DNA from: Candidatus Woesearchaeota archaeon | Lineage (GTDB): Archaea; Nanobdellota; Nanobdellia; Woesearchaeales; JABMPP01 | Direction of reading: 5' to 3' | Assembly (NCBI GenBank): GCA_018303405.1 | Contig: JAGVYD010000012.1 | Coordinates: forward strand, 1 to 64,000 | Length of the DNA: 64,000 bases | In this document: piece by piece, positions 1 to 64,000 of the stretch | How positions within the stretch are numbered: the first letter of the stretch is position 1 | Layout: every line of letters begins with the position of its first letter | The notes under the pieces: model-generated | What the model was told of the DNA's origin: nothing | Databases searched by the model: none | What the model saw: the letters and a program-made list of their open reading frames with translations, nothing else | Program-made: the position numbers and the translations under genes

Positions 1-61
1 CAAAAATACACTTTTGAAGAATACCAAAGTGTAAGGAATCAGAGTCGGCTTACAGATTTCA

Positions 62-97
62 ACTAAACGCTGTGGGCTTCAGCCCACGGTAGTTTAC
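62..97 (+). mobile_element. IS200/IS605-type right-end hairpin, probable element remnant or edge
   Basis: A perfect 6-bp stem with a four-base loop (GTGGGC-TTCA-GCCCAC, 72-87) is flanked by a further complementary pair (TAAAC near 64-68 and GTTTA near 92-96). The following bases GGTAGTTTAC resemble the conserved right end of archaeal and bacterial IS200/IS605 (IS1341-like) elements, which is also the 3' part of the TnpB-associated omega RNA. No transposase is visible because the element body would lie left of the window. The reading rests on recalled motif similarity, so this may be a solo end. Confidence 0.5.
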
Positions 98-122
98 AAT
101 CCACACAATGAAGATTAAAGAA

Positions 123-1169
123 TTATTTTGCAAGAAACACCTGGTTTTTCACTTTATTCTGGATGTATGCCCTGACATTGTCCAATGATGTGTCCAGGAT
201 TCTCTGCAGCGCCTCCTGGCTGTTGAACGCATTGTGGGGAGTTATAATCACATTTTTCAGCTTGAGCAGGATGTGGTTTCGCAAAATTATCTTAAGCTCA
301 TCATTTGAAAATTTGGCTGAAAGCAGCTGGTTTTCCTCTTTAATCGCTGATTCCTCCTCAAGCACATCGAGGCCTGCCCCGCCAAGCTGGTTTTTCACAA
401 GCGCCTGCACCAGCGCCTCTGTCTCGACAAGGCCTCCTCGCGCGGTGTTAATCAGGTAAGCCCCTTTTTTTATCTTGAAAACATTGTTCCTGTTGATTGT
501 ATGGTGAGTGAACTTATTATCCGGAAGATGCAGGGTAATGATGTCTGAGTTTGCCAAGAGATAGTCGAATTCAACATACTTGAAGCCGTTCCTGTGCGCC
601 AGCTTTTCATTTGCAAATTTGTCATAGGCAATCACATTCATCTCAAATCCTTTCGCCATCCTTATGACGTGCAGCCCGATGTGGCCGGTGCCGATGACCC
701 CTAATGTTTTTTTCCGCAGGTCAAAGCCCTGCAGGCCATCGATTGAGAAATCCGCCTTGACTGTCCTGTCATAGCTTTCGGGAATTCTCCTCGACAAGGC
801 AAGTATCAGGGCAAATGTGTGCTCGGCCACGGTGTTTTCCCCGTAGAATGGCACATTGCAGACAATAATGCCCCTCCTGTCGCATTCTGCCAAATCAATA
901 TGGTCATATCCTGTCGACCTTGTTGCAATCAATTTAAGGTTGGGCAGCATGTCCAGGACTTTCTTTGTCAAATTAGAATAGATAAACACAGAAATAACCT
1001 CGCGGTCAAAGGCATCGTGGACATTGTCAAGCTTGAGCTCTTCGGAGAAGAATGTGACATCGCACCCGGCAAGATCGCTTTTCAGCGTAGCCTCTTCCCA
1101 TTCCTGCACTTCAAAAAATCCCACTTTTACCCCTGTTTTTTTGCCGGATGGGCTGTACTTTTTCTTCAC
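123..1169 (-). CDS. D-2-hydroxyacid dehydrogenase (D-lactate dehydrogenase-like)
   Basis: NAD-dependent reduction of a 2-keto acid, most like D-lactate dehydrogenase making D-lactate from pyruvate in fermentation. The protein has the family order: substrate-domain motif ATRSTGYDHIDL, the Rossmann glycine motif GTGHIG, the catalytic Arg in NTARGG, the catalytic Glu in LDVLEEE and the catalytic His in ITPHNAF near the C-terminus. The first in-frame start is a GTG at 1178, but a second GTG at 1169 sits six bases after GAGGTG, a good archaeal Shine-Dalgarno, so I place the start there. The length of about 348 residues fits the family. A TATA-like AATATATATT lies upstream near 1208-1217. Substrate is inferred; glyoxylate or hydroxypyruvate reductase activity is possible. 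Confidence 0.88.
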   Translation of the reverse strand: MKKKYSPSGKKTGVKVGFFEVQEWEEATLKSDLAGCDVTFFSEELKLDNVHDAFDREVISVFIYSNLTKKVLDMLPNLKLIATRSTGYDHIDLAECDRRGIIVCNVPFYGENTVAEHTFALILALSRRIPESYDRTVKADFSIDGLQGFDLRKKTLGVIGTGHIGLHVIRMAKGFEMNVIAYDKFANEKLAHRNGFKYVEFDYLLANSDIITLHLPDNKFTHHTINRNNVFKIKKGAYLINTARGGLVETEALVQALVKNQLGGAGLDVLEEESAIKEENQLLSAKFSNDELKIILRNHILLKLKNVIITPHNAFNSQEALQRILDTSLDNVRAYIQNKVKNQVFLAK

Positions 1170-1231
1170 TAAAGGCACCTCTTTTATCCATTTCCAGATG
1201 CACAGGCAATATATATTTCTTTTTATATTGC

Positions 1232-1394
1232 GGCTTAGTAGAAAAGTTTACGTTTTGCCATCAATTCTGCGAGCACCTGGAAATAAGCAGACAGCAGTTT
1301 TCGAAGTTCCAGGGAGAAAACTGCCCTCATGAATAAGTATCTCATGCGAGCCGATGGCAAAACCTGAGCCTTCAGGCGAAGTTTTCTGCTAAGC
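1232..1394 (-). repeat. Inverted-repeat element, copy R1 (diverged)
   Basis: This is a diverged copy of the 160-165 bp element seen best at 8604-8767, in the opposite orientation. The ends pair as GGCTTAGTAGAAAA with TTTTCTGCTAAGC. Inside, TTTTGCCATC pairs with GATGGCAAAA, and the centre CAGTTTTC pairs with GAAAACTG around the loop GAAGTTCCAGGGA. Flanks are TATATTGC on the left and TATATTTGC on the right, an imperfect target-site duplication. No gene lies between 1179 and 1506 apart from this element. Confidence 0.75.
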
Positions 1395-1506
1395 TTATAT
1401 TTGCATAGGATACCGGGATTGTGATGGGGTATTGGGATTATGGTGGCGCCAGGCATGCACAAAAACCGACAAGCATAAATATACCTTATGACACTGAATT
1501 TTTACC

Positions 1507-2118
1507 ATGGGCATGCAAGAAGAACTCCATTACATTGAGCAGGAAGTCAAGCAATTGCGAGAAAGCCGCAAGTCCATGGAGGCTGAAGGCAGCACAGAGC
1601 AAAAGTCATTCCTTTACAAGAAAATCCTCCAATATGTTGACGGCTATATCTGGCGAATGAAAATAAGGATGTTCTGGATTGGCTTTTTCAACAAGGAGCT
1701 CAAGAGAAAGCTATACGTTGTGTCCGATTTCATTCTCAAGGCGCATGAATTTTTAATAGAGGAGTACAATGCCATTGCACAGCAGGCCGGCAAGGGAGAG
1801 GATGAAAACATCCTGGAATATCACATTGCCACGCAGCAGCTGGAGCACAAAATAAGGCAGCTGGACAAGGAAATCGAGGACAAGGCAAGGATTCTCGAGG
1901 AGACCAGGCAGAAGCCATTGTACAGGGAATTAGGTGCTATGCTGACACTTCGCCTTGTCGCGGCCATCTTTGTCAACCTGGAAAGGGACACCGTGCACAC
2001 AAGCAAATTTGCAGAAGAGCTTGGCAAAAAATTCCTCCAGCTCAGGCCAGGCAGCAAGGATTCCCCCCTGAGCGGCAACAGTTGCCATCGCCCTACAAAT
2101 AAGTGGTTCCCGTTGTAA
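1507..2118 (+). CDS. Hypothetical helical (coiled-coil) protein
   Basis: I do not recognise this 203-residue protein. It is rich in charged helices (residues 5-30 and about 100-135, with Lys, Glu and Gln heptads) and has no signal peptide or clear membrane span. The last 25 residues are Pro/Ser-rich and probably disordered. A TATA-like ATAAATATAC lies about 27 bases upstream of the ATG, which suggests a leaderless transcript. A second ATG two codons in is an alternative start. It is a stand-alone gene and no function is proposed. Confidence 0.65.
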   Translation: MGMQEELHYIEQEVKQLRESRKSMEAEGSTEQKSFLYKKILQYVDGYIWRMKIRMFWIGFFNKELKRKLYVVSDFILKAHEFLIEEYNAIAQQAGKGEDENILEYHIATQQLEHKIRQLDKEIEDKARILEETRQKPLYRELGAMLTLRLVAAIFVNLERDTVHTSKFAEELGKKFLQLRPGSKDSPLSGNSCHRPTNKWFPL

Positions 2119-2190
2119 ACTGGACTTTCTAACTCTTATTGCAATTTAATCAATAATGTCCGGATAGAATCCTCTGTCTTTTCGCGCCAT

Positions 2191-2209
2191 AATTTGACCG
2201 AGTCAAATT
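2191..2209. promoter_or_regulatory. Perfect 8-bp-arm palindrome, operator-like
   Basis: AATTTGAC-CGA-GTCAAATT is a perfect inverted repeat with a three-base centre in the spacer between the coiled-coil gene and the HTH regulator gene. It could be a protein-binding site; no regulator can be assigned. Confidence 0.4.
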
Positions 2210-2213
2210 AGGG

Positions 2214-2256
2214 TTTATTTTTTTCCCCCTCGGCCAGAGCAGGGGAGAAAAATAAA
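2214..2256 (+). terminator. Long A/T-G/C hairpin, possible terminator or RNA structure
   Basis: A T-rich arm ending in CCCC and a later arm GGGGAGAAAAATAAA are complementary over about 14 bases around a loop of about 14 bases. Read on the minus strand it ends in a T-rich arm. It may end transcription of the gene stopping at 2118, but archaeal terminators usually need only a T-run, so the role is uncertain. Confidence 0.35.
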
Positions 2257-2348
2257 GTCGTTGGAACAATGACCGCGAATGCCTATAGAACAATCAGTAT
2301 ACTGCAATTTATTCGCAAATTTAACCGATATCTTTATAAATTAACTAT

Positions 2349-2362
2349 CATTAACATTGTTA
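2349..2362. promoter_or_regulatory. Palindrome TTAACATTGTTAA at the regulator's start
   Basis: A 13-base near-perfect palindrome lies just before the ATG at 2365, and the TATA-like CTTTATAAAT is at about 2331-2340. Its place at the expected transcription start would let a dimeric HTH protein block transcription, so autoregulation by the downstream gene is a reasonable inference. Confidence 0.4.
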
Positions 2363-2364
2363 AC

Positions 2365-2742
2365 ATGAAACTTCTAACTCCTCAGGAAATCGAGGTTTGG
2401 TACATCCTGCCGGCAGTCCGCCGGGAACTGGCCAAAATCATGATCAGCACAAAGGGCATGTCGCAAAAGCAGGCGGCAAAAGTCCTCTATTTGACCGAGC
2501 CGGCCATTTCCCAATACCTCAAGGAAAAGCGCGGCAAGGATGTCAAGTTCAATAATGCGGTCCAGCAGGAAATGAAAAAATCAGTGGACACAATCCTTGC
2601 CAACCCATCTCCATCATCCCTTATCTCTGAATTGCAGCGCATCCTAAAGGTCACCAAGCAGAACATGATTCTCTGCAGCGTGCATAAGAAAATTGACTCC
2701 AGCATCCCGCATGACTGCAATCAGTGCGTGAAATGGTGGTAG
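2365..2742 (+). CDS. HTH transcriptional regulator, COG2522-like (XRE-type)
   Basis: A 125-residue protein whose N-terminal half has a helix-turn-helix, including GMSQKQAAKVLYLTEPAISQYL, preceded by an EIEVWYILPAVRREL segment typical of the archaeal COG2522 regulators. The C-terminus carries Cys/His pairs (CSVH and CNQC), possibly a small metal site, as in that family. An ATG at 2269 would add 32 residues, but the TATA box at about 2331-2340 is 25-30 bases upstream of 2365, so I take the internal ATG and a leaderless transcript. Target genes are not evident; a palindrome overlapping its own promoter suggests autoregulation. Confidence 0.75.
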   Translation: MKLLTPQEIEVWYILPAVRRELAKIMISTKGMSQKQAAKVLYLTEPAISQYLKEKRGKDVKFNNAVQQEMKKSVDTILANPSPSSLISELQRILKVTKQNMILCSVHKKIDSSIPHDCNQCVKWW

Positions 2743-2824
2743 GGCTTTCTCTTCAAATTGTTTTACAATTGTTATTACTCTAGCATAGTATTCTTTTCCA
2801 AAGGTTTTTATACTACAGTTAATT

Positions 2825-3442
2825 ATGAAGCTTTTCAGGGTGATATCAGTGTTTGAAAATACAGAAACTCCTGCTACAATGAAGCCCCTTGAAGCAATTC
2901 TCGCACCTGAGTATGAAAATGTCTTGGCTCCAGTCATCAGGCATGACAAAAAAGAAATGAGACGGAACCGGGACAGGATAGCCGAAGTGGCCGGGCACTA
3001 CATGATGGCTGCCAAGCAATTCCATCCTGTGTACAAGGAAATTATTGGCGACTATGACTCACTGGGCTCAGACATCACAGAAGCCTTTATCCCTGATTCC
3101 AGTCCAACGGATTCAACCATCTCTTCCCTCAGGGAAAAGCTGGAAGGGCAAAAAACCATGCTTGCTGCGTCCCAGGTCGAATTGCTAATGACACTTGTCG
3201 ACCGGAATCTGCCGATTGAAGAACAGGCAAAGCGATATCTTCTGAACATTCACGATTTAAATCAGAGGCTCGATAACATCGGCACTATCCTTGGCGAGGC
3301 AGCGGAATGGACATCCAATCCTGAAAAGGCAGCCAAATTTCAGGCCTTAGCTGCAAAAGTCCGAAATGTCTATGACAGGTTGCAGCATGCAGCTATTGAC
3401 AAAATGCCCGGGATATATATCTCTCGGGCCGAAACACACTGA
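2825..3442 (+). CDS. Hypothetical helical protein
   Basis: I do not recognise this 205-residue, mostly helical, cytoplasmic-looking protein. The ATG at 2825 is about 15-20 bases from TTTTTATACT. A GTG at 2849, eight codons in, is preceded by GGTGAT at good Shine-Dalgarno distance and may be the true start; from there the protein would begin MFENTETPAT. The helices near residues 95-125 and 145-175 have heptad-like spacing. No catalytic motif or metal site is visible. Confidence 0.6.
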   Translation: MKLFRVISVFENTETPATMKPLEAILAPEYENVLAPVIRHDKKEMRRNRDRIAEVAGHYMMAAKQFHPVYKEIIGDYDSLGSDITEAFIPDSSPTDSTISSLREKLEGQKTMLAASQVELLMTLVDRNLPIEEQAKRYLLNIHDLNQRLDNIGTILGEAAEWTSNPEKAAKFQALAAKVRNVYDRLQHAAIDKMPGIYISRAETH

Positions 3443-3576
3443 TTTTTCTCTTAAATCTCATTTTTTTATCCAAAAAATAACAATTTATCCATATTTCTAT
3501 AGTTTTCGGATGGAAATATTTATATATTAGTTGTGTCATAGATAGACAACTATACGATTGTGTATACTGACAATGT

Positions 3577-3822
3577 ATGTTGATGTCAATGGCAAAGAAA
3601 AAAACCATCCCGGAAAACGTACCTGTCCCTGACAACTGTGAACGAGTCTTTGTGACCTTCACCGACGACGTGACTGTTTCTGATGGAGAAAAGGAGCTTG
3701 TTGTGGCAATAAACATTGAATTTGCCTTTGATGTGCCGCTGGACAACACTTATGCGGATGTGCCAGTATTGCTGAACAACAGCGCTGCGGCAGGCAGGCT
3801 GCCTGGCAGTGACTTGGCTTAG
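3577..3822 (+). CDS. Small hypothetical protein
   Basis: An 81-residue acidic protein with no recognised family. ATGs at 3577, 3583 and 3589 are all possible starts. A strong TATA-like ATTTATATATT lies about 50 bases upstream. The predicted chain alternates short hydrophobic stretches and turns (a beta-rich pattern) and has no transmembrane segment. It converges with the minus-strand DUF1385 gene 17 bases downstream. Confidence 0.45.
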   Translation: MLMSMAKKKTIPENVPVPDNCERVFVTFTDDVTVSDGEKELVVAINIEFAFDVPLDNTYADVPVLLNNSAAAGRLPGSDLA

Positions 3823-3839
3823 AAATTCTCCGGTTTGTT

Positions 3840-4745
3840 CTAGCTATTTGCCTTCCTGGCCTTGCCCGGGCTCTTTTCCATGGAAATAACTGCTTTCATG
3901 GAGGCAATGGCCACTTCAATCTGCTTGTTGTCCGGCACAGCTGTTGTCATCTTCTGTATCCAAAGGCCCGGCTGAACCATAATATTAATCAGCCAATTAT
4001 CCTCAAATTTTGCGCCCAATTTCAGAATCTCATAAGCTATCCCTGCAATAACAGGAAGCAGGAGGATTCTCCACAAAAATTTCTCCCAAAAGCCAAAATA
4101 AGCCGGCACAAAAGAATAGACAAGGATGCTAAGGAAAATCACGATAAACAGGAATGTTGTTCCGCATCTCCTGTGGATTGGCGAATATTTCCTGACATTC
4201 TTGGGGGCAAGGGCTTTGCCCTGCTCATGGCAGGCAATGGACATATGCTCAGCACCGTGGTACATGAAAAGCCTTTTCACATCCTTCATCTGCGAAATCA
4301 GCCAAATGTACAGCACGAAAACCCCGAGCTTGAGCAAGCCTTCAATCAGGTTGAATAAAAAGCCTTGGCCAATCCCCGTAAGCCATTTGCTTATCTGTTG
4401 CGTGGCAAAAAGCGGTATGAGCTTGAAAATCAGCAGGGCCATCACAATTGAGATCAGCACTGTGAAGAATATCTCAGTGTTCGATGCCTTGTCCTCTTCG
4501 CCTGATGCCTGGCTCGCCGAAAAATTCAATGCTTTCATTCCCAAAAAAAGTATCTCAAAAAGCATGGCCATGCCGCGGAAAAAGGGCAGGCTGAACAGGT
4601 AGACCCTTTCAGAAATCGGGTTGAGCTTTTCTTTCCTTATGGCAATCTTGCCGTTCGGCTTCCTGACAGCAACTGCCATGTTCTTCTTGCTCTTAACCAT
4701 GACGCCTTCAATCACTGCCTGCCCGCCGTAGGTTTGTTCTGCCAT
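3840..4745 (-). CDS. DUF1385 (YqhQ-like) multispanning membrane protein
   Basis: The N-terminus TYGGQAVIEGVMVKSKKNMAVAVR and the central motifs HGAEHMSIACHE and SPIHRRCGTTFLF are the hallmarks of the DUF1385/YqhQ family, which is common in Firmicutes and sporadic elsewhere. At least four hydrophobic segments lie at roughly residues 50-75, 95-125, 130-155 and 195-245. Biochemical function is unknown; the conserved His and Cys could bind metal. A TTG at 4769 is an alternative start, but the ATG at 4745 begins at the conserved N-terminus. The next gene upstream on the same strand is dCMP deaminase. Confidence 0.82.
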   Translation of the reverse strand: MAEQTYGGQAVIEGVMVKSKKNMAVAVRKPNGKIAIRKEKLNPISERVYLFSLPFFRGMAMLFEILFLGMKALNFSASQASGEEDKASNTEIFFTVLISIVMALLIFKLIPLFATQQISKWLTGIGQGFLFNLIEGLLKLGVFVLYIWLISQMKDVKRLFMYHGAEHMSIACHEQGKALAPKNVRKYSPIHRRCGTTFLFIVIFLSILVYSFVPAYFGFWEKFLWRILLLPVIAGIAYEILKLGAKFEDNWLINIMVQPGLWIQKMTTAVPDNKQIEVAIASMKAVISMEKSPGKARKANS

Positions 4746-4796
4746 GTTGATAATAACCTGTCGCTTCAAAAATTGTAAAACATACTCATTATCCTA

Positions 4797-5270
4797 TCAT
4801 TTCCTGGCCCTGCCGCCCATGTAATCCAGTCGTATTCCTGCCTGGTTGGCATAAACCGTTATCCTCTCATCCCTGTAAAATTCCATGTAATGCACTGCCC
4901 TTATCCCTGAATTTGCGGCGAGCTTAAAGCATGTCAGGCAGGGCGAGGCTGTTATGAATATCTCCGAGTTGTCGATGTTCACCCCGTTTCGTGCAGCCTG
5001 GGCAATCGCATTCGCCTCTGCATGCACTGTCCTGACGCAATGGTCATGCTCCATGTCATGACCCACATCATCGCAATGCGGCGCGCCCCTCACGCTCCCG
5101 TTGTAGCCTGTTGACAAGATTGTCCTGTTCCTGACAATTACAGCCCCGACATGCTTCCTGTCGCATGTGCTTCTCGTTGCGACCTGGTCCGCAATGTTCA
5201 TGAAGTAATTGTCCCAGTCAACCCTTTTGACATCCCTTTGCATTTTCTCCTGTGGTTTTTCTGCTGCCAT
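4797..5270 (-). CDS. dCMP deaminase (deoxycytidylate deaminase family)
   Basis: Zinc enzyme converting dCMP to dUMP, the feeder for dTMP synthesis. The zinc signature is complete: HAEANAIAQAA carries the His ligand and catalytic Glu, and PCLTC carries the two Cys ligands. The N-terminal WDNYFMNIADQVATRSTCDRK segment and the GYNGSVRGAPHC segment are typical of the ComEB/dCMP deaminase branch rather than of free cytidine deaminases. The 157-residue length is normal. A GGGGGAG Shine-Dalgarno lies a few bases before the ATG. A nearby nucleotide-binding protein and NrdR make this a deoxynucleotide-flavoured neighbourhood. Confidence 0.9.
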   Translation of the reverse strand: MAAEKPQEKMQRDVKRVDWDNYFMNIADQVATRSTCDRKHVGAVIVRNRTILSTGYNGSVRGAPHCDDVGHDMEHDHCVRTVHAEANAIAQAARNGVNIDNSEIFITASPCLTCFKLAANSGIRAVHYMEFYRDERITVYANQAGIRLDYMGGRARK

Positions 5271-5312
5271 CTTGCTCCCCCTTCCAGCTTCTCCCAGCTT
5301 TTTCTATTGAAA

Positions 5313-5867
5313 TTATGTTTGTCCGGATATTTTTTTCCAGAATGCATTTGTATTTTTTTGCAATTCTGCAAGGCTGCCTTCATTGATTATTGTGAAATCC
5401 GCCATTGCAATTGGCCCTGCCTTGTGGCTGTTCTCAATCTCGGCCTTGTCGCGCGAGGCCGCTTCCTCATGTGCCAATGGCCTGATTTTCCTTTCTGCAA
5501 GGCGCTGGTACCTTGTCGCCGGTGACGAGGCAATTGCGAGCACAATCATCTTTTCCCCGAATTTTTCCCTGAGGAAAAGCCATTCCTCCCAGCTGTAAAG
5601 CCCGTCCGCAATTACGCTTCCTTTTTCCAGTGCCTTCTCAAGCTTTCCGGCATTCAGCCTGGCAAAGGCGTCCATTCCATGCTCTTTCCTCAATCCTTCG
5701 CGGACCATTCTTTCATTCTTCTCATTGACATCAAGCCAGCGTCTTTTCAGCTCCTCCATTGTCACGTCGCCAAACCTGACATAGGCAAGGCCATGCTTTT
5801 TCAGAAATTCAGAAACCTCGGTTTTTCCAGAGCCGGTCATGCCCACAATTGAAATGATTTTGTTCAT
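5313..5867 (-). CDS. UPF0200-like P-loop protein (dephospho-CoA kinase-like fold)
   Basis: A 184-residue P-loop NTPase with Walker A GMTGSGKT near the N-terminus, followed by an RFGDVTMEEL segment, a VIADGLYSWEEW segment and ADFTIINEGS near the C-terminus. This motif order matches the archaeal UPF0200 family, which is distantly related to dephospho-CoA and nucleotide kinases; substrate is unknown. The open frame extends to 6023, but the ATG at 5867 starts directly at the P-loop strand (MNKIISIVG), and the added segment would overlap the divergent gene's promoter, so I use 5867. Confidence 0.75.
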   Translation of the reverse strand: MNKIISIVGMTGSGKTEVSEFLKKHGLAYVRFGDVTMEELKRRWLDVNEKNERMVREGLRKEHGMDAFARLNAGKLEKALEKGSVIADGLYSWEEWLFLREKFGEKMIVLAIASSPATRYQRLAERKIRPLAHEEAASRDKAEIENSHKAGPIAMADFTIINEGSLAELQKNTNAFWKKISGQT

Positions 5868-5964
5868 ATCCCAAAAGATAAATGACGGATATAAAAAGAT
5901 TGACATAATTTTGGGCATAGTAAGTGTAGAAAAACATATAAACTTGAATGGTCTAAGATTGAGA

Positions 5965-7302
5965 ATGGCATTGCTGAATCTGACACTTGATGTGGTTCTT
6001 TCTTTGGTCGCCGGCTTGACCATATTTTGGCTGTCAAGAATCTTCTTAAAAAGAAAATTTGATAATTTTTATGAAGCATATGGTCTAAGTTCAAGCTTTC
6101 TAAATTGGTTGTATGCTTTCTATATGGTAATATTCTTTTCATTGATGATCCTTACAATTTCGATGCTATCATTGATGACCTGCAGAGGAGAGTGTTATTA
6201 CCTATTAATCTTTTATCCATTTTGGCAGTTTGCACCGTTCATCGTTGCCGCATTTCTTGGATTAATAATAATCTTGTTGCTTAAAGACGGCTATTTTATG
6301 ACTTTTGTGCGTAGCGTGCCTAAAATATATTATCATGCCATCTTAGGTACTCTGTTCTTATGGGCTATTCTATCAGGCACAGATTTCTTAGAAATATTGC
6401 TGGGGCTTCGCGGCAATTGGCTATATGAGGCAATTAACGCGCTACATTATAAATTCTATTGGCCATTTATTGAACTTATAAGTGCAAACTATCATCACAT
6501 AATTGCGATTATGATTGTGTTTTATCTATTTCTTCTGCTTTTCTTCATGATAAAAATACCTTCTAACTATCTGCCACACTATGTTATCATATTGGTAACT
6601 CTCCTTATTGTAAACACCTTTTTTCTTAGTGAAGGCGCGGAATTTTTGTATTATGTGGGTATACCTTACATCTTCTCACTTATTATCCTCGTCCCATTAA
6701 GAGAGTTTCAGACTAAAAAGTTGTTGATGGTGTTTGGGGCGCTGATTGTTCTGATCCTCCTATTTTTTATGCCCACACTTATTTCACATTTTACTCAATT
6801 TAGAGATGCAGCTAGTGAGGATAGCATAACGGTCAAATTTATTTGTCCTGCATGTGACAATCCTGAAAATTTGAACTATGCCTTTTACAAAATATGCTCT
6901 CGTAATTATTTCAGCAATCTGATGCCAGAAAAGGTTCAGCCAAATTATTACCGACAGAATGGCCTCGAGCGCTGTGATACCGGTGAAGACTGCTATTCCG
7001 TGATGTGTTTGATGGAAAACACAGGTGGAACAGCAACAACTAGATTTGGGCTGTACTCCTCGATACTTGATTGGCCACAAGGGAGTGTACAATCACTTAG
7101 ATTCAACAATTTCACAACTAAAGATGATTGCACTGAATACTGTATCCATGAAATGAATTCTGTTAATGATTTCAATACTGAAATGGAACAAACTCAACTT
7201 ACTGGCATTATTGATGACTACGCAGTGTATTTTGGCACAATTGATTCTAATAATCCTGTTAAAAATTGTGCATGTGAATTATTTATAACAGAAACAGAAT
7301 AA
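5965..7302 (+). CDS. Multispanning membrane protein with extracytoplasmic Cys-rich tail; unknown
   Basis: About 445 residues. The first two thirds hold roughly eight hydrophobic spans, and the last 160 residues form a soluble domain with at least ten cysteines (pairs such as CPAC, CDTGEDC and CAC), suggesting disulfides or metal on the outside of the cell. The frame is open from 5839, but AACATATAAACTT near 5937 lies about 27 bases before the ATG at 5965, which fits a leaderless start. The gene is visibly more AT-rich than its neighbours and uses different codons, a hint of transfer. No family recognised. Confidence 0.6.
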   Translation: MALLNLTLDVVLSLVAGLTIFWLSRIFLKRKFDNFYEAYGLSSSFLNWLYAFYMVIFFSLMILTISMLSLMTCRGECYYLLIFYPFWQFAPFIVAAFLGLIIILLLKDGYFMTFVRSVPKIYYHAILGTLFLWAILSGTDFLEILLGLRGNWLYEAINALHYKFYWPFIELISANYHHIIAIMIVFYLFLLLFFMIKIPSNYLPHYVIILVTLLIVNTFFLSEGAEFLYYVGIPYIFSLIILVPLREFQTKKLLMVFGALIVLILLFFMPTLISHFTQFRDAASEDSITVKFICPACDNPENLNYAFYKICSRNYFSNLMPEKVQPNYYRQNGLERCDTGEDCYSVMCLMENTGGTATTRFGLYSSILDWPQGSVQSLRFNNFTTKDDCTEYCIHEMNSVNDFNTEMEQTQLTGIIDDYAVYFGTIDSNNPVKNCACELFITETE

Positions 7303-7338
7303 CATAAAATAGACCGAATTCATTGTGGACCGAAAGAT

Positions 7339-7953
7339 TCAATACTCAATCCCCTTCCTCGCCTTTATCCCTCTTTGCCAGGGGTGCTTGACTTTCTGGA
7401 TTACAGAAACATAGTCAGCGTGCTGGAACAATTCTTCAGGCGCGTCGCGGCCGGTGAAAACAAGCTCAACATTGTCGTGCATTTGCAGAAGCATTCCTGC
7501 ATCTTCCATGGAAAGAAGTCCCTTGTCCAGGGCGCAGTTAATTTCATCCAGTATAACAAGCTCATATTCTTTCGATTTTAAAATCTCAAGCGCTTTTTCA
7601 TATGCAAGCCGTGCGGCCTCAATTTCCATCTCATCGGGCTGGAAAACAAATTTCGCCTTCTGCTCCCGCAGGTTCTGCATGATTTCCTCCCTATTCTGGA
7701 CTGCGTCAGCGCCGTACTGCTCAATTGTGAAATCCTTCTTGAACGATTCCGCGCTTTTTATCTCGCCGGTAAACCCACTTTTCAGGAATTGTATCATGTA
7801 AACCCTGTAGCCGTTTCCCAATGCCCTGGAAGCCAGCCCCAATGCAGCTGTTGTCTTGCCTTTGCCGTCGCCGGTGTAGATGTGCACCAGGCCAAGCTTG
7901 CTTCTGTCATCATCTCCCTGCACCACAATCGGTTTTTTTATTTTTGTGACCAT
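7339..7953 (-). CDS. Cob(I)yrinic acid a,c-diamide adenosyltransferase (CobO/BtuR type)
   Basis: Transfers adenosyl from ATP to cob(I)alamin or corrinoids, giving adenosylcobalamin. The start of the domain, GLVHIYTGDGKGKTTAALG, is the diagnostic P-loop of the CobA/CobO/BtuR family; ELVILDEINCALDKGLL and the closing KHPWQRGIKARKGIEY are also characteristic. An upstream ATG at 7995 exists, but the ATG at 7953 follows GGAGAGG by seven bases. It lies directly downstream of nrdR on the same strand (49 bases, or 6 if the longer start is used), so the two are probably co-transcribed. That pairing suits a B12-dependent class II ribonucleotide reductase elsewhere in the genome (inference). Confidence 0.9.
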   Translation of the reverse strand: MVTKIKKPIVVQGDDDRSKLGLVHIYTGDGKGKTTAALGLASRALGNGYRVYMIQFLKSGFTGEIKSAESFKKDFTIEQYGADAVQNREEIMQNLREQKAKFVFQPDEMEIEAARLAYEKALEILKSKEYELVILDEINCALDKGLLSMEDAGMLLQMHDNVELVFTGRDAPEELFQHADYVSVIQKVKHPWQRGIKARKGIEY

Positions 7954-8001
7954 CCCATTACCTCTCCTTTCTGTTCCCCGAAATCCAAGTCTCATCAGCC
8001 C

Positions 8002-8451
8002 TTATCGCTGCAGTGTCTTAATCTCCTCTTTGAAGGATGAAATGTCCTTGAATTCCTTGTAAACTGAAGCAAACCTCATATAAGCGACTTCATCCAGCTT
8101 CTTGAGCTTTTTCATGACCAGCTCTCCGATATATGCGCTTGAAATCTCCCCCTTCCCAAGCGATCTCAGCTTGCCTTCAATCTCCCCGACCAGGTGCACA
8201 ATCCTTTCCTCTGTTATTGGCCTTTTTTCAAGGCAAAGCCTTATGCCTTTCTCGAATTTGGCCTTTTCAAACGGCTCTTTGGTGCCGTCTTTCTTGATGA
8301 CAGTCAAATCAAGGTTCTCCACTTTCTCATAAGTGGTCCATCTTTTCTCGCATTTCAGGCATTCCCTTCTCCTGCGTATGGTCTGGGCATCTTCAATGTC
8401 CCGCTTATCAATCACTTTGGATTCAGAATTCGAGCAATACGGGCATTTCAT
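8002..8451 (-). CDS. nrdR: Transcriptional repressor NrdR
   Basis: NrdR represses ribonucleotide reductase genes in response to ATP/dATP bound by its ATP-cone. The N-terminal zinc ribbon is complete (MKCPYC, then CLKCEKRW), followed by TIRRRRECLKC and the ATP-cone (LTVIKKDGTKEPFEKAKFEKGI onward). The 149-residue length is normal. The ATG at 8451 begins exactly where the family usually starts and has GAGGG upstream; the ATG at 8484 has no ribosome site and lies against an operator. The promoter carries two NrdR-box palindromes, so autoregulation is likely. NrdR is mainly bacterial, so an archaeal copy with intact boxes is noteworthy. Confidence 0.92.
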   Translation of the reverse strand: MKCPYCSNSESKVIDKRDIEDAQTIRRRRECLKCEKRWTTYEKVENLDLTVIKKDGTKEPFEKAKFEKGIRLCLEKRPITEERIVHLVGEIEGKLRSLGKGEISSAYIGELVMKKLKKLDEVAYMRFASVYKEFKDISSFKEEIKTLQR

Positions 8452-8484
8452 GTCATTAACCCTCTTTATGATTTTGGGAACCAT

Positions 8485-8529
8485 AATACAATATATTGTA
8501 TTATTGCCACCTTACACCCCAATATATTG
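8485..8529 (-). promoter_or_regulatory. Tandem NrdR boxes at the nrdR-cobO promoter
   Basis: An 18-bp perfect palindrome (AATACAATATATTGTATT, 8485-8502) and a second CAATATATTG (8520-8529) share the AATATATT core; core centres are 31 bp apart, about three helical turns. Both the sequence and the integral-turn spacing match what is known of bacterial NrdR boxes. They lie between the TATA box (about 8546-8556) and the start codon, where binding would block transcription. Confidence 0.75.
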
Positions 8530-8545
8530 TAGTATCAGGCTTTTG

Positions 8546-8556
8546 CTATATATAAA
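8546..8556 (-). promoter_or_regulatory. TATA box for the nrdR operon
   Basis: On the minus strand the sequence reads ATTTATATATA, a strong archaeal TATA box. A start site 25-27 bases downstream would fall at about 8520-8525, inside the distal NrdR box, leaving a leader of about 70 bases before nrdR. Confidence 0.55.
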
Positions 8557-8603
8557 TATTTGTATACTTGAAAACAAGGTTTATGCTGATTCGGGCCCAC
8601 TCT

Positions 8604-8767
8604 GGCCTTGTCCGAAAACTCGCCTTCCGGCTCGGTTTGGGCATCCGCTCAGCATTGCGGCTTCCCGCGAATTGCATTTTTCTCCTCTGCAACCCCGAAA
8701 AATGCATAATCCCTCCGGGAATGGGCTACGCAAAATTGATGCCCAAACTCACTTTTCGGACAAGGCC
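8604..8767 (+). repeat. Inverted-repeat element, copy R2 (164 bp, type copy)
   Basis: Outer arms GGCCTTGTCCGAAAA (8604-8618) and its complement (8753-8767) enclose a middle stem TTTGGGCATC/GATGCCCAAA (8636-8645 with 8738-8747) and a central stem TGCATTTTT/AAAAATGCA (8673-8681 with 8698-8706). The direct repeat GCCCACTC flanks it on both sides (with one extra T at the left), a target-site duplication. It has no coding capacity of its own. It fills the spacer between the nrdR promoter and the PiT gene's end. Confidence 0.88.
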
Positions 8768-8780
8768 GCCCACTCCAGTA

Positions 8781-9782
8781 TTATATAAAAAGGGAAATAA
8801 CCAGGTAGGATAAAGCTGCAACAGCAGCAGATACCGGAATTGTCAGGATCCAGCTCCATAAAATCTTATTGGCAACTCCCCATCGCACTGCAGAAACCCT
8901 TTTTGCAGCCCCCACTCCCATAATGGAGCCGGCAATTACATGAGTTGTGCTGACAGGTATGCCAAACTGGGTTGCGCCAATAATCACGCTGGCACCGGCT
9001 GTTTCCGCGCAAAAGCCGTTGACAGGCCGAAGCTTGGTAATCTTATGCCCCATTGTATGGATGACCTTCCTGCCGCCAATCAGTGTGCCAAGGGCAATGG
9101 TTCCATGCGACAAAAGCACAATCCAAAAGGGCACGTAGAACTCTCCACTGAGGTAGCCGGCGCTAAAAAGCAGGATAGCAATAATCCCCATGGTTTTCTG
9201 TGCATCATTTGTGCCGTGGCCTAAGCTATAGACGGAAGCAGAAATCAATTGAAGCCACCTGAAGTGCTTGTTCACTTTCCGTGGGTCGCTGTTCCGGCTG
9301 AAATGGAAAACTATTGCTGAAAATAGCATGGCGCCAACCAGGCCAAGCAAGGGTGCCACAAAAATGAAAATAACAACTTTGGTGACACCTGAATAAATTA
9401 TGGATTTGAGGCCAGCCTTGGCAAGGCCTACTCCCACCAATCCGCCTATAAGGCTGTGGCTTACTGAAATCGGGAAGCCCTTCCTGGTCATCAAATACAC
9501 CCAAAAAATTGCGCCACACAAAGAAGCAAGGACTACATAGGGAGTTACAAGATTCGAGTCGATAATCCCCTTGCCAATAGTTTTTGCGACCGCAACGCCA
9601 AATACAAAAGCCCCCGCAAAATTGAAAAAAGCCGACATGAGTACCGCTGCCCTAAGTGATAGGACACCAGTCGCAACAACTGTGGAAACTGCGTTCGCAG
9701 CATCGTTGACTCCATTTCCAAAGTCAAATATGAGTGCAACAAGAATAATGATTATGACCAAAATAAGGCCGCCATCAAGCAT
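8781..9782 (-). CDS. PiT-family inorganic phosphate transporter
   Basis: Low-affinity phosphate:cation symporter of the inner membrane. Both PiT signatures are seen: FDFGNGVNDAANAVSTVVATG near residue 20 and SLGHGTNDAQKTMGIIA in the second half, with about ten hydrophobic spans over 333 residues. It overlaps the upstream DUF47 gene by eight bases, so the two are translationally coupled; DUF47 proteins are standard PiT partners. A GGTGA ribosome site lies just before the ATG, within the upstream gene. The gene ends only 13 bases from repeat element R2. Confidence 0.93.
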   Translation of the reverse strand: MLDGGLILVIIIILVALIFDFGNGVNDAANAVSTVVATGVLSLRAAVLMSAFFNFAGAFVFGVAVAKTIGKGIIDSNLVTPYVVLASLCGAIFWVYLMTRKGFPISVSHSLIGGLVGVGLAKAGLKSIIYSGVTKVVIFIFVAPLLGLVGAMLFSAIVFHFSRNSDPRKVNKHFRWLQLISASVYSLGHGTNDAQKTMGIIAILLFSAGYLSGEFYVPFWIVLLSHGTIALGTLIGGRKVIHTMGHKITKLRPVNGFCAETAGASVIIGATQFGIPVSTTHVIAGSIMGVGAAKRVSAVRWGVANKILWSWILTIPVSAAVAALSYLVISLFI

Positions 9783-10413
9783 GCTTCACCACAATCCCTT
9801 CAATGATTACCCCTATTTTGCAGGTCTTGTCTGTAATTGACTCCATAAGCTCATAAACATCCTTGTATTTGATAATCTCAATGGCATTCTTATTTTCCCT
9901 GAACAGCACTGCTATTGATTCAGACAGGACATCATCCGCATCCCTCTCCAACTGTTTCAGCTTATTGCAGTGCTTTTCGACTTCCTTCAATTGCCTTAGG
10001 TTATGCATGACCAGGTGGATTTCCTTGACGCCTTCGTGGATGATTTTGGAAAATTCCTTGATAAACTTGTCAACCTTTTTTATGTTGTGCACATAAAACA
10101 TATTCCCGACATTGTCTATCGCGTCGATAATGTCATCCAGGAGATTGGCCAGATTATGGATGTCCTCCCTGTCAATCGGCGTAATAAAAGTCTTATTCAG
10201 CTTTTCAACCAATTCCCTGATGAGCTTATCCCCCTCATGCTCATATCTTTTCAGGTCCCGGATATGCCTTTGCCTCTTGGAGTGGATTGCAGAATTATAA
10301 GTATTGACCAGTGTCCTGAATGTCTCAGCCGATTTAAGGGCAAGCTTGGACTGCTTCTCTAAAAGTTTATAGAAGGTTTCGTCCCTCGGAAAAAGCCAGT
10401 TTAAGACCCCCAT
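9775..10413 (-). CDS. DUF47 (PhoU-like) protein, partner of PiT
   Basis: A 212-residue all-helical cytoplasmic protein of the DUF47/TIGR00153 family, related to PhoU and thought to regulate the adjacent PiT transporter. Visible family features are HIRDLKRYEHEGDKLIRELVEKLNKTFITPIDREDIHNL near residues 50-90, and an acidic metal-binding pattern repeated in the second half (LERDADDVL). TATTTAAATT lies about 27 bases before the ATG, so the transcript is probably leaderless. It is the first gene of a two-gene phosphate operon. Confidence 0.9.
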   Translation of the reverse strand: MGVLNWLFPRDETFYKLLEKQSKLALKSAETFRTLVNTYNSAIHSKRQRHIRDLKRYEHEGDKLIRELVEKLNKTFITPIDREDIHNLANLLDDIIDAIDNVGNMFYVHNIKKVDKFIKEFSKIIHEGVKEIHLVMHNLRQLKEVEKHCNKLKQLERDADDVLSESIAVLFRENKNAIEIIKYKDVYELMESITDKTCKIGVIIEGIVVKHA

Positions 10414-10638
10414 ATCCGGTTAGTAGCAGATGTTAATTTAAATACCTATCGTCGCAACAGCTCAAGGTCGAAATTAATTGTTCATGGGGCCGCCCGGGAG
10501 ATTTTTAGTAAAATCTCGTAAAAACAGGTGAGGCATAAAGCCTCTCGACGCGATCTAATGCAACCTTAAATTTCGCTATACCAACAAGGAGCGACGCATC
10601 AATATTGCAGAATGAAAGCTCGCAAGACTAAAAGGATA
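10414..10638. other. Gene-free spacer with hairpins and a GGGGCCGCCCGG motif
   Basis: No convincing ORF. Near 10485 it contains GGGGCCGCCCGGGAG, resembling the 3' end of the adjacent tRNA-Pro gene read on the plus strand (GGGGCTGCCCGG), followed by two small hairpins: GAGATTTT/AAAATCTC (about 10499-10520) and GAGGC/GCCTC (about 10533-10547). It may hold a small RNA or a degraded tRNA; neither can be shown here. Confidence 0.25.
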
Positions 10639-10711
10639 TGGGGCTGCCCGGATTCGAACCGGGGTCACGAGGTCCCGAACCTCGAAGGATACCAGGCTAC
10701 CCCACGGCCCC
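10639..10711 (-). tRNA. tRNA-Pro (anticodon CGG)
   Basis: The cloverleaf folds on the minus strand: a GGGGCCG/CAGCCCC acceptor (one C-A mismatch at pair 6-67), a D arm with GG in the loop, anticodon stem CGAGG/CCTCG with loop TTCGGGA, a four-base variable region and T arm CCCGG-TTCGAAT-CCGGG. The anticodon is CGG (Pro, CCG codons) with G37, as expected for proline tRNAs. Discriminator A is at 10639 and CCA is not encoded. A TATA-like CTTTAAATAA lies about 45 bases upstream. The acceptor mismatch is the only irregularity. Confidence 0.9.
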
Positions 10712-10770
10712 TTAAATCCTGTGAAAAACAATCCAGATGGAATACTATTTGTTATTTAAAGATGCCGGCA

Positions 10771-10855
10771 TGGGTGTGATTTGCACAGTGCACCCAAGCA
10801 AATCATTTTTTCAGAGAAAAAATGTGTTTGGGTTCTATCCTTTCCCAGGGGATAG
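10771..10855 (+). other. Cluster of inverted repeats upstream of the L37Ae operon
   Basis: Three potential hairpins lie close together: TGGGTG/CACCCA (10771-10796); a long imperfect one with arms CCCAAGCAAATCATTTTTTC and GAAAAAATGTGTTTGGG (10793-10832); and CTATCC/GGATAG (10835-10855). The first two are mutually exclusive. The region contains no believable gene. It could be a structured RNA or a decayed small mobile element. Confidence 0.35.
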
Positions 10856-10948
10856 TACGATATCTTTAAATACTAGCATAAAATCCTCAGACTGGGTTAA
10901 GAAGGGTCCTAAATCATCTTTATACATGGAACCTCTGGAGTATATTAT

Positions 10949-11281
10949 ATGGTATCTACAAAAAGCTATGGCTCGACCAAGCGTTTCGGGGCCAGATATG
11001 GAAGAAGTCTCAGGCAAAAGCTGGGAGTAATAGAGGAAGAGCAGAGAAAAAAGCATAAGTGCGTGTTTTGCCACGCCACCCAGGTCAAGAGGCTTGCGGT
11101 CGGCATCTGGTATTGCCACAAATGCAAGTCCAAGTTTACCGGCAAGGCCTATGGCATTTCAAAGAAAATTTCATTTGAGGAAACCCCTAAAACCGAGAAC
11201 ATTGCCGAACAAATGGGCACATCCATGGAATCTGCCGTTGAAGGCCAGGACATTCTTGATGAAAAGAAAGAGGATGAATAA
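10949..11281 (+). CDS. rpl37ae: 50S ribosomal protein L37Ae (eL43)
   Basis: Zinc-ribbon protein of the large subunit. The N-terminal STKSYGSTKRFGARYGRSLRQK and the C2C2 zinc site (CVFC and CHKC) are diagnostic, and W-YCHKCKSKFTGKAY follows as in archaeal homologues. At 110 residues it is about 25-30 longer than usual; the extra residues form an acidic C-terminal tail (KTENIAEQ... to the end). CTTTATACATGG lies about 27 bases before the ATG, giving a leaderless transcript. It is first in an operon with rpoP, pcc1, pfdB and a UPF0147 gene, an arrangement conserved in archaea. Confidence 0.95.
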   Translation: MVSTKSYGSTKRFGARYGRSLRQKLGVIEEEQRKKHKCVFCHATQVKRLAVGIWYCHKCKSKFTGKAYGISKKISFEETPKTENIAEQMGTSMESAVEGQDILDEKKEDE

Positions 11282-11283
11282 AA

Positions 11284-11421
11284 ATGACTCTCTACAAATG
11301 CTTTGATTGCGACAAGAAGGTTGCGGAGACCTATATCAAGAAAAAGGTCAGGTGCCCTTACTGCGGAAGCAAGATGCTTTACAAGCCAAGGACAACCAGC
11401 ACAAAAGTCAAAGCACGATAA
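11284..11421 (+). CDS. rpoP: DNA-directed RNA polymerase subunit P (Rpo12)
   Basis: A 45-residue zinc protein (MTLYKCFDCDKKV, then RCPYCGSKMLYKPR) matching archaeal RpoP/Rpb12, a small structural subunit of RNA polymerase. The C-x2-C pairs and the GSK-x-LYK-x-R ending are the family signature. The ATG lies two bases after the rpl37ae stop, so translation is coupled. Confidence 0.95.
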   Translation: MTLYKCFDCDKKVAETYIKKKVRCPYCGSKMLYKPRTTSTKVKAR

Positions 11422-11431
11422 TAGCCAGGGC

Positions 11432-11451
11432 ATTTGCCATGCCTGGCAAAT
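11432..11451. other. Perfect hairpin between rpoP and pcc1
   Basis: ATTTGCCA and TGGCAAAT are separated by TGCC, 11 bases after the rpoP stop. It may shape the mRNA at the junction or slow ribosomes before pcc1; no role can be shown. Confidence 0.35.
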
Positions 11452-11463
11452 CCACCACTGCAC

Positions 11464-11718
11464 ATGAAATTCCATGCCCAGATAAAAGTTGAGGACAAAA
11501 AGCCAGCCAGGCTTGCCAAGGCATTTTCAGCCGAGCTGGGGAATCCCAGGAAGGACAGGTCAACACTCAGGATTCAGCAGAAAAAGGGGCAGGTGCTTTT
11601 CAGCATTGATGCGGTTGATGCAGTTGCGCTGCGGGCAGCCGCGGACTCGCTTATCAAGCTTTTGATTGTTTACGAGAAAATGGGGGAAATTTCAGGGCAA
11701 TCTTCCACGGAAGAATAG
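11464..11718 (+). CDS. pcc1: KEOPS complex subunit Pcc1
   Basis: An 84-residue small alpha/beta protein of the Pcc1/COG2892 family, the dimerising subunit of KEOPS, which makes the universal tRNA modification t6A with Kae1, Bud32 and Cgi121. The KFHAQIKVED start, the middle LRIQQKKGQVLFSIDAVDAVALRAAADSLIKL and a helical end fit the family, and its place after rpoP is conserved in archaea. An ATG at 11434 would add ten residues lying in a hairpin, so I prefer 11464. Confidence 0.85.
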   Translation: MKFHAQIKVEDKKPARLAKAFSAELGNPRKDRSTLRIQQKKGQVLFSIDAVDAVALRAAADSLIKLLIVYEKMGEISGQSSTEE

Positions 11719-11740
11719 CCCGCATTATCCCGGGGCAAAA

Positions 11741-12076
11741 ATGGAAAATACAGAAGATAAGATTCAGCAAATGCAGATGATTGAGCAAAATCTCCAGAAT
11801 TTCTTGATGCAAAGGCAGCAATTCCAGATGCAGCTTATTGAAGTCCAGTCAGCCCTCGAGGAGCTGAAGGGCAAGGAAAATGCCTACCACATTGTTGGCA
11901 ACATAATGGTGTCCACCAGGCAGGCAGACCTTGTGAAGGAGCTTTCTGAGAAGAAAAACATGCTCGAACTCAGGATCAGCAACCTGGAAAAGCAGGAATC
12001 AAGGCTCAAAGAGAAGTCCAAGTCAATCCGCCAGGAAGTGCTCGAAGGGCTTCAGAAAAAAGGTGAAAAGAAATAG
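11741..12076 (+). CDS. pfdB: Prefoldin beta subunit
   Basis: A 111-residue coiled-coil protein. Two long helices (residues about 5-45 and 65-105, rich in Gln, Lys and Glu heptads) flank a short beta hairpin with the sequence AYHIVGNIMVSTRQADLVKEL, typical of beta-class prefoldins. With the alpha subunit it forms the hexameric chaperone that delivers unfolded proteins to the thermosome. The ATG at 11741 lies 22 bases after pcc1 and is in the normal place; the open frame extends upstream only through unrelated sequence. Confidence 0.93.
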   Translation: MENTEDKIQQMQMIEQNLQNFLMQRQQFQMQLIEVQSALEELKGKENAYHIVGNIMVSTRQADLVKELSEKKNMLELRISNLEKQESRLKEKSKSIRQEVLEGLQKKGEKK

Positions 12077-12088
12077 ATCGCCATAAGC

Positions 12089-12418
12089 ATGCAACGAGGA
12101 CAGGCGCAATTCATTTTGCTGACACAGCAGTTGCAACGAGAGACAAAAATGCTAGGAAAGGACAACTCAAACGCCAAGCCAAAGATACAGGACGTAATAG
12201 ATGCTTTGCAGGACATAGCGAGCGACAATACTGTGCCAAGGAACATCAAGGGCAAGATCGAGGCGACCCTTGGAATCTTGCGAGAAAATACTGAGCTTTC
12301 TATAAGGGTCAACCGTGCCCAGAACGGGCTGGACGAAATCGCAGATGACATCAACCTCCAGCCTTATACAAGGACGCAAATATGGAATGTTGTCTCAATG
12401 CTTGAGAAATTCTCCTAA
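12089..12418 (+). CDS. UPF0147 family protein
   Basis: A helical protein matching the archaeal UPF0147/COG1698 family: DVIDALQDIASDNTVPRNIKGKIE followed by a run through SIRVNRAQNGLDEIADDINLQPYTRTQIWNVVSMLE. Function is unknown. Members are usually about 90 residues, so the ATG at 12149 (89 residues) is a serious alternative; the extra 20 residues from 12089 show no family features. It is last in the rpl37ae operon, 12 bases after pfdB. Confidence 0.85.
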   Translation: MQRGQAQFILLTQQLQRETKMLGKDNSNAKPKIQDVIDALQDIASDNTVPRNIKGKIEATLGILRENTELSIRVNRAQNGLDEIADDINLQPYTRTQIWNVVSMLEKFS

Positions 12419-12459
12419 AACTCCAATATAACCTTGTCCCCGATATGGCCAATACAGTC

Positions 12460-13107
12460 CTATCCGGTTCGCCCTTTTTCCGGCCCGGCCTTGCCGACCC
12501 CGCCTGTCCTTCCTGCATTTTCTTTTCCATTATCCTTTTTATTCAGGACATGCACAGCATTCGTGTCAAAATGCACATTTGGGATGTAAATGGCATCACC
12601 CGACTCTGTTACAATATGCGTGTCATGATAGCCGATTTTTTGCACTTTGCCCGCCACCTTGCCGGTTTTGATGATGTCCCCCCTGCCAAAAGGCTTTTTT
12701 TGCACAAGCTTCAGATAGCTGATGAAATTTGGCAGGAAGTCAAGGCTGCTGATGGAAAAAGACGCAAGCGCAACAATCAAAATTGCTCCAATGATGGTGT
12801 AAAAAACAGCTGATGTTATGCCAAGCTGGTTGAATGCCACGACAATCGTGAAGAAGTATATGCCAAATGTGACAAGCTCAGCAATGATTTTTCTCGGTGA
12901 AAGCTTTCCCTTAAGCCTGAACAGCCTGTCGATGCTTAATTCTGCCAGGATTTTGTCAATAAGCTTGCCCACAAACCTTCCGGCGGCAAAACCCACCAGC
13001 AAAATTATGACAGCTATGACTGCATTGACAAGCAGATTTGCCACATGGTCCTGGAGCCAGTTAAAGGCAGCAACCATTGTTTCCTGTGTTTGTGCCATAG
13101 GATTCAT
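12460..13107 (-). CDS. Small MscS-family mechanosensitive channel
   Basis: A 215-residue membrane protein with three hydrophobic helices (about residues 25-50, 75-100 and 105-130; the last is the Ala/Gly/Ser-rich pore-type helix) followed by the MscS beta domain, seen as KKPFGRGDIIKTGKVAGKVQKIGYHDTHIVTESGDAIYIPN. It would relieve osmotic pressure or conduct ions. It lacks the large C-terminal cage domain of E. coli MscS, ending in a Gly/Lys-rich tail. ATGs at 13107 and 13098 are both possible. It converges with the UPF0147 gene. Confidence 0.85.
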   Translation of the reverse strand: MNPMAQTQETMVAAFNWLQDHVANLLVNAVIAVIILLVGFAAGRFVGKLIDKILAELSIDRLFRLKGKLSPRKIIAELVTFGIYFFTIVVAFNQLGITSAVFYTIIGAILIVALASFSISSLDFLPNFISYLKLVQKKPFGRGDIIKTGKVAGKVQKIGYHDTHIVTESGDAIYIPNVHFDTNAVHVLNKKDNGKENAGRTGGVGKAGPEKGRTG

Positions 13108-13154
13108 GCTTATTCAGTAGTTTTTAAAGTTTCCCAGTTGGGGCATGAAAAGAA

Positions 13155-13315
13155 GGCTCTGTCCAGAGACTTGGTTTTGGCATCAATTTTGTGAGACTTA
13201 TCAATCCTCACATAAAGCATTTTTCGGAGTTCCAGAGAGAAAAATGCAATTTTTCCCGGAGTTGAAGGCGAACAGATGCCAAAACTCGAGCCGAAGGCGA
13301 GATTCTGGACAGAGC
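13155..13315 (-). repeat. Inverted-repeat element, copy R3
   Basis: A copy in the opposite orientation to R2, with ends GGCTCTGTCCAGA and TCTGGACAGAGC, middle stem TTTTGGCATC/GATGCCAAAA and central stem GCATTTTTC/GAAAAATGC around the loop GGAGTTCCAGAGA. It is flanked by a perfect 10-bp direct repeat, ATGAAAAGAA (13145-13154 and 13316-13325). It sits just upstream of the DRG gene's TATA box. Confidence 0.88.
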
Positions 13316-13360
13316 ATGAAAAGAATTAACTTTAATATAACCCCCTGCCATCCTATAACC

Positions 13361-14458
13361 ATGGTTGACTATCTGGAACAGATTAAGCAGTTCGAAGATG
13401 AAATCAGGAAGACCCAGTACAACAAGGCTACCCAGCACCACATTGGCCTTGTCAAGGCAAAAATTGCAAAACTGAGGGAAGCCCATGAAAAAAGGCAGGC
13501 CTCAAAGGGGGGCGGCCAGGGTTATGCAGTCAGGAAAAGCGGGGATGCAACTGTTGTCCTTCTTGGCTACCCTTCAGTTGGAAAAAGCACACTCCTGAAC
13601 AAGCTGACAGATGCAAACTCGCCTGTGGGCGCCTATGCCTTTACGACCTTGACAGTCATACCGGGTTTGCTGGAGCACAAGCACGCCAAAATTCAGATAC
13701 TGGACGTGCCAGGCATTGTAATGGGCGCAGCATCGGGCAAGGGAAGAGGGAAGGAAGTTCTTGCAATAATCCGCTCAGCCGACCTTATCATCATATTGAT
13801 CGATGTCAATGCGCCCGAGCATTATCGCATCATCCGCAAGGAAGTTTATGATTCCCATGTCAGGGTCAACCAGAGCAAGCCTGATGTCAAAATAAAAAAG
13901 GTGGCCCGCGGGGGAATAAAGCTTGGCACAACTGTCAAGCTGACAAAAATTGACCCGGCGACAATCAAAAGCGTAATGCAGGAATTCAAGCTCAACAACG
14001 CAGATGTCCTGATAAGGGAAGATGTCTCAGTTGACCGCTTTATAGACTCCATTGAGGCGAACAAGCATTACATCCCTGCAATAACCGTTGTCAACAAAAT
14101 TGACATGGCAACGAATGACCAGATAAAAAAAGTAAGGGAAAAAATCAAGCCTGATATAATGATATCAGCCGAGCAGTCATTCCACATCAATGAGCTGAAG
14201 GAGCTCATCTACAAGAGGCTGCAATTCATGAACATTTACCTGAAAGAGCCCGGCAAGGAAGCTGACATGAAAATCCCACTGGTCATGAAAAAGGCAAGCA
14301 CAATCAGGGATGTCTGCGAAAAGCTTCACAGGGATTTTGTGCAGAAATTCAAGTTTTCCAGGATATGGGGCAAGAGCGTGAAATTCAGCGGCCAGAAAAT
14401 CATCAAGCTCGACCATAAATTAATGGACAATGACATTCTTGAACTGCATTTGAGATAA
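13361..14458 (+). CDS. DRG-family GTP-binding protein (Obg/DRG superfamily)
   Basis: A 365-residue GTPase of the developmentally-regulated GTP-binding group, conserved in archaea and eukaryotes and tied to translation. A basic N-terminal helix (IKQFEDEIRKTQYNK...) precedes the G domain: G1 GYPSVGKST, G3 DVPGIVMGAASGKGRGKE and G4 NKID. The C-terminal TGS domain ends ...HKLMDNDILELHLR. The frame is open upstream through repeat R3, but TTTAATATAA is about 25 bases before the ATG at 13361 and all homology starts there. Confidence 0.93.
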   Translation: MVDYLEQIKQFEDEIRKTQYNKATQHHIGLVKAKIAKLREAHEKRQASKGGGQGYAVRKSGDATVVLLGYPSVGKSTLLNKLTDANSPVGAYAFTTLTVIPGLLEHKHAKIQILDVPGIVMGAASGKGRGKEVLAIIRSADLIIILIDVNAPEHYRIIRKEVYDSHVRVNQSKPDVKIKKVARGGIKLGTTVKLTKIDPATIKSVMQEFKLNNADVLIREDVSVDRFIDSIEANKHYIPAITVVNKIDMATNDQIKKVREKIKPDIMISAEQSFHINELKELIYKRLQFMNIYLKEPGKEADMKIPLVMKKASTIRDVCEKLHRDFVQKFKFSRIWGKSVKFSGQKIIKLDHKLMDNDILELHLR

Positions 14459-14531
14459 TTGAGCTGTCTACCTCTGAGATTATATTATTTTATATCATTT
14501 CTGTATTTTATATCATTTCTGGAAGAATAAT

Positions 14532-15149
14532 TCACCCCATCCCATCATGAATTAAGGCATGGCTCAATAATTTTATCTCGCTGACTTTGTACTCATCTGC
14601 CTGGTTCATAATTTTGTAGAGCCTGTGCGGATAATCATATTTTCGCAAGGTAGGGATACGTATTTTATCCCCTACCAAAGCCTTTTCCAATATTCGGAGG
14701 GGGTCATTTGACAATTCATCTGCCATCGGACCTGAATAATCCTTGGAGCGTGGTTCGATACCGATAAAAATGTGATAATCACTTCCCTCTTCAACAGTGC
14801 TATCAACCAAATCAGGGCTTATTTGGATATACACTCCGGTATTGGGGATTTCCGGATTCTCGGCTTGCAAAGGAGACGGAACTTCTGATACGTGCGCAAA
14901 TTTTACCGATTTAATCGTCCCGGTCAGATAACTTTTCGCCACTGCATCTGGATCAGGAGATACCAAATTATAGTGGTGTGGATATTTTCGAGATTTTTCT
15001 ATTTTGCCCGGAACCAGTGCGCCGTTTGGCAGGGTTTGTGTGTCCCATAAGGGTCTTCTCTCGCTTTGCTGGATGCATGCTTCCAATCCTCCAACAGCCG
15101 CGACACCCGATCCCAATGCAAACGATTTCAAAAAAGTTCTTCTGTCCAT
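14532..15149 (-). CDS. Tat-exported lipoprotein-like protein, unknown
   Basis: The N-terminus has a twin-arginine signal (RRTFLK, then a hydrophobic ALGSGVAAVGGLEAC segment), with Cys placed like a lipobox, so the protein is probably exported folded and perhaps lipid-anchored. The mature part (about 180 residues) has no family I recognise; it is rich in beta-type segments such as KSYLTGTIKSVKFAHV and VYIQISPDLVDS. It stands alone between the DRG gene and repeat R4. Tat cargo usually implies bound cofactors or fast folding, but no metal motif is clear. Confidence 0.65.
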   Translation of the reverse strand: MDRRTFLKSFALGSGVAAVGGLEACIQQSERRPLWDTQTLPNGALVPGKIEKSRKYPHHYNLVSPDPDAVAKSYLTGTIKSVKFAHVSEVPSPLQAENPEIPNTGVYIQISPDLVDSTVEEGSDYHIFIGIEPRSKDYSGPMADELSNDPLRILEKALVGDKIRIPTLRKYDYPHRLYKIMNQADEYKVSEIKLLSHALIHDGMG

Positions 15150-15164
15150 TGTAGTTTTCCACTT

Positions 15165-15184
15165 CTAATACAAGCTCAGCAAGT
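15165..15184. repeat. 20-bp direct repeat, left copy (pairs with 15446-15465)
   Basis: This 20-base sequence recurs 281 bp further on with one mismatch (C/T at position 7). The right copy carries the TATA box of the methyltransferase gene; the two copies bracket repeat element R4. Confidence 0.6.
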
Positions 15185-15243
15185 CTAATATTTACCTCTC
15201 TATTATAGTAAAAACTCTTTCTTTAAAAGTCTTTGCAGGGCAG

Positions 15244-15407
15244 GGCCTTGTCCGAAAACTCGCCTTCCGGCTCGGTTTGGACATCCGCTCAGCATTGCAG
15301 CTTCTCATGCATTGCATTTTTCTCCTCCGCAACTCCGAAAAATGCCTAACCCATCCTGGAATGGGCTTCGCAAAATTGATGCCCAAACTAACTTTTCGGA
15401 CAAGGCC
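15244..15407 (+). repeat. Inverted-repeat element, copy R4
   Basis: A 164-bp copy very close to R2 (same GGCCTTGTCCGAAAA arms, middle stem TTTGG-CATC/GATGCC-AAA and central TGCATTTTT hairpin). The flanks GCAGGGCA and GCATGGCA match at seven of eight positions, a slightly decayed target-site duplication. The rest of the 15150-15477 spacer holds the 20-bp direct repeat and promoter sequence. Confidence 0.85.
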
Positions 15408-15445
15408 GCATGGCAGTGCATCATATGGTGAAAAATATCACAAGA

Positions 15446-15465
15446 CTAATATAAGCTCAGCAAGT
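15446..15465. repeat. 20-bp direct repeat, right copy
   Basis: The second copy of the repeat at 15165-15184. TAATATAAGC within it serves as the TATA box about 27 bases before the ATG at 15478. Confidence 0.6.
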
Positions 15466-15477
15466 TCCATATCATAA

Positions 15478-16434
15478 ATGGCACTCGAACTTGAACGCAT
15501 CCCGAACACTGAATCCCTCAAGCCCAAGCCGGCATTCGAGGAACGGTATACAACGCTTCTTGGGGAAAGATATCCGCAGTTTATGGAATGCTCATTGTCT
15601 TTCCTCAGGAAATCAATTAGGGTGAATACGCTGAAAACAGATGTCGGCACTATTGTAAAGCGATTGTCGCCAAAATGGAAGCTTACACCTGTCCCATGGT
15701 GCGCAGAAGGCTTCTGGATTAAGGGGGAAAGAAGGGATGTTGGAAATTTGACAGAGCATGCATTGGGCTACATTTACATCCAGGAAGCGGCATCAATGAT
15801 CCCGCCAATTGTCCTGGATGTCGGGCCCGGGCAATCCGTTCTTGACCTTTGCGCAGCGCCAGGCTCAAAATCAACCCAGATTGCACAATATCTCCAGAAT
15901 TCAGGCGCGCTTATCTGCAATGATTTCCTCGGCGACAGGATAAAGGCCCTGGGGATGAACCTGCAGAGGTGCGGAGCGATGAATACAGTAATCACGCAAA
16001 CCAAAGGCCATAGGTTCAAGGAGCTGAATCTGGAATTTGACAGGATACTGGTTGACGCGCCATGCTCTGGAACAGGCACAATTAGGAAATCCCTCAGGAC
16101 TCTCAAGATGTGGAATCCGAACATGGTCAGGCGGCTGTGCGGAATACAGAGGGAACTCATTCGCACCGCATGGGGCCTTTTGAAGCCTGGCGGAATAATG
16201 GTTTATTCAACCTGTACTTTGGAGCCGGAAGAGGATGAAGGAGTTGTTTCTGATTTCCTGGCCGGGCATTCGGATGCAGAACTCCAGAAAATTGATTTCA
16301 AGGGAAGCAGGAGTCCTGCCATCCTGGAGTTTGAAGGCCGAAAATATGATGGTGCTGTCAGGAATTGCCTGAGGCTCTGGCCGCAGGACAATGACACAGA
16401 AGGATTTTTTGTGGCAAAATTCAGGAAAAAATAA
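15478..16434 (+). CDS. RNA cytosine-C5 methyltransferase (NOL1/NOP2/Sun family)
   Basis: An AdoMet-dependent m5C methyltransferase for tRNA or rRNA. Motifs are in order: AdoMet-binding DLCAAPGSKSTQIA, the motif IV proline-cysteine in DAPCSGTGTI and the motif VI catalytic cysteine in YSTCTLEPEEDEG. An N-terminal region (residues about 30-100, LGERYPQFMECSLSFLRKSIRVNTLK) is typical of archaeal members; there is no PUA domain. The 318-residue length fits. A TATA box about 27 bases upstream implies a leaderless transcript. Whether it acts on tRNA or rRNA cannot be told. Confidence 0.92.
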   Translation: MALELERIPNTESLKPKPAFEERYTTLLGERYPQFMECSLSFLRKSIRVNTLKTDVGTIVKRLSPKWKLTPVPWCAEGFWIKGERRDVGNLTEHALGYIYIQEAASMIPPIVLDVGPGQSVLDLCAAPGSKSTQIAQYLQNSGALICNDFLGDRIKALGMNLQRCGAMNTVITQTKGHRFKELNLEFDRILVDAPCSGTGTIRKSLRTLKMWNPNMVRRLCGIQRELIRTAWGLLKPGGIMVYSTCTLEPEEDEGVVSDFLAGHSDAELQKIDFKGSRSPAILEFEGRKYDGAVRNCLRLWPQDNDTEGFFVAKFRKK

Positions 16435-16542
16435 CCTGTTTTTATATTCCAATGGGAATAATTCAAGCATTAAAATTTATAAAGAGTTTCTTTCCCCAAT
16501 GTATTGCAGCGATGGTGCTTGAACGATCATGATGGTGTTTGA

Positions 16543-17787
16543 ATGAGCATAATATTATCCAATGGCTACAGGGAGACGGCAGAAGTTGAATTCTCAGGAA
16601 AGCATCCTGATATTTTCATGACATATGCCATGGCCAGGCTTGTGAAAAACCTGGCAGAAAAAACGCATGAAATTGATTCAAATGGCTCAGGCCTGCTGGG
16701 CAGGTTCAGGGCTGACCTTAACGGGCAGCTGGGCACTGTCAGGCACGAGCCTGGCAAGGTCACTCCCATAAGGCTGAGCATTGCAGGCCAGCTCGTGATT
16801 CCTGACGGTGTTGACTTTGAGGGGATTGCATACCAAACTCTTGAAGAACAGCTGAGGGAGTCAGGCTACCTTGATACAGGCAATTTTTCCCTGGACAATG
16901 CCATAATTGACCACAGCAGGATTACCCCGCAGGCTATCAACATCAATGCGACCTCAAATGGAAACAAGTTTGCTGATTCTGCCATTGCCTATGGCCATTA
17001 TATCCGGCCGCCCCATGGAATACATGGAACCTTCCCGTCCCTTGAAGTGGCAAAAAAAATCGATGAGACCCTGGACAACCTTGTAAGGCTGAAGAAGAAT
17101 GAGTTGATGCCCGACGGAAAAGTGCATGTCACAGTTGAGCACAGGAAAGACGGATTTGATGTCGTGGATGTTTATCTGTCCGTGGCCCACGCGCCTGGCC
17201 TGAACTCAGACTACAGGGAGACAATAAAAAAGCACATTATTGCAAACCTGCCGGAATACAGGCTCGGCAGGGCCCATTGGCATATCAACGAGGGGGATTT
17301 TGACCAGTATTTTATCCAGGCAGACTCAGGGGTAAGCAAGGCCAAGGACCCGGAGATTATTACAGGGGGCCTCCATCAGCTCGGCACTGACAAGGTCTGG
17401 GGGAAATGCATGTACAAGGCCAGCAGTGTCATTATTCCATATGCTTTTGCTCTCTCAAGGGCAGTTGCCGAGGAAACAGGGGCAGGTTTTGCATCGGTAA
17501 GGGTCAGCTCAAAATACGGGCAGAAAGAAGCTGACATTGAAATTGCTGACCTGGATTTTTTTCTCGGGGATGACCGGCCGTGTATCAGCGATGCTTTGCA
17601 GCACATGCCAAGGGACAGGAAGCAGATACTCGGGCTGCTTGGGATGGACACCGGCATTGCAGCATACCGCCAATTCAATGACGTCGCTGGCTTCCATGGC
17701 AATGATAAGCCTTGGAAACAGCACAATGCAGGGCTCCGCGCCCTATTCCATAAGCACCTGAGCAATGCCATAAGCGACAATGAGTGA
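16543..17787 (+). CDS. Divergent bacterial-type S-adenosylmethionine synthetase homologue
   Basis: A 414-residue protein that follows the bacterial/eukaryotic MAT fold rather than the archaeal MAT family. It shows the HPD of the GHPDK motif (H21, D23), the aligned D of GDQG (D145), PDGKVHVTVE (K193 = E. coli K165), ADSGVSKAK (D261, K268) and WGKCMYK (K288 and K292 = K265 and K269). Several normally invariant residues are changed: K17 to Ile24, R244 to Ala267 and D271 to Ser294 in my by-eye alignment, and the GGGAFSGKDP loop is remodelled. It probably still binds ATP and phosphates; whether it makes AdoMet is open. An in-frame stop precedes the ATG, fixing the start. Confidence 0.75.
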   Translation: MSIILSNGYRETAEVEFSGKHPDIFMTYAMARLVKNLAEKTHEIDSNGSGLLGRFRADLNGQLGTVRHEPGKVTPIRLSIAGQLVIPDGVDFEGIAYQTLEEQLRESGYLDTGNFSLDNAIIDHSRITPQAININATSNGNKFADSAIAYGHYIRPPHGIHGTFPSLEVAKKIDETLDNLVRLKKNELMPDGKVHVTVEHRKDGFDVVDVYLSVAHAPGLNSDYRETIKKHIIANLPEYRLGRAHWHINEGDFDQYFIQADSGVSKAKDPEIITGGLHQLGTDKVWGKCMYKASSVIIPYAFALSRAVAEETGAGFASVRVSSKYGQKEADIEIADLDFFLGDDRPCISDALQHMPRDRKQILGLLGMDTGIAAYRQFNDVAGFHGNDKPWKQHNAGLRALFHKHLSNAISDNE

Positions 17788-17878
17788 TGGCCACTGCCAC
17801 AACAACATTAAGCATCAGCATTAATGGTGTCATTTCTTTTGCAAAAAATATTTATAGTCTAAAAAATGCATCCAAGCC

Positions 17879-18100
17879 ATGTCAACAAAAATGTGGGTCG
17901 ATGGCTCATGCCACTTGTGCAACAGGCACACGCTTAAGAAATGCGACGGCTGCAGTAAGTTTGCCTGCGAAAGCCATTCAAAGGTCATTAAGCTGGGAGG
18001 CTACACGCTTGATGTATGCACTGTCTGCATGAAAGGTATGAAGCCCGGCGCTAAGATTGGCGGCGTGATTATTACAGAAAAGGCTATGGAAGATATCTGA
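17879..18100 (+). CDS. Small zinc-binding protein
   Basis: A 73-residue protein with eight Cys and two or three His arranged as CHLC, CDGC, C-x3-H and CTVC, a pattern of paired zinc sites loosely like AN1 or B-box fingers. The C-terminal 20 residues lack cysteines. A TATA-like sequence at about 17848-17857 lies about 26 bases before the ATG, so it is probably leaderless. It precedes the proteasome gene; function not recognised. Confidence 0.7.
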   Translation: MSTKMWVDGSCHLCNRHTLKKCDGCSKFACESHSKVIKLGGYTLDVCTVCMKGMKPGAKIGGVIITEKAMEDI

Positions 18101-18272
18101 GAATGCTTATTTTTGCCCGCCAAAGCAAAGCTTTAAATACTAAAGATTTTTTACAAATCTCAGCATTCTGAGAGAAGTTCTGGGGAATTACTAGCGGAAC
18201 TTAAGGCGAGCATTGAGGCCAGATAAACGAGCCAAAGCCGAGTCAATAAAGGAAACAGAGGCGAATAAAAAA

Positions 18273-18914
18273 ATGGATACGGAAAATATCTTCCAAAAAG
18301 GAACCACAACAGTTGGAATTGTCTGCAAGGACGGAATAGTGCTGGCCGCTGACAGGCGGGCCACAGCTGGAAACCTGATTGTGAATAAGAGGACAGAGAA
18401 AGTCCAGCTGATAAATGACAATATGGCCATCACAATGGCAGGGACAGTGTCTGATGCTCAATTGCTTACAAAGTTAATAAGGGCGGAAACGACCCTGAAA
18501 AAGATCAGGAGCGGCAGGGAGCCGAATGTCAAGGAAACAGCCAATCTGCTGGCCAACATGGTCTATGGCAATATCAGGAAGTTTTCAATCATTCCGGGAA
18601 TTGCGCATTTCCTCATGGGCGGCAAGGATGATGAGGGATTCCACATTTACGATATCTTTGCAGACGGCTCTATTACAGAAGTGGATGATTACATTACATC
18701 CGGCTCAGGCAGCGTGATGGCCTACGGCGTTCTGGAAACCCTCTTCAAGAAGGACATGTCAATTGACGACGGCGTTAAGCTGGCAGCAAAGTGCATAAAC
18801 GCAGCCATGCAAAGGGACACCTATTCCGGCAATGGCATTGATGTTGTCACCATAACCAAGGATGGCCTCAAGAAAGTGCTGTCAAAGGATTTGACGCCAG
18901 TGTTGGAGATATAA
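18273..18914 (+). CDS. psmB: Proteasome beta subunit
   Basis: Catalytic subunit of the archaeal 20S proteasome. A ten-residue propeptide ends in KG, exposing Thr in TTTVGIVCKDGIVLAADRRAT as the N-terminal nucleophile; the conserved Asp (AADRR) and Lys (VNKRTEK) follow at the expected spacing, and GSGSVMAYGVLE and SGNGIDVVTI are typical later motifs. A TTG at 18213 would extend the frame, but the ATG at 18273 gives the normal propeptide and has GAGGCGA upstream. CTTTAAATAC lies farther upstream, near 18130. Confidence 0.95.
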   Translation: MDTENIFQKGTTTVGIVCKDGIVLAADRRATAGNLIVNKRTEKVQLINDNMAITMAGTVSDAQLLTKLIRAETTLKKIRSGREPNVKETANLLANMVYGNIRKFSIIPGIAHFLMGGKDDEGFHIYDIFADGSITEVDDYITSGSGSVMAYGVLETLFKKDMSIDDGVKLAAKCINAAMQRDTYSGNGIDVVTITKDGLKKVLSKDLTPVLEI

Positions 18915-19061
18915 AAGAAATATAAGAAAAGGAATCCCGGCGGCAAAAGCGCCATCCAGGTGCCAATAATCAACTAAATCAACCTGGTTAATTTATGAAA
19001 CTAACAACAAAATAACACTAAAAACAATATCTGAGATGAAAATGCTGAAATGTGATATTCT

Positions 19062-20957
19062 ATGATGAATGAAATCTTAAAGGAAGTTATGAAATTTTTG
19101 CCAGAGGACAAAATAAGCGACGCTGGTTTTGAAGGCGCAAACATTGTGCTATACACCAAGGACACTGATTTTTTCCTGAACAACAACGGCATAATCAAGA
19201 AAATAGTTGACAATATCAAGAAAAGGGTTGAATTGCGGCCTGACCCGTCAATAACCCTGAATGCTGAAAAGGCTGAAAAGGAAATCAGGAAGCTCATTCC
19301 GGAAGAGGCCAACATTGACCAGATAATTTTTGACCCGCAGCGCTCTGTTGCAATTATCGAGGCTGAAAAGCCCGGCATTGCCATTGGGAAGCAGGGAAGC
19401 CTTCTCCGCGACATAAAGAACGCCACATTCTGGGTGCCGGTGGTGAGGCGAACCCCCCCGTTAAAATCCAAGATAACAGAAAACATCCGCGCTGTGCTTT
19501 ACCAGAACAGCGAGTACAGGAGAAAGTTCCTGAACAAGGTCGGCCACAGGATTTATGACGGCTGGATAAGGGGCAAAAAGAGCGAATGGGTAAGGGTCAC
19601 CTATCTCGGCGCGGCCAGGGAAGTTGGCAGGAGCGCTATTTTCTTGCAGACTCCTGAGTCAAGAATACTGCTGGATTGCGGCGTCAACGTCGCCTCCGAG
19701 GAAAATGCATACCCTTACCTTGAGGTGCCCGAATTCAAGATTGAGGAGCTTGACGCAGTCATAGTTTCCCACGCGCATCTTGACCACTGCGGGTTTATCC
19801 CGTATCTCTATAAGTTTGGATACAAAGGCCCGGTTTATTGCACTCCCCCGACAAGGGATGTCATGGGCCTACTCCAGCTCGACCTTATCAAGATTGCCAG
19901 GGGCGACGGCAAGGAAGCAATTTACACGACAGATGACATCAAGGAAATGATGAAGCACACAATCACTCTTGATTTTGAGGAAGTGACTGATGTCACTCCT
20001 GATGTTAGGATCACATTCTATCCGGCAGGCCACATCCTGGGAAGCGCAATGGTCCATCTGCACATTGGAAATGGGCTGCACAACCTGCTTTACAGCGCGG
20101 ACACAAAATTTGGCAAGTCACAGCTTCTGGACGCAGCAGTAACCGAATTCCCGAGGCTCGAGACCTTGATGATAGAGGCGACATACGGCGGGAAGGACAA
20201 CATCCAGCCGACAAGGCAGGAATGCGAGGCTCAATTTGCTGATATAATCAAGACAACAGTCAAGAACGGGGGAAAAGTCCTTGTTCCGGTTCTTGGAGTC
20301 GGCAGGGCCCAGGAAGTCCAGCTCGTCGTCGAGGAAATGATTCGCATGGGCGAATTGGAAAAAATACCTGTTTATGTGGATGGCATGGTTTGGGATGTGA
20401 CGGCAATCCACACAGCCTATCCTGAATACCTCAATACCTTTGTCCGCAAGCAAATTTTCCACAAGGATGCAAACCCATTCTTGTCCGACATTTTCAAGCG
20501 CATCGGAAGCCAAAAGGAAAGGATTGAAGTCCTTGAGGAAAAGGGGCCGGGCGTTATCCTTGCAACATCAGGCATGCTGACAGGCGGGCCGTCAGTGGAA
20601 TACTTTAAGGCATTGGCATCAGGCTCCATGCATTCGATAATTTTCGTTTCATACCAGGGCGAAGGAAGCCTTGGCCGAAGGGTCCAGCGCGGCGAGAAGG
20701 AAATCATTTTCACTTATGGCAACAAGCAGGAGATGATTAAAGTCAATATGAATGTCCATACCATTGAGGGATTATCCGGCCACAGCGACAGGCGTCAGCT
20801 CATGAGCTTCGTGCACAAGTGCAACCCCAAGCCAAAAAAAGTCATTGTAAACCACGGCGAGTCCAGCAGGTGCCTTGACTTGGCGTCGTCTATCCACAAG
20901 GCCAACAGGATAGAAACTGCAGCGCCGAGAAATCTTGAGACAATAAGGATTAGGTAG
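19062..20957 (+). CDS. aCPSF1-type ribonuclease (KH, metallo-beta-lactamase, beta-CASP)
   Basis: The archaeal CPSF73-like nuclease, an endo/exoribonuclease that ends transcription at U-rich 3' sites. The N-terminal 170 residues contain two KH-type folds (GKQGSLL is the GxxG loop), followed by the metallo-beta-lactamase core with SHAHLDHCG (HxHxDH), DCGVN and PAGHILGSAM, the beta-CASP insert (GVILATSGMLTGGPSVEYF) and the final HSDRRQL and VNHGESS motifs. The 631-residue length is standard. ATG codons at 19062 and 19065 are equivalent. It stands alone after the proteasome gene. Confidence 0.95.
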   Translation: MMNEILKEVMKFLPEDKISDAGFEGANIVLYTKDTDFFLNNNGIIKKIVDNIKKRVELRPDPSITLNAEKAEKEIRKLIPEEANIDQIIFDPQRSVAIIEAEKPGIAIGKQGSLLRDIKNATFWVPVVRRTPPLKSKITENIRAVLYQNSEYRRKFLNKVGHRIYDGWIRGKKSEWVRVTYLGAAREVGRSAIFLQTPESRILLDCGVNVASEENAYPYLEVPEFKIEELDAVIVSHAHLDHCGFIPYLYKFGYKGPVYCTPPTRDVMGLLQLDLIKIARGDGKEAIYTTDDIKEMMKHTITLDFEEVTDVTPDVRITFYPAGHILGSAMVHLHIGNGLHNLLYSADTKFGKSQLLDAAVTEFPRLETLMIEATYGGKDNIQPTRQECEAQFADIIKTTVKNGGKVLVPVLGVGRAQEVQLVVEEMIRMGELEKIPVYVDGMVWDVTAIHTAYPEYLNTFVRKQIFHKDANPFLSDIFKRIGSQKERIEVLEEKGPGVILATSGMLTGGPSVEYFKALASGSMHSIIFVSYQGEGSLGRRVQRGEKEIIFTYGNKQEMIKVNMNVHTIEGLSGHSDRRQLMSFVHKCNPKPKKVIVNHGESSRCLDLASSIHKANRIETAAPRNLETIRIR

Positions 20958-21028
20958 ATAGACAGGGAATAAGGTGGCTTGAGCATTAAGCAGGGGGATA
21001 ATGAAGAATTCTATAATTGAGGGATGGT

Positions 21029-21679
21029 TTATAATCGAGAGATGGTTTGCTCAGCATAATAATCCCTGAGCAAATTCTCAGTAGCATGGATAAAAGGGCC
21101 CGCCCTTTGAAATGATTGGCCGTCAACAGGTATTTTTCCAGTAATTTTCAATTGCAGGCTTTGCTTGCCAGAAGCCTTTGATGCAGGGGTATGGTAAAAT
21201 GAGACATTCGAGACCTCTGGCGCAACGGCCATGCCCAGCTTTCCGGCAAGGTCCCTTATTATCCTTAATTGCGGGGATTTCTCAAAAGTCTTCATCATGG
21301 AAGGAGGCAAGCCAACCAAAGTTGACAGGTACATTATTTCGATTGCACCAGAATCCGGATACTGCAGCATCGACATGGTTGATGTGCCAGCGGGATTCAA
21401 GACATATGTCTCTTCAAATCCATTCTGGAGCCTGTCATATCTTTTGTCTTCAATGGGCTCCCTTGGCAATAATCTTCTCCCAACACCATTCAGTTTAATC
21501 ATCCCCGCAGAACCAGTCAGGAGCGTATATCCCTCCGGGCCAACTTTTGAATCTATTGCATCCAGGAAATCATCGAAATTCTGCCGGGCCTGTGTAATCA
21601 GATATTTTCTCGGGTTGCCGAATACTTTCATCTCTGCAAATTCTTTCTCTGCCCTTTTAATTAGTGTTTCAGTTTCCAT
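21029..21679 (-). CDS. Hypothetical protein
   Basis: A 216-residue protein that I do not recognise. It starts with a charged helix (ETETLIKRAEKEFAEMKVFG) and continues as mixed alpha/beta with TLLTGSAGMIKLNGVGRRLLPREP and several Met/Leu-rich stretches. No signal peptide, membrane span or catalytic motif is seen. The frame continues upstream to 21820, but that part overlaps the next gene's coding sequence, so I use the ATG at 21679. It lies 28 bases after a small coiled-coil gene and is probably co-transcribed with it. Confidence 0.6.
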   Translation of the reverse strand: METETLIKRAEKEFAEMKVFGNPRKYLITQARQNFDDFLDAIDSKVGPEGYTLLTGSAGMIKLNGVGRRLLPREPIEDKRYDRLQNGFEETYVLNPAGTSTMSMLQYPDSGAIEIMYLSTLVGLPPSMMKTFEKSPQLRIIRDLAGKLGMAVAPEVSNVSFYHTPASKASGKQSLQLKITGKIPVDGQSFQRAGPFIHATENLLRDYYAEQTISRL

Positions 21680-21707
21680 AACTGTCTTGACAAGAACAAA
21701 AATAAGA

Positions 21708-21905
21708 TTATACCTGGTTTGCCTCCAGCTTTTCCTCCATTGTCTTGAATTCCTTCCTGAGGCTGTCCAGCTGGACTTTCTTGTAAGGATTAATCTGCCC
21801 CATCTTCTCATCCCATTCAAGGACGCTGATTTTATCCCTCATTGTCACTAATCTTGACCGTATCTGCTCGTCTGTCATTCCGACCGTGGCCTGGGCATTT
21901 TCCAT
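21708..21905 (-). CDS. Small coiled-coil protein
   Basis: A 65-residue charged helical protein (VTMRDKISVLEWDEKMGQIN and VQLDSLRKEFKTMEEKLEAN) with a predicted helix-turn-helix hairpin. The frame opens at 21929, but MENAQATVG at 21905 looks like the natural start. It precedes the unknown gene at 21029-21679 on the same strand. Function unknown. Confidence 0.5.
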   Translation of the reverse strand: MENAQATVGMTDEQIRSRLVTMRDKISVLEWDEKMGQINPYKKVQLDSLRKEFKTMEEKLEANQV

Positions 21906-22018
21906 TATAAAGCACCTCTGCTTCCACAACCCCTGTATTCTTTAAAGATAAGAATTATCGAACTTCTATTCAGCAAAAGTGCAAGCTATTTAAAGGTTTG
22001 GGATGCAGTCAGGAGGTC

Positions 22019-22717
22019 ATGGAGAGGAAAAAGAAGGGAAAGTTGCAAAAAACCAAAAAAAATGCCTATGACTTGGTTGTTTTTGACCTGGACGGGACCA
22101 TCATTGACAATGTTAAATATATTTGGCAGCTGATCCACACTTATCTTAAAACAGACCAGAAAAAAAGGGAGCATTACAGGCAGCAGTTCTTTGCAAGGGA
22201 AATTCATTATGCTGAATGGGCGCGCATGGACATAAAGCTGTGGAAAGAAAGGCAGGCAAGGAAAAAAGACATCATGCGGGGCATGTCATCAATCAGGCTC
22301 ATGAACGGGGCACGGCAGACACTGATGGCCCTTAAAAAATCAGGGCATAAGCTTGCAATCATTTCAGGCAGCCTGAACATCGCCGTGGAAAAAGTGCTCC
22401 CGGAATACAGGGAAATTTTTGATTATGTGCTTGTGAACAAAATTTATTTTCGCCGGAACGGGGAAATCAGCCGCATCATTCCAACAAAATATGATATCGA
22501 GCACAAGCTGACCGGCCTGAAGCACATTTGCAGGCTGGAGAATATCCATCTGAGCAGGACCGCTTTCATAGGCGACAATTATAACGATATCCATATCGCA
22601 GAGGCAGCTGGCCTGTCTATTGCTTTTTGCCCTAATTCAAAGGATCTTGAAAAAGTGGCTGACGTAATCATCAGGAAAAAGGATTTGCGCCTTGTTCTTC
22701 CGCACATAACCGAATAG
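22019..22717 (+). CDS. HAD-superfamily phosphatase (phosphoserine phosphatase-like)
   Basis: A 232-residue hydrolase with HAD motif I VVFDLDGTIIDN, motif II IISGSLN, a motif III Lys nearby and motif IV FIGDNYNDIHIAEAAGLSIAF. The helical cap between motifs I and II and the ending NSKDLEKVADVII resemble SerB-like phosphatases. A basic Lys-rich N-terminal tail of about 15 residues is unusual. TATTTAAAGG lies about 28 bases before the ATG, so the transcript is leaderless and the AGGAGGT just before the ATG is too close to serve as a ribosome site. Substrate unknown. Confidence 0.8.
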   Translation: MERKKKGKLQKTKKNAYDLVVFDLDGTIIDNVKYIWQLIHTYLKTDQKKREHYRQQFFAREIHYAEWARMDIKLWKERQARKKDIMRGMSSIRLMNGARQTLMALKKSGHKLAIISGSLNIAVEKVLPEYREIFDYVLVNKIYFRRNGEISRIIPTKYDIEHKLTGLKHICRLENIHLSRTAFIGDNYNDIHIAEAAGLSIAFCPNSKDLEKVADVIIRKKDLRLVLPHITE

Positions 22718-22777
22718 CTTTGAATTTAGCTTGGCGCATGCCCAGGCCAAGCTTTGCCCATCCCGCCTGTGCATAAT

Positions 22778-24670
22778 TCATTTGTTGATTCCCGGTATTT
22801 TTGGAAATCCGGAAACCACCTTTTCATTCAGCTTTTTTACCAGGTCTACAATAAAATTGATATTGTCCTCCACAGTTCCCATCAGGGTTTCCAGGACATT
22901 CCTATCCTCCGTCATCTTCATAATCTGCTCGACAAAGCTGGACATGCAAAAGGCCTGCGGGAAATTGCCATGCTGTTGTCCGCTATGCTGGTCGAAATGC
23001 TCGGCGCAGAGGTACAAATCAGTTGAAAATTCTATGGCATCAAGCAGCATCTTTCTTGCCTTGGCGAGATTCCTTGACCTTATATAATGGCTGACCAGCC
23101 ACAGTGTGGGCAGAAAGAAGGGCAAGACTGCATCTTCATACCTTTTTACAGCCCCCTTGTCCATTATTAATTTCTCCTCAATCAGCTTGAGTGTTGCCCT
23201 CATTTTCCTGTCACCCGGCTCGACCAGGCCATAATCCTCCACCGCAAGCACCGAGATGTCAATTTGCGCATCCTCGTCATAATTCTGCAAAAAGGCCTGC
23301 CTTTGCTCTGACCAGGCATTCCTTGTAATCTCGCTTTTCATTTTGCTCCTTGTTTTTTCCCAAGAATCTGGATACTTGTGCCCGAGCACATTGGCCATTC
23401 TGATTGCCGACTCCAGGCCCACAAAGCACAGAACTTTTCCATAAACCCAATGCTCTTTTCTTTCCCTGAATTCCCATATCCCGTTCTCCGGCCTGTTGTA
23501 ATTAGCCTGAATCCAATTTGCGGCTTTCCTTATCTTTGTCCAGCAATGCTCAAGCATCTCCACATCCTGAGTGAAAACATAATAAAGGTAAGTGGTGTGG
23601 AGAACACTCCCCTCGCTGTCAAGCTGCAGCTGGTTTTTGGCGCCATTATTGACACGAATAATCTCTTCCATATTGGGCCCTCTTAATTTCTTCAGGACCA
23701 TCTCTTTAGGGGCAGTCTTGCCGTTTATTGTGTAGAATGGCTGCTTCCAGTGGCCATCATTGCCTTGAATGAAATAAAAAAACCTGAGCTGCCTCTTAAC
23801 TTCCTCAAAATGCCCGGTCATCAGCAATGCCCTGCTCATAAAATACGAATCCCTTATCCAGCAGAATCTATAGTCCCAATTGTCTGTCCCCGCGGGCACC
23901 GCAGGAAAACTTGCAGTCGGCGCAGCAATCATTGCGCCTGTCTTTTCAAATATCAGCAGCTTCATGGTCAAAAGGCTTCTCTCCAGCATTTTGCTGAATT
24001 CCATATGGTCCAGCTTAATTCTTTTTCCCCTGTCCATCCAGTCCTGCCAAAATTTTACTGCTCTCCCAAACTCCAGCTCGGGATCAATGTACTTTGCCCT
24101 GTTCAGCATGCCCCTCACCGCCCGTGCGGTCTCGCTATAGGCCAGCACAAGGCTGGCATTCCTCTCTCCTCCCTCCTTCAGCTTGAAATCCTTGAAATTC
24201 TCCGGCTTCAGGTAAATGCCGAGGCTGGCCATGGGCTTTTTGGAAATCATCTGCGTTTCAGCCAGGTCCTTAAACTTTTTTTGGGAGCTGCCTATCCCTG
24301 AATTAACACGGATTGAGAATCTCCTTGTTTTGGGCGCAAGGTTTTTCACAGAAACGATTCTGAAGAGGAATCTCTGTTTCCACGGGAAGAAATCAGTGAT
24401 GGTCATGGTTGTCTGCTTAAAGGAAATTGTTGTCTGCAAGACATTGGTTTTCGGGATATAGGCCTGTTTTGTGTTTTGGACCAGGAGCTCCCTGTTGTTG
24501 TCCAGCAGCGACAGGCCGAAGCTTTGCCCTGAAATCCTGTCCAGGGCCCTGGAGTAGACAATATTTCCGTCGAATTTTGGCAGGCATAGCCAGTCAATTT
24601 CTGCGGTGGGTGAGACTAAAGCGCAGGTCTCCCCATTGCCAATAATCCCGTAATATTGCTGTCTTGGCAT
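22778..24670 (-). CDS. Glycoside hydrolase family 15 (glucoamylase/trehalase-like)
   Basis: A 630-residue GH15 enzyme. The N-terminal beta domain starts with YGIIGNGETCALVSPTAEIDWLCLPKFD, the typical archaeal GH15 opening, and the (alpha/alpha)6 barrel contains WDYRFCWIRDSYFMSRAL and IWEFRERKEHWVYGKVLCFVGLESAI; the Glu in WEFRE is the likely general acid. Related archaeal enzymes act on trehalose or on glucose polymers; the sequence alone does not decide. It lies 91 bases downstream of the GT4-HAD fusion on the same strand, so the pair may make and break one glucoside. Confidence 0.9.
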   Translation of the reverse strand: MPRQQYYGIIGNGETCALVSPTAEIDWLCLPKFDGNIVYSRALDRISGQSFGLSLLDNNRELLVQNTKQAYIPKTNVLQTTISFKQTTMTITDFFPWKQRFLFRIVSVKNLAPKTRRFSIRVNSGIGSSQKKFKDLAETQMISKKPMASLGIYLKPENFKDFKLKEGGERNASLVLAYSETARAVRGMLNRAKYIDPELEFGRAVKFWQDWMDRGKRIKLDHMEFSKMLERSLLTMKLLIFEKTGAMIAAPTASFPAVPAGTDNWDYRFCWIRDSYFMSRALLMTGHFEEVKRQLRFFYFIQGNDGHWKQPFYTINGKTAPKEMVLKKLRGPNMEEIIRVNNGAKNQLQLDSEGSVLHTTYLYYVFTQDVEMLEHCWTKIRKAANWIQANYNRPENGIWEFRERKEHWVYGKVLCFVGLESAIRMANVLGHKYPDSWEKTRSKMKSEITRNAWSEQRQAFLQNYDEDAQIDISVLAVEDYGLVEPGDRKMRATLKLIEEKLIMDKGAVKRYEDAVLPFFLPTLWLVSHYIRSRNLAKARKMLLDAIEFSTDLYLCAEHFDQHSGQQHGNFPQAFCMSSFVEQIMKMTEDRNVLETLMGTVEDNINFIVDLVKKLNEKVVSGFPKIPGINK

Positions 24671-24761
24671 AGCAATCCTCTTGTGTTGTACCCTTCATCC
24701 AGTGTCCTGGGTGGTAAGGGCCCGGCCCGGCAGCGAGGGCATAATCATTCTGGGCAAGGCC

Positions 24762-26708
24762 TCAACTTTTCAACTGGTTAATGATTTCTATTATCCCTCT
24801 TGAAGCTGGCTTTTTGGTAACATGGTCTGCCACCATTTTCAGTTTAGCATGGGCATTTGCAACCGCAACCCTATAACCCGGAAGGTTGAAGAGCTCCACA
24901 TCATTTTCCGCATCCCCTATAATTATGACCTTTCCAGGGTCTAATTTAAGCAGGTCCAGTGCAATTTTGCTGCCTGTCGCCTTGTCCACATTTTTTGGCA
25001 GGACCATTATCTCGTCCACATTGCGCACCAGCTTGAGATGCTTGCGAATTGGCTTTAATGCTTTTTCCAGTCGGGAACTGTCCCTGACATTTACGCTTGT
25101 TATCACGCTGCCGAACCTTGCCTTGATACCCTCATGCTTTATCCTGCCCATGGCAGTTGCAACAAATTTGTTGGTGATTGTAATCATCCTGTCATCTTCG
25201 CTCATATAGATAACCGCTCCGTTCTCTGACACAACAGCGTCAAAAATGGGATACCTCTTATAAAAATCTATGGCAAATTTTTTTGGCCTGCCAGTTGACA
25301 GTATCAGGGGCTTTCGCAATCCCTTGAGGGCTTTAATGACATCGTTGCCCACTCTTCCCGGGACATCAGCCAGAGTCCTGTCAAGGTCCGTGACAAGGCC
25401 TTGGACATCCTCCAACTTCATCATTCGCGGGCTGTATCTCTCAGTTTTCTCAAGCAGAACATCGTGGTATAGCTTTATATGCTTGTCTACCGTATAGCTT
25501 TTCAGGAATTTTTTCTTGACAGTTTTCATGCCATTTTGGCCCATCCTTTCTCTTAGTTTCTCATCGCCCAGCAGTTTTATGATGTATGCGGCCGTTGCCT
25601 TGTAATCCCCGACTCCGACCAGATAGCCATTATAGCCGTGCTTGACCTGTTCCGGAATGCCCCCTGCATTTGTGCCTATAATCGCCTTTCCGCAAGCCAT
25701 CCCTTCTGTGACTGACAGCCCGAACCCTTCAAGTTTTGAGGTCAGGGCAACAATATCCGCGGAATTGTAGACTTCCGGCAGGCTTTCATAATCTATATTC
25801 CCTGTAAATACTACCTTTTTCCTTAGTCCCAGCTCCTTTATCACATCCTTCACTCTTTTTTCATACACTTTCCTGTCATTGCTTATTTTTCCTGACAATG
25901 ATTTGCCTCCCACAAACACAAGCCTTGCCTCCGGGTATTTTTTTAGCACCGCAGGCATTGCCCTGATAAGTTGCTCGTGGCCGCTTTTCCTGTCAATTCT
26001 CTGAACACACAAAATGACCTGCGCATTCTTTTTCATGCGGTATCTTTTTCTGAACCTGCTTGGCGGCACATCCAGTTTTTTGAACAGTGCTGTATCCGTG
26101 ATGGGGCAAATAACCTCCACTTTTTCCCTTATCAGGCCGTGTTTGACGGCTTCGTCGGCATAAGCCCTTGTTGAGAAAATCACCCTGTCAAATTCGTTCA
26201 TGTGCCTAATCATGAATTCCTTCAGAAACCTGGACATTGTGGGCACAAAAGGAATGTGCCATGTGAATATCAATGGAATGCCCCTTGGAATATACCTGTA
26301 AAGCAAAAGAAGCTGGAAATCATGTATATGCACAACTTCTGGAAGCTCCTTTTCCAGCAGGCTGTCAAGCTGGTTGCCTATCTCATCATTTACCTTATAA
26401 TACTCCGCATATCCCTCACTTTCCACAGGGTCCTTTGTAAACCCCACAGCAAGGCCATGCGATTCATTATACACAGCTTCCTTAAACCGTGAGTAACCGG
26501 CCAGCATTTTCCTGTCCAGAGGCTCCTTGGGCACTCGAAATACAGAAATATTCCTGATTTCCTCATAACTTTCCGCATTTGGCGGCCTTAAATGCACTTC
26601 AGACACGCTGTGCCCGCGCTGCTGCAACCCTACTCCCAAATTAAGCAGGTGTGTTGAAACACCACCAATGTTGGGAAAGAACGACTGGCTTGCAAATAGT
26701 ATTCTCAT
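24762..26708 (-). CDS. GT4 glycosyltransferase fused to a HAD sugar-phosphatase domain
   Basis: A 648-residue fusion. Residues 1 to about 420 form a GT-B glycosyltransferase of family GT4: GGVSTHLLNLGVGLQQRGH at the N-terminus and the nucleotide-sugar motif EGFGLSVTEGMACGKAIIGTNAGG with the E-x7-E pair. Residues about 430-648 form a Cof/SPP-like HAD domain: TDLDRTLADV (motif I), STGRPKKFA, a motif III Lys and IIGDAENDVELF (motif IV). The order recalls sucrose- or glucosyl-phosphate synthase/phosphatase enzymes, where the phosphatase drives synthesis. GGAGG lies five bases before the ATG. A compatible-solute role is inferred from the GH15 neighbour. Confidence 0.85.
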   Translation of the reverse strand: MRILFASQSFFPNIGGVSTHLLNLGVGLQQRGHSVSEVHLRPPNAESYEEIRNISVFRVPKEPLDRKMLAGYSRFKEAVYNESHGLAVGFTKDPVESEGYAEYYKVNDEIGNQLDSLLEKELPEVVHIHDFQLLLLYRYIPRGIPLIFTWHIPFVPTMSRFLKEFMIRHMNEFDRVIFSTRAYADEAVKHGLIREKVEVICPITDTALFKKLDVPPSRFRKRYRMKKNAQVILCVQRIDRKSGHEQLIRAMPAVLKKYPEARLVFVGGKSLSGKISNDRKVYEKRVKDVIKELGLRKKVVFTGNIDYESLPEVYNSADIVALTSKLEGFGLSVTEGMACGKAIIGTNAGGIPEQVKHGYNGYLVGVGDYKATAAYIIKLLGDEKLRERMGQNGMKTVKKKFLKSYTVDKHIKLYHDVLLEKTERYSPRMMKLEDVQGLVTDLDRTLADVPGRVGNDVIKALKGLRKPLILSTGRPKKFAIDFYKRYPIFDAVVSENGAVIYMSEDDRMITITNKFVATAMGRIKHEGIKARFGSVITSVNVRDSSRLEKALKPIRKHLKLVRNVDEIMVLPKNVDKATGSKIALDLLKLDPGKVIIIGDAENDVELFNLPGYRVAVANAHAKLKMVADHVTKKPASRGIIEIINQLKS

Positions 26709-26866
26709 GGTTCCTCCACCGTGCTGCTCTAAAAATAAACTATCTGTACGACCTGCAAATTAAAAAAATTCTGCTTCAATACATGCAGATCTTAGCCATA
26801 GAGATTCTCCTTTCATTTAAATATTTTATGCAACTTAGCTGAAAAATATCGAGAACAACCATGCAA

Positions 26867-27433
26867 CTATATCAAGATTTCCAGTTCCTTTATCTTTTCC
26901 CTCAATGTCTCTATTGTCTTGGTATTGTCATGCTGGTCAAGAAGCGTGCCGCACTCTGGGCACTTGAACTCGTACTCAGTCGCCTGGTCAAAATCCATCC
27001 TGACGCAGGCATTTTTGCACAGGAAGAAGAATCCCCTATTTTTCTCCTCTTTCTCAAGCCTTTCCTTGAATCTTGAAATCTTCTGGATTTTCAGGTGGCT
27101 TACGAGATCCTTGACCCTTCTCTTGTTGAATGTCCAGTAGCTGATATACCATCCCTTCTGCCTGTCCTTTTTCCTTTTATAGGTCACAAGATGCTGGTTG
27201 TGCAGCCTGTACAGTATATTCCTTATCATGTGAATCTCAGAATTGGTCTTTTCCGCAATCTTGAACTCGCTGATGTTTTGCCTGTCCTTGAGGTATTCAA
27301 CTACCCTCACTGCGTCGTCGCCAACAACTTCTCCAACTAGCTCGAAGATTTTCTTGTTGGTAATTTTGCTTCCGTCTGCTTTTGGCGCAGCTGCCTTTTT
27401 TGCAGGCACACTTTCAGTTTTTTTCTTTGCCAT
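26867..27433 (-). CDS. tfe: Transcription initiation factor TFE, alpha subunit
   Basis: A 188-residue homologue of TFIIE-alpha that stabilises the open RNA polymerase complex. A basic, Lys/Ala-rich tail of about 25 residues precedes the winged helix (ELVGEVVGDDAVRVVEYLKDRQNISEFKIAEKTNSEIHMIRNILYRLHNQHLV), followed by a coiled linker and a zinc ribbon (CKNAC, then CPEC) and a C-terminal helix. The first zinc pair is spaced C-x3-C instead of the usual C-x2-C. The frame opens at 27487, but the ATG at 27433 gives the natural MAKKK start. Confidence 0.9.
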   Translation of the reverse strand: MAKKKTESVPAKKAAAPKADGSKITNKKIFELVGEVVGDDAVRVVEYLKDRQNISEFKIAEKTNSEIHMIRNILYRLHNQHLVTYKRKKDRQKGWYISYWTFNKRRVKDLVSHLKIQKISRFKERLEKEEKNRGFFFLCKNACVRMDFDQATEYEFKCPECGTLLDQHDNTKTIETLREKIKELEILI

Positions 27434-27767
27434 AGGATTAGGTGATCGTTTATTCCAGTGTGGGCGCATTCCATTGCCTACATACACAAGGATTGCCCTT
27501 TAGATTGATAATACTGAACCTGGTCTGTCCCCCCTCAGAATCCATCATTATCGAAAAGCCATTTCCTAAAGCACACTCATATATAACCTGTATATATGGC
27601 CTGCATGCTCATGAACGGTCTTAAACTTAATTTTTGCCATTTTTCATTTAAATACTTTGCGGTGTTATAAAATATAGATTAAAGTATATATATGACCTCC
27701 AAATTTTTGTCGTCGGGAAGCTGCCATCCCTAAAACTTATAAATGACAGCGGGTTTTGCAGGATGTC
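27434..27767. other. Divergent promoter region between tfe and the M50 protease gene
   Basis: No gene is visible. Two AT-rich TATA-like clusters (near 27581-27595 and 27680-27695) and AAACTTATAAATGAC at about 27731-27744 provide promoters for both directions. The last lies about 28 bases before the ATG at 27768. Confidence 0.45.
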
Positions 27768-28406
27768 ATGGCGCATGCTATCTACATAAGGGGAAGAAGG
27801 ACAGATATAATACACCTGGGGCCAATAACAACTTCCGCAACGGAGATAGGCCAGCTTTTCAAGGCCTGGCTGGCCATAAGCCTGGCATTTGCAATTGTCC
27901 TCGGCGGTTTCTCATTGACTACGAAATTCTTGCAGGTGATGGTAATAGCTGCCTTTACTGTCGGCATTGGATTTCTGCTGCATGAGCTTGCCCACAAGCT
28001 TGTGGCGCAGGCCTATGGTGCATGGGCAGAGTTCAGGTCTTTTGACCAGATGCTGCTGTTGGCCATTATAATGAGCTTTTTTGGCTTTGTCTTTGCAGCG
28101 CCTGGCGCAGTTTTCATTCACGGCCATATTGACATGAGAAAAAATGGGATTATTTCAGCGGCAGGCCCATGGACAAATATCGGCATTGCCATCCTTTTTG
28201 CGATTTCGGGTTTGATTTTTTCCTTGCCTGCAATTTTCATTGCCTATGGCTTTATGATCAATGCATGGCTGGCTGCATTCAACATGATCCCCTTTGGCAA
28301 TTTCGACGGCCGGAAAGTCTGGGCATGGAGCAAGCTCGCCTATATCATCACTTTGCTGATCAGCATTTTCCTGGTCATGGCATCCCAGATGTTTACTTTA
28401 TTGTAA
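27768..28406 (+). CDS. Site-2 protease family (M50) intramembrane metalloprotease
   Basis: A 212-residue membrane protein with the zinc motif HELAHK in a hydrophobic helix (about residue 70) and the second motif NMIPFGNFDGRKVW near residue 175, whose Asp completes the metal site. About six hydrophobic spans. It belongs to the short archaeal S2P group without PDZ or CBS domains. It would cut membrane-embedded substrates, but no partner anti-sigma-like gene is adjacent. The ATG at 27768 lies about 28 bases after a TATA box; an upstream TTG at 27756 is less likely. Confidence 0.85.
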   Translation: MAHAIYIRGRRTDIIHLGPITTSATEIGQLFKAWLAISLAFAIVLGGFSLTTKFLQVMVIAAFTVGIGFLLHELAHKLVAQAYGAWAEFRSFDQMLLLAIIMSFFGFVFAAPGAVFIHGHIDMRKNGIISAAGPWTNIGIAILFAISGLIFSLPAIFIAYGFMINAWLAAFNMIPFGNFDGRKVWAWSKLAYIITLLISIFLVMASQMFTLL

Positions 28407-28480
28407 GATGAATATTGTAAGATGAATAATATTGCTGATAGGCCGTTGATGGATGTGGCAATATTTCCAACTGAGATGTT

Positions 28481-28509
28481 GTCCAAACTCACTTTTTGGG
28501 CAAAGCTTG
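28481..28509 (+). repeat. Fragment of the inverted-repeat element (right end only)
   Basis: TGTCCAAACTCACTTTTTGGGCAAAGC-like sequence matches the right end of R2 (GCCCAAACTCACTTTTCGGACAAGGC) over about 27 bases with a few changes. No left arm is found. It lies just upstream of the map TATA box (about 28521-28532). Confidence 0.55.
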
Positions 28510-28552
28510 CCAATGGGTAAACTTTATATTCTGCAGGGGATTGTTCTGGCTA

Positions 28553-29443
28553 ATGCAAATCGAAGACCTTGGGAAATGGAGAAAAGCCGGCAGGCTGACA
28601 GCAGAAGTAAGGGAATTCTCGCGCACAGTTGTCAGGCCAGGAACAAGAATCCTTGATGCAGTTGAAATCATTGAAAAGAAAATCTATGAGCTCGGCGGAG
28701 AGCCTGCATTTCCTGTCAATATCTCGCTGAACGATTGCGCTGCGCATTACACTCCTGTCCCCAACGATGAAACAATATTTTCTGACCAATTGGTTAAAGT
28801 GGACTGCGGCGTTCATGTCGACGGCTGTATTGGCGACACAGCAGTGACCATTGACCTTTCAGGCAAATACGCAGACCTTGTCAATGCTGCAAAGGAAGCT
28901 CTTGAAGCGGCAATCGCGACTTTGAAGGATGGAGGGTCGCTTGGCGAAATCGGCGCAACTGTGCATTCCAAAATAACTTCAAAAGGCTTCTCGCCTGTAA
29001 TCAATCTTTCCGGGCACGGTTTGAACAAGTTTGTCGTGCATGACTCCCCTAATGTGCCAAACTATGACACAGGAGATGCAAGGAAGGTTGCGGCAGGTTC
29101 GATTATTGCCATTGAGCCTTTTGCCTCGCTTGGCAAAGGTGAAATCTATGAGTCTGGCAATGCCATGATTTTTTCTGTCTCCCGAAAGGCAGGAATCCGG
29201 AATATCATCACCAAGAAGGTTTTCCAGGAAATAGAAAAGTACAGGGGGCTGCCTTTCTGCACCAGGTGGCTTGCAAAAAAATTCCCCGAAGCCCAGGTGA
29301 ATTATGCCATGCGAGACTTGAAGCAGTTGGGCGTCTTGCATGATTATCCCCCATTGGTTGATGTCAGGCACGGCATGGTCAGCCAGGCCGAGCACACCAT
29401 TTTTGTTGGCGAAGATGGCATTGAAGTCTTGACAAAGGTGTGA
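28553..29443 (+). CDS. map: Methionine aminopeptidase, type II
   Basis: Removes N-terminal Met from nascent proteins. The five metal ligands of the pita-bread fold are in place: the two Asp in KVDCGVHVDGCIGDTAVT, His in LSGHGLNKF, Glu in IIAIEPFA and Glu in SQAEHTIFV. The helical insert between His and the last Glu (QEIEKYRGLPFCTRWLAKKFPE...) marks it as archaeal/eukaryotic type II. The 296-residue length is normal. ACTTTATATTC lies about 27 bases before the ATG at 28553, supporting that start over the longer frame, which runs into a repeat fragment. Confidence 0.95.
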   Translation: MQIEDLGKWRKAGRLTAEVREFSRTVVRPGTRILDAVEIIEKKIYELGGEPAFPVNISLNDCAAHYTPVPNDETIFSDQLVKVDCGVHVDGCIGDTAVTIDLSGKYADLVNAAKEALEAAIATLKDGGSLGEIGATVHSKITSKGFSPVINLSGHGLNKFVVHDSPNVPNYDTGDARKVAAGSIIAIEPFASLGKGEIYESGNAMIFSVSRKAGIRNIITKKVFQEIEKYRGLPFCTRWLAKKFPEAQVNYAMRDLKQLGVLHDYPPLVDVRHGMVSQAEHTIFVGEDGIEVLTKV

Positions 29444-29501
29444 TTTCTTAAGAGTGGCAACTATAGCCAAGCTTTAAAAATAAGCTTCTCAACGCATATG
29501 C

Positions 29502-30170
29502 ATGAAACCGCATCGAATGCATTATAAAGGGGGAGGCTCCCAAAAAAAGCAGCGATTTGAGGCAGCGCGCCGCAAATTGGACATTTTGGTTTCTGAAAAT
29601 TATGCACATTACAATCCGAAAAAGCATGGCAATTATGGGGATTTTGCGCGCATGATAGGCGATAACCATGGTGCTTTTGTGTCAGGAGTTTTGAAATTAT
29701 ACCGTTCCGGGAATTACATTGAAGAAACCAAAAGGATGATGGATGACGAACTGGATTTTCTTGGATTGAGAGAGCAGGTTTTGCTTGCCCAACAAATGGA
29801 TGGGCAGCTTTCGCTTGAGCGCATATTGCCCGGCGGCTACAGGCGCATAAAAGAATCTGACAATCCCTGGGTGTCCGGCATTACGGCAATTAGGAATTAC
29901 CTCACCCGGACCACTCCCAAAGATGCCACCCTGCTAGTGGCAGTTTATGAGCCATATGGCCTAGTTGACCACCACCATCTGAAGAACCCGCTTGTGCTTG
30001 GCGAGTCATCCATGCCAAAAAGTCCTGATGGCAGGCTTGTTGTCACGGCAAATTATGATGGCGGAACCTATAGGGTGGATTTTACCCTTGCCAAAGAACC
30101 AGATGGAAAGTCGCATGCTGTTATGTTCAAACCTTATGTTCCCCCTATTCCCCGACAACCTTCACAATGA
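29502..30170 (+). CDS. Hypothetical protein
   Basis: A 222-residue protein not recognised. It opens with a basic [24 protein letters not shown] stretch that could bind nucleic acid, followed by a helical region to about residue 125 and a beta-rich C-terminal half containing [32 protein letters not shown]-like CTTTAAAAATAAG lies about 28 bases upstream. Its 3' end overlaps the convergent YjbQ gene by 26 bases. Confidence 0.6.
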
Positions 30171-30567
30171 CCCTTTTCCTTCTTTGCCCGTCGAATTCCG
30201 CATAATAGATTTGCTCCCACGGCCCGAGGTCCAGTTTTCCGTCAGTAACTGGCATCACAACCTGGTGTCCCATCAGGGTCCTTTTCAAATGCGCATCAGC
30301 ATTGTCTTCGCCAGTCTGGTGATGCCTGTATGGCAGGCCATATGGCGCAAGCTTTTCAAGCCATGCCTGGAAATCCTCTATCAGCCCAGATTCTGCGTCG
30401 TTCACATATACGGCTGCAGTGATGTGCATTGGATTTATCAGGGCAAGGCCATCTTTGATGCCGGATTTCCTGACCGCATTTTCGACCTGGCCGGTAATGT
30501 TGAGAAATTCCTGTTTCTTCTTGGTGTTGAACCAGAGATATTCTGTGTAAGGCTTCATATTTTTCAT
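30145..30567 (-). CDS. YjbQ/UPF0047 family protein
   Basis: A 140-residue protein of the widespread YjbQ (UPF0047) family, whose E. coli member has weak thiamine-phosphate-synthase-like activity. The family signature is clear: [14 protein letters not shown]-type segment, then [54 protein letters not shown]. The His/Asp/Glu cluster probably binds metal. Physiological substrate unknown. ATGs at 30567 and 30558 are both possible. Confidence 0.92.
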
Positions 30568-30627
30568 GGATATGTTTCATGTTTTTAAATCTATATCAGA
30601 AAAAATTTATTGGAAATAAAAATGCCG

Positions 30628-31635
30628 CTACGCTGCCACCAGCACTCTTTCTTTTTCCCTCTTGGGCATTGGCTCCCGTTCTGGCGGCTTTTGCCGTGAA
30701 TAATGGTTCCTGAGCGGGCCTAACAGTTCAGCCGGCTGCGGTATTCTGTAGTCACTAACTTTGGGAATAATATGGTAGTGCACCCTGTTCAAATGCTCCT
30801 TCCCTTTTCTCGCTTCGTGTACGACAATCGCAATTTCCTGTACTGCCGGGTCCCGCAAAAGCACTTCCACGGCCCCTCGCATATTTTCACCCACATATTT
30901 TCTTTCTTCCGGGTTCATGTATTCCAACCGTGCAATCCTTGTGTCAGCATCTATCCTTCGGGGATTAAGAACATCATATGGCACTGACAATTGGCTGAAT
31001 TCATCCCAGTGAAAGGTAAGCTCCTTTTTTTCACTCTTCTGCTTGAATGCTTCCAGGGGGGTTTCCACTCCATATCCAGGTTTCATAAGCATTTCAACCC
31101 ACCTGGACTCGTCATCAGCAACGGCTCTCGTGTCGCTTGTCGCCGGCAATGTATACCCTCTGATCATGAGCGATTTGCTCTCAGGCCTCTTTGTTATTTT
31201 ATACACCTGAACCAGGCCCTCGAGACTTTCATCCTGAGAAAACAATCGGGCCAATTCACTTCCGCTTGCGGTAATGGCGCGCATATCCTGGTAGGTTATA
31301 TCATCAAGTGAATGCCTGTTTGGGAATACAGTCACAATGACTGCCTGCCCATCTCCGAATTCCGACACAAAGGAATAATGTTTTTCCCTGTCCTCCTCGG
31401 AAGAATAAGACCCGCTGTGGTAAAACTTTCTGCCCAGCCTTGCCTCTTTTGTATCCATTGAGTAATTTGGTCCCTGGCCATTTCCCATATTGATAATTTT
31501 TTGCATCAGGCCAGGCGGAAGCTGTCCATTGCTGGGTAATTTCAACTGCGACCTGAGGTTCGGTTTTCCGGCATTAGAAATAGTATTGTTTACCAGTTCG
31601 TATCTGTCATCCAGTGTAGTCCCTTCATATGCCAT
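30628..31635 (-). CDS. Hypothetical protein with a HIT-like HYHIIP motif
   Basis: A 335-residue soluble protein. Near the C-terminus, RVHYHIIPKVSDYRIPQP recalls the histidine triad (HxHxxP) of HIT hydrolases, and GQAVIVTVFPNRHSLDDITYQDMRAI earlier could be the partner half of a HIT/GalT-like fold, but the match is partial, so the assignment is tentative. A GTG at 31656 adds seven residues; I use the ATG at 31635. A minus-strand TATA-like TTTTTATAAT lies at about 31694-31704. Confidence 0.6.
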   Translation of the reverse strand: MAYEGTTLDDRYELVNNTISNAGKPNLRSQLKLPSNGQLPPGLMQKIINMGNGQGPNYSMDTKEARLGRKFYHSGSYSSEEDREKHYSFVSEFGDGQAVIVTVFPNRHSLDDITYQDMRAITASGSELARLFSQDESLEGLVQVYKITKRPESKSLMIRGYTLPATSDTRAVADDESRWVEMLMKPGYGVETPLEAFKQKSEKKELTFHWDEFSQLSVPYDVLNPRRIDADTRIARLEYMNPEERKYVGENMRGAVEVLLRDPAVQEIAIVVHEARKGKEHLNRVHYHIIPKVSDYRIPQPAELLGPLRNHYSRQKPPEREPMPKREKERVLVAA

Positions 31636-31808
31636 TTCTAGCCACTCTGTACACACTGTAATGTCTTCAACCTGCAGGGGGGCATAGAATTACAATTATA
31701 AAAACTTTTCTATTTATCATACTTTATATGATAACTCAATTAGGCCTCTTATAACTCTCATAATTTAGCCATGGCCTTATAACTATGGTCCAATAATCCA
31801 GCTAAGAA

Positions 31809-32924
31809 TCAGCCCTTCTCGCAAATTATTGCCTCATCCTCACCCAGAAAAACATGCAGGGTCTTTTCCCCGGCCAGCCCTGCCTGGATTGCGTTTTTCT
31901 CCTCCCAATACCTGTCAGGCGCAATGTTGCCATGCAAGACAGCCTTCCTGGCATTGAAGCCTGCTAGGCTATGCCTTATGGCATCCTTGCCATTTGATTC
32001 AATAGCCAAAACCTTGTAGCTTGCCTTGAAGAAATCCCCTTTAACCAGCTTCTCAGAAGTCAGGTATTTTTCATACATAAACAAGCCTTGCCCGGGGATT
32101 CTCTGCACCAGCCCAGCGCGCTCTGCAGCAGGGTCAACCTCATATATATAATCCAGCGGGGAGGCATAAGCAAAAATGTTTTCCTCATCCTTGTCTGTGA
32201 GCCGTGCTTCCTGCGGAAGGCAAACAGCTGAGATATTTGACAGCCTGGCCTTGCCGAGGTAAATGTTAAGCCGGTTCAACTGCCCATTGAGGCTTATATA
32301 TTCCCTTTCAGAATCCTGGGCAACCCACCTGATCTGCGGAGGCAGCTCTATGCAAAGGGATTCAGAGATTTTTCCATAATACCCAATCAAATCCTGGATT
32401 GCAGGTTGAAGCGAGCCAAGAGACCTCGATGCTTCCGTGGCAGGCCTTTCCGGGTCGCAGAAAATCACATCTGCTTTTTTTATGGTTTTAAGCAAAGCCA
32501 TTCCATCGCCGGAGTGAAATTCAATATTGCCAACTCCTTCTTTTTCAGCATTGAATTTTGCATAGCCCACTTTTCTGGGGTCAATGTCGACGGCAATTAC
32601 CCTTTTGCATGTTTTCGCAAATGCAATGGCCTGCATGCCAATGCCGCATCCAACATCCACAATTTCGTCGCAGGCAAGCCTCTTTGCGCGATATGCCGCA
32701 ATAACCTGGTTTGTTGCAAATCTTAAGTCAGATTCATTAAAGGCAAAAGAATCCGGCAATTTCCCAGTCCTGGAGTTGCTTATAAGCGCCCTGGCAATGG
32801 AGAATGCTTCTTCAAAATCCCCTGATCGGACTCTTGATTTTATCCTGTCTTTGTATATGCCCTGCCTGATCAATTTTTCAATTTTGTTTGCAGATTCCTT
32901 CAAAGAAGCTGGTTCTGATGCCAT
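31809..32924 (-). CDS. Class I SAM methyltransferase with THUMP-like C-terminal domain
   Basis: A 371-residue protein. The Rossmann methyltransferase core starts at about residue 90 (EIVDVGCGIGMQAIAFAKTCKRVIAVDIDPRKV, then VIFCDPERPATEASRS). The C-terminal 90 residues (GQGLFMYEKYLTSEKLVKGDFFKASYKV... to HVFLGEDEAIICEKG) match the THUMP-like domain seen in bacterial PG_1098-type methyltransferases, which suggests an RNA substrate. The helical N-terminus also fits. It is a single-gene unit; the precise target is unknown. Confidence 0.8.
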   Translation of the reverse strand: MASEPASLKESANKIEKLIRQGIYKDRIKSRVRSGDFEEAFSIARALISNSRTGKLPDSFAFNESDLRFATNQVIAAYRAKRLACDEIVDVGCGIGMQAIAFAKTCKRVIAVDIDPRKVGYAKFNAEKEGVGNIEFHSGDGMALLKTIKKADVIFCDPERPATEASRSLGSLQPAIQDLIGYYGKISESLCIELPPQIRWVAQDSEREYISLNGQLNRLNIYLGKARLSNISAVCLPQEARLTDKDEENIFAYASPLDYIYEVDPAAERAGLVQRIPGQGLFMYEKYLTSEKLVKGDFFKASYKVLAIESNGKDAIRHSLAGFNARKAVLHGNIAPDRYWEEKNAIQAGLAGEKTLHVFLGEDEAIICEKG

Positions 32925-32989
32925 GCAGGCAAATTAATTGGCCGCATTAATAATATTTGCTATAAATCACAACTGTATTAGGACACTAG

Positions 32990-33211
32990 TCAGGGAGCAC
33001 CCGGATTAGTCAGGTCTTTTTCAACAAGCTTGCACGGCATGCACCTGCCTGTCCCAAGGACATAGCCTATGACCTCCTCTGGAATTGGCTCCATCAACCA
33101 ATTATCCTCGATAAGGCGGCCAGCTATGGTATTATCCTGTCTTCTTAGGTAATTGCCCTGCACCTTATAGCCCGGCTGTTCAATCAGGTAGTCAATGAAT
33201 TTTTCACGCAT
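32990..33211 (-). CDS. Small hypothetical protein with a CxxC motif
   Basis: A 73-residue protein not recognised, with TGRCMPCKLVEKD near the C-terminus; the C-x2-C with a preceding Arg is thioredoxin-like in appearance only. It begins at an ATG and has no paired promoter that I can point to. Possibly a small redox or metal protein; function unknown. Confidence 0.45.
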   Translation of the reverse strand: MREKFIDYLIEQPGYKVQGNYLRRQDNTIAGRLIEDNWLMEPIPEEVIGYVLGTGRCMPCKLVEKDLTNPGAP

Positions 33212-33282
33212 GAATGCTGGATTTTGCAGGTGTTTAAGAATTTAATTGTCTATTGTCAAGAACTGCCTTTTGCCATAAACGG

Positions 33283-33346
33283 CTTTGCCCGAAAAGCCCC
33301 TTTTCTGTCCAAATAGTCGGACTTTTATGGAGTTATTGGGCAAATC
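33283..33346. repeat. Short inverted-repeat element next to R5
   Basis: GGCTTTGCCC at the left and GGGCAAATCC at the right are complementary with one mismatch and bound 64 bp of otherwise unexplained sequence. It resembles a shorter relative of the R-family element, or a remnant interrupted by R5 ten bases downstream. Confidence 0.4.
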
Positions 33347-33356
33347 CATTCTAAGT

Positions 33357-33520
33357 GGCCTTATCCGAAAACTCGCCTTCCGGCTCGGTTTGGGCATCCG
33401 CTCAGCATTGCGGCTTCCTGCGAATTGCATTTTTCTCCTCTACAACCCCGAAAAATGCATAATCCCTCCGGGAATGGGCTTCGCAAAATTGATGCCCAAA
33501 CTCACTTTTCGGACAAGGCC
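33357..33520 (+). repeat. Inverted-repeat element, copy R5
   Basis: A 164-bp copy nearly identical to R2 (one change in the left arm: TTATCC for TTGTCC). Flanks are a perfect 8-bp direct repeat, ATTCTAAG, with one extra T at the left as in R2. It ends just before the TATA box (about 33532-33544) of the zinc-ribbon-LemA-TPM operon. Confidence 0.9.
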
Positions 33521-33565
33521 ATTCTAAGCAGAATATTTAAATAGTCACCTTTATTGATGCTTTAT

Positions 33566-33796
33566 ATGGAACAGGAAAATATTTTCAATTGCCCAAGATG
33601 CTCGGGATTTTTCGCCAGGCAGCCTATGAGGAAATTGCAGCATCCTGCAGGCATACTCCTGGATGTATGTGACAAGTGCCATGGAATGTGGATAGACGGC
33701 CACGAGATTGCGGTTTTGGAGAAATCAGGCATCCTAGCTGACAATAAAAAAAGGGTAGGTAACGGAAAGAAGAAGGGAAAAGGTGGTAAAAAATGA
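33566..33796 (+). CDS. Zinc-ribbon protein of the zf-TFIIB/COG3809 type
   Basis: A 76-residue protein with FNCPRCSGFF and LLDVCDKCHGMWIDGHEIAVLEK, the paired zinc knuckles and GxWxDxxE ending of the zf-TFIIB-like (COG3809) family, then a Gly/Lys-rich tail. TATTTAAATAG about 28 bases before the ATG at 33566 implies a leaderless start; ATG 33557 is an alternative. It overlaps lemA by four bases (ATGA), so it is translationally coupled to it. Its role beside LemA is unknown. Confidence 0.8.
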   Translation: MEQENIFNCPRCSGFFARQPMRKLQHPAGILLDVCDKCHGMWIDGHEIAVLEKSGILADNKKRVGNGKKKGKGGKK

Positions 33797-34371
33797 AGAA
33801 ACGGAATCCGTGGATGATTGGCGGGTTGATTGTGCTCGGAGTTATTGTTTTGCTTGTTTTGACGTATATATCAATTTATAATACCCTTGTCAGGATGAAT
33901 GAAGGCGTCAATGGTGGCTGGGCAAATGTTGAGACCCAATACCAAAGAAGGGTTGACCTGATTCCCAACCTGGTGTCGACGGTGAAGGGTGCTGCTGATT
34001 TCGAGGCAGGCACACTTGAGGAAATAACCAGGCTCAGAAGCCAATGGCAGGCAGCGCCTGATGTAAATGCGAAGATAGAGACAGCCAACCAAATTGAATC
34101 TGCGCTGTCAAAGCTGCTTGTGATAGCTGAAAATTACCCACAGCTGACTGCCACACAAAATTACCAGGCATTGCAGGACGAATTGGCCAACACTGAAAAC
34201 AAGATTTCAGTGGAGCGAAAAAGGTACAATGACCTTGTCAGGGCATTCAATGCGAAAATCAAGACTTTTCCAAGCAACATAGTTGCAGGGAACCTGGGCT
34301 ACACTGACAAAACATACTTCGAAGCTGCTGCAGGTGCAGAGACAGCTCCACTTGTTGACTTCGGACAATGA
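33793..34371 (+). CDS. lemA: LemA family membrane protein
   Basis: A 192-residue protein with one N-terminal transmembrane segment (about residues 8-30) and the helical LemA domain: YNTLVRMNEGVNGGWANVETQYQRRVDLIPNLVSTVKGAADFE, a hallmark stretch, and ENKISVERKRYNDLVRAFNAKIKTFPSNIVA near the end. The long helical body is predicted to be outside the cell (N-in). GGTGG lies about six bases before its ATG inside the upstream gene. It is followed by a TPM-domain gene with a four-base overlap, the usual LemA-TPM pairing of bacteria and some archaea. Confidence 0.93.
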   Translation: MKKRNPWMIGGLIVLGVIVLLVLTYISIYNTLVRMNEGVNGGWANVETQYQRRVDLIPNLVSTVKGAADFEAGTLEEITRLRSQWQAAPDVNAKIETANQIESALSKLLVIAENYPQLTATQNYQALQDELANTENKISVERKRYNDLVRAFNAKIKTFPSNIVAGNLGYTDKTYFEAAAGAETAPLVDFGQ

Positions 34372-35207
34372 GGCTGAATCGGACCAAGCTGGCCTTTTTT
34401 TTCATTTCTTTGTTATTTATCCTGCCAGGCCTGGCCATGTCCCAGGCAGCATCTGTCAAAATACGGCAGTATGTTGTGGACAATGCGAATGTTTTTGATG
34501 CAGGAACTGAGCTCGAGTTGACGCGGATTCTTACAGAGCTCGAGCAGGCCACCAATGGCGTGCAGTTCGTTGTGTTCACCGAAGCGCAAATCCCATCTGA
34601 CACAACGCTCGAAGAGCGGACTTTAAGCCTTGCAGAGGAAAACGGGATTGGGAAGCAGGGTGCTGACAATGGCGTCCTGCTCTATCTTGCAACTGAAGAC
34701 AGGCAATACCGCTGGGAAGTCGGCTATGGCATGGAATCAACCCTGAACACCCCCTTGCTCGGCAGGCTGTCGCGGCAATATATGGTTCCTGATTTCCAGG
34801 CAGGAAATTATGGGCTGGGAATTCTCAAAGGCATTGATGCTGCATCAAAGGTAATATTGGGCTCAACTGACCCTGACATTGTCAAGCTGCAGTCAGGTGA
34901 TGCAGGCAGCGCATCAGAAATTTCAACAGGAAACATAATCATATTCTCAATTATAGTCTTGCTGGCCTTGATAATGGGCATAATGCGATTTTTTTTCATG
35001 ACCCGGGCTGTTATCAGGCTGGCATCTGGGAAGTCCAAGAAGGAAGACAAGGTATTCCAGGACGTTGCAACTTTAATTTTGCTGGGCTCCCTTGGCGGTC
35101 GAAGAGGAGGAAGAGGTGGCTTTGGCGGCGGCGGTTTTGGGGGCTTTTCAGGAGGGGGAGGCAGTTTCGGCGGCGGCGGCTTTGGCGGAAGGTTCATTAA
35201 TTGCTAG
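34368..35207 (+). CDS. TPM-domain membrane protein (YgcG-like) with Gly-rich tail
   Basis: A 279-residue protein: signal peptide (about residues 8-28), TPM domain (YVVDNANVFDAGTELELTRILTELEQ, VLLYLATEDRQYRWEVGYGMES, LGRLSRQYMVPDFQAGNYGLGILKG), one transmembrane helix (about residues 190-210) and a C-terminal GGRGGFGGGGFGG-type tail of about 45 residues. This is the standard YgcG layout found with LemA. TPM domains are proposed to aid envelope protein or photosystem repair; the role in this archaeon is unknown. It overlaps lemA by four bases. Confidence 0.92.
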   Translation: MRLNRTKLAFFFISLLFILPGLAMSQAASVKIRQYVVDNANVFDAGTELELTRILTELEQATNGVQFVVFTEAQIPSDTTLEERTLSLAEENGIGKQGADNGVLLYLATEDRQYRWEVGYGMESTLNTPLLGRLSRQYMVPDFQAGNYGLGILKGIDAASKVILGSTDPDIVKLQSGDAGSASEISTGNIIIFSIIVLLALIMGIMRFFFMTRAVIRLASGKSKKEDKVFQDVATLILLGSLGGRRGGRGGFGGGGFGGFSGGGGSFGGGGFGGRFINC

Positions 35208-35699
35208 ACATAATCTTACCGGTCTAGTTATAATCTTGCCAGTAAGCCAGTAATAATAACCTAACTATAATCTATAATATAACCAGAATAAGCTATAACC
35301 TGGAATAATCATAAACTATAATTACCTGTAAGCATTTCCGGCAGTTCTTTTCAGAAATTAGGTGGGCTGAGGGCATATTTGGGGCACATGACACATTTTC
35401 GGCATATTTTCATATACCAAATGGCAAAGCTATATAAACAAATTAACTAAACAATTGTAAAGTCAGACAGTTTCGCAATAAAAGGGTGAATAGGCGGGCC
35501 ATATATTTCAACTGGTTCAGACAGGTCTATGCCCTGCTAAATTTGAGTGAGTATGGGCCACTGTCCAGCCACTATCAGCCACTATGCACGAACCCGCAGT
35601 GTTGCGCTGTTTATGATTCACTGCTGATAATGTTTCACTGTTTCACATCAAAATCATAAATTGAAAGTTGGGGGCACAGAGTTGAAGAAGCCAAAAATC
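35208..35699. other. Long AT-rich spacer before the giant surface-protein locus
   Basis: No gene is visible. From 35208 to 35330 variants of CTATAATCT and CTATAACC recur (a degenerate repeat). A strong TATA-like AAGCTATATAAAC lies near 35426-35438, and CCACT-CAGC-type short repeats occur near 35560-35590. A promoter at 35430 would give a leader of over 200 bases for the SurA-like gene, long for this genome. Confidence 0.4.
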
Positions 35700-36500
35700 A
35701 TGAATAGGTTTATTTTGATATTTTTAATTGCCATAGCCATGGTATCTGGCATGCTCCTTCTGCAAAAGTATTTTCAGATAACAGGCGGGGACGGATCCTC
35801 AAGCACCGGAAAGGCAGCGTATGCTGACTCAGTTTCAGAATTCTCCAAGCTGAGCAAGTCAAAGAACCTTGGATTTGACAGCGGCGCTGCTGATAATTCA
35901 GATTCTGAAAACACAAATTCGCCATCCGATATGGTAACTGGCTCTGGCACTGTCAGTGTAAATGGGCAGGATTCTGTTGTGGACGGAGATTCTCAGGGCG
36001 CCCCGGAATTGAGTGCAAGCGCAAGTTTCTCTGGCTCTGGAGCTGATGCACGTGTAGCTGATGCCTCCGCAATGACCATGGAGGAGATTGTACAGACAAG
36101 GGAAATTCTGCAGCAGGAAGCCCAGCGTCAGAATATTGTGGTAAGCGATGAGCTTGTTGATTCTACTATCCAGGCCAGCCTTCAGATGTATGGCATGACT
36201 GAACAGGAATTGCAGGCAGAGCTCACTGAAAGGGGCATGTCAATGGAATCCTATAAGTCTGAAATGAAAACAAACCTTGAGATTGCCAAATTGATCACAG
36301 ACAATGTTGACCTCGACAGCATCGAAGTCACAGTGGGGGAAGTCGATGCGTTTATCGCAGCAAACCAGGAAGCCTTTTCAGATTTCCTGGACAACCCGGA
36401 CGCAATGGAAATGATAAGGGTAAGGGTGCGGAATCTCCTCATTCAGCAGAAGCAGCAGGAAATAATTGAAGGGTATGTGGAAACAATTAGCGCGACATAA
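35700..36500 (+). CDS. Membrane-anchored SurA-N-like protein
   Basis: About 266 residues: an N-terminal hydrophobic segment (NRFILIFLIAIAMVSGMLLL) that is a signal anchor, a low-complexity Ser/Asp/Gly-rich linker to about residue 120, and a C-terminal helical domain from EEIVQTREILQQEAQRQNIVVSDELVDSTIQ to the end that resembles the SurA N-terminal chaperone fold (SurA_N family), without a parvulin domain. It would sit outside the membrane. TTG codons at 35661 and 35682 could extend it. It lies directly before two giant secreted proteins, suggesting a dedicated folding factor (inference). Confidence 0.6.
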   Translation: MNRFILIFLIAIAMVSGMLLLQKYFQITGGDGSSSTGKAAYADSVSEFSKLSKSKNLGFDSGAADNSDSENTNSPSDMVTGSGTVSVNGQDSVVDGDSQGAPELSASASFSGSGADARVADASAMTMEEIVQTREILQQEAQRQNIVVSDELVDSTIQASLQMYGMTEQELQAELTERGMSMESYKSEMKTNLEIAKLITDNVDLDSIEVTVGEVDAFIAANQEAFSDFLDNPDAMEMIRVRVRNLLIQQKQQEIIEGYVETISAT

Positions 36501-36555
36501 TCCGAATGCAGGGCATAATCCACAAGTTAAAAATCAAAAATCAAACTGGTCAAAA

Positions 36556-39500
36556 ATGAAACAAGCAAAAAAAGGAATGGCCAATAACCCCGGGGGCAGC
36601 GCAGGCGCAGGAAGCGCCGGATGTGCCGGAAGTGCCAGTAGCTCAGGCGTTCTTCGTGCCGATGCATTTTATTCGAGGCTCTTTCTTATTCTTTGCCTAT
36701 CCTTCTCTTTTCTGGCATTGGCCGAACCTGCATCAGCTGACATGATTGCGGCATGCCCTGTTGATATAAATTCCGCGGGAACATGGTACCTGACGGAAAA
36801 TCTGGATTCCGCTTCCACCTGCATAAACATCCTGTCTTCAAATGTAACCCTGGACTGCACCGGATTGGGAATCACAGGCCACCAGAATGGGTCAGGCATT
36901 GTTGTGAACAATTCACAGGATGTGCTGATTACCAATTGCGAGGTTATTGGTTTCAATGTCGGTGTTGAAGCCTCAAATTCCGATGTTGCCGTGACCTATG
37001 GCTTAATTTTCAACAATTCAATCGGCATCTCATCAGATTCATTGTCGGCCATAAATGCATCCTTCAACGCGATCTTCTCCAATACCCAATGGGGTGCATT
37101 CAACGCAGCTGCCGGGCCTGTGCATGCGATTGATAATTACTGGGGCACAACCCTCCCTGCGGAGATTGAGGTAGCTCTCTCTGGCAATGTTGAATACGAC
37201 CCATACTTAACTGAAAATCCGTACGATGATTTGGATTCTGACGGGATAATCAACCTCAGGGACAATTGCAAGAGCATTTCCAATCCAGACCAGGCTGATT
37301 CAGACCATGATGGAAAAGGAGATGCCTGTGACATCAATGTAATCCTTAATTGGTTTGTATTCGACCCGGTCAATGAAGCCTATAGCATCTATCCGCCTTT
37401 GCTGGCATCCACAGAGACAGGCTATTTTATCGTGCAGCTTCATGATATCTCGCAAAAGGATTCTACATTTTCAAGCATTTCAGCTACATCGCTTGGCCCT
37501 GTTGCTCAAAATGCATTCCTGGTCCAGTCAGGCCAGACCAAACTCCAGATCCAGTCAAATGCCAATGTGCGATGGGCTGACATTTACCATCCAGCGTTCA
37601 AATTGGGGCAGGACCTTTATTACCTGGCCTCAACAGGCGCAGGGTCTGGAACAAATGTTGAGATTGAAATATCCTACTTTCCAGGTGGAAGCGCAAGTGT
37701 TTTGCAGCAGCTGGCAAGCCTTAATGCCCAGATAATGTGGGAATTTGAAAACACTGTCACCTTGAACCTCTCAGTTGATTCTCTCCTGAACATTTCCCAA
37801 AATCCTTATGTATTCATGATTGGCAGGTATTACCCGGTCACCGAGAAAAATGATGTTGCGCGGGGGATTACCAGAATCAATGCAATGCACCAGGGAACTT
37901 ACGGGACAATCTTGACCGGCGCCGGGCATAATATCAGCATTATGGACACCGGCCTTGATACTGCCATTGGCTGCCTTGGGCTCACTGATTGCAGCACCAA
38001 AAATCCAACCCTGATGCAGGATTTTATTGGCAGGCTGCTTGAAGTCCGGCTTTCCTCAGCACTGCCGGGCAATGCCACTGATACAAACAGCCACGGCACG
38101 CACGTCGCTGGAAGCGCAGTCGGGGACGGCTCCCTGTCTGGCGGCATGTTCAAGGGCGCGGCCCCAGATGCAAAATTCATGTACTTAAAGCAAATAGGAA
38201 ACAATGCAGCAGGCACCCAGTATGCCATGCAGAAAGGATACAAAATCCTCACAAACAGCTGGGGCGGCACAAATTGCAGTTTCGCATATCTTCCTGTTGC
38301 CCAGACTTATGATCAGCTGACCTACCAATTTCCAAAGTCAGCAATGCTTTTCGCAGCTGGCAATGAGGAGCAGAATCCGTGCGGCGGGACCGGCCAAAAT
38401 TCCATTGAGCCGGAGGCAGTTGCAAAAAATGTCATTTCAGTCGGGGCAACTGAATCGCTGAGGGCACTTCCAGCCCCGCCTGCTGCAGGGCCGCATGCTG
38501 GCAATTTCTATGTCACCACCTCCAGGCGAATAACAGGGCCTCCAAATTTCAATTATCAAAGCGGATTTCCAATAGGTACAATAGCTGGAGATGCAGACAA
38601 TATATATGATATTGCAGGATTCAGCAGCCGGGGCCCAAATGCGAATCCACTCACGGCTAACACAGTGAGAATCAAGCCTGATATTGTTGCGCCAGGACAT
38701 TATATAATATCCACCAGGTCCACTGTATGCGTGGATGACAGTGATGCCAACGCGGACGGGGGCATCAACCATTCCGATTGCGTGGGCAGGGGCCTTCCCG
38801 GAGGGCCATATTCCGCCTTCCAGGGAAATTATAGTGTCATTGACATATTGAACAGCTCAGGCAATGTCTTTGTCTCGAATTTCAACATAAGGGATTCAGA
38901 TATCCCTGGTTTGCTTGTTTATCTGAATGCAAATTATTTTGGAGCGCCTTTCACAACTTCAAATGTCAGGCCAATCCCGGCCAATCCAAACATGCCGGGC
39001 GCTGCCACACAATTTTACATGTACAACAGCGGTACAAGCATGGCAACGCCTCACGTGGCCGGCTCGCTCGCTGTCATTCTTGAGTATTTCACCAAGCTCA
39101 AAGGATACAATGACGTTTCGTCGTCATTGATGAAGGCAATGATAATCAACGGCGCCAGGGATATTGGGAAGCTTGGAAGCCCCGGTGGCATGACCGCAAC
39201 TAATGCTCCGGACAATGACCAGGGATGGGGAATGCTCAGCATGGATGATGCACTTTTCCCTGCAGGACTTGCCACCCGCCTTGTTTACAAGGATAATGAG
39301 GACCCGAACAAGCTCAAGGCAAACAACGACATTGTATCATACATTGCATTGGGCAGCGTCCCAATAAGATTTTCCAAAAAAGTGAATATCAGCATCACCC
39401 TTGTGTGGATGGACCAGCCAACAGCAGTGCCGAGCCATAACCTTGTCAATGACCTCGACCTTCTTGTTATAGACCCTAAAGGTGAAAAATTCCACGGGAA

Positions 39501-42500
39501 TATTTTCAAGGCCAATGGTTTCTCTGTCCCTGAATCAACTCGTGCAGGAAAGGATGCAGTCAACAATGTCGAAAAAGTAAAACTGCAAAATGCAGTTGAG
39601 GGATTTTATAATATTTCAGTCATCGCCGCGTCAATCGCGGGCAACCCGCAGGCTTTTGCGCTGGTTGTTTCCCCTGTCATCGGGGCAGATTCCCAGAATG
39701 CCGCGGGCGAATACGATTATAATTTTTCGATTGGTGAAAAAGTTTATGCCGCTGCCGTTGGCTTGCCCAATGGGACAAGCGTAAAAGTTTATGCAATCAA
39801 GCATTCAGACGCAGTTGGCCTGGCAGAGGGCCAGTCCATTTCAAGCCTGGCCCAGCAGTCATCCGGGGCAGTGAGCGTGATGACAGACAACGCAGGCACA
39901 TTCAGCGGGCAGTTGCTGTGGGAAACAAGCAAGGACATTAAAAAAATAATTCTGTCAAACGGCGAATTCAATATTCTGGTCGACGCCAATAACAACGGCA
40001 AATTCGAGGCATCAGTAGATGTGCTTGATTATTCAGGCAGGATAGGATTCAATGTCAAATGCGTAAATCCGGCGAATGGCAATACGTGCGGAGTCGTTGA
40101 GTCAGCCATTTCAACTGGCGTCAAGGAGCAGAATTTCAACAAAAAGGACGCTGCCTTTGCTGCTACTGACATCATTTCAGAGGATGCCAATAAGAAAGGC
40201 AAGCTGCATATTGTCAAGAAGGGCAGCCTCAAGGATGGAAAGGCATATGACGCTGACCCAAGCAACACGCAGGAGCAATTGACATTCACAGCTGGCACGG
40301 TGCAATCTGCAACTACCAACATATGGGCGCCGGACCTTGTCGGCGGGGATTATGACCTCGTTGTGGACCTTGGCGCAGGAGTCAACCCGGACGGAATTTT
40401 CAACTCCTCTATGGACATTGTGGATGCGGATGGCTTCAGCGTGCTCGGGGTTGTCGAGCAGGTCAAGTTTGCCATAGACTCAGGCAATACACTGCATGCG
40501 GTAGGCGTTCAGATCAGCAAGGACAGTTCTGGAAATGAAATCACCAAACTGGTCTATGGGTATTCCCTCGGGGGCACAAAATTCACCGTCGATAGGGAGC
40601 ATGCAGAATTGTATGACTGGAGCACGGACACAACAGTAAAATGGAAAGTCCTTAGGGAAGGGTATGGCAGCAAGTTCAGGAATCCCGACATTGCTGTTGA
40701 CAGCAAGGGCAATCCATTCATCATTTCAGAAATCCATCCAACAGGCTTTGAATGGCTTATTTTCATGGCCCTCAATGGAACTGCAGGAACCTACAAAACG
40801 GACTTCGGCAAAAGCATAGGCGGGAGTACGGGCAATGCTGTGGACATTGTTATCTATTATTGGGACGATTTCTGGGACCCTCAGCTTTCAAACCCGCGAA
40901 TTGAGATTGACCCAACCAACGACATGCCGATTATCCTCTCTAAGGTATTCCTGATGTTCCCTGATTTATTCTATTTCCAGCAGATTTACCCGGTGGCGGC
41001 ATTCACAGTGCAGAATGTTGTCTTCCCACATCCTCTTGTGCCAACCACCTCAACTCTTGACATAAAGGGCGGGCCGGCAGTTTATTTCGGCGACAGCCTG
41101 CAAGTAGCGACCTATGCCCGTGAGGAGACCACAGGCGGAGGCGTCGTAATATCGCACGGCACTGTGCATTGGCCATGGAAATGGGATATTCCTGATGCAG
41201 TATCTGGCGAGCCATCGCGAACTTCAAACTCATATCAGATCGCACTCGATGAGGAAACAAAGGTTATGTCCGACATAGCCACAGCATCTCCAAGGCGCGG
41301 CTCCTGGCGCTGGTGGCCTGTAGACGAAGTGAAAGGTTTGGGGGATGATATTGGCAATGGAGATTTGGTAGTTGATGAAAATGGGGATATCCATGTGGCT
41401 TACTACAGGAACTTGCAAAAATATACCTCCTCAATCTCAACTGTGCCAGACCGCAGAATATTCTATTCAAAATTCACTGCAATCCCGCTGGCAAATCCGC
41501 CTGAGTATCCTGAGTCAGCAATTGTCGACTATAGCATGCCCGTGATGGTCTCTTCAGACAATACTCTCAGCATTCATTACACGCCGGGAATTGATGTTGA
41601 CAAATATGGAAGGGTGCATCTGGTCTATCCTACTGAAACGCACATCCAGTATGCGCAATTTGAAAGCACGGTTTCACCTGGCGCGGACTACGACGAAACG
41701 CAAATAAGCAATGTCCAGATAATTGATGTGGCCCCTTTGGCTGATATTGGCCAGAATGCACGGCCAACAGTGGCTGTGACAGAGAACGGGCCGAACATTG
41801 CGTTCAGGGATATGGATGGCATAAATTCTTCGGACAATGCCGGCTATTTTGTGAGAAATACGGGTCCGCTTGACAGCCCAGTGTTTGGCACTCCTGTGCA
41901 GATACTCAAGCCTGCAGACTATTCTGCGCCGCCGGCACTGAATTTCATCCAGATGGAGCGCAACAAATGGTCAAAGACCATGCGGCCCGAGCTTTATCTT
42001 GGCTGGACCCATATCCTCGACGGCGAAATGACATTCCAGTTCAAGAAGACACTGCCGCACACAACTTTCCTTATAGTGATTGATGGCATGGATTCTGCAA
42101 AGTTTAACCAGCAGCTGGCCAATGGCAATTTGCCAAGGATGAAGCAGCTTATGGCTGATTACACCAGCCTGAAGGCCACAGCTACAGGCATTTATCCGCA
42201 ATTGACTTTCCCCGCTTACACTTCAATGATGACTGGATTGCTGCCAAAAGACCACGGTGTGCCTGGAGACAGGTTCAGGGCAAGTGGCCAGGTCATTGAT
42301 CTCTTCACTGATCCAAATAAGATAAATTCACACCTCACATCAGCTGGCACAGAAACGATTTTTGATGTCCTGGCGGCAAACAGCAGGACCATGGCATCCC
42401 TTGAGGCCCCGATTACAAAGGGCATCCCATCAGATGACCCCAATAAGAACACTGCCATTGATGTCTCTTTTTCCGGAGGCACAATCAATAATTTCAATGA

Positions 42501-45500
42501 TTTGACAACCTATCTGAACAGCATTGACTCTTATGACGACCAGTCTGACAATGACCCCGTGGATTTCGTATCTGTTTACCTGCTTAGCCAGGATCACGGG
42601 CTTGCAACAGCGTCCAGCAGCATGTCTTACACAGATGCAGACTCTAAAGTTGGGCAGATCATTGACGCCCTTGCCGGCGTGAACGGATTGGAGCAGTCAA
42701 TTTTCCTAATCACTTCTGATCATGGTTTCGGCGATGTCTCTGCCAGCGCTGACAAGGTGATAAAGGATATCCACAGTGCAACAAAAACATTCACAACCGA
42801 CAACAATGGCTATCTTGCCTATTATTACTTGTCTGGCTCGCCTTCAAATGCTGATATTTCAGCAGCTGCCAAGGATATCCAGGATCATAATACAATAATC
42901 CCATCAAGCAATGTCCTGGGCAAGCTTGCAAATATATATGTCAAGCAGGGCCCATTGTACAAGAATTTTGTGGCTGGCGCAGTTGGCGGCAATTCCCCGG
43001 CCAAGTACCAAAACCTGTTCTCGCAATATTCAGGCGACATAATCATCACGCCCGATACATCCTTCTATTTTGCTGATGCGCAGCATAAGGCACTGGAAAA
43101 AACAACCCTGAATACTGTGCCAATAATAATCACTGGCAATTTCTATAAGTCCATTATTGAAGGCACTCTCCAGCTTACTGCTCCTGTTGAGCAGATAGAC
43201 ATAGCAAAAACCATCGCCTATATTGTGGGGGGGTCAGATATCGCGCAGGGCGTAGGAGGGGATGGCAAGAATATCTTCGATCCAGAATTCAGCGTAATTG
43301 TCGGCTCACCGGTCTTCGTCCACTTGTATGATTCTCAGGACAATCATGTCGGAATACTCCCCAGCGGGGAGCTTGAAGCCACAGTTCCATTGTCATCTTA
43401 TTCCTTTGACAACAAGACCAAAAAAATCAGGATTGATGTATTGCAAAAAGTTGACGATTATAAGATTCTGATTGATGCATTTGGCACTGGCAATTTTACC
43501 CTCAGGATACGGCAAAATCTCAGGAATGAAAGCTTTGCCATTGACTATCCAACCATGAATATCAAGCAAGGCTCAGTCGCAGTTGTTGACATGCTCAGCT
43601 CCCCTGGCTTCACAATGAATTTTGACTTTGACGGGGACAGCATTTTTGAGGCTGCTGTAAGCCCAAAATCCAATATCCAGTCGCAGTTGATTGACGGGAA
43701 TTTAATCATGGCCATTAACGCGTTGCAGGGCGACAAGCTGGACATTGACTTGCTGAGCCAGTATGGAATCAGGATACAGGGAACTGCGCTCAATGACATT
43801 GCCGATGGGACAATCATTTTTTCCAAAGCTCCCGATGAAGGGTATGGAGGATTTGGATTTTTGTCTGTCAATGAGCTTCTAAATGTCAACTCCCCTGATG
43901 GTGTAGAGGCACTGATAGGGGATTTGAACATTTCACTAAAGTACAACACGGCCCTGCTTGACCATGCTGTCAAGGGCTCTCTGCAATTATATAACATACA
44001 GGGAGGTGTCCCATCTGTTGTTCCAGGCGCCATCCTGAAAAGCAATTTCAACTTGTTCGAGAACATTGATTCAACAGGCCTGTATATAGTCGGAGCAGGT
44101 GACCAGTCGCCAATAATCCATAATGTGGAAGTCATGCCTGCGGTAAGCAATATTGCAAATTCCATGTTCCTTGTTGTTGCGAATATAACTGACAACCAGG
44201 CACTGCAGGGCGTGGTCGCAAAATACTTGGGCAATAATTACACAATGTCTTTCAACATCGGAAATGGATTATATGAAACTGCCCTTCAGGCCCCGCTGGC
44301 TGATGGGACTTATCCCATCTCTGTGACGGCAACTGACAATAACAACAATACTGCCATTGCTTCCTATTCGGCTTTCAGGCTTGACTCAACTCCTCCAACA
44401 GTCAGCATAATATCGCCGTCTGACAATTCTGTTATTAAGGATAATCTGGCATTTGTCAAATTCCAGGTCAATGAAAATGTGCTGAATGCCAGCTACATCC
44501 TGGACCAGGGCCCAGAAGCACAAGCGCCTCTTGAGGGATTTGACATAACCCCTGGATTCGGCATGCACAATCTGACGGTCAATGTTCTGGATCTTGCGCT
44601 AAATCCGGCGACTGACTCCATTTCATTTGAGATCCCAATTGACAATGTTGAGGTGTCAGAGCTGGAAATGCCTTACGCAGCCAAGCTCGGCCAGGAGATT
44701 GAAGTGGCCTTTGTTGCAAGAAACACCGGAAATGACTCAGAGTCCGTAACCTTCCAATTATTTGACAATGCAACAATTGTTGCCAGCCAGGCTCTGCTTA
44801 TTGCGAGCAATGAGACTGTTATTTCCAAGTTTGATTATGTGCCATCGCTTGGTGTGCACAATATCAGCGTAATGGCTTCGCCAGTGCCCGGAGAGACATA
44901 CCTGGCGGACAACAGGCTGGCGCAGCTGGTAAAGGTTTCAGACAAGTCGGTGCTCCTTGTGGTCTCCGATGGCGCCGATCCGGCAGGGTCCCAGGATTAT
45001 TTGCAGGCTATAGCCTCTGCAGGCTATGACAGCGTGTTTTTTGATACCGCATCAAGCATCATAACTGACAAGCTTGTCAATGATTTCAGGCTTGTAATCT
45101 GGTACACCGGCAATAGCCAATCTACGCTGAATGGGATAGAGGCAGAAATTTTGCAAAACTACATCCTAAATGGCGGCCGGCTCTTCCTGTCAGGATCAGA
45201 AATCGGCAAGGATATTTCTGGAACTGATTTCTACTCATCAGGATTAGGGGCAGCCTACACCAAGTCAGTTGACCAGCTTCAGAATATTGTCGGAATTTAC
45301 CAGGATCCGGTCAGCAGGGGGCTTCTTGCTGACATTGGAGAAGGCGGCGAGGAGATTGCCGCATCTCCGCTTGCAAACAATTCCCAGATCGAGACAGTGT
45401 TCACCTACATTGGCGCAAATGCCGCCGGGCTCAGGAAAATTGACCCAAACAGCAAGGTCGTATACTTTGCCTTTGCCTTTGAGGTAATTGCATCCGCAGA

Positions 45501-46776
45501 GGATAGGAACATTATCATGAGCAGGCTGATAGCTGATTTCAACATTGATGACACTCCACCGCAGATTCTCAGCCTAACGCCACCTGAAAAATCCAAACTC
45601 CCGGTGAACACAACGAATTTCACGCTCCGGCTTGAAACCGATGAAGTTAGCTCATGTGCAATTTCAGAGCAGAAGGGCCTGAGATTTTCATTGATGCAGC
45701 CATTTGATTCTGCTGATGGATTTATACATTACAGCAACATAACCAACCTGAGCAATAATGTCGCATATACCAGGTACATCAAGTGCAAGGATACAAAGAA
45801 TAACCTGCTGGCCCTGGAATACAACTTCTCAGTTGAGAACAGGACATTCATTGCCCCTACATTATTGCCCATCAGCGCCAGGACAGTTGATGAGGCGTCT
45901 GCCATTGAAATATTTGTGAATGTGTCAGACGAGGAAAATGATCCCATCCAGCTCTACATAAAGGACCTGCCGAGCATCAATTTCCCCAAGCCAATTGCAG
46001 ACAGGTTTACTCTGTCAAGCCAGACATTCATGCTCAGCACAAATTATGACGATGCTGGCCAGTACAAGCTGCAGGTAATTGCCAGCGACGGTTCCGGAAA
46101 TGTGACAACTGATTTTGTGCTCTATATAATTGATGTAAACAGGCCTCCGGTGCTTGACTTCATTGCGCCCATAACAGCAAAGGTTGGAAATTACCTATAC
46201 AGAAACATCACAGCATCTGACCCTGACGGGGACGCATTGCTATTTTATGAGGATTCTGGTTTATTCACGGTCAACCTTTACACTGGCGGCGTGGTTTTCA
46301 AGCCAAAGGCTGAGCAGATTGGGAATTACACAGTGAATTTCAGTGTCAGCGACGGCGAATATACGGACTATCAGCTTGTTCCTCTTGAGATAACTATGAC
46401 CAACAGGCCGCCCGTGATCCAGTTTATGCCAACGATGTCCACATTGCAGGGCGCGCTGTTTGTTTATCAGGTTAATGCCACTGACCCGGATGGCGATGAG
46501 CTGAATTTCACGTCAAACAGCACTGCCTTCAATATCACAGCATCAGGCTTAATCAGTTTCACGCCGGGGATTTCGGATGTCGGGACGCATATCGTCTCAG
46601 TTCGGGCAAGCGACGGGCTGCTTTCAGCGACGAGAATACTGAACCTATTAATATATCCCACAAATTCAGCGCCGAAGATTTTGGACATCATCAAGCCTTT
46701 GTTTGCATTCCCGGGAGACCAGGTGAATATTACCGTCGAGGCGTGCGATCCTGAATTGGATCCATTGTGCGCCTAA
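36556..46776 (+). CDS. Giant secreted protein: subtilisin-type protease plus nucleotide pyrophosphatase-like domain
   Basis: About 3,400 residues. In order: Gly/Ser-rich N-terminus and signal peptide (about 36670-36740); NosD-like beta-helix (about 36750-37160); a thrombospondin-3-like Ca-binding Asp repeat (37222-37333); S8 peptidase with Asp (37945), His (38092), Asn (38362) and Ser (39037); a BNR-like propeller (about 40400-41900); a type I phosphodiesterase/NPP domain with IDGMD (42082), the nucleophile Thr in LTFPAYTSMMTG (42205) and SDHGFGD (42718); CARDB (44640-44940); a glutamine-amidotransferase-like fold (about 44940-45540); and cadherin/He_PIG repeats (46140-46776). The last repeat stops mid-domain. 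The start is uncertain: ATG 36475 would overlap the upstream gene by 26 bases, ATG 36556 would not. N-glycosylation sequons abound. Confidence 0.88.
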   Translation: MKQAKKGMANNPGGSAGAGSAGCAGSASSSGVLRADAFYSRLFLILCLSFSFLALAEPASADMIAACPVDINSAGTWYLTENLDSASTCINILSSNVTLDCTGLGITGHQNGSGIVVNNSQDVLITNCEVIGFNVGVEASNSDVAVTYGLIFNNSIGISSDSLSAINASFNAIFSNTQWGAFNAAAGPVHAIDNYWGTTLPAEIEVALSGNVEYDPYLTENPYDDLDSDGIINLRDNCKSISNPDQADSDHDGKGDACDINVILNWFVFDPVNEAYSIYPPLLASTETGYFIVQLHDISQKDSTFSSISATSLGPVAQNAFLVQSGQTKLQIQSNANVRWADIYHPAFKLGQDLYYLASTGAGSGTNVEIEISYFPGGSASVLQQLASLNAQIMWEFENTVTLNLSVDSLLNISQNPYVFMIGRYYPVTEKNDVARGITRINAMHQGTYGTILTGAGHNISIMDTGLDTAIGCLGLTDCSTKNPTLMQDFIGRLLEVRLSSALPGNATDTNSHGTHVAGSAVGDGSLSGGMFKGAAPDAKFMYLKQIGNNAAGTQYAMQKGYKILTNSWGGTNCSFAYLPVAQTYDQLTYQFPKSAMLFAAGNEEQNPCGGTGQNSIEPEAVAKNVISVGATESLRALPAPPAAGPHAGNFYVTTSRRITGPPNFNYQSGFPIGTIAGDADNIYDIAGFSSRGPNANPLTANTVRIKPDIVAPGHYIISTRSTVCVDDSDANADGGINHSDCVGRGLPGGPYSAFQGNYSVIDILNSSGNVFVSNFNIRDSDIPGLLVYLNANYFGAPFTTSNVRPIPANPNMPGAATQFYMYNSGTSMATPHVAGSLAVILEYFTKLKGYNDVSSSLMKAMIINGARDIGKLGSPGGMTATNAPDNDQGWGMLSMDDALFPAGLATRLVYKDNEDPNKLKANNDIVSYIALGSVPIRFSKKVNISITLVWMDQPTAVPSHNLVNDLDLLVIDPKGEKFHGNIFKANGFSVPESTRAGKDAVNNVEKVKLQNAVEGFYNISVIAASIAGNPQAFALVVSPVIGADSQNAAGEYDYNFSIGEKVYAAAVGLPNGTSVKVYAIKHSDAVGLAEGQSISSLAQQSSGAVSVMTDNAGTFSGQLLWETSKDIKKIILSNGEFNILVDANNNGKFEASVDVLDYSGRIGFNVKCVNPANGNTCGVVESAISTGVKEQNFNKKDAAFAATDIISEDANKKGKLHIVKKGSLKDGKAYDADPSNTQEQLTFTAGTVQSATTNIWAPDLVGGDYDLVVDLGAGVNPDGIFNSSMDIVDADGFSVLGVVEQVKFAIDSGNTLHAVGVQISKDSSGNEITKLVYGYSLGGTKFTVDREHAELYDWSTDTTVKWKVLREGYGSKFRNPDIAVDSKGNPFIISEIHPTGFEWLIFMALNGTAGTYKTDFGKSIGGSTGNAVDIVIYYWDDFWDPQLSNPRIEIDPTNDMPIILSKVFLMFPDLFYFQQIYPVAAFTVQNVVFPHPLVPTTSTLDIKGGPAVYFGDSLQVATYAREETTGGGVVISHGTVHWPWKWDIPDAVSGEPSRTSNSYQIALDEETKVMSDIATASPRRGSWRWWPVDEVKGLGDDIGNGDLVVDENGDIHVAYYRNLQKYTSSISTVPDRRIFYSKFTAIPLANPPEYPESAIVDYSMPVMVSSDNTLSIHYTPGIDVDKYGRVHLVYPTETHIQYAQFESTVSPGADYDETQISNVQIIDVAPLADIGQNARPTVAVTENGPNIAFRDMDGINSSDNAGYFVRNTGPLDSPVFGTPVQILKPADYSAPPALNFIQMERNKWSKTMRPELYLGWTHILDGEMTFQFKKTLPHTTFLIVIDGMDSAKFNQQLANGNLPRMKQLMADYTSLKATATGIYPQLTFPAYTSMMTGLLPKDHGVPGDRFRASGQVIDLFTDPNKINSHLTSAGTETIFDVLAANSRTMASLEAPITKGIPSDDPNKNTAIDVSFSGGTINNFNDLTTYLNSIDSYDDQSDNDPVDFVSVYLLSQDHGLATASSSMSYTDADSKVGQIIDALAGVNGLEQSIFLITSDHGFGDVSASADKVIKDIHSATKTFTTDNNGYLAYYYLSGSPSNADISAAAKDIQDHNTIIPSSNVLGKLANIYVKQGPLYKNFVAGAVGGNSPAKYQNLFSQYSGDIIITPDTSFYFADAQHKALEKTTLNTVPIIITGNFYKSIIEGTLQLTAPVEQIDIAKTIAYIVGGSDIAQGVGGDGKNIFDPEFSVIVGSPVFVHLYDSQDNHVGILPSGELEATVPLSSYSFDNKTKKIRIDVLQKVDDYKILIDAFGTGNFTLRIRQNLRNESFAIDYPTMNIKQGSVAVVDMLSSPGFTMNFDFDGDSIFEAAVSPKSNIQSQLIDGNLIMAINALQGDKLDIDLLSQYGIRIQGTALNDIADGTIIFSKAPDEGYGGFGFLSVNELLNVNSPDGVEALIGDLNISLKYNTALLDHAVKGSLQLYNIQGGVPSVVPGAILKSNFNLFENIDSTGLYIVGAGDQSPIIHNVEVMPAVSNIANSMFLVVANITDNQALQGVVAKYLGNNYTMSFNIGNGLYETALQAPLADGTYPISVTATDNNNNTAIASYSAFRLDSTPPTVSIISPSDNSVIKDNLAFVKFQVNENVLNASYILDQGPEAQAPLEGFDITPGFGMHNLTVNVLDLALNPATDSISFEIPIDNVEVSELEMPYAAKLGQEIEVAFVARNTGNDSESVTFQLFDNATIVASQALLIASNETVISKFDYVPSLGVHNISVMASPVPGETYLADNRLAQLVKVSDKSVLLVVSDGADPAGSQDYLQAIASAGYDSVFFDTASSIITDKLVNDFRLVIWYTGNSQSTLNGIEAEILQNYILNGGRLFLSGSEIGKDISGTDFYSSGLGAAYTKSVDQLQNIVGIYQDPVSRGLLADIGEGGEEIAASPLANNSQIETVFTYIGANAAGLRKIDPNSKVVYFAFAFEVIASAEDRNIIMSRLIADFNIDDTPPQILSLTPPEKSKLPVNTTNFTLRLETDEVSSCAISEQKGLRFSLMQPFDSADGFIHYSNITNLSNNVAYTRYIKCKDTKNNLLALEYNFSVENRTFIAPTLLPISARTVDEASAIEIFVNVSDEENDPIQLYIKDLPSINFPKPIADRFTLSSQTFMLSTNYDDAGQYKLQVIASDGSGNVTTDFVLYIIDVNRPPVLDFIAPITAKVGNYLYRNITASDPDGDALLFYEDSGLFTVNLYTGGVVFKPKAEQIGNYTVNFSVSDGEYTDYQLVPLEITMTNRPPVIQFMPTMSTLQGALFVYQVNATDPDGDELNFTSNSTAFNITASGLISFTPGISDVGTHIVSVRASDGLLSATRILNLLIYPTNSAPKILDIIKPLFAFPGDQVNITVEACDPELDPLCA

Positions 46777-46835
46777 CAGCGCAAAGAGAGAGATATTGGA
46801 TAATAAAAAATAAACATAAAATGAAAAAATAAAAA

Positions 46836-49800
46836 ATGAAAATCAAAAGACAAAAGGGATTGGAAAATCTTGCATGGGCACTGGCTGCTCTGCTTATCCT
46901 TTGTTCTTCATTAGCTGCAGCCCTGCCTGACCTCATTGTGGACTCTGTCTCATCTCCGTCGGTAATCAATACCAGCGCAAATGTCACAATAGAAGCCAAC
47001 ATAAGCAATATCGGCGATTCAAGTGCCAATAATTTCATGAATTTATTTATAGTTTCCCCGACTGTTACATCGCCTTATCTGTATGGACTGAGTGAACCGG
47101 CAGTGTATACTGGCTCTGTAGCTGACCAGCCAACTTCAGCCCTGGACTCCATGGGCAACCTGCACATGCTATGGATGGACAGGCGAACCGGAGATCTGGA
47201 AATATTCTACCGCATGGAAGATAAGAATGGAAATATCCTAATTGACGACACACAGCTCACATTTTCAGGCACAGATGCTGTCAGGCCATCAATTGCAGTT
47301 GACTCAAATGATAAATTGCACATAGCGTGGCAGGACAGGAGGCTCGGCTCACCTCAGATATTTTACAAGAAGCTTGACCCTTCGCTTGATGACCAGGATG
47401 GCAGTTCAGCCACTGCTGCTGCCATAACTGAAGTCAGTGATATGCACATATCAATCAATGCCCAGAATGAGCATGGCTCACAGGACTCACAGCCGGCTAT
47501 CGCAGTAGATAATACCCAGGATGTGCACATTGTCTGGGAAAGGACCGGCGACGAAAGCATCGGATATGCCAAGCTGGATAACGATGGGAATTTCATAATT
47601 ACCGATGTGAGAATTACAGAGCAATATGGGAATCTGTTCCATTCAGTCCCATCCATTGGCATTGACAGCAATGGCAATGTCCATATTGCATGGAATGAGG
47701 TGACCTTCACTTGCGATTATGAAGTATTTTACATGATGCTCAACGGCTCAAATGGGCAGCCATTAATCAATGCGAGCCAAGTCAGCATAGACGATTGCTA
47801 CGCATCATTTTGGCAGAAGCTGGCAGTGGACTCCTCAAATAATGTGCTCATTGTTGCGGCAGATGAAGGTGGATTGGAAACAAATATCTTCTTTACTGCT
47901 TTTAATCCATATGCATCGGGCCTTGATGGGCAGCCGGCAAACCTTACCCTCATTGCCTATTTTCCATTTGGCCCGCTTCTTCCGGATGATGGAATATACA
48001 GGACACAGCCTAACATGGCGCTTCTGAATGATAATGCACACATTGCATTCTATGATGAAACTACAGGCGATCAGGAATTGCACCTGGTTGTCGTGGGCCT
48101 TTATGGCAACCTTTTGACTCAGGACACACAAATGAGCAATGGCGCCTATGTCACGACATGGACGGGTTGGACTTTCCCTTCAATAGCAGTCAGCAATTCA
48201 GGTGATGGATACATCATGTGGACAGATTACAATCCTGGCCAATATTCTATTTTCAGGTCGACTTATAATTTGCCGCAGCCAAGGATATTTGACCAGCAGT
48301 TGGCAAGCGCAAATGCCGGGCAGGCAGTGAATGTGCCTGCCACCCTTGATACCTCTGGCCTGGTTGGCAGCTATAATTTATTTGTAATCACAGACTCAGC
48401 AAATTCCATCAGCGAGGAAAATGAAAGCAACAACAATCTTTTGTTCTCGTTGCCTGTTATTCAGGGCGCTGACCTAGTAATTGATGTGCTGACTGTTGTT
48501 CCAAATGAATCCATAATCTCGGGCGCTGGCATGGTTGTCAACGCAACTGTCAGGAATGCTGGAATTGTTGACTTGTCAGGCCCAATCTTGGTGGATTTCT
48601 TCGTGGATGACCTGTTTATCACTTCCACAATTGTTGATACTGTCCTGACATCAGGCTCTTCAATTATAATAGGCGGCATGTGGCAGGCCATACCTGGAGA
48701 CCATGTTATCAAGGCTGTTGTAAATCCATCCGGCTGGATCCCGGAACAGGACCTGGGCAATAATGAAAATTCAGTAGCGCTCCCATACATAATCGGACCG
48801 GACTTGATCCTGACAAACATTAGCTGGATGCCAAATGAGACAATTGCAGCGCTTGGCTCGGTAATAAATTTCAATATCACCATGATGAACATCGGGGGCT
48901 CTTCAGTAGAAAGTGGATTTTATGTGGCAGTGAGCCTGAATGATGTATTTGTGGGCAATGCGTATGTGCCGGCATCTGTTGGCAGCCCCATACTTCCAAA
49001 CGCGTCGCGATCAGTGATTTTTGCCTGGGCTGTCTCCGTGGGCAACAGGACAAATTTGACGGCAAATGTCGATGCGTATAATTACATTTTTGAGCAAAAT
49101 GAGAGCAATAACCTATTGAAAAATGAATTTCTGCTGCAGGTTGACTTGCCTGATGTAATTGTTTCAGATGTATTTGTTCAGCCCAGCCCTGCCAGGGTCG
49201 GCAACCTGCTGAATTTCACAGCAACGGTCACAAATATTGGCGCAGTCACCCTCTACCCTGATTATTATGTGCAATTCCTTGTGAACAATGCATTTGTGCA
49301 GAATGTTTACACCACCATCAACATCCCTCCTGGGGCTTCACTCAACATTTCAACAACAGTTAATTATGCCGGGATTTTAGGCTCGCATAATCTCACAGCG
49401 AACGCAGATGCATACAACTATTTCCCGGAACTGAATGAGCTGAACAACCTCCGGATGGAAGGATTCAATGTTTCATCGGGCCCAATAATTAATGGTGTTT
49501 CACACTATCCGTCTGCAGTTGCAGGCGGGCAGGGATTCAATGTAACTGCAAATGTGACTGATGACAAGGGTGTGGCTTCTGTCGAGATTTATTACAGATA
49601 TGATAGCGGTCCATTTGCAACAGGCAGCATGGCCTTGGCAGGAGGGGACATTTTCCAGGGTGCAGTCTCTGGGATGGCCAATATCACAAATATATCCTAT
49701 TTTGTGGCTGCAATAGACACTGATGGATTTTCAACCAATTCCACATTATTCACTGTTTTGATTGATTCAATGCCTCCTGGCTTCGGCAATATCCAAACCT

Positions 49801-52800
49801 CATTGCCATTGCCCAGTGCCTTGAAGCCTGCGAGGGTCACTGCAAGGATTCTCGACAAAAATGATATTGCCAGCACAATCCTCTCCTATAGCTATGATGG
49901 CATAACCTTCCAAAACATTTCCATGGCCAATACCCTGTCTGGCAAGCTGGACGTGTTGGTGCTCGGTGCAGACTCAGCTTCATACCTGAATGATGTGAAG
50001 AATAAGCTGCTCCAGTTCAATTTCATAAACAGCGTTGATGTCTTCCAGGCAAATCTTGACACGCCGAGCCTGGCCCTGCTGATGCAATATGATGCAGTCC
50101 TGACATGGACAAACAACTGCTATTTCAATAATGTGGCTTTGGGGGATGTCCTGGCTGCATATGTGGACAATGGTGGAGGAGTTGTGACAGGCGTGTTTGC
50201 ATATAGCGGCGGGTGCCAGGGGCCTGCTGGCAGGTTCTTGTCCAGCAATTACTTTGCAATCCCCTCAAGCACATCTTACACTTCAGGAAGCAGCACTTTC
50301 AATATCCTCAAGCCAGGCCACCAGATACTTGACGGATTTTCCGTGCTCAACGTGCTATATTATAGGGCGGCCAGCACAACTGTTGTAGCTGGCTCGGAAA
50401 GGGTACTTGACTGGAGCGATAGCAGGGCTTTGGTTGCGACCAGGGATATAGGGAGCGGAAGGGTGGTTGGCTTGGGAATCTGGCCCCCGTCGTCAGATGT
50501 CACTGGCTCAAGCTGGAGCTCAGCTACAGACGGTGATGTCCTGATGGCAAATTCATTGCTTTTCACCTCGCCAAAGAATTTGGTCTTCGCCGACATCCCT
50601 CCTGCAAATGTGTCAGGCAATGTAACATATTTCATCAGCTCAACTGATGCAGCCGGCAACACCAATGTGTCCCAGCTAAAAATATTTTCCACTGATGCAG
50701 AGATTCCAATGGTATCAAATATCAGTTTCATCCCCCCAAATCCAACTTTAAATGATATCATAAGTGTCAAGGCAACAGTGACTGACAACATTGGCCTGAA
50801 AAATGTCACAATCAATTACACAGTCGGCAGCCAGCGCGTGGCAAGGCAAATGCTGCCCGGAGTCCAGCCCAACACATTTGTAATAAACATCGGGCCAATT
50901 TTCTACAACGAAACAGAATTCATCATCCAGGCCGAGGACAATTCCACCAATCTCAACCGTTCCGATCCTATTTTAATCCCGATTGCCATTCCCCAGATGG
51001 GTTACAGCCCATCCTCTGTCAATTTTGCCCAGTCCGGCATCGGGGATTTGCTGTATGAGAACATCTCAATATATAACAATGGGACTGTTAACCTCACTGT
51101 GCGGATTTCATTGCCCTCTTTCCTGAAAAATTCATCTGTCGCCTGCGACAGGCCTTTTGTTGTGACAGGCGACAACAATGCCCTCATATTGATGGTGGAG
51201 AGCAACCAGGATGGCACATTCAGCCCCCAGCAGCAGGTTGCGGATGAGCCATGGTCCCAGCTGTGGGGATTGGGAATAGGGGATTTTGACAATGACAATG
51301 ACTGTGATTTTGTAACTGGCAGCAGCACCAATAATGTGTATTATTACAATAACAATGATAACAATGTATTCTCACCTGCGCAGGTGTTGAACACTTATAC
51401 ATCAAGCAGCTATGCAATGGATGTTGCAGTTGAAGATTATAACAATGACGGCAACCAGGATTTCATCCTTTCCGGAAATAACCAGCTCCTATACCTTTTC
51501 ACAGGGCTCGGGAACGGCTCTTTTGTAAAAACGCAGCTTGCAGATGCCATCACAAGCGCAAGGGGCAAGGACGCCGCTGATGTTGACAGCGACGGTAATA
51601 TGGACTTTGTCATTGGCACGAGCTCAACAAATCTGTACCTCTACAGGGGCAATGGGGACGGGACATTCAAGGTCAGGGAGACTATCACTCACCCGTACTC
51701 GGATGTTTATTCCGTCATCCTGGCTGACTTTGACAGCGATGACAGGATTGACATCATCTCACAAAGTTCCTCGAGCGGTGGAGAGCTCTACTTCCTGAAA
51801 GGCAACGGGGATGGGACATTCCAAACCGGAGTCTACACTGGTCAGGATATGAATAATTACCCTCCGGGAGATAATTTTGATTTTGACAATGATGGCAAGA
51901 TGGACCTGGCAATTGCCACATACACTTCAACATCGTTGAGATGGCTGAAGGGAAATGGCAATGCAACGTTTGTGTCGCCCGCAAATACCATCATTGGCCC
52001 GGCACTGGGCAATGGCAGGATGGGAGTGTCAGCACCGACACCAAGGAAATTCATGACAGTAAGGCTGGCCCCCAATTCAGGATATACCCTCCAAATCCAG
52101 CTGGACACAAGATTGCCTGGAAATTTCTCTGGAAATGTTACAGTTCGCTCGAATGATCCAATAAATCCAATTGCTGGAATTCCAGTTTCTGCTGAAATCA
52201 TCGACACCCTGCCTCCCTTAATAGAAAACATCACCAATGTCAGCGGAGTTCAGAATGCATTGCAATCCTTCAGGATAGAAGCAACGGTCAGTGATAATTC
52301 CCAGGTTAAAAATGTGACAATGCAATTCTTCAGGGATAATGTGACTCTGACTTATGTCATGGGCAGAAATATGGGCACAGGCCTTTCTGGCATCTACAAC
52401 GCAACTATACCATACTATAACATATCATCAAATTACACATATTTTATTGTAGCCACAGATGCCGGGAACCTCATGTCAGCTAGCGGTAATTATAGTTTCC
52501 AGACAACGACTCCTCCCGCCATATTCAATGTCAGCATAGACCCCCTTTTCCCTGGCCTGAATCAAAACATTGATGTGTCTGCAAATATTACCGACGATAA
52601 AGGTGTGCAGTCTGCAATTGTTTTCTACACAAAGCAGGTTGGCGCATTGAACCTGACAGGAATTATCAGCCATTGGGCGGCTGAAAATAATGCTGATGAC
52701 ACCGAAGGAAGCAATAATGGCGCATTGGTCAATGGCGCAGGCTTTGCGCAGGGCAAGTCCGGAGATGCATTCAGCTTTGACGGCATTGATGATTATGTTA

Positions 52801-55800
52801 ATGTTCCGCATGATGCCTCATTGAGCCCATCAACTGTGACAGTCATGGCATGGATTTATCCCACTACACTGTCCGGCAATCATAATGTGGTGTTCAAGGG
52901 CGACCATCAGTATTTGCTCCAAATCAGGAACAGCAATGTTCTCTTTGGCTCAAAAGACGCTTCAGGCGCCTACTCTGAATTCCAGGGAAGCCTGCCGCTC
53001 CAGGCAAATGCCTGGAACCATGTGGCAATAACCCATAATGGAAGCGTGAGGAGAATTTATGTAAATGGCGCGCTGGACCCAACAGCATCATCCCAGAATG
53101 GCCTTTACACCCTTGATGCCAATGCCCTTAAAATTGGCATCCACAATATACTGAGCGAGCCATTTAATGGCCTTATTGACGAAGTCAAAATTTATGGGAG
53201 ATCGCTGACCAATTCCGAAATAGCAGCAATGTACAATTCAGGCCAAAATGGGGTTTGCTATACTTTGAATGAATGCTTTGACTCTGTTGCAATGGGCAAT
53301 CTTGGTGATGCTTATAGCGCAACCATGCCCGGCGCGGCGCAGACATTAAGCATGCAATTTTACATCAATGCAGTTGACTTTGACGGATTTGCCACAAACT
53401 CCTCACGCTTCAATTTCACAATTGATGGCCAGGTGCCGGGCGTGGCAACAGTGCAGCTTGAGCCGGTTTATCCAAAGCACAGTGACAATGTTTCCGTTAC
53501 TGCAGATATTGAAGACAATGTGGGAGTCACTGGCGCAACGCTTTATTATAGCTATGACGGCCTGAACTTTGAAAGCATAGTGATGAATTCATCAGGGCAA
53601 AACAAGATAAATGTTCTTGTGCTCGGAGCCGATCCATCCAATTATCTAACTGATGTCAAGAATAAGCTCCTTCAATTCCCGTCTATTAACTCTGCTGATA
53701 CGTACGATGCAACAAGCGGAACTCCGACATTGGGACAGTTAATGGCATATGATGCAGTGATTACCTGGACGGACTATTGCTATTCCAACAGTGTTGCCAT
53801 GGGCAATGTCATGGCGGACTATGTGGACAGCGGAGGAGGCGTTGTGATGGGCGTATTTGCCTACAATGGCGGCTGCACAGGCCTTGAAGGAAGATTCCTT
53901 TCCAACAATTATTATGCCATCCCTTCAGGCACAGGTTCATCCAGCGGCGGCAGCCTTGTCAACATCCTGATACCAAATCATCCGATCTTCAGGGGATTCA
54001 ATTCCATCTATGTGGATTATTATCGCGCTGCCAGCACATCAGTTGTGGCTGGCTCTGAAAGGGTTGCAAATTGGAATGATGGAAGGGTTTTGGTGGCCAC
54101 CAGGCAGATTGGCCAGGGCCGGACAGTTGGGCTTGGATTCTGGCCGCCGTCATCAGATGTAACGGGCACAAGCTGGTCTTCATCTACGGATGGCGATGTG
54201 CTGATGGCAAATTCCCTGCTTTATGCAGCTGGTTCTGATGGATTTGCCGCCAAAATACCTGCGAGGAACAGCACAGGAAATGTTACCTTTTTTATCAATG
54301 CAACAGATTTGGCCGGCAATACAAATGTTTCAATATTTTATTATTACCTGGCAGATGGGGAATCTCCGACAATCAGCAATGTCACTTTCAATCCGGCAGT
54401 CCCAAGCGTAAATGATAAAATAAACATCACAGCTGTGATTGAGGATAACCAATTTGTCGGCTTGGCCTATCTCAGCTACTACAATGGAGTTAACAGGACT
54501 GTTGTTTACCTAAATGCCACTGGAAATAATACTTACTTTGTGCAGATAGGGCCATTGGCATTGAACCAGACTGATTTCTACCTGCTTGCCAGGGATCCGG
54601 CCGGGAATTCAGTCAATACAAGCCCCATGGTCATCACTTTCGCCACACCGCAGATTATCGTTGTGCCATTGGAAATAAATTTCTCCATAGTGGGCATTGG
54701 AAATGATGTCAGGGCCAATCTGTCCATAACGAATGACGGGGCAGCTGAATTGATTGCCAGCGTCAAGCTTCCTCATTTCCTGAACGCTTCGCAAAACACT
54801 TCGTATGTATCTTCATGCAGCAATGCTTTCATTGTCACCTCCGATGTCAGTGGCCTGCTCGCATATCTTAAAATCAATGGTGATGGGACTTTCGGGCCGC
54901 AGACCTCAATTGTCGACGAGCCATGGACCGGCGTTTGGGGAGTTGGAATCGCTGACTTTGACAATGACAATGATTGCGACTTTGTGACAGGGGGGAGCGA
55001 CAGCAATATCCATTACTACCAGCAAACCTCGCCCTTTGCCTTCGCGCCGCAGGTTTATTCAGGTACATATTCATCATCAGGATATGGCATGGACATAGCA
55101 GTGGCTGATTATGATGAGGATGGCAATGACGATTTTGTCATTTCCGGCAATGGTGGAAATGTATACCTTTTCAAGGGAACTGGCTCCGGGACTTTCACAA
55201 GCACCCTGCTGGAGGGATTGCCTGCAGCAGGACGTGGAAAAGACTCAGGCGATGTCAATAATGACGGCCACATTGACTTTGTCTCAGCAACCTCAGATTA
55301 TAATTTATGGCTTTACAAGGGAAAAGGTGACGGGACATTCTTTGCAAGGGAACTTGTCAGCCACCCGTATTATAATGTCTACAGCGTTGTCCTTGCTGAT
55401 TATGACAACGATGGGAATGTGGATATCATGGCTGAGAATTGGGGCGGCACAGGTGACTTATACTTCCATAAAGGAAACGGGGATGGCACTTTCCAGGCAG
55501 AAGTGTATTCAGGCATAAGCCTAAGTGATTATATCCCTGCGGAAAATTATGACTTTGACCAGGACGGAAATATGGACATTGTCATTTCCAGGTACAGCAA
55601 TTCTGATGTAAGGTGGTACAAAGGGGATGGGGACGGAACCTTCACTGCGCCGGCAAACACGCTGATAGGTGCGCCGCTGGGCAGTCAGCGAATGTCTGTC
55701 AGCACGACACCAATTGACACCGGATTTGAAATAATCATATCGCCCAATGAAACTATAACAATAGAATTAAGGCTCGATACCTCGCTGCCACAAATTTTCT

Positions 55801-58800
55801 CAGATTCAATACTGGTCAAATCCAATGATTTGGAAGCTCCGTCCATTGCAGTGCCTGTCTCGGCAACAGTTACAGATATTACACCTCCTGTTATCTCAAA
55901 TATCACTTTCAGTCCGGCAGAACCAAAGAATACCGACAGCCTGAACATCACAGCCGTTGTAACTGACAACAGCGCAGTCAATTTCGTGAGCCTGAATTTC
56001 TCCAAGAATGGGGAATATTTCCTGGCCAACATGACCCAGTTGTCAGGCAGCCTTTACAGTGCCAATATCCCATTGGGATTCAAGGGCATTTTTACCTTTG
56101 AGATTATAGCCTATGATGCCGGCAACAATCTGGCCGAAAGTGATGCATTCATTGTGCCTGTAATCGGGCCTGATGCAGTTGTGTCGCCATTGGAATGGGC
56201 CATAGGAGATGTAACAATTGACCAGTATGTTGCGCAGAATTTCACCCTGCTCAACAATGGCACATCCGTATTAAGCGGGCGCGCAGCCTTGCCGGGCTTT
56301 GTTGGTGTAAGCGGAAGCCATGATACTGAATGCGCAAATGACTTCATTGTCCAGACACACGATAATGGAAGGATAGAGATAGTGCCGGTGGAAAGCAATG
56401 GCTCATTTGCAGCGACGAGCTTTGTTGCCCAGGACTCCTCCACAATCCGCGGGGCTTCAGTTGGAGACTTCAATAGCGACGGGCACTGCGACATTTTAGC
56501 GGGCGGCAATGACGACAATGTCAGATATTATGAGAACAACCAACTCCTCCCGCTGACTGGAAGCAGTTTCAAGCCAGGGGTGATAATCGGCACCTACACT
56601 TCAAGCGGCTATGCCATGGACACAACTTCCGGCGATTTCAATGGAGACCTAAACACTGATTTCATTCTCAGTGGCAATAACCAGATTATGTATATTTTCA
56701 AGGGGCAGGGAGACGGCTCTTTTGTGAGGGTTCAATTGCCAAATGCCCCGACAACCGCAAGAGGCAAGGATTCAGGCGATATAAACAATGACGGCAAGCT
56801 TGATTTCATACTTTCCACATCCTCAAGCAATCTTTATGCTTATCTGGGATACGGCAATGGCTCGTTTGCGCCGCCATTGACAATTGCCTATCCTTATACT
56901 GACCTCTACGGCCTGGCCGTGGCGGATTTTGACCAGGATGGCTTTGCTGATATCATAACAACAGATTCAGGCGGCGGAGGCGCGCTTTATTTCCTGAAGG
57001 GAATTGGGAATGGCACTTTCCAGGCCAGAATTTATGCAGGAATCGATGTGAACAACAACAATGCAATGGACAATGCGCTCATAAACAATGATAGCTATCA
57101 GGATTTGGTGATTGTGACCTATTCGAGCCAGACCACGCTCCTGCTCCTGGGCAATGGCGATGGCACTTTTACAAATGCCGGCGTTATCAGCCCTGCCAAT
57201 GGTCAATACAGGCTTGGCGTCGGGGCGCCGGTGACTTCCCCTTCAATGCCGTTTAACCTCACCATTAATTCATCGGTCACATTTGAAGCTGTGCTTGATA
57301 CATCCATGCCATTGGATCTTTCTGGCAGGATAATTGCAGTCAGCTCAAATGACCCGGAAAATAGATTAATAGCCATAAACCTCAGCGGAAGGATACTCGA
57401 TGTTGTGCCGCCTACAATCCATAATATGACTGAGTTCCAGGCTGTCACAAGCACAGGGCAGCCGATACCAATCACTGCTGTTGTTTCGGATGACACACTC
57501 ATATCCGCAGTGCAGCTGGTTTACAGCGCAAACAATGGCCCTCTCCAATTTTTGGCAATGAACCGGACAGCTGGCAATGCAGCATTCGGCTCCTACAACG
57601 CCACAATCCCGGCAACCGGAGTCCCGCAAAACATATCCTATTTTGTCAGGGCAGGGGACATTTCGAATAACAGCGCAGATTCCGCAGTCTTCAGCTATAG
57701 GACAACTTATCCACCGACTATAATAAATGTCACTACGCAGCCTTTGAATCCCAAAAACAATACAGAAGTGAATTTTGTTGCGGCAATAACTGATGACAGT
57801 TATGTTGTCTCAGCTGCCTTGTCGTTGGGCAATGAGGACACAGAAAAAAATCTCGCGCTTGCAAGCAATGGGGCAACGGCAATTGCAACCAGCACATACA
57901 GTGCGCAGTTTGCAGCCTCAATGGCTATTGATGGCTTCCTGGAGGATGGCTCGACACAAAACCACTATTGGCTGACCTCTGATGGCGTGGCTGGCGCGAC
58001 TTTAACAGTGGACCTTGGCGCAACACACATTATCGATCGCATTATTGTTTATAACATAAGAAATGCCGGCTATTATGACAGGTCAGCCAGGGATTACAGG
58101 CTGGGTGTCTCAACCGACGGCATCAATTTCGACATTGTCCAGGATTCTGTCATGGCGCAGAATGACATTGTCAGCCCTTATGCAACAATATTTAGCCCAA
58201 TGCCTGCCAGGTATGTCCGCTTCTATGAGGACTCTTATTTTGGCAATGGCGGCGGGCTTGCCGAAATCCAGGTTTTCAGCTCGCCAAATTTCGTGGACTA
58301 TCCAATGACCGACCTTGGAAATGGATTGTTTGAAATAAACATAACTCCAATGGGCCCGACCTCAACCTTCTTTTATTACGCCAAGGCAACAGACAGCGAT
58401 GGCATAAGCTCATCTTCTGCCAAATTCTCATTCGTGGCAGACGGCGAAACGCCAACTTTGCAATTGCTTCAGGCTGACCCGGCTTACCCTGTCACAGGCA
58501 GCAGTGTGAAAATTGGCGCTGTGCTTTTGGATAATGTTGAGATTGTGAACCCCCGAATATCTTACTCTTTCGACAATGTCACATTCTTCAACGATACATT
58601 AAGCCTCGACTATAAGTTCCGCGGAGGCATGCCTAATCTTGCGGATAGTGCGAAATCAAGGATAATAGCCGGAAGCACAGATGGCGTTTTCCATATACTT
58701 GACAGCTCCACTTTGACAAGGGAATTCTTCAGCGCCAATTACGGCTCCAACAGCGGGATTGGCCTTGCCCTGGCCGATGTCAACAATGACGGGGAGCCTG

Positions 58801-61800
58801 AGCTCATAACCTCAGATTACACTGCAGGCAACAGCATATACTTCAGGGTATTCAAATTTTCCAATAACACCTACACCTTAAACTCTTCAGCAGGCAGGGT
58901 GTCAGAAGGCAATGTGTTTGCGCTCGCCACAGGCGATGTTGACAGCGACGGCATCGAGGAAATCCTGGTGCCTGATGCAACAGATGGCAAAGTCTACATC
59001 TTTGGCTGGAATGGCAATGCATATGCCCTTGAGACCAGTTTTGCCGTTGCAGATACGCCAAGGACAATAGAGGTGTTTGATGCAGACAACGACAATGTCG
59101 CTGACATAATAACCGGAGATTTCAGTGCCACAGGCAGGATGGTCATTTATGGCTTTAACGGGTTCTTTTACGTGGAAAAATACAGCAGCGGTGACCTGGG
59201 AACCAGCATTGCAGGAATCACCCATGGCGATTATGACCATGATGGAATTGATGAGATTGCCGTAGGGTCCCAGGACTTCTTCCATATTTTCAAGTATGAA
59301 GGTGGCACCTTCTCTGAAGTTTTCAGAAGTGCGGACCTGGGCACAACAATTACGCCGTCAGACAGTGCAGACTGGGACAATGACGGAAACATTGAACTGC
59401 TTGTTGGAAGGGATGCGACCGGAAGCCTGCTGGTTTACCAGTTCTCAAATAATAGCGAGTATGTCCTGGAATATTCCGCAAGTGCCAGCACAGACCTCAA
59501 TTCACCTAAATTTGCCGATGTATTTGGCGATGGCCAATATGAAATCGTGGCTGGCGCGGGCGACGGCATAGTGAGGGTTTATTCTGCAAATTCAGGCTCC
59601 CCGATAATGGCCAGCCAGGACCTTGGCACAAATGTTGGCGGTTACCTTGGAGATGCGCTTTTGGTAACGACGCCGCAAAGGCATGTAAAATCCTTGTCTA
59701 CAGTGAACCAGACAGGGGTTTATGTTTCTATAACTGCCAATGATCTCGCGGGCAACGAGCTTGTCTCTCCATACTCCCAGTTCAGGTTTGACAGCCAGGA
59801 CCCAAACATTGATTCCTTTACAACTTTCAGCAATAATGTGAATTACCTGGCGCCGGCATCCATTTATGCAGGAGTCAGCGATGACATTGGCGTGGCTGAC
59901 GCGATTTTGTACTACAATCTGGAGAATCAGTCCGAAAAAAGCCTTTTCATGACAAGGATTTCTGGCACCTCAGCCAATGGCACATATTTTGCCAGGATTC
60001 CAGCTACAGGAAATTCAACATCTGTCACCTATTGGATTCAGGCAATTGACATGTCTGGCAAAAAGTCAGTCACGCAGAACAGCACTTACTATGCATCCAG
60101 CTCGCCGGTCATTGCAAACATTACACAGGTTCCTGCCTATCCGGGCCTGGACATGGTCATAAATGTCAGTGCAATCATTACAGATGACACATCTGTAAGC
60201 TCAGCGCTCTTGTCATACTCATCAAATGCAACTGGCGCTTTCAATCTCAGCATGATTCCATCCGGAAGCCTCTACAGGGCCGCAATCCCTGCCTCCGGCA
60301 CAACTGCAACCATCACTTACAGGATTATCGCAAATGACACTGACGGATTTATTGCGATGTCTGATTTGAGAATGGCAATAGCCGATGGCGCGCTTCCAAC
60401 ATTCAGCCCGCCAACAAAGAGGCCGTCAACACCAACCGCTCTTGATGCCACAAATGTCTCTATTATTGTCAGCGACAATGTGGGAATTTCCTCGGCCAGG
60501 CTGTATTATTCCTTTAACAGCAGTGCATTTGTGCCAGTTGCAACCACGGCAAAAGCAGCAAATTACAGCGGCTTGATTCCAGCTCCTGGCGCCTCGGCCC
60601 TTGTGAGATTCCTTTTCGAGGCTGTTGACTTCAGCGGCAACAGGGTAAATTCAAGCATGTACAATTATACAGCCGGCAATGTTGATTTCAGGATTACTGG
60701 AATTGTTTTCACAGGAGGGGCATATGAAGGCGGCTCTGGAATTGCCAATGTCTCAATACAAAATATTGGCACCGACGGAGTCACAACACCTGTTTCAGTC
60801 TCGGCTTACCGGGACGCTTTATTCCTCGGCAAGAATTATGTCGCTGGCTTGGCCGCAGGAGAGACCAAGTACACCTCATTCAGTGTGAATTTCCCCACAG
60901 GAATGTTTGGAAACAGGACATTGAATGCAACAGCTGATCCAGATAATGCTTATAGTGAGAGCATGGAATCAAACAATGCTTTCCTAGCCATTGTGGAAGT
61001 TACCCGGGATGTCTCTCCGCCAGTGTTCAATAGCATCGTGCAATCGCCGGCAAATGCCACAGAGAATTCCGGGACCGTGCAAATCCTCATCAATGTCACT
61101 GATAATGAGACAGGGATAAATGTTGCAAGCGGCAGGCTAAATTACATTATCGGCGGAATTGAAAGGTCTGTAAGCCTGACAAACTTCAATGGATTGCTGA
61201 GAGGATTGGTGAACGAGAACCTCAACCTGTTGCAGGGCCTAATCCTGGAATACAATGTAACAATCAATGACCAGGCAGGCAATGGCGCTTATACAGCCAC
61301 TTACAGCGACCTCATTGACATCATTAACGATGCACCGCAGGTTTCAATCACATCACCGACAGCATCGTCAACCTTTGACGCAGGCGGGCCAGTTAATTGG
61401 ACAATAACAGATGAAGATAGCAATGCCTTCAATTCAACAATCTATCTTGAAAAACCGTATGTCACTTTGCAGCCTGGCTGGAACAGACTTTTGATAAAGG
61501 TTGACCAGGGTTCTGGCGCATGGGGATATTATGTAAGGCTGGCACAGCTTGACAACACGCCCTACAACCTAAGCCTGGGCTTTGATGGCGTATCCGCCAG
61601 TGCAACACCTGATGCAAGCGGGTTTATCAGGGATTGGCTGCTTGCAGGCCCGTATGACAATGCCGGGGACGCCAAATTTGACGTGGACTATGTTAATGAG
61701 AGCACGATTATGCCAGCAGCCGGACTGAACAGTTCAGGCAAAACATGGTTTGTGCGCCAGGATCCGGATGCGTACATTGACTTGTACAGCATTTTTACAT

Positions 61801-64000
61801 CTGCAAGTGACCAGATTGCTTATGGATTCATCTATATATACTCTGAGAATCTGAGCCTGGCCAGGATTAAAATCGGCAGTGACGATGGCGTGCAGCTTTA
61901 CCTGAATGGTGAAAGGATTTTGTACAACCATGTCCACAGGGGCGCGTCGCCTGACCAGGATATTGCCAAAGAACTGGAATTGATCGGTTCGACCAATGAC
62001 AACAGTTTCCTGTTTGACACGCAAGCTGTTCTTGATGAAAGATACAGGGTTGCTGTGGATGTCAGCGATTCACTGGCAACCACAAGGGCTTATTCACCCA
62101 CTTTCACAATTGACCATACTGCCCCATACAGTGTTACATTGGTGTCGCCGATAGGCGGCGCCCATTTGAATGCGCAAAGCATATCATTCGCATCAGTAGC
62201 AGTGGATAATGTCAATCCCACTTTATTGTGCAATCTCACAATCGATGGAGCAGTTGCAGCAACAGATTATTCTGTGCCAAACGGCCTTACTGGATATTCA
62301 CCTGCCATCAACGGGCTCTCCAACGGATATCATGAATGGAATGTGACCTGCAAGGATGGGACAGGCCAGTCTGTGAGCAGCGAAACCAGCAGCTTCCTCA
62401 TTGACAGGATACCGCCGCAGGTCAATCTTATCGCTCCGGAAGAGAACTATACAAATACAAATTCCGAAGACGACATAAATTTCACATTCGAAGTGTTCGA
62501 TGAAAGCAGCCCATATCTAAATTGCTACCTTTCAGTCGCTGGAGCTTATACTTTCAACATCAATGCGACATCCGGGGCCAACAGCAGCAAGCTGGTTGAA
62601 AATATCAGTGTTGGGTCTTACTTGTGGAATGCTTACTGTTATGATATTGCAGGCAATTCCAATACAACTGGCTTGAGGAATTTCACAATCTTTGGAGATG
62701 TGTCAGTAGACAGTGTCTCATTTAATCCCGCAATACCATTGCAGGGGACATCAACCCAGGTTAAGGTCGCAGTGAGCAATCTTGGCAATTCAACTGCAAG
62801 GCCCATACTCAGGGCGTATAATGAATTTGGAACCCAGTTAGCCATGACACAATTGAATCTGCCTGTGCTGCCCGTGGGGTCCGGAGGACCAGCCTCAGTC
62901 AATTGGACTTTCTCATGGAATCTTGCAGGGCTTGGTTATGGCGCCCATAACATAACAATCATTGCTGATATGCCCTATGACACAGATACGGCAAACAATG
63001 CATTTATCGAAACACTGTCAATAGAGCAGGATACAATCGGGCCGGATATTTCACCTATTGCAATCACTCCTGCAAATGTCACAGAAAACACCAACGCCGT
63101 GACTTTTTCGACCACAATTACGGATAACGCAGTGGGTATCGCGACCTCCAGTGTCTACCTGAATGTTTCAGCCGGCAATCTGTCAATCGGCAAGTTCATG
63201 ACTGGCTCTTCAACATTTACTGCCATCATCACATCAGCTGAGTTTGACTGGGATGCGTCCCAGGGGGAAACATTTGCTGCATTTGTAACTGCGCAGGACA
63301 TAGCAAACAACACTGGCTACTCGCCAATCAAGCTCGAGTATGTCGATATAATCAACGATCCGCCAGTTGTCAAGCTAAATTCGCCAAAGGCAGCTGATAC
63401 GCCAACAGGCGCCTATCCAATCATGTTCAGTGTGGATAATGACGGGGAGGGTTATGCCAATTCAAGTGTCTATTATTGGCAGCCTTTCTCATATGCAACA
63501 CCATATGAAGTGAACAGCAGCCTGTATTTCTCACAGGGCCAGTGGAATTTGATTGGAACAATCAATACACTTTCCACGCTGCAGAATGAAACAATCAATG
63601 AAACCCAGCTATGGGGCACATCGTTGCTGAATGGCTATAGCAAGATAAGGATTGTGGCAACAGATGGAACTTATCAGGCCATAAATCTCAGCGATGCGTT
63701 TTCAATTGATAATACGCCGCCAACTGCATACTTTGAAAATGCGCTCGGTGTCGGAAGCAGGATAATTGGCCCGAATGGAAGGGTATTCGGATTTGCAAAT
63801 GGCACATTCAGCAACATTGCAGGCGTGGCCATGAATGACTCCAGGTTCCACATAACATTGTCGCCCGCCGGGCTGAGACTGGGGCAATTTGAATTTGAGT
63901 CAAATGAGACAATCAGCAGCAATCTGGATTTGAGGCTTACGGTTATAGACAGTGCAGGATTTGCCTTTGACTTGGCCGATTCATTCAGCATTGACAGCAC
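46836..64000 (+). CDS. Giant secreted multidomain surface protein (partial, no stop in window)
   Basis: One frame stays open from ATG 46836 to the window edge, over 5,720 codons; the frame matches at 50.1, 55.1, 60.0 and 64.0 kb. After a signal peptide (KIKRQKGLENLAWALAALLI..., cut near SLAAA) come: BNR-like propeller (47085-48260); CARDB repeats (48270-49470); Ig-like; glutamine-amidotransferase-like copy A (49935-50590); FG-GAP propeller A (51130-52010); LamG (52655-53260); amidotransferase-like copy B (53600-54235); FG-GAP B (54790-55710) and C (56320-57210); discoidin (57860-58290); FG-GAP-like D (58600-59690); Ig repeats; CARDB (60690-61000); PA14-like (61480-62080); CARDB (62700-63020). 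Ca-binding DxDxDG loops recur. It is probably a cell-surface adhesin or S-layer-attached protein, 59 bases after the protease gene. Confidence 0.9.
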   Translation, partial: MKIKRQKGLENLAWALAALLILCSSLAAALPDLIVDSVSSPSVINTSANVTIEANISNIGDSSANNFMNLFIVSPTVTSPYLYGLSEPAVYTGSVADQPTSALDSMGNLHMLWMDRRTGDLEIFYRMEDKNGNILIDDTQLTFSGTDAVRPSIAVDSNDKLHIAWQDRRLGSPQIFYKKLDPSLDDQDGSSATAAAITEVSDMHISINAQNEHGSQDSQPAIAVDNTQDVHIVWERTGDESIGYAKLDNDGNFIITDVRITEQYGNLFHSVPSIGIDSNGNVHIAWNEVTFTCDYEVFYMMLNGSNGQPLINASQVSIDDCYASFWQKLAVDSSNNVLIVAADEGGLETNIFFTAFNPYASGLDGQPANLTLIAYFPFGPLLPDDGIYRTQPNMALLNDNAHIAFYDETTGDQELHLVVVGLYGNLLTQDTQMSNGAYVTTWTGWTFPSIAVSNSGDGYIMWTDYNPGQYSIFRSTYNLPQPRIFDQQLASANAGQAVNVPATLDTSGLVGSYNLFVITDSANSISEENESNNNLLFSLPVIQGADLVIDVLTVVPNESIISGAGMVVNATVRNAGIVDLSGPILVDFFVDDLFITSTIVDTVLTSGSSIIIGGMWQAIPGDHVIKAVVNPSGWIPEQDLGNNENSVALPYIIGPDLILTNISWMPNETIAALGSVINFNITMMNIGGSSVESGFYVAVSLNDVFVGNAYVPASVGSPILPNASRSVIFAWAVSVGNRTNLTANVDAYNYIFEQNESNNLLKNEFLLQVDLPDVIVSDVFVQPSPARVGNLLNFTATVTNIGAVTLYPDYYVQFLVNNAFVQNVYTTINIPPGASLNISTTVNYAGILGSHNLTANADAYNYFPELNELNNLRMEGFNVSSGPIINGVSHYPSAVAGGQGFNVTANVTDDKGVASVEIYYRYDSGPFATGSMALAGGDIFQGAVSGMANITNISYFVAAIDTDGFSTNSTLFTVLIDSMPPGFGNIQTSLPLPSALKPARVTARILDKNDIASTILSYSYDGITFQNISMANTLSGKLDVLVLGADSASYLNDVKNKLLQFNFINSVDVFQANLDTPSLALLMQYDAVLTWTNNCYFNNVALGDVLAAYVDNGGGVVTGVFAYSGGCQGPAGRFLSSNYFAIPSSTSYTSGSSTFNILKPGHQILDGFSVLNVLYYRAASTTVVAGSERVLDWSDSRALVATRDIGSGRVVGLGIWPPSSDVTGSSWSSATDGDVLMANSLLFTSPKNLVFADIPPANVSGNVTYFISSTDAAGNTNVSQLKIFSTDAEIPMVSNISFIPPNPTLNDIISVKATVTDNIGLKNVTINYTVGSQRVARQMLPGVQPNTFVINIGPIFYNETEFIIQAEDNSTNLNRSDPILIPIAIPQMGYSPSSVNFAQSGIGDLLYENISIYNNGTVNLTVRISLPSFLKNSSVACDRPFVVTGDNNALILMVESNQDGTFSPQQQVADEPWSQLWGLGIGDFDNDNDCDFVTGSSTNNVYYYNNNDNNVFSPAQVLNTYTSSSYAMDVAVEDYNNDGNQDFILSGNNQLLYLFTGLGNGSFVKTQLADAITSARGKDAADVDSDGNMDFVIGTSSTNLYLYRGNGDGTFKVRETITHPYSDVYSVILADFDSDDRIDIISQSSSSGGELYFLKGNGDGTFQTGVYTGQDMNNYPPGDNFDFDNDGKMDLAIATYTSTSLRWLKGNGNATFVSPANTIIGPALGNGRMGVSAPTPRKFMTVRLAPNSGYTLQIQLDTRLPGNFSGNVTVRSNDPINPIAGIPVSAEIIDTLPPLIENITNVSGVQNALQSFRIEATVSDNSQVKNVTMQFFRDNVTLTYVMGRNMGTGLSGIYNATIPYYNISSNYTYFIVATDAGNLMSASGNYSFQTTTPPAIFNVSIDPLFPGLNQNIDVSANITDDKGVQSAIVFYTKQVGALNLTGIISHWAAENNADDTEGSNNGALVNGAGFAQGKSGDAFSFDGIDDYVNVPHDASLSPSTVTVMAWIYPTTLSGNHNVVFKGDHQYLLQIRNSNVLFGSKDASGAYSEFQGSLPLQANAWNHVAITHNGSVRRIYVNGALDPTASSQNGLYTLDANALKIGIHNILSEPFNGLIDEVKIYGRSLTNSEIAAMYNSGQNGVCYTLNECFDSVAMGNLGDAYSATMPGAAQTLSMQFYINAVDFDGFATNSSRFNFTIDGQVPGVATVQLEPVYPKHSDNVSVTADIEDNVGVTGATLYYSYDGLNFESIVMNSSGQNKINVLVLGADPSNYLTDVKNKLLQFPSINSADTYDATSGTPTLGQLMAYDAVITWTDYCYSNSVAMGNVMADYVDSGGGVVMGVFAYNGGCTGLEGRFLSNNYYAIPSGTGSSSGGSLVNILIPNHPIFRGFNSIYVDYYRAASTSVVAGSERVANWNDGRVLVATRQIGQGRTVGLGFWPPSSDVTGTSWSSSTDGDVLMANSLLYAAGSDGFAAKIPARNSTGNVTFFINATDLAGNTNVSIFYYYLADGESPTISNVTFNPAVPSVNDKINITAVIEDNQFVGLAYLSYYNGVNRTVVYLNATGNNTYFVQIGPLALNQTDFYLLARDPAGNSVNTSPMVITFATPQIIVVPLEINFSIVGIGNDVRANLSITNDGAAELIASVKLPHFLNASQNTSYVSSCSNAFIVTSDVSGLLAYLKINGDGTFGPQTSIVDEPWTGVWGVGIADFDNDNDCDFVTGGSDSNIHYYQQTSPFAFAPQVYSGTYSSSGYGMDIAVADYDEDGNDDFVISGNGGNVYLFKGTGSGTFTSTLLEGLPAAGRGKDSGDVNNDGHIDFVSATSDYNLWLYKGKGDGTFFARELVSHPYYNVYSVVLADYDNDGNVDIMAENWGGTGDLYFHKGNGDGTFQAEVYSGISLSDYIPAENYDFDQDGNMDIVISRYSNSDVRWYKGDGDGTFTAPANTLIGAPLGSQRMSVSTTPIDTGFEIIISPNETITIELRLDTSLPQIFSDSILVKSNDLEAPSIAVPVSATVTDITPPVISNITFSPAEPKNTDSLNITAVVTDNSAVNFVSLNFSKNGEYFLANMTQLSGSLYSANIPLGFKGIFTFEIIAYDAGNNLAESDAFIVPVIGPDAVVSPLEWAIGDVTIDQYVAQNFTLLNNGTSVLSGRAALPGFVGVSGSHDTECANDFIVQTHDNGRIEIVPVESNGSFAATSFVAQDSSTIRGASVGDFNSDGHCDILAGGNDDNVRYYENNQLLPLTGSSFKPGVIIGTYTSSGYAMDTTSGDFNGDLNTDFILSGNNQIMYIFKGQGDGSFVRVQLPNAPTTARGKDSGDINNDGKLDFILSTSSSNLYAYLGYGNGSFAPPLTIAYPYTDLYGLAVADFDQDGFADIITTDSGGGGALYFLKGIGNGTFQARIYAGIDVNNNNAMDNALINNDSYQDLVIVTYSSQTTLLLLGNGDGTFTNAGVISPANGQYRLGVGAPVTSPSMPFNLTINSSVTFEAVLDTSMPLDLSGRIIAVSSNDPENRLIAINLSGRILDVVPPTIHNMTEFQAVTSTGQPIPITAVVSDDTLISAVQLVYSANNGPLQFLAMNRTAGNAAFGSYNATIPATGVPQNISYFVRAGDISNNSADSAVFSYRTTYPPTIINVTTQPLNPKNNTEVNFVAAITDDSYVVSAALSLGNEDTEKNLALASNGATAIATSTYSAQFAASMAIDGFLEDGSTQNHYWLTSDGVAGATLTVDLGATHIIDRIIVYNIRNAGYYDRSARDYRLGVSTDGINFDIVQDSVMAQNDIVSPYATIFSPMPARYVRFYEDSYFGNGGGLAEIQVFSSPNFVDYPMTDLGNGLFEINITPMGPTSTFFYYAKATDSDGISSSSAKFSFVADGETPTLQLLQADPAYPVTGSSVKIGAVLLDNVEIVNPRISYSFDNVTFFNDTLSLDYKFRGGMPNLADSAKSRIIAGSTDGVFHILDSSTLTREFFSANYGSNSGIGLALADVNNDGEPELITSDYTAGNSIYFRVFKFSNNTYTLNSSAGRVSEGNVFALATGDVDSDGIEEILVPDATDGKVYIFGWNGNAYALETSFAVADTPRTIEVFDADNDNVADIITGDFSATGRMVIYGFNGFFYVEKYSSGDLGTSIAGITHGDYDHDGIDEIAVGSQDFFHIFKYEGGTFSEVFRSADLGTTITPSDSADWDNDGNIELLVGRDATGSLLVYQFSNNSEYVLEYSASASTDLNSPKFADVFGDGQYEIVAGAGDGIVRVYSANSGSPIMASQDLGTNVGGYLGDALLVTTPQRHVKSLSTVNQTGVYVSITANDLAGNELVSPYSQFRFDSQDPNIDSFTTFSNNVNYLAPASIYAGVSDDIGVADAILYYNLENQSEKSLFMTRISGTSANGTYFARIPATGNSTSVTYWIQAIDMSGKKSVTQNSTYYASSSPVIANITQVPAYPGLDMVINVSAIITDDTSVSSALLSYSSNATGAFNLSMIPSGSLYRAAIPASGTTATITYRIIANDTDGFIAMSDLRMAIADGALPTFSPPTKRPSTPTALDATNVSIIVSDNVGISSARLYYSFNSSAFVPVATTAKAANYSGLIPAPGASALVRFLFEAVDFSGNRVNSSMYNYTAGNVDFRITGIVFTGGAYEGGSGIANVSIQNIGTDGVTTPVSVSAYRDALFLGKNYVAGLAAGETKYTSFSVNFPTGMFGNRTLNATADPDNAYSESMESNNAFLAIVEVTRDVSPPVFNSIVQSPANATENSGTVQILINVTDNETGINVASGRLNYIIGGIERSVSLTNFNGLLRGLVNENLNLLQGLILEYNVTINDQAGNGAYTATYSDLIDIINDAPQVSITSPTASSTFDAGGPVNWTITDEDSNAFNSTIYLEKPYVTLQPGWNRLLIKVDQGSGAWGYYVRLAQLDNTPYNLSLGFDGVSASATPDASGFIRDWLLAGPYDNAGDAKFDVDYVNESTIMPAAGLNSSGKTWFVRQDPDAYIDLYSIFTSASDQIAYGFIYIYSENLSLARIKIGSDDGVQLYLNGERILYNHVHRGASPDQDIAKELELIGSTNDNSFLFDTQAVLDERYRVAVDVSDSLATTRAYSPTFTIDHTAPYSVTLVSPIGGAHLNAQSISFASVAVDNVNPTLLCNLTIDGAVAATDYSVPNGLTGYSPAINGLSNGYHEWNVTCKDGTGQSVSSETSSFLIDRIPPQVNLIAPEENYTNTNSEDDINFTFEVFDESSPYLNCYLSVAGAYTFNINATSGANSSKLVENISVGSYLWNAYCYDIAGNSNTTGLRNFTIFGDVSVDSVSFNPAIPLQGTSTQVKVAVSNLGNSTARPILRAYNEFGTQLAMTQLNLPVLPVGSGGPASVNWTFSWNLAGLGYGAHNITIIADMPYDTDTANNAFIETLSIEQDTIGPDISPIAITPANVTENTNAVTFSTTITDNAVGIATSSVYLNVSAGNLSIGKFMTGSSTFTAIITSAEFDWDASQGETFAAFVTAQDIANNTGYSPIKLEYVDIINDPPVVKLNSPKAADTPTGAYPIMFSVDNDGEGYANSSVYYWQPFSYATPYEVNSSLYFSQGQWNLIGTINTLSTLQNETINETQLWGTSLLNGYSKIRIVATDGTYQAINLSDAFSIDNTPPTAYFENALGVGSRIIGPNGRVFGFANGTFSNIAGVAMNDSRFHITLSPAGLRLGQFEFESNETISSNLDLRLTVIDSAGFAFDLADSFSIDS
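49935..55710 (+). repeat. Internal tandem duplication (about 3.66 kb period) within the giant gene
   Basis: The block amidotransferase-like domain, Ig linker, FG-GAP propeller occurs twice: LDVLVLGAD at 49945 versus INVLVLGAD near 53602, and GIGDFDNDNDCDF near 51275 versus GIADFDNDNDCDF near 54945, a shift of about 3,660-3,670 bases. A LamG domain lies between the blocks. A third propeller at 56320-57210 follows without its amidotransferase partner. Confidence 0.8.

Follow-up and report, generated by a model that had tools for sequence, protein, structure and literature searches.

Five inverted-repeat sequences in the window (the whole 64,000-nucleotide stretch of DNA analysed here) share a hairpin plan whose stems differ between copies yet remain complementary, which raises the question of what kind of genetic element they represent and why they lie where they do. 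The host is a woesearchaeote, a DPANN archaeon with a genome of 1.6 Mb. The hairpins are copies of a small mobile DNA element that is widespread in one archaeal order. The reading that we favour, at a probability of about 0.72, is that they form a new family of MITE-like, non-autonomous DNA transposons, which are moved in trans and enter the genome next to the BRE of archaeal promoters, on its upstream side, through a cut with a stagger of about 9 bp.

All five full copies listed in an earlier note on this DNA were recovered with a covariance model. They are located at 1232-1394 (minus strand, 163 bp, subfamily C with outer arm GGCTTAGTAGAAAA), 8604-8767 (plus strand, 164 bp, subfamily A), 13155-13315 (minus strand, 161 bp, subfamily B), 15244-15407 (plus strand, 164 bp, subfamily A) and 33357-33520 (plus strand, 164 bp, subfamily A). 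Their scores of 136-190 bits are high by construction, because the five are among the 34 own-genome copies from which the model was built. The three sets of arm sequences quoted previously are correct, but copies 8604, 15244 and 33357 are opposite in orientation to 13155 and 1232, and some arms had therefore been compared across strands.

A covariance-model search of the full genome and of relatives, as had been proposed, reveals that the family extends well beyond the window. In the own genome, 62 match rows correspond to 56 distinct element places and six opposite-strand duplicates, and a search with the end pattern yielded three further copies of 306, 311 and 162 bp as defined by end pairing. 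Of 287 genomes sampled from the order, at least 32 contain element matches, as do at least 27 of 193 genera, the own genome being included in both counts. The genome tally is a lower bound, because the survey applied stricter filters and missed three genomes (G005, G016 and G024) that were all positive in a less strict survey; up to 10 candidates per genome were scored in the stricter survey, and up to 100 in the other. One relative, G142, carries approximately 60 copies (128 end matches, compared to 4 in a control). A single pattern scan of viral contigs gave one match, in a GC-rich stretch inside an ORF that lacks an element match, and this was taken as chance.

For analysis of lengths and flanks, we used 166 copies, of which 53 are from the own genome and 113 from relatives. 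The own set consists of 51 entries, minus seven that were shorter than 140 nt or represented the same place via another locus, plus nine additions. The set from relatives consists of 114 matches, minus five partial matches (L208:2434, L210:352, L198:1291, L252 and L251:1423) and the second strands of L207, L209 and L212, plus seven copies from G016 chosen after partial matches and places already used had been removed. It retains two overlapping matches at L259, one of which is probably spurious, and the G142 copies (L301-L330) were kept out of the flank counts. Lengths of 150-170 bp account for 136 of the 166 copies, a set found with a 163-position model that favours such lengths; the typical element is about 163 bp, and forms of 195-220 bp and longer are also present. 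Most copies are gene-free and span 150-220 bp. Coding capacity is nil, given that the longest stop-free frame per element has a median of 53 and a maximum of 72 codons across the 166 copies.

Short direct repeats at each copy had been read as evidence of movement, and they are visible by eye at all five places in the window. Copy 13155 is flanked by an exact 10-bp duplication, ATGAAAAGAA, at 13145-13154 and 13316-13325. Eight of nine positions agree at copies 8604 (GCCCACTCT at 8595-8603, GCCCACTCC at 8768-8776), 15244 (GCAGGGCAG at 15235-15243, GCATGGCAG at 15408-15416) and 33357 (ATTCTAAGT at 33348-33356, ATTCTAAGC at 33521-33529), and the duplication at copy 1232 is imperfect, with one indel (TTATATTGC at 1223-1231, TTATATTTGC at 1395-1404). 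Across the larger set, target duplications pass our score in 89 of 166 copies (29/53 own, 60/113 in relatives) and measure 8-10 bp in 85 of these 89. When flanks of different copies were paired as a control, the mean number passing was 0.07 for the own set and 0.18 for relatives, with a maximum of 2. In addition, stacked pairs of elements 8-10 bp apart, which were sought only in loci where several matches had already been noticed, occur five times in relatives (L246, L251, L301, L313 and L322) and once in the own genome (C3:32264/32438). At L246 and L301, the target sequence is present before, between and after both elements. At L251 and the own-genome pair, it is present before and between, with the second element cut off or truncated, and at L322 and L313 the repeated target is unclear on some sides. 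Stacked copies reuse the same 9-bp site.

Movement is therefore upheld, but the strongest feature of these insertions, their fixed position upstream of TATA boxes, had been missed. Reading outward from one end of the element, the order is target duplication, A-rich BRE, a TATA box about 16 nt out and often a start codon 30-31 nt further. In 106 own flanks, the sequence TTTAWA read outward occurs 36 times at offsets 15-19, where the background is 0.08 per position; the 226 flanks from relatives contain it 66 times at these offsets, with a background of 0.26 per position. Similarly, 45 of the 53 own copies and 87 of the 113 from relatives have an 8-bp A/T run that starts at 14-18 on one side or both, leaving 8 and 26 without such a box. 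By comparison, 55 control windows of equal size at 25-300 nt gave means of 3.5 and 8.8 and maxima of 10 and 18, respectively (binomial probabilities 4e-45 and 8e-73). Alignment on the box reveals A nucleotides at -5 to -3, where the BRE lies, and letters of a start codon at +30 to +33, neither of which played a part in choosing the box. An initial reading, in which the TATA boxes point into the element and make it a 5' leader, was dropped and reversed because the BRE side and the start codons lie outward.

Gene positions agree with this outward polarity. Where only one side of a copy carries a box, that side has a long ORF start 18-60 nt downstream in 25 of 42 own cases and 54 of 74 in relatives. 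At the same distance on the side lacking the box, the figures are 11 of 42 and 18 of 74. The starts peak at +30/+31 from the box. This count leaves out copies that lack a box (7 own, 23 in relatives), carry one at each end (3 and 8) or have short flanks (1 and 8). The remaining box-bearing copies (17/42 own, 20/74 in relatives) have no long ORF start at the expected distance.

Both situations are represented in the window. The clearest case is copy 13155, where a TATA-like box, TTTAATATAA (13331-13340, plus strand), starts 16 nt beyond the end of the element, 30 nt ahead of the ATG at 13361, and forms a putative promoter for a gene encoding a Drg-type GTPase with MMR_HSR1, MMR_HSR1_Xtn and TGS domains (13361-14458, plus strand). 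Separately, the ORF of this GTPase has a second in-frame ATG inside the target duplication at 13316. Copy 1232 has an A/T box, AAATATATATT (1208-1218, minus strand), that is recognizable by eye starting 14 nt outside its left end, on the side of a minus-strand ORF at 123-1178. At copy 33357, the box ATATTTAAATA (33533-33543, plus strand) starts 13 nt outside the right end. Copies 8604 and 15244 are not cleanly upstream of a gene. The former has a TATATAAA box starting 15 nt outside its right end (8782-8789, plus strand), and is at odds with a simple promoter picture because no ORF of at least 80 aa starts within 160 nt on that side; the next ORF (8781-9782) runs in the opposite direction. The latter has a TTTTAAA box starting 16 nt outside its left end (15222-15228, minus strand), whose assignment as a promoter is uncertain because no long ORF on the minus strand starts until 79 nt further on, at 15149.

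Could such a distribution arise from essentially random insertion, with selection removing copies that damage genes and sparing those upstream of promoters? Insertions inside genes would generally be expected to be costly in a genome this compact. However, survival would permit many intergenic distances, whereas, among 47 scored copies of the own genome, 42 have a box that starts at 15-18, and random insertion would not account for stacked copies at one 9-bp site. We regard this explanation as highly improbable. Rather, the fixed box spacing and the reuse of the site indicate that insertion appears to be aimed just upstream of archaeal promoters. Landing mostly at one such spot suggests that the target is probably found through the machinery of transcription initiation, and probably does little damage.

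Structurally, the three-stem plan described for the window copies was confirmed in its outer, middle and central stems, and RNAalifold places weaker pairs between them that the original description did not include. The element also has a polarity, because a short hairpin lies beside the left outer arm only. The outer arms are terminal inverted repeats: for 32 cluster representatives, the complementary run has a median of 12, compared to 4 with the arms of other clusters. Two copies folded as DNA gave z-scores of -7.6 and -4.7 relative to shuffled sequences. The claim that both arms change together holds genome-wide and in relatives, where the 114 copies show double changes at each of the 36 modelled pairs. 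Specifically, there are 1042 double-changed cells compared to 293 after shuffling, and the paired fraction is 93.7%, compared to 63.2% when shuffled and 38-45% when slid.

Such strong covariation across deeply diverged copies, together with stable folds (albeit computed as DNA), is what would be expected of a mobile or regulatory RNA whose copies are transcribed and whose fold is selected at the RNA level. Pairing in the strong helices argues otherwise. G-U accounts for only 35 of 3094 standard pairs (about 1%) in the four strong helix groups, compared to 6 of 128 for acceptor stems in 19 tRNAs taken from loci of woesearchaeotes and relatives (Fisher p 0.005). In this comparison the control is small and the alignment is itself a fit to the model; including methanogens, the control is 6 of 129 (4.7%). 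By group, the G-U share is 1.7% for the outer helices, 0.5% for the middle, 0.9% for helices 3-4 and 1.2% for the centre, and a weak group of three pairs (helices 5-6) has 22% G-U and pairs poorly. The near absence of G-U from the strong helices speaks for a DNA palindrome and against an RNA. Moreover, adjacent promoters point away from the element, and the two insertion orientations are about equally common (23 left and 18 right in the own genome, 36 and 42 in relatives). Rfam searches likewise gave no family at threshold for the element: the window yielded a tRNA alone, and six loci yielded two matches far below threshold. One sub-threshold Rfam match inside an element copy was to sR46 (21 bits, where 50 are needed; E 0.4). 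The data thus give no support to selection for folding as RNA, and we consider a structured RNA improbable.

For a DNA palindrome, a single-stranded hairpin, recognition of paired ends by a transposase, and template-switch repair that copies one arm are each possible. The last of these would match the arms through a mutational process, with template switching in the hairpin copying one arm onto the other, instead of through selection on the folded form. Three observations are consistent with it. G-U intermediates are nearly absent from the strong helices, the same interior is found with different matched ends within one genome (L306 compared to L301 and L313), and in G142 the 9-nt ends are identical in 24 of 30 paired copies, where shuffling gave a mean of 6.2 and a maximum of 15 (based on the 91 ends with 0 mismatches among 128 matches). 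Unrestricted arm copying is nevertheless disfavoured, because it would erase the asymmetric left hairpin and the unequal loops, both of which are kept over great divergence. We view template switching as a real but less than even prospect for the origin of the matched arms. It is compatible with a promoter-targeted, MITE-like element and may help to keep the palindrome matched.

A transposase with matching ends, which the earlier note had suggested looking for, was sought and not found. Transposase_mut (PF00872) has no match in the own genome and one weak match among 29 genomes, and that match is IS6-like. DDE_Tnp_1 (IS5-type) is likewise absent from the own genome and matches in 3 of 12 element-bearing genomes, and DDE_Tnp_IS240 (PF13610) matches in 8 of 16 genomes but neither in the own genome nor in G142, despite the roughly 60 element copies of the latter. 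No insertion-sequence-sized element was present among the ends inspected (own genome, 18 G016 loci and 91 of 128 G142 ends). This absence is weak evidence, because draft assemblies often lack multi-copy insertion sequences.

The most suggestive locus is in G016 (L260), where a truncated IS6-like ORF continues directly into a 113-bp stretch that matches an element copy, in its right part, at 84%. The ORF scores 91 bits with NF033587, below the cut-off of 125, and 41 bits with PF13610, above its cut-off. This fusion raises the prospect of an ordinary MITE that derives from an IS6-type insertion sequence of archaea. According to PMC7986276, IS6 tips carry a GG dinucleotide and internal cTGTt and caaa motifs, loosely like the element ends GGCTCTGTCCAGAAT / GGCTTTGTAGAAAAT, and the archaeal members tabulated in PMC6807381 mostly list comparable duplications of 8-9 bp. 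However, the close homologues at L261-L266 lack element-like ends around the ORF, and the only element nearby is a separate copy (L263:2200-2354). Fifteen of 19 IS240-domain places were inspected (all except L338, L343, L346 and L348), and none is an autonomous IS6 copy with element ends; inverted repeats at L337, L339, L340, L344 and L345 are unlike those of the element. Co-occurrence is also weak, with 9 of the 57 genomes that match the IS6-like protein among the 32 element-positive genomes, where about 6.4 are expected. For these reasons the G016 ORF was rejected as parent and is not claimed as mobilizer, and we judge an IS6 origin unlikely.

A somewhat less likely source is a transposase of the Mutator superfamily (p-MULT) and of the ISLre2/ISKra4 type, which is known in bacteria for insertion upstream of sigma-A promoters (PMC3942029). 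As described there, TnGBS and its relatives insert 15-17 bases before the -35 region, and members of the ISKra4 group with near-perfect inverted repeats have promoters on both sides. This spacing and freedom of orientation match the element described here, whereas PF00872, the Mutator model searched genome-wide, has no match in the own genome.

The favoured reading remains a MITE-like element with promoter-targeted insertion. Mechanistically, a DNA with nested, polar inverted repeats would be moved in trans by an enzyme encoded elsewhere, which would make a cut immediately upstream of the BRE, staggered by about 9 bp. In whichever orientation it inserts, the element would then end about 15 bp before the TATA box, and the promoter would be left intact and pointing away. 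The fixed spacing could reflect an integration complex that contacts TBP/TFB (or RNA polymerase) at the promoter, and the enzyme might recognize a folded or paired-end form of the DNA. More tentatively, integration might be steered by the TBP/TFB pre-initiation complex and the folded hairpin moved by an enzyme outside the transposase families searched, as an archaeal counterpart of Ty3- or TnGBS-like targeting.

Parallels exist among known systems. MITEs make target duplications. REPINs are short palindromic repeats mobilized in trans by RAYT tyrosine transposases, as is proposed for the element here, but to our knowledge REPIN-type elements lack the 9-bp target duplication. Prokaryotic MITEs, including those of Sulfolobus, are described as short, multicopy, gene-free sequences with inverted repeats (PMC10969869); the present element differs from MITEs generally in its conserved multi-stem plan, its near-constant length across very different sequences and its promoter-aimed insertion. 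By word count, neither TATA nor DPANN occurs in the text of that review. TnGBS/ISLre2 (p-MULT 3) and the ISKra4 group (p-MULT 4) also insert at a fixed distance upstream of a promoter (PMC3942029), but they target sigma-A promoters and carry their own transposase, whereas the woesearchaeotal element targets BRE/TATA promoters and is mostly gene-free at 150-220 bp. Integration of yeast Ty3 is guided by TFIIIB/TFIIIC (PMC3942029) and would work alike if the tethering model holds, although Ty3 is a retroelement at Pol III genes with no relation to this family.

Promoter-guided insertion is documented for bacterial sigma-A promoters and yeast Ty3 (PMC3942029). We found no case at archaeal BRE/TATA promoters in the open-licence literature searched; the nearest is ISH6, noted for its AT-rich duplicated target. 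The spacing of the element to the promoter is close to that of TnGBS/ISLre2 from sigma-A promoters. Such a similarity would be a sign of convergent tethering to the initiation complex, and tethering can be tested directly. The large set of paired arm changes also offers a good system for asking whether palindromes covary by selection or by template-switch repair.

Because each insertion marks a likely promoter, the element could help to place promoters and leaderless starts when genomes of uncultured DPANN archaea are annotated. A sixth copy in the window is represented by its right end only (28477-28506, plus strand; 30 nt, 83% to the end of copy 8604; 10 bits, E 0.5). A TTTATATT box (28523-28530, plus strand) starts 17 nt outside this remnant and is followed, 30 nt on, by an in-frame ATG (28553) of a Peptidase_M24 ORF.

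Structurally, the element is about 163 bp long, with 136 of 166 copies (53 from the host genome and 113 from relatives) measuring 150-170 bp and 20 measuring 195-220 bp, in a distribution that omits host-genome copies shorter than 140 nt and comes from a model biased towards copies of its own length. The outer arms measure 13-15 bp and have GG tips in many copies. They are followed by a short hairpin, found only on the left, then by a middle stem around GCATC/GATGC, weaker pairs, and a central stem and loop. No coding capacity was found in the 166 copies. The 217-bp forms carry additional hairpins inside the central loop, and longer forms reach 249, 303, 306 and 311 bp. A 303-bp subfamily B copy (host contig C9:265219; L053:1501-1803) has well over 100 extra bases in its centre that are rich in further inverted repeats. 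Two element relatives of 306-311 bp, sized by the pairing of their ends, have an extra internal region (L200, C14:112136-112441; L201, C11:16288-16598).

All five window copies described in the earlier note (1232-1394, 8604-8767, 13155-13315, 15244-15407 and 33357-33520) were confirmed at these positions; those at 8604, 15244 and 33357 face the opposite way to those at 13155 and 1232, as their match strands differ. When a single copy per subfamily served as query in similarity searches of the host genome, 17, 36 and 41 matches were returned, many of which overlap one another. For 34 near-full copies, aligned with a mean column identity of 83%, RNAalifold predicted 36 pairs, 18 of which include a kept double change. 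The covariance model built from this alignment matched both the host genome (62 rows, or 56 distinct places by manual count) and relatives, as the earlier note had proposed to check. Matches were present in 6 of 29 genomes. A wider search with tighter filters, which overlooked three of the genomes positive in that first set, placed them in at least 32 of 287 genomes sampled from the order. The host is included in both tallies. The five best named matches of a window protein are to Candidatus Woesearchaeota (58-61% identity).

Paired substitution in the arms is borne out. Among 114 copies from relatives, placed on the model, double changes occur at every one of the 36 pairs, 93.7% of cells are paired (versus 63.2% when shuffled and 38-45% with partners slid), and 1042 cells are double-changed versus 293 when shuffled; three pairs, in helices 5 and 6, perform poorly, with 63-70% of cells paired. 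Because this alignment was fitted to the model, we also compared arms model-free, measuring how long a stretch of the left arm is complementary to the right arm in 32 representatives of clusters formed from 163 copies. The median of the longest such run is 12 for outer arms versus 4 with other clusters' arms, 10 versus 5 for middle arms, and a weaker 5 versus 4 for the centre. In one element-bearing relative (G142) there are several end types, with an identical 9 nt at both ends in 24 of 30 paired copies, and the copies at loci L306 and L301 share a common interior with different matched ends. The strong helices contain hardly any G-U pairs (35 of 3094, compared with 6 of 128 in tRNA acceptor stems); such pairs are frequent only in the poor helices (22%), which favours pairing kept at the DNA level over RNA. 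The RNA half of the earlier suggestion, that the fold is selected as RNA or as single-stranded DNA, is not supported.

No Rfam family fits the element at threshold, in keeping with the earlier impression that no known family applies. The consulted portions of the open-licence literature (including PMC3942029, PMC6807381, PMC7986276 and PMC10969869) yielded no description of this family, its constant multi-stem plan, or targeting upstream of BRE/TATA. The element is MITE-like in kind, with features that appear to be new. G142 also carries a second family of elements, with GTACGTAATAAG-like ends (L313:1335-1490, L301:1339-1491 and L173:620-781); its copies in L313 and L301 each form a stack with a member of the first family, 8-10 bp away.

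Reading outward from the element, a TATA-like box occupies a fixed place in the flanks. In 106 host-genome flanks (background 0.08 per position) TTTAWA is found 36 times at offsets 15-19, which are uncertain by about 1 nt because copies begin with GG or G; 226 flanks from relatives (background 0.26 per position) contain it 66 times at these offsets. An all-A/T octamer starts at offsets 14-18 in 45 of 53 host copies (3.5 expected) and 87 of 113 relatives' copies (8.8 expected), including 76 of 89 copies with a clear duplication and 56 of 77 without. Flanks aligned on the box are A-rich at -5 to -3, the positions that the archaeal BRE occupies, and start-codon letters stand out at +30 to +33, with long-ORF starts peaking at +30/+31. 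Of the host copies scored, 25 of 42 have such a start on the side of the box and 11 of 42 on the other side; for relatives' copies the figures are 54 of 74 and 18 of 74. With the BRE position on the element side of the box, and the start-codon signal and ORF starts beyond it, these sequence features predict that the element lies upstream of a promoter directed away from it. Both element orientations are about equally common. The clearest window cases are the 13155 copy (box at 13331, ATG at 13361 of a Drg GTPase gene) and a remnant at 28477 (box at 28523, ATG at 28553 of a Peptidase_M24 gene); the arrangement is less clear for the copies at 8604 and 15244.

Target duplications accompany 29 of 53 copies in the host and 60 of 113 in relatives, with almost none in the controls, which confirms the mobility originally proposed from short direct repeats. 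Two elements stand 8-10 bp apart at five relatives' loci and one host locus, and at L246 and L301 the target sequence is present before, between and after both stacked elements. Such reuse of one 9-bp site is not expected if elements inserted at random and were then sorted by selection, an explanation we consider very improbable.

The spacing, the duplications and the site reuse are direct observations. In the simplest model of targeted insertion, an enzyme supplied in trans would act on the paired element ends and make a cut in the target that is staggered by about 9 bp and positioned by proteins bound to BRE/TATA; we infer contact with these proteins at the promoter. About 15 bp separate the element end from TATA, comparable to the 15-17 bases between TnGBS or its relatives and the -35 region; the transposase of those elements is proposed by their authors to contact the RNA polymerase initiation complex (PMC3942029).

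The earlier note had also suggested looking for a transposase with matching ends, and searches of the host genome and of the relatives inspected found none. At the sensitivity of these searches, the host genome showed no Transposase_mut, DDE_Tnp_1 or DDE_Tnp_IS240. This absence is weak evidence, as insertion sequences present in several copies frequently drop out of draft assemblies. In another element-bearing relative (G016, contig C33), a truncated IS6-like transposase ORF with a zinc ribbon continues directly into a right element half (L260:2031-2143). The arrangement suggested a parent of the element, but the homologues of this ORF elsewhere are without element ends (judged by longest repeats only in one comparison). 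The other IS240-domain genes inspected are also without them, 15 of 19 places being covered in all. IS6-like transposase genes at loci L261-L267 and L336 have no element-like terminal repeats; several encode an N-terminal zinc ribbon and some, by eye, a SWIM-like Cys-His motif, and these genes are possibly domesticated.

Elsewhere in the window, a 3436-aa ORF spans 36466-46776, and further repeats (families D2, D3, D5 and D9) lie downstream at 50347-57116. Inspected by eye, the DNA of both regions suggests Asp-rich calcium-binding or FG-GAP-like repeats, and they probably encode large surface proteins.

Follow-up and report, generated by a model that had tools for sequence, protein, structure and literature searches.

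The nrdR–cobO locus

On the minus strand of the window, the whole 64,000-nucleotide stretch of Woesearchaeota DNA analysed here, an archaeal TATA box is followed by NrdR box 1, NrdR box 2, nrdR and cobO, in this order. The features are given below, R1 being a profile of box pairs from the nrdR promoters of 39 relatives (other genomes only).

7339–7995, minus strand: cobO/btuR-type corrinoid adenosyltransferase gene (PF02572, 1.3e-54; ORF table)
8002–8451, minus strand: nrdR, 149 aa, zinc ribbon and ATP-cone (TIGR00244, 3e-56; PF22811; PF03477)
8485–8502, no strand assigned: NrdR box 2, promoter-distal (sequence, 17.8 bits, within the R1 match)
8516–8533, no strand assigned: NrdR box 1, promoter-proximal, at the inferred transcription start (18.1 bits, within the R1 match)
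8549–8556, minus strand: archaeal TATA box TTTATATA, centre 28 bp upstream of the box 1 centre

The stop codon of nrdR and the start of cobO are separated by 6 bp when the first in-frame ATG of cobO is taken (a start codon further on is possible), and the two genes are putatively carried on one transcript. The genome comprises 1,605,204 bases in 23 contigs and is 95% complete, and archaeal-type genes (ribosomal L37ae, Pcc1 and prefoldin) lie 2.5–4 kb past nrdR. A dCMP-deaminase-like gene, also a dNTP-pool gene, is located at 4797–5270 of the window (minus strand), 2.7 kb from nrdR, and no R1 match was found near it among the 150 of 392 own-genome candidates that were scored.

Conservation of the NrdR protein

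The nrdR product gave an equivalog match to TIGR00244 over positions 1–147 (189.6 bits, cut-off 124.65), and has the full-length NrdR layout, with a Zn_ribbon_NrdR domain containing two CxxC motifs (PF22811) followed by an ATP-cone (PF03477). It could be aligned along its full length with chains of solved NrdR structures (best E = 2.6e-39), and its match to 7p37, the Streptomyces coelicolor NrdR entry (PMC9110341), had an E-value of 7.3e-32. The roles of residues in DNA and nucleotide contact are those described for S. coelicolor NrdR (PMC9110341). In the alignment with 7p37, the DNA-contact residues D15 and R17 and the RRRR motif at 26–29 are present, and R37 is also kept. At the nucleotide site, the equivalents of S. 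coelicolor V48, K50, E56, F58, K62, F124, V127 and Y128 are identical, K53, E59 and K65 of the archaeal protein corresponding to K50, E56 and K62. Changes at contact residues were R12 to K, R51 to K, K69 to L and Q72 to E. Judged from this alignment, the residues for reading DNA and for binding two nucleotides are largely kept.

Paired boxes upstream of nrdR

The earlier note had described a perfect 18-bp palindrome upstream of nrdR, with a second core 31 bp away, just downstream of an archaeal TATA box. All three elements were confirmed, and the palindrome around AATACAATATATTGTATT (8485–8502) is in fact perfect across 22 bp (8483–8504). The second box is ACCCCAATATATTGTAGT (8516–8533), and the box centres, at 8493.5 and 8524.5, are 31 bp apart. 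Bacterial boxes are described as 16 bp long with common spacers of 15–16 bp, that is, 31–32 bp centre to centre, and the spacer range given for NrdR regulons at reductase promoters is 14–17 (or 24–27) bp (PMC12051234). Between 16-bp boxes, the spacers in this genome are 15 bp (nrdR) and 16 bp (nrdJ, see below), and all four boxes carry, nine positions apart, the conserved C (C5 of the 18-mer) and G (G14).

Pairs were scored with a matrix built from the nrdR upstream regions of 90 relatives, with a bacterial consensus as seed and the spacing held at 30–33; our own genome was left out because the motif must not be chosen to fit it. With this matrix the nrdR pair scored 35.9 bits, whereas 5000 dinucleotide-shuffled versions of its upstream region never exceeded 13.9. 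The position of the pair fits the autoregulation of nrdR that had been proposed, which we regard as a prediction from sequence.

The only reductase detected and its promoter

The sole ribonucleotide reductase detected in the genome is the class II, B12-dependent nrdJ, on another contig (L004:8697–11837, minus strand); a class III reductase (NRDD) was looked for in this genome and not found. NrdJ scored 607.3 bits against TIGR02504 (cut-off 399.95), as an NrdJ-type protein, and its domains are PF08471 and PF02867, without an ATP-cone. According to the earlier note, similar palindromes were to be expected near the reductase genes of the same genome, and the proposal withstood this check. Upstream of nrdJ, the boxes AACACAACATATTGTGCT and ACCACTATATCTTGTGGT (minus strand) lie 32 bp apart, with the centre of box 1 located 29 bp after the TATA box TTTAAATA, and this pair scored 42.2 bits, higher than that of nrdR. 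Since the sole ATP-cone detected in the genome is in NrdR and NrdJ has none, NrdR may alone provide ATP-cone-based feedback on the total supply of dNTPs.

A thioredoxin gene (L004:12289–12612) is divergent from nrdJ, the intergenic region being common to both. Downstream of nrdJ, on the opposite strand, a Cdc6-lid AAA protein is encoded (L004:7146–8219), likely Orc1/Cdc6.

cobO and cofactor supply

The cobO product scored 185.4 bits against PF02572 (cut-off 25.7) but fell short of the NCBIfam cut-offs for corrinoid adenosyltransferase. Its translation contains GDGKGKTT, which we take to be the P-loop, as in a member of the BtuR/CobO family. Searches of this 95% complete genome for another adenosyltransferase and for proteins with a B12-binding domain found neither. 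This leaves NrdJ as the sole adenosylcobalamin user detected, and others are possible outside the searched families or in the missing 5%.

The linkage to cobO had been taken to suggest that adenosylcobalamin supply is controlled together with the reductase. Alternatively, nrdR and its boxes could be real and cobO a mere neighbour, with nrdR regulating itself and read-through into cobO irrelevant to adenosylcobalamin supply; we consider this improbable. Among 371 sampled genomes of the phylum, CobO was above cut-off in 117, of which 115 also had PF02867 (a family that covers class I too), which argues against simple adjacency, although 174 genomes had PF02867, in the same broad sense, without CobO. 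Proximity was judged in the 75 CobO genomes with a reductase among the matches listed, the other 42 being unjudgeable. In 55 of the 75 a CobO match is no more than 3 kb from a listed reductase, but in 20, our own genome included, none is that close. The order nrdR–nrdJ–cobO was found in 14 of 60 relatives' loci, and nrdJ–nrdR–cobO in one of 30 shorter loci (L019); in our genome nrdJ is separate from nrdR, on another contig, and cobO adjoins nrdR. The 6-bp gap, the gene order in relatives, the co-occurrence with PF02867 and the lack of a second detected adenosyltransferase or B12-binding-domain protein support joint control of cofactor and reductase, as far as can be read from the genomes.

NrdR and promoter geometry across the phylum

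In the 371 genomes, which include no second genome of the same family, NrdR was matched in 284 (262 above cut-off), PF02867 in 289 and NRDD in 108 (102 above cut-off). Box pairs were found with R1 (E ≤ 0.01) in at least 190 genomes, a lower bound, as 16 candidates were scored per genome under stricter filters. By the same search, an R1 match was absent from 99 of the 284 NrdR genomes. Both NrdR and boxes occurred in 185 genomes, NrdR only in 99, boxes only in 5 and neither in 82 (Fisher p = 7e-25). When our own genome and the 39 used for training were excluded and only strong NrdR matches counted, the numbers were 145 with both, 89 with NrdR only, 8 with boxes but without a strong NrdR match and 89 with neither (p = 6e-21). 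These p-values overstate independence because the genomes are related. Among the best 30 sites, 29 lie upstream of a gene for NrdR or for a reductase. Ten of the 30 had served for training, and among the 20 that had not the count was 19 (two of the best sites, L271 and L278, had the gene named nrdR from the NrdR profile search). Of the 90 nrdR genes in relatives' loci, 47 have a reductase gene after them and 4 are fused to one, as judged by eye. A strong pair at L256:1500–1550 (G119), in a genome without an NrdR match, precedes what we take, from the translations, to be an FTR1-like iron permease gene adjoining trxB–trxA.

The arrangement relative to the TATA box is also kept. The TATA centres lie 28 bp (nrdR) and 29 bp (nrdJ) ahead of the box 1 centre, and a TATA-like octamer was present within 60 nt before box 1 in 39 of 40 paired promoters (39 relatives and our own nrdR), at −27 to −31 in 23 of the 40.

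NrdR and its boxes may have been acquired from bacteria and be vestigial, or act differently under archaeal transcription. A tree of NrdR (163 rows, 149 columns), built to ask for a single archaeal origin, mixes archaeal and bacterial rows, and a single origin was not resolved with these columns. Our protein (L005) belongs to a clade of 14 rows (98/87) together with Diapherotrites, Pacearchaeota and Falkowbacteria, hinting, on few columns, at a possible exchange between DPANN archaea and Patescibacteria. This placement would suit a vestigial system, as would the description of NrdR as rare in archaea (PMC9110341, PMC12176259). Usable pairs were obtained from 46 of the 90 relatives' nrdR upstream regions and none from the other 44, which points the same way, but in some of the latter relatives, such as G346 and G203, a site is found close to the reductase gene rather than nrdR. 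Drift should erase both the spacing and the TATA distance, yet relatives keep pairs at 31–33 bp and the TATA distance of 27–31 bp recurs as above; moreover, nrdJ carries its own strong pair on another contig and the contact residues of NrdR are largely kept. We therefore regard a vestigial or altered role as quite unlikely, and a working bacterial-type NrdR as the preferred reading.

Specificity of the box pairs

Within 104,290 bases of our own sequence, the independent pairs above 14 bits were those of nrdJ and nrdR, and no others. With R1 at E ≤ 0.01, the same two sites were the only ones in 1,605,204 bases, the next having E = 0.28 (150 of 392 first-look candidates scored). When the spacing rule was removed and the bacterial seed matrix used, 37 of 51 best partners lay at 31–33 bp, with 3.6 expected. 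That the palindromes are AT-rich repeats arisen by chance, or serve an unrelated factor, is scarcely credible and already largely refuted: single 12-base cores (≤ 1 mismatch) do occur at five places outside the nrdR and nrdJ promoters, but only these two promoters form pairs in the sequence tested, scores above 15 bits were reached by 52 of 90 real upstream regions vs 1 of 1800 shuffled ones, and box pairs track the presence of NrdR across genomes.

One of the five stray cores is perfect (G000:C14:146162) and was rejected as a target; it lies after dph5, between this and another gene, beside a repeat and without a partner. The other four, each with one mismatch, had no partner in the matrix scan. 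A repeat-like sequence, TTTTCGGGGTTGCAGAGGAGAAAAATGC, occurs at 8595–8770 of the window and at L009 ~3230–3330, adjoining both perfect palindrome cores of the genome.

Proposed model and comparison with known systems

Considering the above results, we think it highly probable that nrdR–cobO is a woesearchaeotal transcription unit controlled by its own product, NrdR acting with dATP/ATP on the box pairs of nrdR–cobO and nrdJ. When DNA precursors are plentiful, NrdR would be loaded with dATP and ATP, and the loaded tetramer would bind a pair of palindromes spaced by three turns of the helix, at two promoters, that of nrdR–cobO in the window and that of nrdJ on another contig. When the usual archaeal TATA-to-start distance is applied, box 1 would cover the start site at both promoters, about 28 bp past the TATA box, and box 2 would lie ~31 bp into the transcript. 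NrdR sites of Mycobacterium tuberculosis are also reported downstream of the start, at +15.5/+47.5 at nrdF2 (PMC4428469). Because box 1 covers the inferred start and the M. tuberculosis sites are likewise downstream, bound NrdR would likeliest block RNA polymerase, and not TBP. On a drop in dATP, NrdR would leave, and the reductase and the enzyme making adenosylcobalamin would rise together. Binding, repression and dATP sensing in this archaeon are assigned by analogy with the bacterial protein.

NrdR with its boxes is already known as a bacterial system. The archaeal locus resembles the bacterial regulon (the S. coelicolor nrdRJ promoter, Escherichia coli, Listeria and Streptococcus) in its zinc ribbon and ATP-cone regulator and in paired palindromes with the common 15–16 bp spacer before reductase genes and often nrdR; in S. 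coelicolor, boxes precede nrdR and then class II nrdJ (PMC9110341, PMC12051234). It differs in its promoter, which has an archaeal TATA box and box 1 over the inferred start, in having nrdJ and nrdR on separate contigs, in carrying cobO in the nrdR unit and in the two promoters found. In haloarchaea, nrdR also adjoins reductase genes (nrdA and nrdB), but these are class I, are argued to have been transferred from bacteria, and boxes are not described in the parts of that report consulted (PMC3019208). NrdR is reported in "some" or "a few" archaea (PMC9110341, PMC12051234). Our literature search found no mention of NrdR together with DPANN, and supplementary files may list archaeal boxes. The new aspects are the conserved geometry at TBP promoters, the two-promoter regulon with cobO and the commonness of NrdR in the phylum, matched in over three-quarters of the genomes and with matching operators in many, vs "rare" in print. 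Through this system, a bacterial-type repressor that senses nucleotides could be tested on an archaeal TBP/TFB promoter, and the findings suggest joint budgeting of reductase and B12 cofactor.

A broader proposal is put forward tentatively. NrdR could be the usual reductase controller in this DPANN phylum, incorporated into TBP promoters whose TATA-to-box geometry is fixed, governing cobO and replacing dATP feedback where the reductase has no ATP-cone, and in some relatives fused to a class III reductase, which could repress its own gene.

NrdR–NrdD fusions and split NrdD

Single open frames in which the zinc ribbon of NrdR is combined with two ATP-cone stretches and NRDD were observed at L115:2022–4583 (minus), L154:1492–3825 (plus), L162:1864–4479 (minus) and L163:1492–3873 (plus), and encode the repressor fused to a class III reductase. 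A box pair of 26–32 bits lies upstream of three of the four, L154 being without one.

In some loci the glycyl-radical end of NrdD forms a separate small frame, as at L125:1836–2040 (minus) and in L115, L136 and L163; no mention of a split NrdD was found in the parts of the reductase literature searched for it. Some of the separate pieces have internal stops, and so some may be broken genes. The L125 frame encodes 68 aa matching PF13597 positions 526–561 (RIVGYFRPVSNWN). By eye, a separate glycyl-radical piece was found in at least 27 genomes among the matches listed, and in G198 it lies ~14 kb from nrdD.

Follow-up and report, generated by a model that had tools for sequence, protein, structure and literature searches.

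The window analysed here, bases 1-64000 of the 90,051-bp contig C12 from a 1.6-Mb, 95% complete genome, ends inside a gene that encodes a protein of 10,670 amino acids, which we call the mosaic giant. We propose, with a probability of about 0.6, that this protein is a secreted, probably N-glycosylated surface scaffold or adhesin and that it is one of two giants encoded in tandem. The following genes of the window carry the argument:

35661-36500, + strand: short SurA_N-like protein, an extracytoplasmic chaperone candidate, directly upstream of the upstream giant
36466-46776, + strand: upstream giant, 3,436 amino acids, with signal peptide, S8 subtilase, type I phosphodiesterase and Ig/cadherin repeats
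46836-64000, + strand: mosaic giant gene, in-window part (residues 1-5721 of 10,670), from the open frame and extension of the contig

The first-pass annotation had described a single frame of over 17 kb, coding for more than 5,720 residues and continuing past the window; the extended contig confirmed it and gave a protein almost twice the length visible there. One continuous frame runs from an ATG at 46836 on the forward strand through 5,721 open codons up to the window edge and, in the contig sequence past 64000, on to a stop at C12:78848 (L002:18848), 14,848 bases beyond the window. The gene of 32,013 bp makes up 2.0% of the genome (2.6% together with the upstream giant) and encodes a very acidic protein of 1,155 kDa with a pI of 4.2. 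At the given composition, a stop-free frame of such length would arise by chance with a probability of ~10^-250, and when the gene was cut into 22 consecutive blocks of 500 codons, frame 1 came first on codon preference in every one. Contig C12 contains no N bases, and within the gene there is no repeated 30-mer that could collapse an assembly. A core of ~5,000 residues is collinear and free of stops in five other genomes; over ~4,600 to 4,900 aligned residues the mosaic giant is about 38-46% identical to these other giants, and such collinearity is a strong argument against misassembly or frameshift. On the evidence of the contig extension, codon preference, lack of repeats and collinear orthologues, we rejected misassembly, a frameshift and a stop just past the window edge. 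The expectation that the protein would be among the longest of archaea also held: it exceeds halomucin (9,159 amino acids; PMC4378361), a nanohaloarchaeal giant of 9,409 amino acids (PMC10266531) and the published records for cultivated archaea.

Downstream of the gene lies a frame that resembles a divergent DNA polymerase of family B (C12:80002-81978, L003:2-1978; Pfam E 4e-11). Elsewhere in the window, at 8604-8767, 15244-15407 and 33356-33520, we observed an element of ~164 bp with 15-bp terminal inverted repeats (GGCCTTGTCCGAAAA). The 1.6-Mb genome holds 36 matches to it in total, ~25 of them near-full-length copies at 88-100% identity; these repeats and copies mark it as a MITE-like element that has been active recently in this DPANN archaeon.

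Within the window, the mosaic giant could be divided as follows:

46836-46928, + strand: Sec-type signal peptide (MKIKRQKGLENLAWALAALLILCSSLAAALP), with a hydropathy peak at residues 8-26 and a cleavage site judged by eye
46926-49451, + strand: CARDB domains (Pfam)
49959-50837, + strand: 293-residue module, copy 1, previously called amidotransferase-like; 59% identical to copy 2
51156-51971, + strand: first block of FG-GAP (integrin-alpha-like) propeller repeats (Pfam)
52779-53225, + strand: Laminin_G_3 (concanavalin-like) domain, residues 1982-2130 (Pfam, E 2e-31)
53619-54497, + strand: 293-residue module, copy 2; 59% identical to copy 1
near 54828-55649, 56343-57170 and 58743-59585, + strand: further FG-GAP blocks (Pfam)
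57882-58238, + strand: F5/8 type C (discoidin) domain, residues 3683-3801 (Pfam, E 2.5e-14)
61938-64000, + strand: beginning of the conserved core of ~5,000 residues (residues ~5035/5195 to ~10190), which runs past the window (collinear alignments)

The first CARDB domain is apparently split by a BNR/propeller-like insert at residues ~85-480, for which the match is a weak one (BNR_4, E 0.002). Further CARDB and FG-GAP domains follow in the C-terminal half, together with cadherin/He_PIG/Big_9 repeats (Pfam), a long stretch free of Pfam assignments (residues ~7620-9560) and a terminal domain that, judged by eye, resembles DNRLRE. The first-pass list of modules stood for the CARDB, FG-GAP propeller, Laminin_G_3, F5/8C and cadherin-type domains, all of them found by Pfam. 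Two of its names could not be confirmed: sequence comparison gave no support for a PA14-like identity of residues 5050-5190 or for a glutamine-amidotransferase-like identity of the 293-residue module, which matched nothing in PDB or Pfam. A three-copy repeat at residues ~8055-8625 matched GH2-family enzymes over their N-terminal sugar-binding domain in 10 of 10 PDB matches (best E 6e-4); Pfam gave no matching assignment, so this likeness is marginal and of a single family. Searches of the mosaic giant in four pieces against Pfam and NCBIfam detected no hydrolase domain, and AlphaFold models of two ~1,000-residue core segments from three-row alignments were of very low confidence (mean pLDDT 33 and 31). 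The signal peptide contains no canonical archaeal lipobox, hydropathy revealed no other clear membrane span, and the last 40 residues are hydrophilic. The extended contig, which supplied the stop, did not supply a C-terminal anchor, as neither a transmembrane segment nor a sorting tag was seen there.

The mosaic giant contains 282 NxS/T sequons, against 145 ± 10.6 in shuffled sequence, and sequons were about twofold or more above shuffles in all five orthologues tested, the mosaic giant included. No excess was seen in the 14 cytosolic proteins from the window that served as control: their 5,552 amino acids contained 23 sequons where 24 were expected. In the alignment of the core, 17 columns carry a sequon in five of five orthologues, and the reversed motif S/TxN occupies no such column. 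This pattern is that of an N-glycosylated extracellular protein, and the mosaic giant is probably glycosylated. Together, the Sec-type signal, the sequons and the modules support the earlier view of a secreted archaeal protein of surface type.

Half of the protein, residues ~5195-10190, is collinear with giants of other Woesearchaeota, of one Aenigmatarchaeota and of one Candidatus Methanoperedens. Profile searches were needed to find them, a plain search with residues 7700-9200 in 59 relatives and the genome contigs having returned no real homologue. Beyond the order, the core profile matched nothing else strongly in 371 genomes sampled from the phylum; among named genomes, it identified an Aenigmatarchaeota contig (JACQIG010000080.1, genome G353) and a contig of Candidatus Methanoperedens STD1_19 (JAQUNZ010000004.1, G354). 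A scan of named genomes by short peptide patterns gave no Asgard match. Viral contigs, phages and plasmids contained no match to the core, and a phage, plasmid or viral origin was set aside on that ground. One alignment joins residues 5035-10191 to the 7,879-residue giant of G165 (contig JACPMZ010000007.1, same order as the source genome) at 45% identity over ~5,200 columns. Identity of the core was 37% over ~4,850 columns with G072, whose giant measures 8,681 amino acids when two contigs with an exact 46-residue overlap are joined, 41% with the Aenigmatarchaeota giant and 37.5% with that of Methanoperedens; between the latter two, identity is 52%. Collinearity does not extend to the N-terminal half, which is the end that differs most between orthologues. 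The G072 orthologue starts with a lipobox (LLTGC). In the Aenigmatarchaeota genome, the gene after the giant (G353:C48, L104:11034-15659) encodes 1,541 amino acids with Amidase_2 and Kelch domains, and it and the giant both end in PVYR(D/E)L, perhaps a common C-terminal tag.

The source genome, that of a Woesearchaeota-type DPANN archaeon, is the sole member of its family among the relatives compared, and giants are common in its order. CARDB-bearing frames in 238 order genomes reached 8,809, 7,881, 7,579 and 7,165 amino acids, and the mosaic giant was the longest among those listed. Most of the order giants opened belong to a different group, Family A, which includes one in the source genome itself (C18, L019:4958-18619, 4,553 amino acids), one of 8,788 amino acids (G180:C8) and others. 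Family A giants are likewise CARDB/Ig proteins rich in sequons and often precede a second surface gene for a secreted protein of ~720-750 amino acids, but they have a different shared C terminus (SDGG..YNGTQDIVFITQ...YDFEIRVPA..R...) and lack the core of the mosaic giant.

Several of these features would also suit a structural coat, a glycocalyx- or S-layer-like sheath in the manner of halomucin that shields the cell and seeks no partner. The low pI, the wealth of sequons, the lack of a recognised catalytic core and of an anchor of its own would agree with such a sheath, as would an orthologue in Methanoperedens, which is not a DPANN archaeon and whose protein has a membrane span near the C terminus. 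However, the lectin-type modules (LamG, F5/8C) lie at the most variable end, which is the pattern expected of recognition heads, and the profile found a strong full-length core in just 4 of 353 order genomes (the source genome, G165, G072 and G318), so the protein is no general coat. We consider a coat rather doubtful and favour a surface scaffold or adhesin.

The upstream giant (36466-46776), which the first-pass annotation left unremarked, is separated from the mosaic giant by 59 bp. A second giant also stands immediately upstream in G072 and Methanoperedens, and in G165 two genes lie between; in G318 an upstream-type C terminus and then the start of another gene share one short contig, and the core is on a different one. 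The pair measures 3,436 + 10,670 amino acids in the source genome and 2,355 + 7,205 in Methanoperedens. Upstream orthologues are 45% (G165) and 31% (G072) identical, and the C-terminal part 37% (G318) and, over 398 residues, 41% (Methanoperedens). Five upstream-giant tails end in ACDPxxDxxC plus one or two residues (ACDPELDPLCA in the source genome, ACDPDLDPGCT, ACDPDLDPECVP, ACDPDVDPSCIP and ACDPGVDAGCN), and by sequence this tail resembles an Ig-type repeat that was cut short, with its two cysteines ahead of the stop. In G165 the genes between the giants (C8 216294-221359, L025) encode a 1,514-residue FG-GAP-repeat protein and a 171-residue lipoprotein, a possible anchor for the pair. The genes preceding the tandem in the source genome are LemA, TPM and the SurA_N-like gene, in whose product no PPIase domain was found. 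A similar SurA_N-like gene occupies the same place in G165 and G072. We rejected in part the idea that it is specific to a cassette, as SurA_N proteins are present in 179 of 241 order genomes.

The S8 subtilase of the upstream giant retains its triad motifs (D490/H543/S858). One could accordingly imagine an extracellular degradative platform, on which both giants work together to break down proteins, nucleotides or polymers, with the mosaic giant as the substrate-binding scaffold. Intact S8 and phosphodiesterase motifs in the source genome, and largely intact ones in G165, would fit, as would the sugar-binding-like repeats of the core and the Amidase_2 domain encoded after the Aenigmatarchaeota giant. 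Yet the enzymes decay where the core does not: the S8 histidine motif is lost in G072, and the Methanoperedens upstream giant has neither enzyme. Together with the mosaic giant's want of any detected hydrolase domain, this makes a degradative platform unlikely.

The Methanoperedens copy allowed the insertion site to be compared. Next to its tandem lies a gene that we take to encode ribosomal protein eS1; its counterparts in 14 close relatives match it at 82-95% identity, so this contig does not come from a contaminating DPANN genome. A search of 150 genomes around STD1_19 found the core in STD1_19 alone. The sequences that flank its 29-kb tandem are ~31 bp apart in G539 and ~670 bp apart in G533. 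On the right, the breakpoint falls at the 3' end of a tRNA-Leu(CAA) gene that G539, G533 and G531 have in the same position; this gene lies upstream of the tandem, whose upstream neighbours are the tRNA and the presumed eS1 gene. The opposite edge has a stretch of 21 nt that, allowing for gaps, is similar to the end of the tRNA. Among contig windows this likeness is in the top 1-5%, and as an att-like match it is no more than suggestive. Gain in STD1_19 and loss in the relatives are both possible, and the two genes come or go together.

Over three archaeal phyla the distribution of the core is patchy, and divergence within phyla is similar to that between them, which indicates horizontal transfer. 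In a tree of the six cores, a single Woesearchaeota group was not rejected (p-AU 0.31); transfer of the core is likely, although this six-core tree alone gives no proof. The tetranucleotide and GC composition of the giants differs strongly from that of housekeeping genes, a difference that protein composition explains equally well and that we discarded as evidence of transfer.

Such movement raises the question of whether the tandem is cargo without benefit to the cell, in effect a tRNA-targeting element resembling the Asgard aloposons, which carry tandem giants at tRNA genes (PMC8813620). The empty site in relatives, the start of the tandem at the 3' end of tRNA-Leu(CAA) and the gapped tRNA-like stretch are what such an element might leave. 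Neither an integrase nor a ParA/MinD gene was recognised beside the copies examined, however, and no tRNA adjoins the tandem or giant copies in the source genome, G165, G072 and G353; the att-like match also reaches no higher rank among contig windows than the top 1-5%. The in-frame conservation of ~5,000 residues and of sequons speaks for a functional protein. Mobile cargo of this kind appears quite unlikely.

We therefore return to the surface scaffold or adhesin and outline how it might work. The signal peptide would send the mosaic giant out through Sec, and AglB-type glycosylation would decorate it. The core, with its CARDB domains, FG-GAP propellers, GH2-type sugar-binding-like domains and cadherin-like repeats, would form a long stalk of roughly 100 domains, possibly hundreds of nanometres in length, from which the variable N-terminal half (LamG, F5/8C, propellers) could bind neighbouring cells or particles through their glycans or proteins. 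The upstream giant would act at the same surface, its conserved tail serving as a docking or anchoring element, and the short SurA-like protein would aid folding of the giants outside the membrane. The pair may move between archaea as a unit. Adhesion is what we infer from these modules; host contact, which the first-pass annotation had favoured, is plausible, since lectin-type modules and sequons fit it. The source archaeon is small and probably symbiotic. Methanoperedens also has an orthologue, which shows that the core occurs beyond host-dependent DPANN archaea, so host attachment is not the common denominator. Against a scaffold or adhesin, the mosaic giant has no recognised anchor of its own, many of its modules also occur in enzymes and structural envelope proteins, and the upstream giant does not keep its enzymatic head in every genome. 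More speculatively, and with considerable doubt, the tandem could be a transferable two-giant surface cassette common to ultra-small DPANN and a methane-oxidising archaeon, which inserts as a unit (at least once by tRNA-Leu) and builds a glycoprotein contact arm, and the contact could favour the spread of the cassette itself between partners.

How DPANN archaea recognise and hold their partners is an open question, and for one cultured DPANN archaeon the proteins of its attachment organelle are stated to be unknown (PMC11420986). The mosaic giant offers a candidate surface protein defined by sequence: its core is conserved and its head variable, it has a partner gene, and Ca. Methanoperedens carries an orthologue. 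Its occurrence in distant archaea, a methane eater among them, makes the core look like a transferable module for cell-surface contact and not a one-off. As DPANN and Methanoperedens share so large a core and the site is empty in close relatives, horizontal movement of giant genes also becomes directly testable.

Giant archaeal surface proteins as such are known; as far as the open-access literature was searched, this core and tandem are undescribed. The fam00969 murein-transglycosylase proteins of Woese- and Pacearchaeota are large and extracellular, up to 3,000 amino acids (PMC8204110), and like the mosaic giant are DPANN proteins supposed to contact other cells, but they have a lytic transglycosylase domain, for which Pfam and NCBIfam gave no match here. 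Halomucin of Haloquadratum walsbyi, a mucin-like protein related to desiccation protection (PMC4378361), is similar as a very large secreted archaeal protein, and the signal peptide and sequon density of the mosaic giant fit this likeness; the mosaic of propeller, CARDB and cadherin-like domains sets it apart from halomucin as described. Otus and Ephialtes are the tandem giants of Heimdallarchaeum aloposons, elements that use tRNAs downstream of the giants as integration sites and carry four genes upstream, among them one for a MinD/ParA ATPase (PMC8813620). Tandem giant genes, patchy occurrence and, in the Methanoperedens copy only, association with a tRNA are shared; in contrast, our giants have no tRNA downstream, that of Methanoperedens lies upstream, and the upstream gene set with its ATPase was not seen beside the tandem of the source genome or of Methanoperedens.

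The SPEARE and other nanohaloarchaeal giants come nearest in setting, being DPANN-encoded, secreted proteins of ~6,000-9,400 amino acids with LamG and Ig-like domains and a supposed role in host contact (PMC6642349, PMC10266531). A host-invasion or secretion device of this type would be in keeping with the DPANN genome, the subtilase next door and the giant secreted LamG protein, which shares Laminin-G and other adhesion domains (F5/8C, FG-GAP, CARDB) with published SPEARE proteins (PMC6642349). The conserved part of SPEARE proteins, however, is a C-terminal membrane span with a cytosolic VirB4/TraG-like ATPase domain, formerly called a restriction domain (PMC6642349, PMC10266531). In the mosaic giant, the N-terminal signal is the only clear span by hydropathy, and Pfam and NCBIfam searches in four pieces found no VirB4/TraG-type ATPase or restriction-type domain. 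The absent ATPase domain disfavours a SPEARE-type device, which we judge very unlikely; the mosaic giant is distinguished by another core of ~5,000 residues and by its tandem giant partner.
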